A DNA stretch of 24,600 nucleotides from a virus, in the IMG/VR virus record IMGVR_UViG_3300033064_007026, positions 1-24,600 of that record. The stretch is one strand, 5' to 3'. The notes beneath the pieces are model-generated. The model was not told where the DNA came from. It saw only the letters and a program-made list of their open reading frames with translations, and did not search any database. The first letter of the stretch is position 1. Each line of letters begins with the position of its first letter. This document shows, one piece after another, positions 1 through 24,600 of this stretch. Position numbers and translations under genes: made by a program.

Positions 1-1479
1 AGACGCTGCTTGAATGCCATTGATCTTAATCGTGCCGCCGTCAAAGACACCACGGGAAGCGTAATAGTCGCCTACGGAAGATGGGGCATTGCGCAGAAGG
101 GCTGCATCGCGCAAGACTGTGCCTGATGCTGCTTGCTGAGCCGCAGTGGTAATGCGAGGTTGAGCAGAAGTGCTAAGGCCCTTGATGAAGACAAAATTAC
201 GGGCGGAGGCATTGCTCACGCTATTTAGCGCAAGAGTGTCTTTGCCTTTAATGGTGAAGGTATATGGATAGGTGGTGGATGATGGGGAGCCAGAAGCTGA
301 AGTGAGATATTGAAGAGCTACGTCGGGCAGGCGGACGGGGTAGTAGGCGAGGCGGGCGATGTGAAGTTGAGCGGCGCTTGCCCCACTTCTTATCCTTCCA
401 AGTCCTAAATAAGAATCGACAACTGGAACTAGCTGGTTCCATGGACCCCCATTGATTGGGACGTTGTTCCCTCCCGTGGATAACCCATAGTTACTCTGCT
501 TATACGCGTAAGATATGGTTCCCGGAGAAGTCCTGGTTCCGTAAAAGAATCCAGACGGAGTACCACCACCAGATAAGTAGGAACGAATATCTAGGGTAGT
601 GGCATTTGCAAAGCCGATATTATGAGCGGTGTGTCCATATGCATAGTTGCCGGTCGTCCCTCCAATCTCAACAATAGTGCCAGTTAGATTGGCAGTATTG
701 TTCCTCTGTGTAATTAAAATGGTTCCCTCATCCTGTCGATACCAACTCGAAAAATTAGTCCCCGTAATACTCGCCACATCAGCAGAGCGGGTGACCGTGG
801 AGGCCACGGTGGGGATGTAGGAGGTGGGGAAGGAGCCTGTTTCGAGTTGAGCGCCCCAGACGTAAAAGATTACGTTGGCAGGAATAATGCAGGGATAGAA
901 GGCAGTAACAGCGGATGTTTGCGTAACAGTAAAACTAAACCGTGTCCATGCCGTTGTCGCCGTAAAGGTAGGGCTATTCTTTGATCCATCGGCGGCGTTA
1001 ACCGCCATAGAAAAATTATACGATCCACTCGCTACTTTGAGCCAACATGAAAATGTTAACGTACCAGAAATTGTAAAGTTTTTGTATAAAAACTGAGTAG
1101 ACTCATTAGTTCTCGATGCAGCGTCAGCCGTAAAAGTTCCATCCGGCGCAGTGGCTTGGTTTGAGGTTATTGAGAATCCGTTTTGTTTATTCCAATCTAC
1201 ATTGTCAAACTGCTCGCTATAGGTGTTGAGGTTCGTCCTCGCCTCCTCCACCAACAGCCCAAGACTCTCCCCCGTGGTTGGGTCGTGGTCGAAGCGTGGC
1301 TCATTGGCCGCAGCACTCTTCACTAGCCCATCACTGCCAACATAAGTCCCGCTCGATGCCCTCGTAAAAGTAACTAGATCCTTGCCGCTGGCCTGATCGC
1401 GAAGCGTCTTGGCGCTTGCAAACCTCAGGTCCAGTGACGGCACCGGTGCATTATAATTCGTCCCGTATACAATTGCCAT
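1..1479 (-). CDS. phage tail fibre / adhesin (C-terminus cut by left window edge)
   Basis: An open frame of 493 codons runs from ATG at 1479 to base 1 without a stop, so the C-terminus lies outside the window. The N-terminus (MAIVYGTNYNAPVPSLDLRF) is followed at about residues 48-75 by a stretch containing LGLLVEEARTNL and NTYSEQFD, the signature I associate with phage fibre and head-spike proteins carrying a jelly-roll or LamG-like domain. That domain closes near residues 206-225 with WGAQLETGSFPTSYIPT. Later residues are rich in Gly, Ser, Thr and Tyr, as in beta-structured fibres. The gene starts 6 nt after the stop of the collagen-like fibre gene, and GGAGG lies about 12 nt before the ATG. 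The likely role is host-surface binding at the tail tip or fibre. The family-level call is fairly firm; the receptor and exact position in the virion are unknown. Confidence 0.78.
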   Translation of the reverse strand, partial: MAIVYGTNYNAPVPSLDLRFASAKTLRDQASGKDLVTFTRASSGTYVGSDGLVKSAAANEPRFDHDPTTGESLGLLVEEARTNLNTYSEQFDNVDWNKQNGFSITSNQATAPDGTFTADAASRTNESTQFLYKNFTISGTLTFSCWLKVASGSYNFSMAVNAADGSKNSPTFTATTAWTRFSFTVTQTSAVTAFYPCIIPANVIFYVWGAQLETGSFPTSYIPTVASTVTRSADVASITGTNFSSWYRQDEGTILITQRNNTANLTGTIVEIGGTTGNYAYGHTAHNIGFANATTLDIRSYLSGGGTPSGFFYGTRTSPGTISYAYKQSNYGLSTGGNNVPINGGPWNQLVPVVDSYLGLGRIRSGASAAQLHIARLAYYPVRLPDVALQYLTSASGSPSSTTYPYTFTIKGKDTLALNSVSNASARNFVFIKGLSTSAQPRITTAAQQAASGTVLRDAALLRNAPSSVGDYYASRGVFDGGTIKINGIQAAS

Positions 1480-1485
1480 AATGCC

Positions 1486-3897
1486 TCAGACCTCCTCGAT
1501 GGATTTTAGTTCTGTGCGTAGGGGCGGCACATCGGCCCGCTCAGCGATCACCAAGTAGAAATACCCAGGGCCACTCTCCGCCCCGTCAATCACCACCGCC
1601 CCGGCGTTTTTGTCAATAGACCTTACACCAATCTGACCGTCCCTACTCCCCGCTTTCGGGGTGATTTGCACTGTGATCGTATCCCAATCCACCAGTGCTT
1701 GCCACACCTCGGGGAGCATAATCATACTCCCCTGGCCCTCGCCTCTAACGTATATGCCAAACTCCGGGCCCTCTAGGCTGCCGTGGCGGAGTAACATCCC
1801 CGGCTTGGTTGGGTGGGGGATGAGGAATGATTTTGTCTCTGCATTAAACGATCCCTGGATGGAGAGCGACTGCGTCCCAGGATTGTAGCGGAATCTGGGC
1901 GAGGTGGTGAGGACGCTCTGGGTCCCGGTTTGCGCCTCGTCGAAGATAACATAGAACTCAGAGTTGGTGGTGGTATTGGATTCTAGGGCCACGCCAGCGG
2001 CATCTCCCTTGGTCCCTTGTGTGCCTTGGCGACCTTGGAGGCCTTGGAGGCCCTGGAGGCCTTGGAGGCCTTGGAGACCTTGGAGACCTTGGGTGCCTTG
2101 GGTGCTTTGGAGGCCCTGGAGGCCTTGGAGGCCTTGGGTGCCTTGGGGACCTTGGAGTCCTTGTACGCTAATAACACCTTTATTCTCCCAGGTCCCATCG
2201 CCCCTCTTCACCCATAACTCCCCGTTGCCATCGGAGATGTCCACAATGGCCTCCAAGTAGAAGGCCCCAGGATATAGGTCGTTGAGTAGTTCCGATGTAA
2301 CGGGGACTGCCGGATTGTTGTAGATGGCAATGACGTTAAACGCTACGCCCTGAAGCCCCTGGACGCCTTGGGTGCCTTGAGGGCCCTGGACGCCCTGGAC
2401 GGTTGCTACGCCTATTTCTTGCCAGGTGCCGTTTTGTTGCTTCAACCACAACACCCCATTGCCACTAGAGATATCAATAACCGCGTCTAAATATATAGCG
2501 CTCGGAAATAAGTCATTGAGAAGTTCTGAGGTAAGCGGGTCGGCTGGATTATTATAGGTGCCAATCAGCCTGGTGGCTAGGCCGGGCACGCCCTGAATGC
2601 CCTGGAATCCTTGCATACCCTGCGTTGACTGCGGCCCTTGGAGTCCTTGGGTGCCTTGGGTGCCCTGGACGCCTTGGACACTGACCGTCCCGATCTGGCC
2701 CCACAGCCCTGTCTCGCGGCGCTGCCACAGCACCCCATTCCCGCTCGAAATATCAACAACGCCTGAGTAGGGGTTGGAGTCCGGGTAGGTTGCCTCGAGT
2801 ATAGCCGAGGTGAGCGGGGTATCTGGATCGTTGTACGTATCAATTACATCGAGCGGGTAGCCTTGAATGCCCTGGGCTCCTTGAGAACCTTGAAGGCCCT
2901 GGGTGCCTTGGGTGCCTTGAATGAGAATCCGCCCTCCATTAAACCATGTGGTCCCATTCCAAATATATATGTTTCCATCATCGAGGGCAATATAGGCGTC
3001 ACCAGTCTCCGTGGTGGGATTGGAAGAACCGGGGTACCCAGGAATGTCAGTGGCCGTCGCCACCGTCCCTAGGAGCCTAAGCGAACGGCCAATCTGCCCC
3101 TGGACGCCCTGGGTACCCTGAGGGCCTTGAATGCCCTGAGGCCCCGTAAAACCTCTGGGGCCTTGGATGCCTATAGGACCCTGAATGCCCGGGTTGCCTT
3201 GAATGCCCTGTGGGCCAATTGGGCCCTGGATGCCTTGGGGGCCGCGCAGGAGGCCCGCGTTAAGCCACTGAGACCCAGTCCAGATCCACAAATTCGAGGT
3301 GGTCAGATCAAAGACACCATCTCCTAGCCCAGGAGTCGGAAAATAATACCCGAGGTAACCCTGAGGGTCATTGGGACCACCAGGTCCGGGGTAAGTGGCG
3401 TTGACATTTGCAACATCACCAACCACCTCCACCGGGATAAAAGGTTGGCGCTCACCCTGGATGCCTTGGAGGCCTTGGGTGCCTTGTGGGCCTTGGATAC
3501 CTGTTTCAATTTCCGCAATGCTCTCCACCCCATCAACAAGTCTCCTGATGAAGAGCTTGGCGTCGTACGCCCCAATAAGAATCTCACCAAACTCCACCTC
3601 GGCAACAGTTGGAACATAACCCTCACTGAAGCGGTGTTTATTGAGAATCTGAGACAAATCCCCATCGAGCTTTAGGCCTTCGGGGCGCTGTGACCATCCC
3701 CCTGTTCCGTCTTCGCGCCTCACCAGCACATGATCCAGCTCAGGGAAGGGCTGAATGACCGGGTTCCCCAGCGACTCCGGATAGTCTAGGTTGGGTTCGG
3801 CGTTGGCCAGGTTAAGAAACTCGCGCCTTTGCGCGTCGAGCCGTTCCTTAGAAACAGTGCGAACCCTATTTGAGTAGAAGCGACGTTGTCTGTCCAT
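1486..3897 (-). CDS. collagen-like phage fibre protein with alternating beta modules
   Basis: This 803-residue protein has six blocks of Gly-X-Y triplets, mostly QG-rich, at about residues 130-148, 219-276, 325-346, 401-441, 498-519 and 578-632. Five globular modules of roughly 55-75 residues separate the blocks. The last three are clearly related: each has a Y-N-(N/D)-P stretch, T-S-x-(I/L)-L, then V-D-I-S-x-G-N-G-x-L-W and a conserved Trp before the next triplet block. The C-terminal domain (about 687-803) has SFLIPHPTKPG and LEGPEFGIYVRG, which I recall from cyanophage structural proteins. Collagen triplets in phage fibres form trimeric rods, so a trimeric fibre is inferred. Its ATG overlaps the upstream stop by one base (TAATG), which suggests translational coupling. 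Triplet-rich genes can gain or lose repeats by recombination. Confidence 0.85.
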   Translation of the reverse strand: MDRQRRFYSNRVRTVSKERLDAQRREFLNLANAEPNLDYPESLGNPVIQPFPELDHVLVRREDGTGGWSQRPEGLKLDGDLSQILNKHRFSEGYVPTVAEVEFGEILIGAYDAKLFIRRLVDGVESIAEIETGIQGPQGTQGLQGIQGERQPFIPVEVVGDVANVNATYPGPGGPNDPQGYLGYYFPTPGLGDGVFDLTTSNLWIWTGSQWLNAGLLRGPQGIQGPIGPQGIQGNPGIQGPIGIQGPRGFTGPQGIQGPQGTQGVQGQIGRSLRLLGTVATATDIPGYPGSSNPTTETGDAYIALDDGNIYIWNGTTWFNGGRILIQGTQGTQGLQGSQGAQGIQGYPLDVIDTYNDPDTPLTSAILEATYPDSNPYSGVVDISSGNGVLWQRRETGLWGQIGTVSVQGVQGTQGTQGLQGPQSTQGMQGFQGIQGVPGLATRLIGTYNNPADPLTSELLNDLFPSAIYLDAVIDISSGNGVLWLKQQNGTWQEIGVATVQGVQGPQGTQGVQGLQGVAFNVIAIYNNPAVPVTSELLNDLYPGAFYLEAIVDISDGNGELWVKRGDGTWENKGVISVQGLQGPQGTQGLQGLQGLQSTQGTQGLQGLQGLQGLQGLQGLQGRQGTQGTKGDAAGVALESNTTTNSEFYVIFDEAQTGTQSVLTTSPRFRYNPGTQSLSIQGSFNAETKSFLIPHPTKPGMLLRHGSLEGPEFGIYVRGEGQGSMIMLPEVWQALVDWDTITVQITPKAGSRDGQIGVRSIDKNAGAVVIDGAESGPGYFYLVIAERADVPPLRTELKSIEEV
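2020..2165 (-). repeat. 9-bp periodic repeat encoding Gly-Leu-Gln / Gly-Thr-Gln triplets
   Basis: On the plus strand the run is built from near-identical 9-bp units of the type CCTTGGAGG, encoding the longest collagen block (residues about 578-632). Several neighbouring units are identical at the DNA level, so slippage or recombination could change the number of triplets in frame. The run is also why long Trp-Arg-Pro frames appear on the opposite strand, which are not genes. Confidence 0.85.
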
Positions 3898-4241
3898 TAT
3901 GCCGAGGTTTCTAGGAAGCTTACAATCATTTCGAGAACGCTATTGGCATTACCACTCACCTCGAGTGAATCGCCCTCTTGAAGGACAAATTTACCATCGG
4001 AGACGATAGAAAAATCATTGGCCAATACCGGCCCTCTAAAAACCACCCGAGTGCGCTTTCCAGCGCGGACATGAGAAACGGTAACATTTGATACGTTTTC
4101 TGGATCGGTTGATATGTTGGCCACCTGAACCTTCAAGACAATGGTGGCAACGGCAATGGGCGCCGTGTAAATGATCGTCGGGGTGGTGGTTACGTCGTAT
4201 GGCAACGACTTAAATTCATTTAACGGAGCAATAGAGGCCAT
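3897..4241 (-). CDS. small virion structural protein, cyanophage type
   Basis: This 114-residue protein has alternating hydrophobic and polar residues typical of a small beta-sandwich. It contains KVQVANIS and, near the C-terminus, FVLQEGDSLEVSGNANSVLE. I recall short proteins of this pattern beside fibre genes in T4-like cyanophages, but no search was possible. It lies between the 1213-residue beta-helix protein (23 nt gap) and the collagen-like fibre (one-base stop/start overlap), so it is probably a baseplate or fibre accessory protein. No Shine-Dalgarno is visible: the bases before the ATG are pyrimidine-rich (TTCCTCCTTCCC), so initiation may depend on translation of the gene before it. 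Precise function unknown. Confidence 0.7.
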   Translation of the reverse strand: MASIAPLNEFKSLPYDVTTTPTIIYTAPIAVATIVLKVQVANISTDPENVSNVTVSHVRAGKRTRVVFRGPVLANDFSIVSDGKFVLQEGDSLEVSGNANSVLEMIVSFLETSA

Positions 4242-4264
4242 GGGAAGGAGGAATTACTGTAAGG

Positions 4265-7200
4265 CTAGGATAGAGCTAGGATGAGAGGAGTGATTTGGGC
4301 AAATAGGCCGCGGGAGAAGGACACGCCGCCAATGGTGCCGGAGGCTTGGTCAATGATAACGCCATCGCCGATCCTAAAGTTCCCTGATTGGTCCGTGGAG
4401 GTAAAGATTACTGAACCGCCTCTTCTTTCCTCTACCTCTTGTTGCTGAATGAAGGTCCCATTGCGAATAGGCAGAGCAGTGCGGATATTCGGACCCGCTC
4501 CGATGTATTCAAATGAGTGGCCTGAGGCCAGTACTTTTGACTGTCTCGATAGGACGAATGAACTGCCTTTGGCAATGGGGTAGAGGGTGGGTGCCACTAG
4601 GGTCACCAAAGTTGAACCATCGGAGCCGAGGGGTGTGGATGAAACTACTCTGTAATAGAGAGGGGCCATGATCACTTCTAGGACGGGTGGGATCGCGCCG
4701 GGGCCTACTGGCGCTGCTATTGAGATCGTAGGCGTAGAGATATAGGATGTTCCGCCCTTAATCACCGTGATACTATCCACAGAGCCATTGTCAATAACAG
4801 CTCTTGCACGTGCTGGCACTGCCAGCGGCCCCGTAGGTTCTCCGATAGTAATAACTGGAGAGGAAGTGTATCCCGCTCCTTTATCAATAACTTTAATCTC
4901 TTGAACGGTAAAATACGGTGCTCCAAAGAACCCTGCTTGGCCATTATAGGGCTTAAGTTTTCCGGGAACCCTTATGCTGATTCTGGTGGAGCCTTGGGGA
5001 ATGTCCTCGAGTACGGTGGCTATGATTTCTGTTTTGCCAAGACCGTCGGCCACTAGGCCATAGTCTCCTAACGATGAGTTGGAGTTGGTAAGGTCACATT
5101 GCCCGCCCTCGGCACATTCGATCCCCGCCGAGCAGGAAATGGTGAAAAGAGACACCAGTTGAGCGTAACCGTTGTTAATAATTTTAACCCCAGGCCCGCC
5201 TTGATTATATTGGGTGTATGAGTCGAGGACCATGGACTTGAAACCCTCGGTGATCGCGCCGTCGACAAGCATCCCTCCCCCGGTTGTTGTGATCGAGGTG
5301 CATTGCTGGACGTAAGGACTACGCGAAATAATACCCGCTATTCCTTGTTTGTTTTTCTTAGGGAATGAGACGGCGTAACTTGGCGCCAGGTGGTTGGAAA
5401 AGGTCATAAATGACAGACCGCAGGCATTGTTGACATGGAAGAGGTCAAGGGTGCGGTTCATGGCGTTTACGGTGATGCCTCTAAGGCTATCGCCCGTAAC
5501 CGTGGTGTTTGGCGGAAGGTTAATTGGGTTATCTTCCCAATACACCCCTGGGTTGACAAAAATTGTCGTCTTAAATGATGGTTGTTGAACTGTCCAAGTG
5601 CCATTGTTTTGGGCCGGGAGGGAGTTTAAATTCCCGGCCAAAAGGGCGGCGGTGAGGTCCCCGATGAGAGTAGTAACTCTGCCTCTGAGCGTTAAGAATT
5701 GTAACCCTACGAGTAGGTTGTTATTTATATAGTCTTTTGCCAACCCATAGGCATATACCGACTCTGTGATTTGCGTCTCGATGGGGTTGCCCGAGGCAGG
5801 AAAATAAGACCTAATAACCCGGAGCGTATTAGCATTTCCTCCACTATAGAGGTCTTCGGCCACCGCCTCAAGGACTAGTATCAGGTCCCGCTTACACTTC
5901 CCTTCGGTAAATTCTATGCTCGGATAGGCGACGGCCGTCTCACGCCAGACCGCATTTACAATGGAACTGGGGTCGTCGCCCTTGCCAATGTCCTCATAGA
6001 TGCGTTGTTTGGCAGTTTTGGCATCGGCATTCGGCCCATTTTCTAGGACATATTCCACAATACCGTAGTAGTTATTGATTGCGGTTTCTGCGTTTGCGCA
6101 AGCTGGCCATTCATCGTAGACAATCGAATTGTCAATGAAGATTTTCTCAAGGGAATATTGCGGGACAAACAGAGTCCCGGACGTATTTGTCCTCCAGTTC
6201 TTCATCGCCAAAATCATCAACAAACGGGCCTTATTAAACGTCCAAAGGCTCTCTGTTAATTGCCCTGTGATAAATTGTAAGTTGTTGCCTTCATAGTATC
6301 CTTCGGCAAACTCCACTGAAAATACGTTTCCTCCATTTTTCATATCGGAGGCAACAGCATCTACAAAGTATCCTAAGTCTCTGTTACAAAGCTTAGCGGA
6401 CTTATTTACCAAGCTTCCCGCGTCGCTATCCACAACCCCTGAGACAGAGTTTGCGTTTAACGCGTTTATTAAATAACCAAAAATTAAATTAACATGGTTT
6501 CTGGTCGAGGTGTTTGTTGTATAGGCCCGTATGATATTTCTTAATTGCTCATAGGCGTACGCTGAGGCTTGGCGCTCAGTCGCAGTTGCGAAAATTCCAG
6601 CGTTATCAAAATAGGAGCGTGTAGCCTCGACCATACGCGAAGTACTCCACAACTCTAGGTCTTCAGCAGCGGCGATGGCCACACGCTTGATGTCCCTCTT
6701 GCAGGTTGCCTCAGTTCCCGTTACTGTTGGGTAACTTAGCGCCGTGGCCGACCAAATGCTCTCTACTAGCGTCTCTAGTGAATAATAAACTTGTTCTTTT
6801 ACGGATTTTTGAATGCTAGGGGAAGGAATATTTGCCCTCGAGTTTGCTCCTAAGGCCAAAGTTACATAGCCGATAAGCGCATCCACTTTATCTCTGATGT
6901 ATGCATACGTGGTGGCTGAAAGAACGTTCTTAACACGAACTCTTATCGAGTTGAATGCGGCGATGGTAAGAGTTAGTTCGGCGCTAGGATTGAAGATCGT
7001 TGGGATAATTACGCCGTTGCCATTAAAATATCCATCAATAAACCTCGAAATGTTTTCGTATCCGCCATATAGGATGTCTTTGGCCAGAGCTAAAACTAAA
7101 AGCCCGGAGTCCCTTGTACACTTACCGTTTATGTCGCTAAGCACACCTGGATTTGCTGAGGACGCCTCGATGAGCGCATTCGTCACAACGAGGTTTTTAT

Positions 7201-7906
7201 TCGTCATTATGATCCGGTAGGCCTGCCTTGACTTCAGATCGAATGCAGTTGAGTTGGGAAGCGTAAAAGCCTGCGTATATAACTCTGTTGTTACTTCTTC
7301 AAGAATTAGTTTTTTATTGGCAAGGATGGATTCGGCGGCGTCGGTAATTTTGCCCAAGTCCCCTGAGTAGGAGGCCCTAACTGCGGCCTTAATGGACGCT
7401 TTTGCAGTTTGTGCACTCAACCCATCATTGGAGTCATTACCATCCTTAGCAACCCAAAAAACGTTTTCAATTTTTTGTGTACGCCATTCAAATTTGCCGT
7501 TGGCGAGAGTTGTCGCCACTTGGCCATATGTCCCCGTGTCTTCTTGGGAGTCTCTGATCTCCCCGGTAAAGGCAGGTGAGCCAGAGAACTCGGGGTCTCC
7601 GGTGAAAGTATGGTCTGCGCTTATGGTTCTGTCAATAGAGACGTGGACATATTGCTCATGGTCGTCGTCGTCAAGCTCTAGGAGCTCGTCGTGGCGAAAA
7701 GGTTTTACGGTGAGTTGCTTATTATCGCAGTCGAGATTTTCTACCTCGAATCTCTCCGGATCAAGTTTGGTTTCTTCGGCTACTGCGGACGTATTACCTA
7801 CGAGTACGTGTTTATTACGCAGAGAAATTTCCGGGTCTTCCGGGGTGAGCTTTGGTGGCTCTCTTAAAATTTTTGGACCACAGTCTTTTCCAAAAAGATT
7901 TGCCAC
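4265..7906 (-). CDS. large virion structural protein with CxRD repeats and beta-helix
   Basis: This 1213-residue protein starts at GTG (7906), with AAAGG 7 nt upstream. After an acidic N-terminus it has FWVAKDGNDSNDGLSAQTA (about residue 150), a usual entry to right-handed beta-helix structures. Four helical repeats then begin at Cys 263, 402, 507 and 671, each with C-x-R-D, a hydrophobic stretch, A-x-D-(L/I/M), and further on Y-(F/Y) and an E/A-rich helix. From about 779 to 960 a beta-helix-like region includes NPGVYWEDNPINLPPN and SYTQYNQGGPGVKI. Residues about 1003-1072 hold two copies of a G-x-x-Y-x-(S)-x-P-x-I-x-I element. The end reads TSTDQSGNFRIGDGVIIDQ. I recall this whole order from T4-like cyanophage structural proteins. 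Likely a baseplate or long-fibre component; exact virion position unknown. Confidence 0.8.
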   Translation of the reverse strand: MANLFGKDCGPKILREPPKLTPEDPEISLRNKHVLVGNTSAVAEETKLDPERFEVENLDCDNKQLTVKPFRHDELLELDDDDHEQYVHVSIDRTISADHTFTGDPEFSGSPAFTGEIRDSQEDTGTYGQVATTLANGKFEWRTQKIENVFWVAKDGNDSNDGLSAQTAKASIKAAVRASYSGDLGKITDAAESILANKKLILEEVTTELYTQAFTLPNSTAFDLKSRQAYRIIMTNKNLVVTNALIEASSANPGVLSDINGKCTRDSGLLVLALAKDILYGGYENISRFIDGYFNGNGVIIPTIFNPSAELTLTIAAFNSIRVRVKNVLSATTYAYIRDKVDALIGYVTLALGANSRANIPSPSIQKSVKEQVYYSLETLVESIWSATALSYPTVTGTEATCKRDIKRVAIAAAEDLELWSTSRMVEATRSYFDNAGIFATATERQASAYAYEQLRNIIRAYTTNTSTRNHVNLIFGYLINALNANSVSGVVDSDAGSLVNKSAKLCNRDLGYFVDAVASDMKNGGNVFSVEFAEGYYEGNNLQFITGQLTESLWTFNKARLLMILAMKNWRTNTSGTLFVPQYSLEKIFIDNSIVYDEWPACANAETAINNYYGIVEYVLENGPNADAKTAKQRIYEDIGKGDDPSSIVNAVWRETAVAYPSIEFTEGKCKRDLILVLEAVAEDLYSGGNANTLRVIRSYFPASGNPIETQITESVYAYGLAKDYINNNLLVGLQFLTLRGRVTTLIGDLTAALLAGNLNSLPAQNNGTWTVQQPSFKTTIFVNPGVYWEDNPINLPPNTTVTGDSLRGITVNAMNRTLDLFHVNNACGLSFMTFSNHLAPSYAVSFPKKNKQGIAGIISRSPYVQQCTSITTTGGGMLVDGAITEGFKSMVLDSYTQYNQGGPGVKIINNGYAQLVSLFTISCSAGIECAEGGQCDLTNSNSSLGDYGLVADGLGKTEIIATVLEDIPQGSTRISIRVPGKLKPYNGQAGFFGAPYFTVQEIKVIDKGAGYTSSPVITIGEPTGPLAVPARARAVIDNGSVDSITVIKGGTSYISTPTISIAAPVGPGAIPPVLEVIMAPLYYRVVSSTPLGSDGSTLVTLVAPTLYPIAKGSSFVLSRQSKVLASGHSFEYIGAGPNIRTALPIRNGTFIQQQEVEERRGGSVIFTSTDQSGNFRIGDGVIIDQASGTIGGVSFSRGLFAQITPLILALS

Positions 7907-7948
7907 AGCGCGACCTTTTTCTCCTAAAATACTAATTCACTATTATCT

Positions 7949-7956
7949 CTTTAAAC
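7949..7956 (-). promoter_or_regulatory. GTTTAAA box upstream of the 1213-residue structural gene
   Basis: Minus-strand GTTTAAAG followed by AGATAATAG lies just after the stop of the 361-residue gene, 50 nt before the GTG at 7906. It is one of nine similar boxes in the window (see findings). Reading it as a promoter element is inference. Confidence 0.5.
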
Positions 7957-7958
7957 AC

Positions 7959-9044
7959 TCAGCGTAAACATTCTGGGGGGAGGGTTCCGTCCAAAACATC
8001 AAGTTCACGGGAACTTAGGACCTTGGGAGGATCTCTTAGGCTCTCCTCGGATCTAGTGGTTAAGTCCTCGGCAACTGGGTTAAATTTATAAGGCCTAGGG
8101 ACTTCTACATAATGTCCCTGAGAACCGATTTCAACAACATCGTAGCCTTCAATAGGTTCTTTACGTCTTTGGTACTCAAGGCATTTGTTTCGGTCGGTGT
8201 CTACGCAGTAAAATTTTTGCCAGAACTCTGTGTCTGGAAGAAACTTTTTATAGATCTCTAGGTTTTCTTCAGTTGCGGCCAAGTCTTGAGTAACTATGTA
8301 CAAACACAAGGTATCTTCGCAGGGCCCATAGACAATAAACATATCACCTTCTCTGTAGAAAAAGTCCCTTCGCACACGCGCCTCACTCCACTCATCGGTG
8401 GAGAGATTGCGGATGCATTTTTCAAAATCCGCAAAAGAAAGCCCCTGGGCCATACAGTTTGCCTGCGAAATTTGCTTTAAAGGTTCTTGCCATTCCGCAT
8501 TATATTCTCCCCAGTCTTTATTAAAAAGCTCTAGGTTGTAAAGTTTAAACCTATCTAGTAATTCTGCAATGGACGGAATGCCCACAGGAACCGTTGTCTC
8601 CACTTGGCAAATTTTTGTCCATTTTGAGTAGTTAAATGCCCAACTCATTGCCAAGATATTTTGGTTTGCCTGATAGAGAGAGACCCTATACCCGTCGTCC
8701 TCAATGTATAGGACCCGCGATCCGATAGGATAGGCTACTATGGCTCGGTAGGTGGCTACTTTCCACTTATCGTTTGTTTGAGATGATAGAAGATTAGGTG
8801 TAAGATTTCCGATCTCCCACGGAAATTCTATATCCCCCCAGGATTTATATAAGCCTTTTTGCGGATCGTAAATCGGATAGGTATTGAAGAGCTCTTCGAT
8901 ACTTACGCCACAGGTATTTATGCTTTCCCTAGAGCAACTTTTATCAACAACGTCATTTACAAGACAGGCTTGTCTTAGCGATTTTAACTGCTTAGGGGTT
9001 AAAAAAGTACAGCACTCCCCTGTAAAAAGGCTAAGATCCGCCAT
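7959..9044 (-). CDS. cysteine-rich virion-associated protein with duplicated beta module
   Basis: I do not recognise this 361-residue protein as a named family. It has 13 cysteines, including C11-C12. Two stretches look like copies of one module: residues about 99-150 (Y-x-x-G-S-R-V-L-Y ... SKWTKICQVET) and about 227-283 (Y-x-x-G-D-x-x-I-V-Y ... EFWQKFYCVDT). The spacing of Gly, Tyr and the closing Trp resembles small chitin-binding (CBM5/12-like) folds, a weak comparison. A similar stretch occurs in the 1308-residue protein at about 208-242. The gene sits between the tail tube-like gene (25 nt gap) and the 1213-residue structural gene, so a tail or baseplate role is inferred. The sequence before its ATG offers only a weak ribosome site (TAGG). 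Confidence 0.6.
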   Translation of the reverse strand: MADLSLFTGECCTFLTPKQLKSLRQACLVNDVVDKSCSRESINTCGVSIEELFNTYPIYDPQKGLYKSWGDIEFPWEIGNLTPNLLSSQTNDKWKVATYRAIVAYPIGSRVLYIEDDGYRVSLYQANQNILAMSWAFNYSKWTKICQVETTVPVGIPSIAELLDRFKLYNLELFNKDWGEYNAEWQEPLKQISQANCMAQGLSFADFEKCIRNLSTDEWSEARVRRDFFYREGDMFIVYGPCEDTLCLYIVTQDLAATEENLEIYKKFLPDTEFWQKFYCVDTDRNKCLEYQRRKEPIEGYDVVEIGSQGHYVEVPRPYKFNPVAEDLTTRSEESLRDPPKVLSSRELDVLDGTLPPECLR

Positions 9045-9069
9045 AAAAGATAACCTAGCTTAATTTAGC

Positions 9070-9498
9070 TTAATTATAGGTAAAGGTATCCAGCACGAAC
9101 GTAAGTTCAATGGTGGAGGGGTTGGCAGAAGTACGATCAGCTTGGCCAAAGTTCAGGCTGGTTACCTGGGCATCGGGAATTGTGATTGTACGTTGGCCGA
9201 TTGGCTGGGGGTCTTCACCACAAGTCACCGGTGTCACAGTCACGGTGACAAATTCACATCCATATGCCTTCCAAAAGTCGACGATATCGGCGTGCTTAAC
9301 GGGGTCAAATGGTGTGGCAATAGTAACTTCTGAGAGAGTTCTTGGGCCCTTCAGGTTAAAAATACGTCCGCGGACTCCGTCGGCGTATTGGGAAGTACCA
9401 GCAGTATCGCGAATACCACTGAAGTTTGTGAAGTAATGGGAAAAAGGCGAGGCCTGAATCCAAAACTGGCTTTGGCTAGAGATTTTATAGTTGAGCAT
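9070..9498 (-). CDS. tail tube-like protein (T4 gp19-type family, probable)
   Basis: This 142-residue protein is close to the usual length of contractile-tail tube proteins (T4 gp19 is somewhat longer). It begins MLNYKISSQSQFWIQASPF and continues as short beta-strands with a central ATPFDPVKHADIVDFWKAYG helix, ending in TIELTFVLDTFTYN. The order of a beta N-terminus, a helix carrying D-x-x-D-F-W and a C-terminal beta strand is what I expect of a tube monomer. The gene follows the portal gene directly, and a sheath gene is present at 21623. It has its own GTTTAAA box 41 nt upstream of the ATG. No strong Shine-Dalgarno precedes the ATG. A baseplate tube-initiator or other tube-fold protein is the main alternative. 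Confidence 0.68.
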   Translation of the reverse strand: MLNYKISSQSQFWIQASPFSHYFTNFSGIRDTAGTSQYADGVRGRIFNLKGPRTLSEVTIATPFDPVKHADIVDFWKAYGCEFVTVTVTPVTCGEDPQPIGQRTITIPDAQVTSLNFGQADRTSANPSTIELTFVLDTFTYN

Positions 9499-9531
9499 GG
9501 CGGGACGGCTTATGCGTTATATCTATTTAGT

Positions 9532-9539
9532 ATTTAAAC
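9532..9539 (-). promoter_or_regulatory. GTTTAAA box upstream of the tail tube-like gene
   Basis: Minus-strand GTTTAAATACTAAATAGA lies 41 nt before the ATG at 9498. It resembles the boxes before the portal gene (GTTTAAAGATACTAAAG) and the 123-residue gene (GTTTAAATATAAATAG). Confidence 0.5.
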
Positions 9540-9541
9540 AA

Positions 9542-9554
9542 AGCGCTTGGCGCT
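9542..9554 (-). terminator. short GC hairpin after the portal gene
   Basis: On the minus strand AGCGC-CAA-GCGCT forms a perfect 5-bp stem with a 3-nt loop, directly after the portal stop codon, followed by TTGTTT. This is the geometry of a weak intrinsic terminator. Its T-run merges into the GTTTAAA box of the next gene, so it could separate portal and tail transcription. The stem is short, so the call is tentative. Confidence 0.35.
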
Positions 9555-9555
9555 A

Positions 9556-11481
9556 TTACATAAAATAAGGCGCAAAGGGTGCCCAATATCCCGCTTTTTT
9601 ACAATCTACCACAACACACTCATTGTGAATGACCTTGCGATTCAGCCTATAGGTCTTCTTATAAAGCTCGAGAAGTTTCTCTACCGTTTCGCAATCCACA
9701 TCATCAACTCTAATCGACCCTTCAATTGTGGCCAGGGCCTGCTCCAACTCTGTTTTGATGAAGTTGTCTTCTACGTCAATATACGCGACCTTCTTAATTT
9801 CCTCGATGAGCCGCCTTGTGCCAAACGCAATCTCCCCTGGCGAGGTATACTCATCAAGGCGAATTTTAGCAACTGAGGCCTCCGAAAGCCCAGTGTCTGC
9901 GATGATCCGCTCATATCCAACGTCATCGAGCGTTCCGTCAAACTTCGCCGCAATAAGCTGAGAAATTTTATCCTTCTTGGTTTTGTCAGTGAGGTCGTTG
10001 TCTTCATCAAACTCAGAGAAGTCGAAGAGGGTGAGAAGGTCTGACTGATCGGCTCCAAAGGCACCCATAGCTCCGTTAGAACTATCGGCCATCTGCTCGG
10101 TGGTTTTTGCCTCGGACATTGGTGCCGCGCCAGGAGCCCCTGGTGCTCCGCCCATCATCGCGCTCATGTCCACTTTTGCCAGAGACGGAATCTCAAGTTT
10201 ATCCCGCACCCAATCAAGGTCTTTGACCTCATAACCAACCGCTTGGAGCTGGGTGAGCATTTGGACAATTTTGATGGGATCCTCGCGTTGCTCCAGATCA
10301 TCGAAGTTGCGGCGGAGTCTGGGTACTGGGGCTCCGGGGTAATTGAGTTCTACGATCCAGCGAATGAGCGTAGCGTTAAGTGTCTCATCTAACTCCTCTG
10401 AGAAGGCCTTGGCTTTACGCATACGCACGGAGTCGGAAACCTGATCACGGGCATAAGATCCTACATTGCCGGTCTCCTGACCCACAGTATTCTCCCCGTT
10501 GATAATAAAGCTAATTTGCTGATCTACATACTCGATGAGCTTTTCATATACCTCCGAGCGCCCTTGGCTCTCAAGCCAATCAATTTCCATCTCATTGGGG
10601 ATGACAATTGCGGTCTCTTGGCCCAGGCGCTGGAGCGCCGTAAATAGCGAATTAACCTCTTCCTCCGGAGTGCCAAGAGAGAACTTACCCACCGCAGTTG
10701 GTGTTGTATGCTTATCTGCATACTGCAACCAGAAAGACAGAAGAGTTCTTCTAAACTCTACCAAACTGAATAAGTGACGGCCCAACCCCGTGCCATACGG
10801 GTCCATAAAATTACTATAGGCCCAGTGGCGATGGATGACCACAGAACGGAGGGGTAGTGGAATTCCCTCTACGGGCGAACTTACGGTCATCAAGCGGGGG
10901 CTAATTGTTCCGTCTTCGTTGAGAACAAAAATAAACCGCCGGGGGTCACGAATTTTAATTTCCGAGGGGACTATGTAATTTCCCTGCCTCATCCAGCAAA
11001 TTTCACCAATACCAATACCTAGAATGAGCGATTCGCACAGTCCTCTTATAAACGCGTCAAACGCCGAGTTTGAAGACACAAGCATTTCTTTGCCATAAGC
11101 TTGCCGTGTATTGGTGCCCATGCGATAGAGTACTTGGCGAACAAATTCAGCTACCTCCTCATCGCGGTCGGATGCACTTGCGGGGTCAATTTGCCATTTG
11201 CGTTGTATAATTTCTCCCGTAAGTTTTTCCCATGCAGAAATAATTTGGCTGTCGTTAAACAACCGCATGTATTTCTCAATTGCCCTCGGGCCCCCACCAC
11301 CCTCTTCAATGAGGATGTCATCTCTGCGTGGGAGAATAAGTCCTGATGCTAAATACGATGTTCCGGTAAAAGCGTATGGATCGCCTTTGTAACCCGCTAA
11401 GCTGCCTTGGCCCACTCCGAGGCTAAAGTAGCGATCAAAGTGCCCAGTTTTTGGTTTTGCACCAGGACGTTCCTCGGCCAT
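9556..11481 (-). CDS. portal protein, Mu gp29 / DUF935-like
   Basis: This 641-residue protein would form the dodecameric ring at one capsid vertex through which DNA is packaged and to which the tail attaches. DUF935-type features appear in order: a ring of residues around EKLTGEIIQRKWQIDP (about 84-99), an FIRGLCESLILGIGIGEICW segment (about 143-162), DPRRFIFVLNEDG (about 178-190), FWLQYADKHTTPTAVGKFSLG (about 250-270), AIVIPNEMEIDWLES, and YEKLIEYVDQQISFIINGE followed by a Ser/Arg helix. About 200 residues follow the core, including a Gly/Ala/Pro/Met linker near 440-470 and an acidic helical tail, longer than the usual core. Start ATG at 11481, with TAGG about 8 nt upstream. A GTTTAAA box lies 44 nt upstream, inside the end of the previous gene. 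The family call is strong from motif order, but no search was run. Confidence 0.85.
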   Translation of the reverse strand: MAEERPGAKPKTGHFDRYFSLGVGQGSLAGYKGDPYAFTGTSYLASGLILPRRDDILIEEGGGGPRAIEKYMRLFNDSQIISAWEKLTGEIIQRKWQIDPASASDRDEEVAEFVRQVLYRMGTNTRQAYGKEMLVSSNSAFDAFIRGLCESLILGIGIGEICWMRQGNYIVPSEIKIRDPRRFIFVLNEDGTISPRLMTVSSPVEGIPLPLRSVVIHRHWAYSNFMDPYGTGLGRHLFSLVEFRRTLLSFWLQYADKHTTPTAVGKFSLGTPEEEVNSLFTALQRLGQETAIVIPNEMEIDWLESQGRSEVYEKLIEYVDQQISFIINGENTVGQETGNVGSYARDQVSDSVRMRKAKAFSEELDETLNATLIRWIVELNYPGAPVPRLRRNFDDLEQREDPIKIVQMLTQLQAVGYEVKDLDWVRDKLEIPSLAKVDMSAMMGGAPGAPGAAPMSEAKTTEQMADSSNGAMGAFGADQSDLLTLFDFSEFDEDNDLTDKTKKDKISQLIAAKFDGTLDDVGYERIIADTGLSEASVAKIRLDEYTSPGEIAFGTRRLIEEIKKVAYIDVEDNFIKTELEQALATIEGSIRVDDVDCETVEKLLELYKKTYRLNRKVIHNECVVVDCKKAGYWAPFAPYFM

Positions 11482-11488
11482 TGATTAC

Positions 11489-11698
11489 CTACTCTGATTC
11501 GCCTATGTCTTTAGTATCTTTAAACTGGGAAGAGGCGGACCGATCTATATAAACTACCTCGGCATCGAGGATTTTTGCGTATAGTTCGTTTGCAGTCATT
11601 TTGCCATTGTTGTAGTCTTCGATGAGCTTGTCGGCCCCATCCACAATGAGCGGTTGTGAGTTGGTAAGAATATTAATACCGGTTTGTTCTGTGTTCAT
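11489..11698 (-). CDS. small acidic protein of unknown function upstream of portal
   Basis: This 69-residue protein contains LIVDGADKLIEDYNNGKMTANELYAKILDAEVVYID, split by charged residues, and reads as two short helices. Its ATG overlaps the stop of the 327-residue gene (ATGA), a usual sign of coupled translation. It ends 7 nt before the portal start. The last codons carry the GTTTAAA box placed upstream of the portal gene. Its position directly before the portal gene suggests a head or packaging accessory, but the sequence shows no recognisable domain. Confidence 0.65.
   Translation of the reverse strand: MNTEQTGINILTNSQPLIVDGADKLIEDYNNGKMTANELYAKILDAEVVYIDRSASSQFKDTKDIGESE
11518..11525 (-). 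promoter_or_regulatory. GTTTAAA box upstream of the portal gene
   Basis: Minus-strand GTTTAAAGATACTAAAG lies 44 nt before the portal ATG and inside the coding end of the 69-residue gene (Gln-Phe-Lys-Asp codons). Because it is coding, the match could be chance, but its spacing fits the other boxes. Confidence 0.4.
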
Positions 11699-12678
11699 TG
11701 CTTAGACCATTCTTTTTGTAATTGTTCTGTTTCTTTTATAAGTTCCTTAATCATCTCCGGCCACTTTTGTTCATAGGAGGCCAAGTAAATATGCCATTTT
11801 TTTGGCCATTCTGCTATGGTGAATTTGTGGTCTAGTTCTGGTGGTGGTGTGGAAGTAAAGATTTTACGTAATGCCCCCACCCCCGCTGCAATGAAATTGT
11901 ATCGATTTTTTGTATAGTATTTTTCTAAGACCTGGGAAGGGACTTGGGGAAACCTCTCTTTAAAGGCCTCAAAGAGCGGGGAGTTTTTAATATCTACACG
12001 TTCTTCCTGAACCGCTTTTTGATTTACGTACTCATATGCTTCGTCTAGTTGTTCTGCGATGAGTGTTACATTGAATGGGCACTGCTCATAGTCATTTATT
12101 TCTTTCCAGAACATCTTTAATGAGTCATAAGCTGCAACGATGCTATGCTTAGAAAACTTTGATAGTCTGTCCGCAAGATCCTTTCTAAGGCTCTCTATGA
12201 GATGGATGTCTGTAGCTTCGGGCCATTTGGCCGCCCTGTGAGAACATCCACTTGCCCATAAAAATGCCAAAAGGAGAGTTTTGATTCGGCCCTCTCTTAA
12301 GTCCTTGAGAGGGAGGAGATTGTTGTTTTGAATATATGTATACCACTGCTCAAAGAGTTTAGAAGCGCGCTCATTTGCCCCCTCCCAAACCTTAGTTTTT
12401 GATATTAGGCCCAGGTGTTTGTCATTACAAGTCCCATATGAACTTAATAGATTAAACTCCCGATCTTCTTCTGTAATTCCCTCAGGTGCCTCAGCGATTT
12501 TTCCAGAGGCTGAGTGGCCCTTTCTCAGGGCGCTTCTCACCCCTTCTAGTTTTATTTCGTGCGCAAATGTTGCTTCTGTTTTCCAACGGTCATGTGCTAG
12601 GATCATCTCCAGGTACTGCAGCCCCTGATCTTTTTGTGGAAGAGTCAAGATTGTTTGCAGTGTCTGAAGAGGTTCCAA
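11695..12678 (-). CDS. unknown mostly helical protein, 327 residues
   Basis: I do not recognise the family. The protein is predicted helical by eye, with many Glu, Lys, Leu and aromatic residues, and includes LLLAFLWASGCSHRAAKWPE (about 146-165) and a Trp/Lys-rich C-terminus. It stands at the head of the leftward block before the 69-residue gene and the portal. The longest frame uses TTG at 12678 and overlaps the 171-residue gene by 89 nt in another frame. An ATG at 12609 (codon 24) would cut the overlap to 20 nt, but neither start has a good ribosome site. Its position could suit a packaging or head protein; that is inference only. Confidence 0.6.
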   Translation of the reverse strand: MEPLQTLQTILTLPQKDQGLQYLEMILAHDRWKTEATFAHEIKLEGVRSALRKGHSASGKIAEAPEGITEEDREFNLLSSYGTCNDKHLGLISKTKVWEGANERASKLFEQWYTYIQNNNLLPLKDLREGRIKTLLLAFLWASGCSHRAAKWPEATDIHLIESLRKDLADRLSKFSKHSIVAAYDSLKMFWKEINDYEQCPFNVTLIAEQLDEAYEYVNQKAVQEERVDIKNSPLFEAFKERFPQVPSQVLEKYYTKNRYNFIAAGVGALRKIFTSTPPPELDHKFTIAEWPKKWHIYLASYEQKWPEMIKELIKETEQLQKEWSKQ

Positions 12679-13105
12679 GACGGCGAAGAGCTATGTTTAT
12701 ATACCCTATTATATCATTATGGGACCACGTGTCAATGACTTTGTTAAAAAGTTTAGGATCAATGCGCCCGAGGTCAGCGCCAGCAGTCATAATATAATCG
12801 AGATGGGTTTGGATGGATTGCCCTGGCTCATCATAGAGGAACAAAGTTGGTCCTTCGTTAGGCTCACACGTTTCTACAACGCTCATTGCCTTAAATAGTT
12901 CGGAGAGGATGGTCGTATCATAACCACAAAAAACGATAAAGTTTGTTTTGCGAATTGTGGGTTCTGTGAGACTTTGACGGATTTTTAGATCAACGCCATC
13001 TTTTTCAGTTAGCATTTGTTCTAAATGCACGGCCATTTTATTGATATCGGATTCGGCGTTTATATTCGGGCCTTTAAGCAATACCACCGAGAGCTTCAAT
13101 TGCAT
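12590..13105 (-). CDS. unknown protein, possible Rossmann-like fold
   Basis: This 171-residue protein alternates predicted beta strands and helices: LKLSVVLLKGP at the start, TNFIVFCGYDTTILSELFKA (about 53-72) and PTLFLYDEP (about 86-94), followed by a helix and WSHNDIIGYINIALRR. The strand-G-x-x-x-x-helix arrangement is compatible with a small Rossmann-like or SLOG/LOG-type fold, but I see no intact catalytic motif of those families. The last 30 residues are rich in Ser, Asp, Asn and Gly, and overlap the next gene. The start ATG at 13105 lies at the edge of an 11-bp inverted repeat shared with the divergent gene at 13173. Function unknown. Confidence 0.6.
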   Translation of the reverse strand: MQLKLSVVLLKGPNINAESDINKMAVHLEQMLTEKDGVDLKIRQSLTEPTIRKTNFIVFCGYDTTILSELFKAMSVVETCEPNEGPTLFLYDEPGQSIQTHLDYIMTAGADLGRIDPKLFNKVIDTWSHNDIIGYINIALRRLGTSSDTANNLDSSTKRSGAAVPGDDPST

Positions 13106-13152
13106 AAACTTTAAATTCTTGTCATAACTTTAACCTTGAAGTTTAAAGTTTA
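13105..13152. repeat. 11-bp inverted repeat in the divergent intergenic region
   Basis: TAAACTTTAAA at 13105-13115 is perfectly repeated in inverse as TTTAAAGTTTA at 13142-13152, with 26 nt between. A third, partial copy (AACTTTAA) starts near 13125. The repeat lies between divergent genes and overlaps both candidate promoter elements, so it could be an operator or a shared recognition site. It could also simply be two facing copies of the GTTTAAA-like box. Confidence 0.5.
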
Positions 13153-13164
13153 GAAAAGTATTAT
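13136..13164 (+). promoter_or_regulatory. candidate promoter of the 1308-residue gene, includes a GTTTAAA box
   Basis: GTTTAAAG at 13141-13148 lies 32 nt before the ATG at 13173. The same region also reads as sigma70-like TTGAAG, a 17-nt spacer and TATTAT, with TATACT just overlapping. If the sigma70 reading is right the transcript would be nearly leaderless, because the -10 element ends only 8 nt before the ATG. No Shine-Dalgarno is present, which fits that. The two readings exclude neither each other nor a false match. Confidence 0.45.
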
Positions 13165-13172
13165 ACTAAGAT

Positions 13173-16100
13173 ATGAACTCGGCACTGATCGAGAGACTAA
13201 AAATTGCCGGGGAGCGCATTGTTGCCGAAGGAGTTGCTCAGTACGAACGTAAGTTTGGTAGGTTTCTTGTCAGTTTAATAAAAACAAACTTAGAGGGGGC
13301 ATTTTTAGAGTTATTAAATGCAATACTAGACCGAGTTGAGACAGACGAAGAACTTACAATTTTACCCCTTAAGCAAATTTTACTTCAAGTAATATTTGAA
13401 TTAGAATTCAATTCGGTAAAGGCAACTCAGGTTACAGATGAAGTTTTTGCCGCTCTTTATAAAAAGATCGAATCAGAGCCTAATTATGACGCCGATTTTG
13501 TCGGAAAACTTAAAGTATATCAAACTCTCATCTCTGAGGCGTTTAGTGACTTAGAGTTTTTTAGTTCTTCGTCGTCTCAGGATATTCTCAGAGAAACCGT
13601 AGAATATCAGTATTCTAATAAAAAGTACTCTTTTATTCCTTTGGAAATAGATGAAAATCGTAGGGTATTTACGCTTTTTTCCAAAGAACGTTATTGGGAG
13701 ACATTTGCCACGCTCTCCGATACTACCTCATATTCTCCGCTGAGATATAATAGATCAGCAACTCTGCTAGGCCTCCCACAATACAGAATTTCCATCTCCT
13801 ACGAAGATCTCATTGTCTACAATAATGTCCTTTATAAACTTAATCCGGCAGTCTCTTCTCCCAACCGTGAGCAATTTATACCGGAGCAATGGGTAGAGTA
13901 TAATTCCCGCAGATTTGATCGCTCAAAATCTTTTTCTTCAGTACATAAATCCCGTATAAGAACACTCTACTCTACATTTTTAGAACAAGGATTTGATATC
14001 AATGAAATTATCTCCGATTCTAAAATTGAGAAGTTTGATCAGGCACAAAGCATAGATTCCGAACTCCTCCCACTCACTTTTGGTGGGCAAGGAAAGCAAA
14101 TCTACGATACCATTAAAGAACTTGAGGTAATATCTGAAGCTTTTGGGGGATATGAAGGTTCGCCCATTGGGGGAATTGAATATGCCACACAATACATAGA
14201 GTATTTGTTAGCCTCTGCGTTTGGTCGCAAAATTGAAGAAGTGTTTAACGTCGCGTTAGGAGCGGAAGACTTTGGTAAATTTAATGTTATTTTTTCTTCA
14301 AAGTTTTCCCAAGACAGTATTCCTGGACTAAGTTTTTTGAGCGAGTTTGGAAAGCTTCGCTCCTTTATCCATGGACAAATTCTACCAGAATACGTAAATA
14401 TCTCTAAGCCTAAAATTATATACAATCCAACTTATGTACAATTTTACTTAGGATTAGAAGATCGGTACTCAAGTTCAACGGTTCCAAACACGTACTCAGA
14501 ACCCCCAAGAGTGGATCTTTTGCTCTATGGAATAGAGACCCTACATAGGAGATGCCTGGCAATTGGGGACAATATAAACGCAATTTTAAATTTTACCGGG
14601 GATGGCGGAAAACTCCTCGGGTACGAGGGACTAGGTTCCATTGAAATGCAAATGACAGAATTGCAAAATGTATTTCCGCCAACGTCTTATTTTCTAGAAT
14701 CACAAGTAAAAATTGGAGCAGGACTTACAGGCGTAACCAAGTACCTCTTAGACTCATACTCTAGATTTTCAAAGGCGCTAGTGTATCCAGAGTTGCCTGG
14801 AAAGGCTCTTAGTTTTCTCCCTAAGTGGATAGACTCAATTAACAACCAACTAGAAGAACTTATTAGTCTTTTTAAAGGCATTGGCATAGGTTCTAAGAAC
14901 TATATCCCAAACCTTTCCTTCAGACAATTTGATATCAAAGATACAAAACTTGTTCAATTCTTATCCTCTTTGGGGTTTAGAGACTCGGAAATTAATCAGT
15001 TACTTGACATACAATCTTTTGATCAGTTAATTACCAATTTTGCCCCACTATCCAACTCTTCAGATCTTAAGTCTTTTTTCAAAGCGTATGAATTGTCTCA
15101 GCTCATATACGAATTTGGTGGGGATGGAGGCATCTCTGCATATCTTTCATTCTTATATTCTAAGTCTCCCGTAGACTCATTATTAAACATTCTGTCTCTA
15201 TCGCAAAAAGACCGCTCAAGTATTACGAGTTTGCAAATTAGTAAATATCCCAAACTCATCGGTTTGTTGATTGGGTTAACATACGCAATTGATCCCACCC
15301 AACTCATTAAGTTCAATAAAATCCTAGGAAAAAATAATCTCACTCTTCTAGAATCGATTGAATTCTTATACCAGAAGGGAGAGAGCACTTTAATAAAGTC
15401 GGAACAAGATATAAGCCTATTAGAACCTATAATAGAGCAAATTATTCAGGGTAATTATACGGATTCGTTTGCCTCGCCTGACTTAAATTATTCGCAAACA
15501 AATGCCACAGTGCCTATCGCCCTTAGGCAGTGGACTGAACTCATAGGTGACAATTTAGGCCAACTACCCTCGCCCGAGGTGATTAGGCATCTCTATGACA
15601 GATCTATTGGACTTACGCCCAAAGAACTCATTTCGATCTTAAATAATCCAACCTCCCCGACCCCATTTGGCGAACTAATTGACGGATTTTCTGGCGGTGA
15701 GTTTACACAGTTTATTAAGTACGCCAATATTTCTGGTTTGGCCGTAAAACTAAGTTACTATAAAAACTCCTACCAAGTGGATAATTTTCCTGTTGATATA
15801 GAATCTACTTATTTTACTTTGCCGATTCTTCTACAGAATTTAGAGGAGGCGAAAATTGCCATTTCATTAATCGGAACAATTTTTCAAGGAAAATTAGATT
15901 TTAGATCTAGCGAAGAAGGAAATATTCAAGAAACAATTAAGCCATTAGTATTTTCGCAAAATAAATCATTTGAGGTTTTTTCAGAAATTATTAAGGCCGT
16001 TGCCCCGATAAAAGGCACTGGTTTTACCACAAGTCTAACACAAAACTCAAGTAGTTTTTCTAATACTGCGGCCGAGGCCCCTATCATAGAATCACCGGGT

Positions 16101-17099
16101 ATTGGAAATTCTCGTCTGCCTAATAGAATACCGGCCCTCAACTCTATTACTCCGGAGCAGTTTGAAGCTTTATTTGGATTGCCCATCCAGGCCCAAATTC
16201 AAAATATAGTTGAGGATATAGTTACCCCCAGCATCATTAATAATTTCATCAAATTTTCAGATGAAAATAAACTCATCAATGCCATAAACCAAGTTGATGA
16301 AACTCTTCCGTATAGAGTTACGCGTTCAAAATCTACGCCATACTCACCAGCAACTCGTTATGAGACAGAACAACGGGTCGGGGCATCAACCCCCATCTTT
16401 TATTCTGTTCCTCAAATTTACGTAGATTCAAATCTTTCAGGAGCATCAGATTTTTCAGGAGCATCAGATTTTTCAGGAGCATCGGGTGGAAAGTTTATTC
16501 CCTCACAAGATGAAAGTTTAACTTCTCCGTTGCAAAAAAGGTTCGATCCTATAGAATCATGCAAAAGATTTGGCGGAACAAATTGCGATTCTATTTTTGA
16601 AGGAATTGCCAATCTTTGCATATCTGGATATAATAAGTCCCTTTTCCCCGAGGAACCCACTCAAAGAGCGGGAATTTCAGACAACACGGTGTTAATCGAC
16701 CGGCCGCTGGGAACTTTTGCAGATTACAAACCAAGTCAGTCTTTGCTTCCTACATCCGCTTTTAAATCCCCTCCGCCATACTACTCACTTCTTGGCGGAG
16801 ACGCTATTCCTGGGCGTTGGGGAGAACCTGTTATGCCATTTATTAGGTCTGCTCCTGTTGTCTATGATTCCGGAAACGGGGCACTAAGCGAATATGGAAA
16901 CTCAGAACATGGCATTATAGAATTTATTAAGGCAAAACTTGGAAAAGATACGGAGTTTAATTGCGCAACGCTAGATTCTCCTTTCTACTATCAAATTTGC
17001 ATGAATATTATGAAATGTAAAAGGTTTGTTCCACCAGAGCAGGGGGAGTATTATCTCAAGTTCTGCCCTAAAACTCTTTCTGGAGGTAGGTTGAAATGA
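13173..17099 (+). CDS. very large protein of unknown function (1308 residues), probably virion-associated
   Basis: I do not recognise this protein. The N-terminal 150 residues are helical and charged. Residues about 208-242 hold YEDLIVYNNVLYKL followed by FIPEQWVEY, a short beta module similar to those in the 361-residue protein. The long middle is rich in Ser, Leu, Ile, Phe and Asn with many short predicted helices. SGASDF is repeated three times (last copy SGASGG) at about 1089-1106. The C-terminal 180 residues carry cysteines, including two CKRF motifs (about 1130 and 1280). No clear transmembrane segment or long coiled coil is visible, so a standard tape measure is possible but not supported. 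The next gene overlaps it by four bases. Start is ATG at 13173 without a Shine-Dalgarno. Its size and place between tail genes suggest a structural or injected virion protein. Confidence 0.75.
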   Translation: MNSALIERLKIAGERIVAEGVAQYERKFGRFLVSLIKTNLEGAFLELLNAILDRVETDEELTILPLKQILLQVIFELEFNSVKATQVTDEVFAALYKKIESEPNYDADFVGKLKVYQTLISEAFSDLEFFSSSSSQDILRETVEYQYSNKKYSFIPLEIDENRRVFTLFSKERYWETFATLSDTTSYSPLRYNRSATLLGLPQYRISISYEDLIVYNNVLYKLNPAVSSPNREQFIPEQWVEYNSRRFDRSKSFSSVHKSRIRTLYSTFLEQGFDINEIISDSKIEKFDQAQSIDSELLPLTFGGQGKQIYDTIKELEVISEAFGGYEGSPIGGIEYATQYIEYLLASAFGRKIEEVFNVALGAEDFGKFNVIFSSKFSQDSIPGLSFLSEFGKLRSFIHGQILPEYVNISKPKIIYNPTYVQFYLGLEDRYSSSTVPNTYSEPPRVDLLLYGIETLHRRCLAIGDNINAILNFTGDGGKLLGYEGLGSIEMQMTELQNVFPPTSYFLESQVKIGAGLTGVTKYLLDSYSRFSKALVYPELPGKALSFLPKWIDSINNQLEELISLFKGIGIGSKNYIPNLSFRQFDIKDTKLVQFLSSLGFRDSEINQLLDIQSFDQLITNFAPLSNSSDLKSFFKAYELSQLIYEFGGDGGISAYLSFLYSKSPVDSLLNILSLSQKDRSSITSLQISKYPKLIGLLIGLTYAIDPTQLIKFNKILGKNNLTLLESIEFLYQKGESTLIKSEQDISLLEPIIEQIIQGNYTDSFASPDLNYSQTNATVPIALRQWTELIGDNLGQLPSPEVIRHLYDRSIGLTPKELISILNNPTSPTPFGELIDGFSGGEFTQFIKYANISGLAVKLSYYKNSYQVDNFPVDIESTYFTLPILLQNLEEAKIAISLIGTIFQGKLDFRSSEEGNIQETIKPLVFSQNKSFEVFSEIIKAVAPIKGTGFTTSLTQNSSSFSNTAAEAPIIESPGIGNSRLPNRIPALNSITPEQFEALFGLPIQAQIQNIVEDIVTPSIINNFIKFSDENKLINAINQVDETLPYRVTRSKSTPYSPATRYETEQRVGASTPIFYSVPQIYVDSNLSGASDFSGASDFSGASGGKFIPSQDESLTSPLQKRFDPIESCKRFGGTNCDSIFEGIANLCISGYNKSLFPEEPTQRAGISDNTVLIDRPLGTFADYKPSQSLLPTSAFKSPPPYYSLLGGDAIPGRWGEPVMPFIRSAPVVYDSGNGALSEYGNSEHGIIEFIKAKLGKDTEFNCATLDSPFYYQICMNIMKCKRFVPPEQGEYYLKFCPKTLSGGRLK
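16437..16490 (+). repeat. three 18-bp in-frame tandem repeats (SGASDF)
   Basis: The unit TCAGGAGCATCAGATTTT occurs at 16437 and 16455, with a third copy from 16473 that diverges at its end. It encodes a Ser/Gly/Ala linker before the cysteine-bearing C-terminal part of the 1308-residue protein. The first two copies are identical, suggesting recent duplication. Confidence 0.85.
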
Positions 17100-17914
17100 C
17101 ACAGAAACTCCACTCTTTCTTCAAGGTAACCAAAGAGTCTAAGCAGATGTCTTTTGGGAAAAAAACGCCTCACAATTTTAACTATGTAGATTTTGTAGAC
17201 CCAGAAAATATTTATTTTAGCAATAATGCAACTCTACATAAGCAAATGAATGATTCTTATTTGCTAGAGATTGATCTTGATGATAGATATAAATCCACCA
17301 TACCAGAATTTAAATTTACAAATCAAAACGTTCTTACTTGGGAAGATTATTGGATCAATGCTAAAACCAATAACCTAATAGACCCACGCATTGAAAAAAT
17401 TAACTTACAAAAAAACCAACTCGTCCATGCCAATTTTAACCTTTCTAGGCAGGTTCTTACTCACGTAAATCTCGAAGGAAATCTAAATTTACGTGGAGTG
17501 TTTTTTTATAATTGCCCCAAACTCGAGGTACTTAATTTGTCTAATTGCCCTGCGCTTGACGTAATTAATTTGGGAAATAATAGATCCCTTAAGGCATTAT
17601 TGGCCAAAAATTGTGCCTTAACCCCCGCTGCGCAAGAATTTTTACTCAGAGATTTTTGCCCAGTTACCACCTCGTCTAGCAATAGGCCGTTTGAGATGTT
17701 TCGCAAATCTTATGAAACTTTAGTGGATTTGAGGGGGAGTCAAATTGACTGGGGAAATAGAAAAATTGCTTCTAAAATTAGATTATTACTTTGCAATAAT
17801 TGGCTGGTTTTGTGGGACAATCCCCCACCAACTTCTATCATCCCTCCTCAAATGTACGCGTTTTTTTCGACTAACTTATCTGATTCTCTGATTAAAGATT
17901 ATTACTACAATTAA
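17096..17914 (+). CDS. leucine-rich-repeat protein
   Basis: This 272-residue protein has a short LRR array at about residues 98-175. Successive units read LTHVNLEGNLNLRG, PKLEVLNLSNCPALDVINLG and RSLKALLAKNCALT, with the spacing of a curved beta-sheet protein-binding surface. The flanks (1-95 and 180-272) are not recognisable; they contain aromatic residues and WDNPPPTSIIPP near the end. The ATG overlaps the stop of the 1308-residue gene (ATGA), with GGAGG 10 nt upstream, so the two are probably translated together and may act together. LRR domains bind proteins. The partner could be a virion component or a host protein. The array is short, so the fold is likely but the role is unknown. Confidence 0.72.
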   Translation: MTQKLHSFFKVTKESKQMSFGKKTPHNFNYVDFVDPENIYFSNNATLHKQMNDSYLLEIDLDDRYKSTIPEFKFTNQNVLTWEDYWINAKTNNLIDPRIEKINLQKNQLVHANFNLSRQVLTHVNLEGNLNLRGVFFYNCPKLEVLNLSNCPALDVINLGNNRSLKALLAKNCALTPAAQEFLLRDFCPVTTSSSNRPFEMFRKSYETLVDLRGSQIDWGNRKIASKIRLLLCNNWLVLWDNPPPTSIIPPQMYAFFSTNLSDSLIKDYYYN

Positions 17915-17946
17915 TAATAGTCACAAATAGAACCTGGAAGCATGTG

Positions 17947-17954
17947 GTTTAAAG
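17947..17954 (+). promoter_or_regulatory. GTTTAAA box upstream of the 17988 gene
   Basis: GGTTTAAAGAAAGA begins at 17946 and matches 14 of 14 bases of the box before the chaperone-like gene at 20511. It lies 41 nt before the proposed ATC start but 89 nt before the next in-frame alternative, TTG at 18036. Only the first value falls in the range of the other boxes. Confidence 0.55.
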
Positions 17955-17987
17955 AAAGAGATAGCTTAGTATAGCGAGGAAAGGAAA

Positions 17988-18848
17988 ATCGCGGATTTAC
18001 GTAAACGATTTATCGAGGACTATGCTGGCGGCCTATTGAATGTGGCGCGGCAAGAACTCTCCACCACCGGCGAAGTACTGGCACAAGATGGACTTACGTC
18101 CGAAAACACTTTATTTGTAGAAGATGGTAGCGGAACAAAAACAGGTCTCAAACTCGGCGTAAGTTTGGCTGAGGCAGTAGACCCAACAACCGAAACTGGG
18201 TTAGTTAATGTACGCTTTGCCGATCGCACCTACGCAAAACTTCGGGACCTTAAAATTTTCTCCACGGCAATTGCATCGGCCCAAGCAGCGCTCTCAGAAG
18301 CAGCGTCAGTTTCCATCTCTAATTTAGAGACGACTCTACAACTTCTTGAAGACGACATCTCCACCGTAGAACAAAATTTTCAACAAAATTTGGTTACCAG
18401 TCAAGAACAACTTCAAAATCTAACTCTTACCCAAAGAGACTTAGAACAAAAATCTGCTGAGACTGACATAGAAATTGCCCAACTAGGCTCTAGAGTTACT
18501 AAACTTGAGTCGCCCGTTGAATCCCCAAAAGAACTTGATCTTTTTGAAGAAAATACAAACACATTTTATTACACCGGGACTATAGCAATTGCCAATAGCG
18601 TAGTTACTGGAACCAATACCGCATTTACGGAATTAAAAGTAGGAGACATATTCATAACAACAACTTCGGCAGGAGAGGATGTAGAATTTAGAATTACTAA
18701 CATTACCGACAATACGCAACTTAACGTTACCCCTACAAACAAAACCGTTACTGCAGGTTCTAGATTTAGGCAATCACGTGAACTTCAACTCATTAAAAAA
18801 GTTAATGATATTCTCAAGGTTATGAAAGGCCTAGAGTTCATTATATAA
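17988..18848 (+). CDS. coiled-coil virion protein with a C-terminal beta module; apparent ATC start
   Basis: The frame is open from 17970. The peptide from 17988 reads (M)ADLRKRFIEDYAGGLLNVA, a plausible natural N-terminus, but its first codon is ATC. No ATG or GTG exists in frame upstream of TTG at 18036, which would remove 16 residues. GAGG lies 8 nt before the ATC. Residues about 90-170 form a long coiled coil (many Gln, Glu, Leu, Thr). Residues about 194-261 hold a beta module with GTIAIANSVVTGTNTAF and NITDNTQLNVTP that is also present in the tail sheath. The length from ATC is 286 residues. Its 3' end overlaps the convergent 120-residue gene by 18 bases. Likely a structural or fibre-linked protein; I recall similar N-termini in cyanophage proteins. 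A base error (ATG read as ATC) is the main alternative to a true ATC start. Confidence 0.72.
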   Translation: MADLRKRFIEDYAGGLLNVARQELSTTGEVLAQDGLTSENTLFVEDGSGTKTGLKLGVSLAEAVDPTTETGLVNVRFADRTYAKLRDLKIFSTAIASAQAALSEAASVSISNLETTLQLLEDDISTVEQNFQQNLVTSQEQLQNLTLTQRDLEQKSAETDIEIAQLGSRVTKLESPVESPKELDLFEENTNTFYYTGTIAIANSVVTGTNTAFTELKVGDIFITTTSAGEDVEFRITNITDNTQLNVTPTNKTVTAGSRFRQSRELQLIKKVNDILKVMKGLEFII

Positions 18849-19193
18849 ATCGTTAATAATTTCGTCTATAAGCTCAATATCGATCCGAATTGAATATAGA
18901 GGGCCTACTTTTCTAAGGATAAAAAACACAATGCCCGTAGACTTTTCCTCCTCGGTAGGAAAAAGACTTTCCCGTATTTTATCATAGGCATCTTTTCCGC
19001 CTACCATCTGATACACAGTATCAAAATCAAAAACCCAAAGGCAGTCAGATCGATCCGCTGTTGCTATGTAAAGAGCAAATGGTGTTCGATGTGCCAACAC
19101 ATACTCTAAGCATTCGACTGTTTCCGAAAGATTTCTTGTGTTTCTTAAAGATTCTTTGAGGGACCGTTTTTCCTGCTCTGAGTTAATACTCAT
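18831..19193 (-). CDS. unknown 120-residue protein
   Basis: No family recognised. A charged N-terminal helix precedes LSETVECLEYVLAHRTPFAL and CLWVFDFDTVYQMVGG, then FFILRKVGPLYSIRIDIELI. The alternating strands and helices suggest a small alpha/beta domain. Its ATG overlaps the stop of the dCMP deaminase gene by four bases, so the two are probably translated together. The 3' end overlaps the convergent 17988 gene by 18 bases, leaving no room for a terminator between them. Confidence 0.62.
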   Translation of the reverse strand: MSINSEQEKRSLKESLRNTRNLSETVECLEYVLAHRTPFALYIATADRSDCLWVFDFDTVYQMVGGKDAYDKIRESLFPTEEEKSTGIVFFILRKVGPLYSIRIDIELIDEIINDLYNEL

Positions 19194-19600
19194 GGGACTT
19201 GCTGCGTAGATACACCTAGCTGGTCCAAAACATCCAATCCTTCCGTTATTCTATAGGCGTGTTTATAATATACTTTTTTAACTCCACTTTGTGCAAGAAG
19301 TTTTGAGCACTCTGGGCACGGAGAGTGAGTGCAAAACAACTCAGCGCCTTCAATGGACTCTGTAGATTTTGCCATCTTGACTAGGACATTCTGCTCAGCA
19401 TGAAGAACAAATGGGGATGTGGTTCCGTCTTCTAGTTCGCAAACATTAGTCCTAAATCCACTCGGAGTGCCATTCCATCCATGTGCTAAGATTGAGCCGT
19501 TTTTAACAATAATTGCGCCTACTTTTAATCGCTGACACTCCGACACCTGGGCAAATCTTTCTGCAATATCCATGTATGCTTCAATCAGTCGTGGCTTCAT
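19190..19600 (-). CDS. deoxycytidylate (dCMP) deaminase
   Basis: This 136-residue enzyme would convert dCMP to dUMP, the substrate of thymidylate synthase, in the cytoplasm during phage DNA synthesis. The zinc signature is intact: H67-A-E69 with catalytic Glu 69, then P94-C95-P-E-C98, giving His 67, Cys 95 and Cys 98 as ligands. KVGAIIV (about 26-32) and HGWNGTPSGF (about 40-49) match the substrate-binding region of the dCMP deaminase branch rather than cytidine or guanine deaminases. The family often reads HAExNAI; here it is HAEQNVL. It is slightly shorter than T4 dCMP deaminase. It stands among genes of unknown function, and no thymidylate synthase is in the window. Start ATG at 19600 lacks a clear ribosome site. 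TATGAT/TATAAA stretches in the 36-nt gap could serve as a promoter. Confidence 0.88.
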   Translation of the reverse strand: MKPRLIEAYMDIAERFAQVSECQRLKVGAIIVKNGSILAHGWNGTPSGFRTNVCELEDGTTSPFVLHAEQNVLVKMAKSTESIEGAELFCTHSPCPECSKLLAQSGVKKVYYKHAYRITEGLDVLDQLGVSTQQVP

Positions 19601-19636
19601 CTGAATGGGTGGGCAAAAGGACTTTTTATAATTCTA

Positions 19637-19837
19637 TCATACTTTTCGCGATCTGCTGCCACCCAAGCCCAATTTATTTACGAGGTGTTTGTTGAGTTTT
19701 TGAAGGAGGCGTTTGTCTTCTTCGCCAAGAAATACTTTTCCTGTGGGTGGTGGGGTGGGCGAGGACTCAGTGGGTGTAGTTGCCAAAATAGGTTGTGGGG
19801 GCGGAGGAATAGGTTTGCGTTTGCGCGAAGTTGTCAT
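19637..19837 (-). CDS. small proline-rich basic protein
   Basis: This 66-residue frame has a Lys/Arg start (MTTSRKRKPIPPPPQPI), a Pro/Thr/Ser middle and a C-terminal helix with EEDKRLLQKLNKHLVNKLG. GGAGG lies about 13 nt before the ATG, inside the end of the previous gene, from which it is separated by 4 nt. No family is recognised. The compact packing in a leftward cluster supports it as real, but its small size and low complexity leave doubt. Confidence 0.52.
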   Translation of the reverse strand: MTTSRKRKPIPPPPQPILATTPTESSPTPPPTGKVFLGEEDKRLLQKLNKHLVNKLGLGGSRSRKV

Positions 19838-19841
19838 TATT

Positions 19842-20030
19842 TTATCTTAGCCTCCGGCATGAGCTGCAAGACCGGTATTCAGCAGGCCGGCGTAATCCTG
19901 CTATGGGTTGTTGATGAGGCGCTTCTCTAAGACCTGTTGCCAACGAAGAAGGCTTTGAGGCCTGCTGAGCCCACTTCTTCCAGCTCTCAACTTCTTTTGA
20001 AGAAGAGATGTAGTTGGGAAAATTTTGCAT
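19842..20030 (-). CDS. small protein with W-x-x-W-A motif (copy 1)
   Basis: This 62-residue protein carries SWKKWAQQASKPSSLATGLR (about 16-35). The downstream part of the 123-residue neighbour has a matching WQQWAEEF and SSSALATELKEE, so the two probably share a short functional element. After the motif the sequence becomes Arg/Cys-rich (RSCSSCRRLR) and less protein-like; no alternative frame looks better. AAAGGG lies 9 nt before the ATG, and a GTTTAAG variant box lies 30 nt before it. Function unknown. Confidence 0.58.
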   Translation of the reverse strand: MQNFPNYISSSKEVESWKKWAQQASKPSSLATGLREAPHQQPIAGLRRPAEYRSCSSCRRLR

Positions 20031-20053
20031 AATACAACACCCTTTGTTTCTAC

Positions 20054-20060
20054 CTTAAAC
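20054..20060 (-). promoter_or_regulatory. variant GTTTAAG box upstream of the 62-residue gene
   Basis: Minus-strand TTTTGTTTAAGGTAG lies 30 nt before the ATG at 20030 and differs from the consensus at the last base of GTTTAAA. It is the weakest of the nine boxes. Confidence 0.35.
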
Positions 20061-20071
20061 AAAAAATCAAC

Positions 20072-20443
20072 CTAAGTTGAGGCCCCTTCGACTTTGTTTG
20101 TAGGCCTATAGCTTTTTCCTGGAATCTCCTGATCGAGGTATTCTTCTTTGAGTTCGGTGGCCAACGCCGAAGACGATCTAAGAGGGTCAAACTCCTCGGC
20201 CCATTGCTGCCAGCCCCACATATCCTCCGAACCTACAACATGTGGAACTTCCGGCGTCCCATTGGCCATTTGGGCTCTGGTGTTTCTTAGGGGGCCAGGG
20301 TTAACCCTGTCGGATGAGGTAAGATACTCAGATTGGGAAAGTTGTTGGCGGACTAAAGACGTTACTTGGGTATCCGTAGATCTATAGTCGGAAGTTTCTT
20401 GTAGATGCTCCCACTTTCTATAGGGATTAGAGTTAACGGCCAT
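20072..20443 (-). CDS. small protein with W-x-x-W-A motif (copy 2)
   Basis: This 123-residue protein starts at ATG 20443, chosen because AAAGGA lies 8 nt upstream and a GTTTAAA box 32 nt upstream. A longer frame begins at 20740 but would overlap the divergent chaperone-like gene almost entirely. The N-terminal half is polar (NSNPYRKWEHLQETSDYRST). Residues 76-100 hold WGWQQWAEEF and SSALATELKEE, related to the 62-residue protein. The end is YRPTNKVEGAST. Polar, Asn/Pro-rich sequences with isolated Trp suggest a small virion or scaffold-binding protein, but no family is recognised. Confidence 0.68.
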   Translation of the reverse strand: MAVNSNPYRKWEHLQETSDYRSTDTQVTSLVRQQLSQSEYLTSSDRVNPGPLRNTRAQMANGTPEVPHVVGSEDMWGWQQWAEEFDPLRSSSALATELKEEYLDQEIPGKSYRPTNKVEGAST

Positions 20444-20467
20444 ATTATTCGTCCTTTCTCTATTTAT

Positions 20468-20475
20468 ATTTAAAC
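20468..20475 (-). promoter_or_regulatory. GTTTAAA box upstream of the 123-residue gene
   Basis: Minus-strand GTTTAAATATAAATAG contains TATAAATA, which equals the T4 late promoter core. It lies 32 nt before ATG 20443 and 6 nt from the facing box of the rightward gene at 20511. Confidence 0.55.
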
Positions 20476-20481
20476 AAAAGG

Positions 20482-20489
20482 GTTTAAAG
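20482..20489 (+). promoter_or_regulatory. GTTTAAA box upstream of the chaperone-like gene
   Basis: GGTTTAAAGAAAGA lies 29 nt before the ATG at 20511. It is back to back with the box for the leftward gene. Confidence 0.55.
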
Positions 20490-20510
20490 AAAGACACTGT
20501 TATAAACACT

Positions 20511-20882
20511 ATGGCAACAAGCAAAATGACTCGAGAGTCTTCGGGAATAACGGTTACCTCGACTGAGATCGACGACGATCTTTTTAACTTTGGGGAGGCA
20601 GAGATTATTCCTGTTGAGGTTGCTCCTGGTAAGTATCTTTGCCTAAAAGAACCTACTGCTAGCGACTTAATTGAAATTAGCAAAATTTCCGATAATAAAA
20701 ATATCTCAGAGGTAGAAGCAACGCTGCAAACTATTTGCATTCTTCACGCTCCCAACCCAGGAGAACGGCGCTTATCCCTAAAAGATGCCAAAAGATTGCG
20801 CCCTAGGCAACTAAGGAAGCTCGGAGAGGCAATTAATACCCTGCTTGGTATGGATGACGCGGATGACGCGGAAGAAACCTGA
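20511..20882 (+). CDS. tail assembly chaperone-like protein (gpG-type, probable)
   Basis: This 123-residue protein has an acidic N-terminus, then VEVAPGKYLCLKEPTASDLI and a helical second half containing LSLKDAKRLRPRQLRKLGEA. A phage-type sequence of about 120 residues with a leading P-x-A-x-(D)-L segment and a final helical part including a D-x-x-x-L pattern is typical of tail assembly chaperones that coat the tape measure during tail assembly. It is followed by an out-of-frame, overlapping second frame, the classic arrangement for these genes. The next genes are an 80-residue protein and the sheath. In lambda and Mu the pair is followed by the tape measure gene, which is not the case here. 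The stop is TGA at 20880. Confidence 0.6.
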   Translation: MATSKMTRESSGITVTSTEIDDDLFNFGEAEIIPVEVAPGKYLCLKEPTASDLIEISKISDNKNISEVEATLQTICILHAPNPGERRLSLKDAKRLRPRQLRKLGEAINTLLGMDDADDAEET

Positions 20883-21315
20883 GCAACTTGAGGTAATTCG
20901 TAATCCTAATTACACAATTAGTGTGATTGATCAAGTAGGCAGAGTTTTTATCTTCTCTGACATTTGTGGTAGCAACCTAGAACTCCTGGAGAGCATTTTA
21001 AATCCTGAAGCCACAGAAAAAGAAGAACCTATCTCCGTCAGCATGGAAGGAATAGTTGCCATTCTTAACCTTCTTAATGTGCAGGAGTTTGATTTTATTT
21101 GCCTTCCTCGTAGAATTATTTTTAAAATTTTTTCAGTTATCAAGGAGCATATACTTTGCAACTACGTCTCAAAGACAAATTGGTTAAAAATTTGTTACGG
21201 GATACAAAACGGATCTTTTTGTAATGTTTTAGCGATGGAATCTGTCCCTATGAGTAAATTTATGGCTATGTACCAAATCCACAAAGAAGCCATTGCCGCA
21301 ATGGATAAAAACTAA
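20854..21315 (+). CDS. second tail assembly chaperone reading frame, possibly made by frameshift
   Basis: The frame is open from 20815 to TAA at 21313 and lies +1 (equally -2) from the frame of the previous gene. Independent starts could be ATG 20854 or 20863, within a 9-bp tandem repeat ATGACGCGG; TTG 20845 is also possible. None has a close ribosome site, the nearest GGAGAGG lying more than 20 nt upstream. From the ATG at 20854 it encodes 153 residues, with a charged start then VIDQVGRVFIFSDICG, DFICLPRRIIFKIF and KTNWLKICYGIQNGSF near the end. These features and the overlap suit a gpT-like extension of the upstream chaperone. A shift in 20815-20882 would give a fusion of about 267 residues. 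A separate protein is equally possible. Confidence 0.58.
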   Translation: MTRMTRKKPEQLEVIRNPNYTISVIDQVGRVFIFSDICGSNLELLESILNPEATEKEEPISVSMEGIVAILNLLNVQEFDFICLPRRIIFKIFSVIKEHILCNYVSKTNWLKICYGIQNGSFCNVLAMESVPMSKFMAMYQIHKEAIAAMDKN

Positions 21316-21317
21316 TA

Positions 21318-21560
21318 ATGACAGATTCTGAAAAACTCAAACTTATTCTCATATTATGTTCAATTTGCATGAAGCAAGACGTAGTAGAACTGAAGGCTTT
21401 TGTTAAAGTTAATGCTCGGTACGTTGATACAAATGATTTTAATAAGATCCTGCGCAAATCCATGAAGCTAATGGAGAATAAGCGTTGTGGAACAACCTCT
21501 TGCCCAGACTGGCTTATGAATGAGCTATTTTGCTTTTATAAACTTGATTTTGTTAACTAA
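21318..21560 (+). CDS. small protein of unknown function between chaperone pair and sheath
   Basis: This 80-residue protein starts 2 nt after the previous stop (TAATAATG), so translation is probably coupled. It reads as helices (TDSEKLKLILILCSICMKQD) with four cysteines: CSIC near the N-terminus, and Cys residues six apart in CGTTSC near residue 60. The cysteines could bind a metal, but the pattern is not a standard zinc finger. Its place next to the tail genes suggests a tail-assembly or baseplate role. Confidence 0.6.
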   Translation: MTDSEKLKLILILCSICMKQDVVELKAFVKVNARYVDTNDFNKILRKSMKLMENKRCGTTSCPDWLMNELFCFYKLDFVN

Positions 21561-21580
21561 ACAGTTTTAAATCGTCTGTT

Positions 21581-21588
21581 GTTTAAAG
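21581..21588 (+). promoter_or_regulatory. GTTTAAA box upstream of the tail sheath gene
   Basis: TTGTTTAAAGATAAAAG lies 42 nt before the ATG at 21623. It would give the sheath gene its own promoter, in keeping with the high copy number of sheath protein. Confidence 0.55.
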
Positions 21589-21622
21589 ATAAAAGTGAAA
21601 GATATAGCGTCTTCAATTCCCT

Positions 21623-24600
21623 ATGGCCAATCCAATTAGAATCAATGCAGCGACATTGAATAGGCCGGGTGTCTTTGTAACTCAAACTTCAACAGGCTCC
21701 CTTCCAGAACCTATCGCTACACACGCCGTAGGATACTTATTCGGTACTACACCGACTGAGGATTACTACGGCGAAGATGCTATTAACGCTTATTCCGTTT
21801 TTGAACCTTACAAACCAACTCAGGTCGGCTCGGTAGCCGATTACCTGGAAAAAGTTGGCGGAGAAATTCCCTCTACAAATAGAGGAGCTCTGGCATCTTA
21901 CGATGCAGTAAATTCTTTTTTTGAAAACGTCGGCGCTAATGGCATTTTATACTTTACTCGTGTATCACCCACTCCAGAAACAGTAATAGACCTGGGGGCT
22001 TCTAGCGCAGGTGCCGGGTATAATGCATTTGCTATCAAAGTCAATGGTCGTTATTTTGGTACCCCCATCGGAGTAGAGGATAACGATGGTGATGTAATTC
22101 GCGTAATTACCACCACTGCTCTTGACCAAGCCGATAACGCCCGCGATTTATATCAGTTTCTTGCCAGTAATGGTGATGGATTTGCCGATTTTTATCGCAT
22201 TGAGCAAAATGCCGAGGAGGCAGTGGCAGGCGAATTTAGAATTTTCTCTCGCGATACTAAAAATCTTCCGGTTGTTGATAGATTTGTAGCGTATCAGTTT
22301 AGTGATACAAACTATGCCCTACCACTCGATTTAAATAATCCCGTGGTGGTTAAGTTTTATACTTCTGTGAAGGAAATAAATTTTAAATGTGTGTCCCGCG
22401 ATCTAGCCACCGGAGAACCGGTTCTGTTTCTTTCAGGAAGCCAACTCAGCGCTTATTTAAAAGCAACATCGACAGAGTATGCCGCTCCAGTTGCGGGATT
22501 TGCCAGTGCAGGACTTATCACTCTTTCCAGTTCAGTTGGATTAAGTGTTGGTGATAAAGTGGTTCTTGAGGGGACAAGTATTGGGACCTTGAGCCTTAGT
22601 TTTAATACAATTTATTTTGTAAAAACCAAAACCACAAATACGATCGAACTTTCCACCACATCTGGCGGTTTGGTAATTCCATTTACAGGGGCACCTGGTG
22701 CTGCTGTGGTGGTTCGTAAATTGGCCTACGATCCGGCTACTCAACAGTCGGCAATCATCAAGGCTTTCCTTATCGATCAAGATGTCTATGCTTCTGCCTC
22801 TGTAATTCCTAACAGCAAAATCCTTGGTATTTCCAAAGATCTAACTTCAGGGGTTCCTGTTCAGACAAAGTGGGTTGATACAAGCGCCTCATATTGGCAA
22901 TATGCCCTATCCGGAGAAACTTTCACTGAGATTCAAAGTGGTGGTGTAGATGCGGTTCCTAGCGGAGAAATCGCTACTGTTGGCGGAGTAACTACAAGAA
23001 GTGGTTATTTACCCGACTCAATCCAAGTATTTTACATCAACGTAGCTGGTGAGGATAGGGCCGTTATTGTCAACGGTGCAACTCCAGATGAATTGGCCGG
23101 GGAACTTGCTGCGCAAATCCGAGCAATTTTTGTAGAAAAAGAGCTCGATGGCTATTATACTGTCGAAGTTGTTGCCTCCGGAAGCAATGTAACTGGAAAT
23201 GTTCATGTGCCCAATAATGGTCACAAAGTTTCTCTATTGGTTTCAGAGGCGGGTGCTCCGTACATTCGTCCAGAGACCGACGACATCTCCCTATCTGGGA
23301 CTGTGGCAATTTCAGGTGGTGTTGTTACCGGAACAGGTACAGCATTTGATACCGAACTTTCATCCGGGGACATTTTTACTGCTCGGGGTGTAAGATTTGT
23401 AGTTGGCACAATTACCGATGCCAATACCATGAGCATAACTCCGAATAATGTAACTATTACTTCCGGAGCTTCCATCGCACTTGATAAATCCCTTCCCAAC
23501 GGATTCTTCTCCTTCGACTATGTTCTTCGGGTAAAAATTACCTCCAACAATGGAGTTTCTTCACCAGTAAATCCGGGCCAAAATAGATTTGGAATTACCG
23601 ACCCGAACGTAGTCAAACTCGTTTCATTAAGCCAAAATTCCGGCTACGATGGATATAAATTAACCCAAATTGCCAAGGCAAACGACTTTGTATACGCCAT
23701 TGAGCAAGGGGTGGATTCTAGAGTTCTTTCCCCAGGCTTCCTTTTTGCCCCAGAAGCCTACACAGTTCTTACTTATGACGCGGATGGTGGATTAACTAAC
23801 GATCTCCAGAGCAAGGGCGAGGCCCGTAGAGAAAGAATGAAAGTCACCCAAGCGCTTCTAAGAGCAGCCGAAGGTAAACTTGGCGCAACGGAAGGTATTG
23901 TTGGAACCCAACATATTGCCCTTATTGACTGCGGCGCTGATGAAATTTCCCTCACTCAAGTTCAAGATGAACTAGACCTGATTAAGTCGACGGTTGGCGT
24001 ACCATTTGGCCACGCTGCTTACTACGCCCCCTACATCAAGAACCTTCAAGATCGCTACACGGCTCCTTCGAGTTTCATAGCAGGTATTGCTTGTTCAAGA
24101 TATATCAACGAAGGCTTCCAGCAGCCTCCCGCGGGTGCCCGCTATCCGCTACGCGGAGCTATTGGGCTTAAGTTTGACATCTCCGCTCAACAGCAAGAAG
24201 TCACCTACGCCCTCGGACTCAATCCGATTCGCTCTCTGCCCAACCGCGGCATTGTAGCATGGGGCGCTAGAACACTGTCCTCTAATCAGCTCTTTAAATA
24301 TGTCAACACCCGCGCCATTCTTAACGTCCTCATCGACGTTATGAGTCGGAGCTTTGATGACATTCTTTTCGAGCAAATCGATTCGGCAGGAACAGTTTAT
24401 GCCCGTGTTAAGTCCATTGCTTCTCAGATTCTCGGTCAGTTCTTCCGCCAAGGAGCCTTATTTGGCTCTAGGCCTGAACAGGCCTACTTGGTTGTTTGCT
24501 CTTCGGCAAATAACAACAACCTGGATCTTGAAAATGGCACGGTGAGACTTGATGTGTATGTGGCCACAAGCCCAACACTCGAGCGTCTCTTGGTAACCAT
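21623..24600 (+). CDS. contractile tail sheath protein (C-terminus cut by right window edge)
   Basis: From ATG 21623 the frame is open to the edge, giving 992 codons. Sheath subunits wrap the tail tube and contract to drive the tube into the host. The N-terminus has LNRPGVFVTQTSTGSLPEP, a usual start of phage sheath proteins. The C-terminal region (about 845-990) has NPIRSLPNRGIVAWGARTL, YVNTRAILNVLIDVMS and a late VYVATSPTLERLLVT, as in sheath C-terminal domains, so only a few residues are probably missing. It is well over the 659 residues of T4 gp18. The excess includes two inserted beta modules, at about 292-348 (LSVGDKVVLEGTSIG ... IYFVKTKTTNTIELS) and 555-620 (GTVAISGGVVTGTGTAF ...). The second also occurs in the 17988 protein. 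No Shine-Dalgarno is visible before the ATG. Confidence 0.92.
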   Translation, partial: MANPIRINAATLNRPGVFVTQTSTGSLPEPIATHAVGYLFGTTPTEDYYGEDAINAYSVFEPYKPTQVGSVADYLEKVGGEIPSTNRGALASYDAVNSFFENVGANGILYFTRVSPTPETVIDLGASSAGAGYNAFAIKVNGRYFGTPIGVEDNDGDVIRVITTTALDQADNARDLYQFLASNGDGFADFYRIEQNAEEAVAGEFRIFSRDTKNLPVVDRFVAYQFSDTNYALPLDLNNPVVVKFYTSVKEINFKCVSRDLATGEPVLFLSGSQLSAYLKATSTEYAAPVAGFASAGLITLSSSVGLSVGDKVVLEGTSIGTLSLSFNTIYFVKTKTTNTIELSTTSGGLVIPFTGAPGAAVVVRKLAYDPATQQSAIIKAFLIDQDVYASASVIPNSKILGISKDLTSGVPVQTKWVDTSASYWQYALSGETFTEIQSGGVDAVPSGEIATVGGVTTRSGYLPDSIQVFYINVAGEDRAVIVNGATPDELAGELAAQIRAIFVEKELDGYYTVEVVASGSNVTGNVHVPNNGHKVSLLVSEAGAPYIRPETDDISLSGTVAISGGVVTGTGTAFDTELSSGDIFTARGVRFVVGTITDANTMSITPNNVTITSGASIALDKSLPNGFFSFDYVLRVKITSNNGVSSPVNPGQNRFGITDPNVVKLVSLSQNSGYDGYKLTQIAKANDFVYAIEQGVDSRVLSPGFLFAPEAYTVLTYDADGGLTNDLQSKGEARRERMKVTQALLRAAEGKLGATEGIVGTQHIALIDCGADEISLTQVQDELDLIKSTVGVPFGHAAYYAPYIKNLQDRYTAPSSFIAGIACSRYINEGFQQPPAGARYPLRGAIGLKFDISAQQQEVTYALGLNPIRSLPNRGIVAWGARTLSSNQLFKYVNTRAILNVLIDVMSRSFDDILFEQIDSAGTVYARVKSIASQILGQFFRQGALFGSRPEQAYLVVCSSANNNNLDLENGTVRLDVYVATSPTLERLLVT

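Follow-up and report, generated by a model that had tools for sequence, protein, structure and literature searches.

A candidate late promoter box ahead of virion genes in S-TIM5-like cyanomyoviruses

In the S-TIM5-like cyanomyoviruses (Aurunvirus) virion genes are preceded by a conserved box, GTTTAAAG. From the sequence comparisons below, this box is likely to be the -10-position core of the Aurunvirus late promoter and would be read by the phage-encoded SigF-like sigma factor gp108, independently of gp55; the reader, the transcription start and the timing are predictions. The stretch of DNA analysed (the window, 24,600 nucleotides) is a fragment of such a phage, and the sigma gene does not lie within it. 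Literature other than the first S-TIM5 genome report and the Syn9 transcriptome paper yielded no described S-TIM5 promoter and no transcriptome for any S-TIM5-like phage. The box would define the first predicted late regulon for a widespread marine cyanophage lineage, with a single sigma factor named as candidate reader, and such a short DNA sign could let virion genes of unknown function be spotted in metagenomic fragments.

Boxes and genes in the window

The original prediction listed eight GTTTAAA boxes and one GTTTAAG variant, 29-50 nt (counted from the G) ahead of start codons. All of them are present on the strands given and at these distances; the minus-strand coordinates were off by one (e.g. 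7950-7956, not 7949), and one further variant box, GGTTAAAG at 13135(-), had been missed. The other GTTTAAA occurrences reported were also found, at 5624(+) and as a palindrome at 8543/8544. The features are listed here, with the G-to-start distance for each box.

7950..7956 (-), GTTTAAA(G) box, exact match; 50 nt to the GTG at 7906 of a 1213-aa tail-fibre-like gene
9070..9498 (-), tail tube gene (PHROG tail tube, E 9e-6)
9518..9525 (-), TAGATATA, second element of the tube promoter, 14 nt past the G of the box; a clade-wide element
9533..9539 (-), GTTTAAA(T) box, exact match; 41 nt to the tail tube ATG at 9498; TAGATATA comes next
9556..11481 (-), portal gene (PHROG portal, E 5e-85; 62% to S-TIM5)
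11519..11525 (-), GTTTAAA(G) box, exact match; 44 nt to the portal ATG at 11481; within the 3' end of a 69-aa ORF; box kept in 7/7 orthologues
13128..13135 (-), GGTTAAAG variant box; 30 nt to the ATG at 13105 of a 171-aa gene; GTTTAAAG there in most orthologues
13141..13147 (+), GTTTAAA(G) box, exact match; 32 nt to the ATG at 13173 of a 1308-aa gene; GTTTAAA or GTTTAAG in 7/7 orthologues
17947..17953 (+), GTTTAAA(G) box, exact match; 41 nt to a coding frame starting at 17988 with ATC, where relatives have ATG; the surrounding stretch is missing in relatives
20054..20060 (-), GTTTAAG(G) variant box; 30 nt to the ATG at 20030 of a 62-aa ORF
20469..20475 (-), GTTTAAA(T) box, exact match; 32 nt to the ATG at 20443 of a 121-aa gene; divergent pair with the box at 20482; 7/7 orthologues
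20482..20488 (+), GTTTAAA(G) box, exact match; 29 nt to the ATG at 20511 of a 123-aa gene; 7/7 orthologues
21581..21587 (+), GTTTAAA(G) box, exact match; 42 nt to the tail sheath ATG at 21623; 7/7 orthologues, GTTTAAG in 4
21623..24598 (+), tail sheath gene (PHROG tail sheath, E 6.5e-274); extends past the window end

GTTTAAA matches the window 11 times, and the chance expectation, originally put at about three, was computed as 7.0. Since 9 of 100 dinucleotide shuffles reached 11 matches, the raw 7-mer count is not significant and was dropped as evidence. Used by itself on the window, the 26-column model was unselective: shuffles scored up to 18.0. Placement was evaluated in 39-nt windows upstream of 22 starts: 8 of the 11 matches lie on the sense strand 29-50 nt ahead of a start codon, with 0.19 expected (p = 1.3e-12).

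Enrichment and conservation in the clade

De novo motif search on the clade upstream regions gave GTTTAAAG (LLR 563 against 87 for shuffled sequence), a box of really 8 bases and not 7. Upstream of genes, GTTTAAA ranks first in enrichment among 7-mers in each of the seven long genomes of the clade, those of S-TIM5, S-TIM54 and five further long relatives (GC 40-56%). The variants GGTTAAAG (10 against 1.0 expected, clade-wide) and GTTTAAGG (13 against 0.45 expected) are enriched as well. The box is retained in 30/30 viral-contig loci for the tail-tube promoter, and in 42/42 orthologous promoters checked. Genes on unannotated contigs were called with a simple ORF picker, and the deposited S-TIM5 annotation was used for the gene-class tests.

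In S-TIM5 the box precedes 18 of 47 virion genes against 10 of 165 other genes (p=2e-7), and TATAAT leans the opposite way, lying mostly at other genes. An exact box is missing from about 60% of the annotated virion genes, a shortfall for which operon structure and variants would need to account. GTTTAAA is absent as an upstream box in T4, S-PM2 and Syn9. EM was left out of this cross-phage comparison, because on T4 and S-PM2 upstream regions it gave other repeats and not their late core.

A chance or base-composition artefact would agree with the raw count, but the placement, the enrichment in seven genomes and the conservation, genomes of 53-56% GC included, refute it, and it is hardly credible. 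The phage-specific late promoter originally put forward is strongly supported by the clade-wide enrichment, the conservation in orthologues, the virion-gene bias and a T4-late-like geometry.

Promoter layout and the candidate sigma factor

The spacing from TAAA to ATG is the same for this box, for the T4 late TATA box and for the box of S-CBWM1. The segment downstream is AT-rich, in the GC-rich relatives too, a purine stands at offset 11 from TAAA, and a TAGATATA/TAGA element follows the box clade-wide. Upstream there is only a diffuse signal (LL 108 against 72-78 for shuffled sequence), part of which consists of neighbouring or divergent boxes; it was not accepted as a -35 element. With the ATG spacing of the T4 late TATA box, an AT-rich segment after it and no -35 that stands out, the box probably occupies the -10 position.

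In the tube promoter, TAGATATA at 9518..9525(-) is probably the melting/start region; a simple -10-only promoter leaves this element unexplained. In other phages the TAGA element is suggestive in S-PM2 (p 0.002), does not show in T4 and S-CBWM1 and is not clear in Syn9, and for that reason is not treated as a general phage feature.

Every long relative carries one conserved sigma factor, S-TIM5 gp108 and its orthologues (64-66% identical). The best curated family for gp108 is cyanobacterial SigF (E 2e-11), with a score of 44 bits where the family cut-off is 261, and over regions 2-3 only. By sequence, the clade sigma appears to be a distant relative of cyanobacterial SigF, and it is unrelated to gp55. 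The C-terminal part of the protein may be a degenerate region 4, which would leave room for a -35 contact; the AlphaFold model (mean pLDDT 60) is too weak to decide on region 4, and Foldseek matches it to sigma factors at large, with an rmsd of about 19 A. The sigma gene is preceded in its operon by a thioredoxin-domain gene, and a site resembling the host-type promoter TGGTAYAAT lies ahead of the operon in 7/7.

In the proposed mechanism, host sigma70 would transcribe the thioredoxin-domain and sigma genes from the TGGTAYAAT promoter. Host RNA polymerase carrying gp108 or an orthologue would then recognise GTTTAAAG, with no clear -35 element, and melt the AT-rich segment directly downstream. 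The predicted start is a purine about 11 nt past the T of TAAA, which would leave a leader some 20 nt long. The cascade would run from host sigma70 through phage sigma to the virion genes.

In Bacillus, SigB/SigF-type promoters carry GTTTAA as their -35 word. GTTTAAAG could then be a -35 element, with the downstream TAGATATA/TATA as -10 and transcripts beginning near or at the start codon. The SigF-like clade sigma and the conserved downstream element fit such an arrangement, as does the scarcity of Shine-Dalgarno sequences at boxed genes (20/101 against 309/856; p 9e-4). We regard it as unlikely: the spacer would be only about 8 bp (to TAGATA) to 12 bp (to TATA), many genes whose box lies 27-34 nt ahead of the ATG would be leaderless, the ATG spacing is that of T4 late promoters, and the related sigma of S-CBWM1 goes with a -10-like box, GGGTAAAA, in the same place.

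It is more improbable still that the box binds a MotA-like accessory activator or a host regulator recruiting host sigma70 polymerase, without any sigma as reader. T4 middle promoters are a precedent for such recruitment and an AT element is present downstream, but this element does not take the form of a TATAAT at constant -10 spacing. Nor is the box a host sigma70-type -10: it reads GTTTAAAG, and TATAAT marks other genes. A host regulator is further opposed by the absence of the box from S-PM2 and Syn9, phages of the same host genus.

Comparison with T4 late promoters, cyanobacterial SigF and S-CBWM1

The T4 late system uses the core TATAAATA with gp55, the short and diverged 83-aa gp33 and the gp45 sliding clamp, and the T4-like cyanophages S-PM2 and Syn9 have the form ATAAATA. 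The Aurunvirus box resembles it (PMC2988020 for T4) as a single short box at the -10 position ahead of virion genes, followed by AT-rich DNA and with no conserved -35, apart from the weak diffuse upstream signal. It differs in its core, in a SigF-like sigma in place of gp55, in the extra TAGATATA element and in the Shine-Dalgarno-poor boxed genes. The TATAAATA core originally noted in one copy is coincidental: it stands upstream of 1/212 S-TIM5 genes, the letters arise where the AT-rich spacer meets the TAGA element, and the close relative G001 keeps GTTTAAA with TATAGATA there. With gp55 of S-PM2/Syn9, T4 gp55 was found (E 1e-20) and nothing in S-TIM5 (profile comparison probability 0.1%). 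The Pfam clamp model PF02916 missed Syn9 and was uninformative; tblastn with T4 gp45, used in its stead, found Syn9 (2e-22) and S-PM2 (2e-14) and gave no match in S-TIM5 or G007, though a very diverged clamp could escape it. With these positive controls working, a T4-type promoter read by gp55 with a sliding clamp is scarcely conceivable.

Cyanobacterial SigF (group 3) promoters consist of TAGGC (-32) and GGTAA (-12), the latter being the -12 element in Synechocystis (PMC2758279). The proposed Aurunvirus promoter is like them in that its candidate reader appears to be a distant SigF relative and its core has G then TAA. It is unlike them in the core GTTTAAAG and in a sigma far under the family cut-off, whose region 4 is unrecognised by sequence; TAGGC and GGTAA are absent among the enriched k-mers upstream of the box, and as the box itself.

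S-CBWM1 (Aokuangvirus) has a homologous sigma (hhalign E 5e-8) paired with GGGTAAAA, which resembles the GGTAA element of Synechocystis SigF. The two phages share the ATG distance and a common G..TAAA, whereas S-CBWM1 has GGG for GTT, lacks the TAGA element and carries two sigma genes. It is about as likely as not that cyanomyoviruses evolved a late switch a second time, independently of the first. In that case a group 3 sigma of SigF-like type, possibly taken over from a cyanobacterium, would have lost clear -35 reading and come to use one -10 core alone (GTTTAAAG for Aurunvirus, GGGTAAAA for S-CBWM1), so arriving at the T4 late layout without gp55 or clamp. With homologous sigmas and different cores, S-TIM5 and S-CBWM1 form a natural pair for studying -10 specificity as set by sigma regions 2-3.

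Placement and enrichment of the box

The 24,600-base window is a complete IMG/VR virus record. Its portal is 62% identical to those of S-TIM5, S-TIM54, S-TIM61 and S-TIM66 (Aurunvirus) and distant from other phages; an 89-kb contig, G001, is a near relative (portal identity 96%). The phage record MW495066 (L069, Microcystis phage MaAM05) has genes for ribosomal protein, ispH and trpS, and its DNA appears to be cellular, not viral. PHROGs confirmed the window's genes for portal, tail tube, tail sheath and tail fibre. Features referred to here are:

1486-3897 (-), structural-type protein of 803 aa containing long G-x-Q-G repeats that resemble collagen
5624, intragenic GTTTAAA
8543, intragenic GTTTAAA palindrome, counted twice
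9518-9525 (-), TAGATATA element
17914-17990 (+), intergenic stretch of ~70 nt with the box at 17947
20060 (-), GTTTAAG variant
20469-20488, two boxes 6 bp apart, facing away from each other between divergent genes

All GTTTAAA boxes named in the original prediction are present, and its chance expectation of three copies was too low: the window has 11, shuffled sequence has a mean of 7.0, and 9 of 100 shuffles reach 11. On the sense strand, eight of the 11 copies precede one of the 22 starts by 24-62 nt (~0.2 expected, p 1e-12), or 9 of 12 when GTTTAAG is counted; the remaining GTTTAAA copies are those at 5624 and 8543. The evidence for the box is its placement, not the raw 7-mer count.

For each 7-mer, occurrences between -65 and -22 of genes were compared with its own genome-wide count. 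In this whole-genome test, which the original prediction had proposed, GTTTAAA was the top-ranked 7-mer in each of the seven long genomes of the clade. An AT artefact is excluded, since G005 and G002 have a GC content of 53-56%.

GTTTAAA upstream of genes in two phages and five contigs (G numbers), seen/expected
S-TIM5: 25/1.4
S-TIM54: 27/1.4
G007: 26/1.3
G004: 18/1.1
G001: 15/0.7
G005: 14/0.65
G002: 11/0.6

A de novo mixture search of 956 upstream regions returned GTTTAAAG, an 8-base consensus, with an LLR of 563 versus 87 for the best on shuffled sequence. Enriched variants include GTTTAAGG, GATTAAAG, GTTTAAAT, GTTTATAG, GTCTAAAG and GGTTAAAG. In the 7-mer test GTTTAAA was not the enriched upstream word in T4, S-PM2 or Syn9, each of which has ATAAATA instead, nor in the Aokuangvirus outgroup S-CBWM1, which has GGGTAAAA. 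No description of a GTTTAAA promoter was found in the literature searched, which did not include the original S-TIM5 genome paper, where an earlier mention is possible.

Conservation at single promoters

At the tail tube promoter GTTTAAA is kept in 30/30 viral-contig loci. An alignment of the 19 different sequences shows no variation in the eight columns of the box, against 40-80% conservation in most columns on either side. In 42/42 orthologues of six promoters of the window, namely those of the tube, portal, 1308-aa and sheath genes and the divergent pair at 20475/20482, the box is retained as GTTTAAA or GTTTAAG. GTTTAAG occurs in four sheath orthologues, which supports the variant at 20060 (-). 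The 361-aa gene and the dCMP deaminase gene have no box in the window, and likewise none in relatives.

The divergent arrangement is common to all relatives checked, with larger spacing in S-TIM5 and S-TIM54, and its two promoters may compete for polymerase. The stretch at 17914-17990 is missing from relatives such as G001 and replaces their ATG; the downstream frame has ATC as its first codon, behind a good Shine-Dalgarno sequence, which means either that a rare start codon is used or that the assembly is wrong here.

Gene classes and the candidate sigma factor

Using the deposited S-TIM5 annotation, the box was found at 18 of 47 virion/packaging genes and at 10 of the remaining 165 (Fisher p 2e-7). 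The bias of TATAAT is opposite (6/16 replication/nucleotide genes, 4/47 virion genes), and the dCMP deaminase gene of relatives carries TGATATAAT or a close variant. On this basis two classes of promoter can be told apart at the sequence level.

A single sigma factor is encoded in the clade, S-TIM5 gp108; all five long relatives, G001 among them, have it at 64-66% identity. The protein has sigma regions 2 and 3 and among curated families matches SigF best (E 2e-11, score well under the family cut-off); the GenBank S-TIM5 record uses this name as well. That gp108 is gp55, the T4 late sigma, was ruled out: a cyanophage gp55 query matched T4 gp55 and nothing in S-TIM5, and the profile comparison gave 0.1%. 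A query with gp45, the T4 sliding clamp, matched in Syn9 and S-PM2 and had no match in S-TIM5, G007 or S-CBWM1; the DNA polymerase groups with phrog_17/pol I-type families.

In 7/7 genomes the element ahead of the sigma operon (thioredoxin-domain gp107 followed by gp108) is an extended -10 of host type, either TGGTATAAT or TGGTACAAT, and in none is it the box. This fits a cascade in which host sigma would make the phage sigma, which in turn would switch on the virion genes. Motif, location, conservation, class bias, sigma co-occurrence and the contrast with T4-like phages are evident at the sequence level; recognition of the box by gp108, the starts and the timing are putative.

Register of the box and comparison with S-CBWM1 and T4

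A second element, TAGAtatA, is mostly found at a distance of 13-14 nt downstream of the box G (LL 130 vs 34-39 for shuffled controls). This conserved element, TAGATATA, 13 to 20 nt after boxes as at 9518-9525 (-), keeps a near-fixed distance to the box and not to the start codon; start region, melting and RNA 5' end are its candidate roles. Taken with the ATG spacing, AT peak and purine preference given below, this geometry agrees with GTTTAAAG in the -10 role and with transcription beginning at TAGA or close to it. It disfavours a -35 element, which would need a spacer of just ~8-12 bp and leave many genes nearly leaderless.

The -10 register is further supported by S-CBWM1 (L090-L096). Its sigma is homologous to that of the clade (hhalign E 5e-8, from about residue 23 to 201), its top-ranked upstream word, GGGTAAAA (18 vs 0.9 expected), is at the same distance from ATG as the clade box, and the -12 element read by SigF of Synechocystis is GGTAA (PMC2758279). 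GGGTAAAA is apparently an undescribed promoter of this phage. The comparison suggests that the cores used by related phage sigmas differ but have G..TAAA in common. There are two sigma genes in S-CBWM1, and the product of either could read GGGTAAAA.

Shine-Dalgarno-like sequences are rarer at boxed genes (20/101 vs 309/856 other genes in S-TIM5, G001, G002, G004, G005 and G007; p 9e-4), whereas T4 late genes often bear them (15/19). The median distance from the shared TAAA to ATG is 32 in T4, 32.5 in S-CBWM1, 33 in S-TIM5 and 32.5 in G007, and offset 11 from TAAA, the T4 +1 position, favours a purine. AT content is maximal directly 3' of the box (+8 to +21), GC-rich relatives included, an AT-rich segment shared with the T4 late promoter, which has its AT peak downstream and likewise no -35 conservation (PMC2988020).
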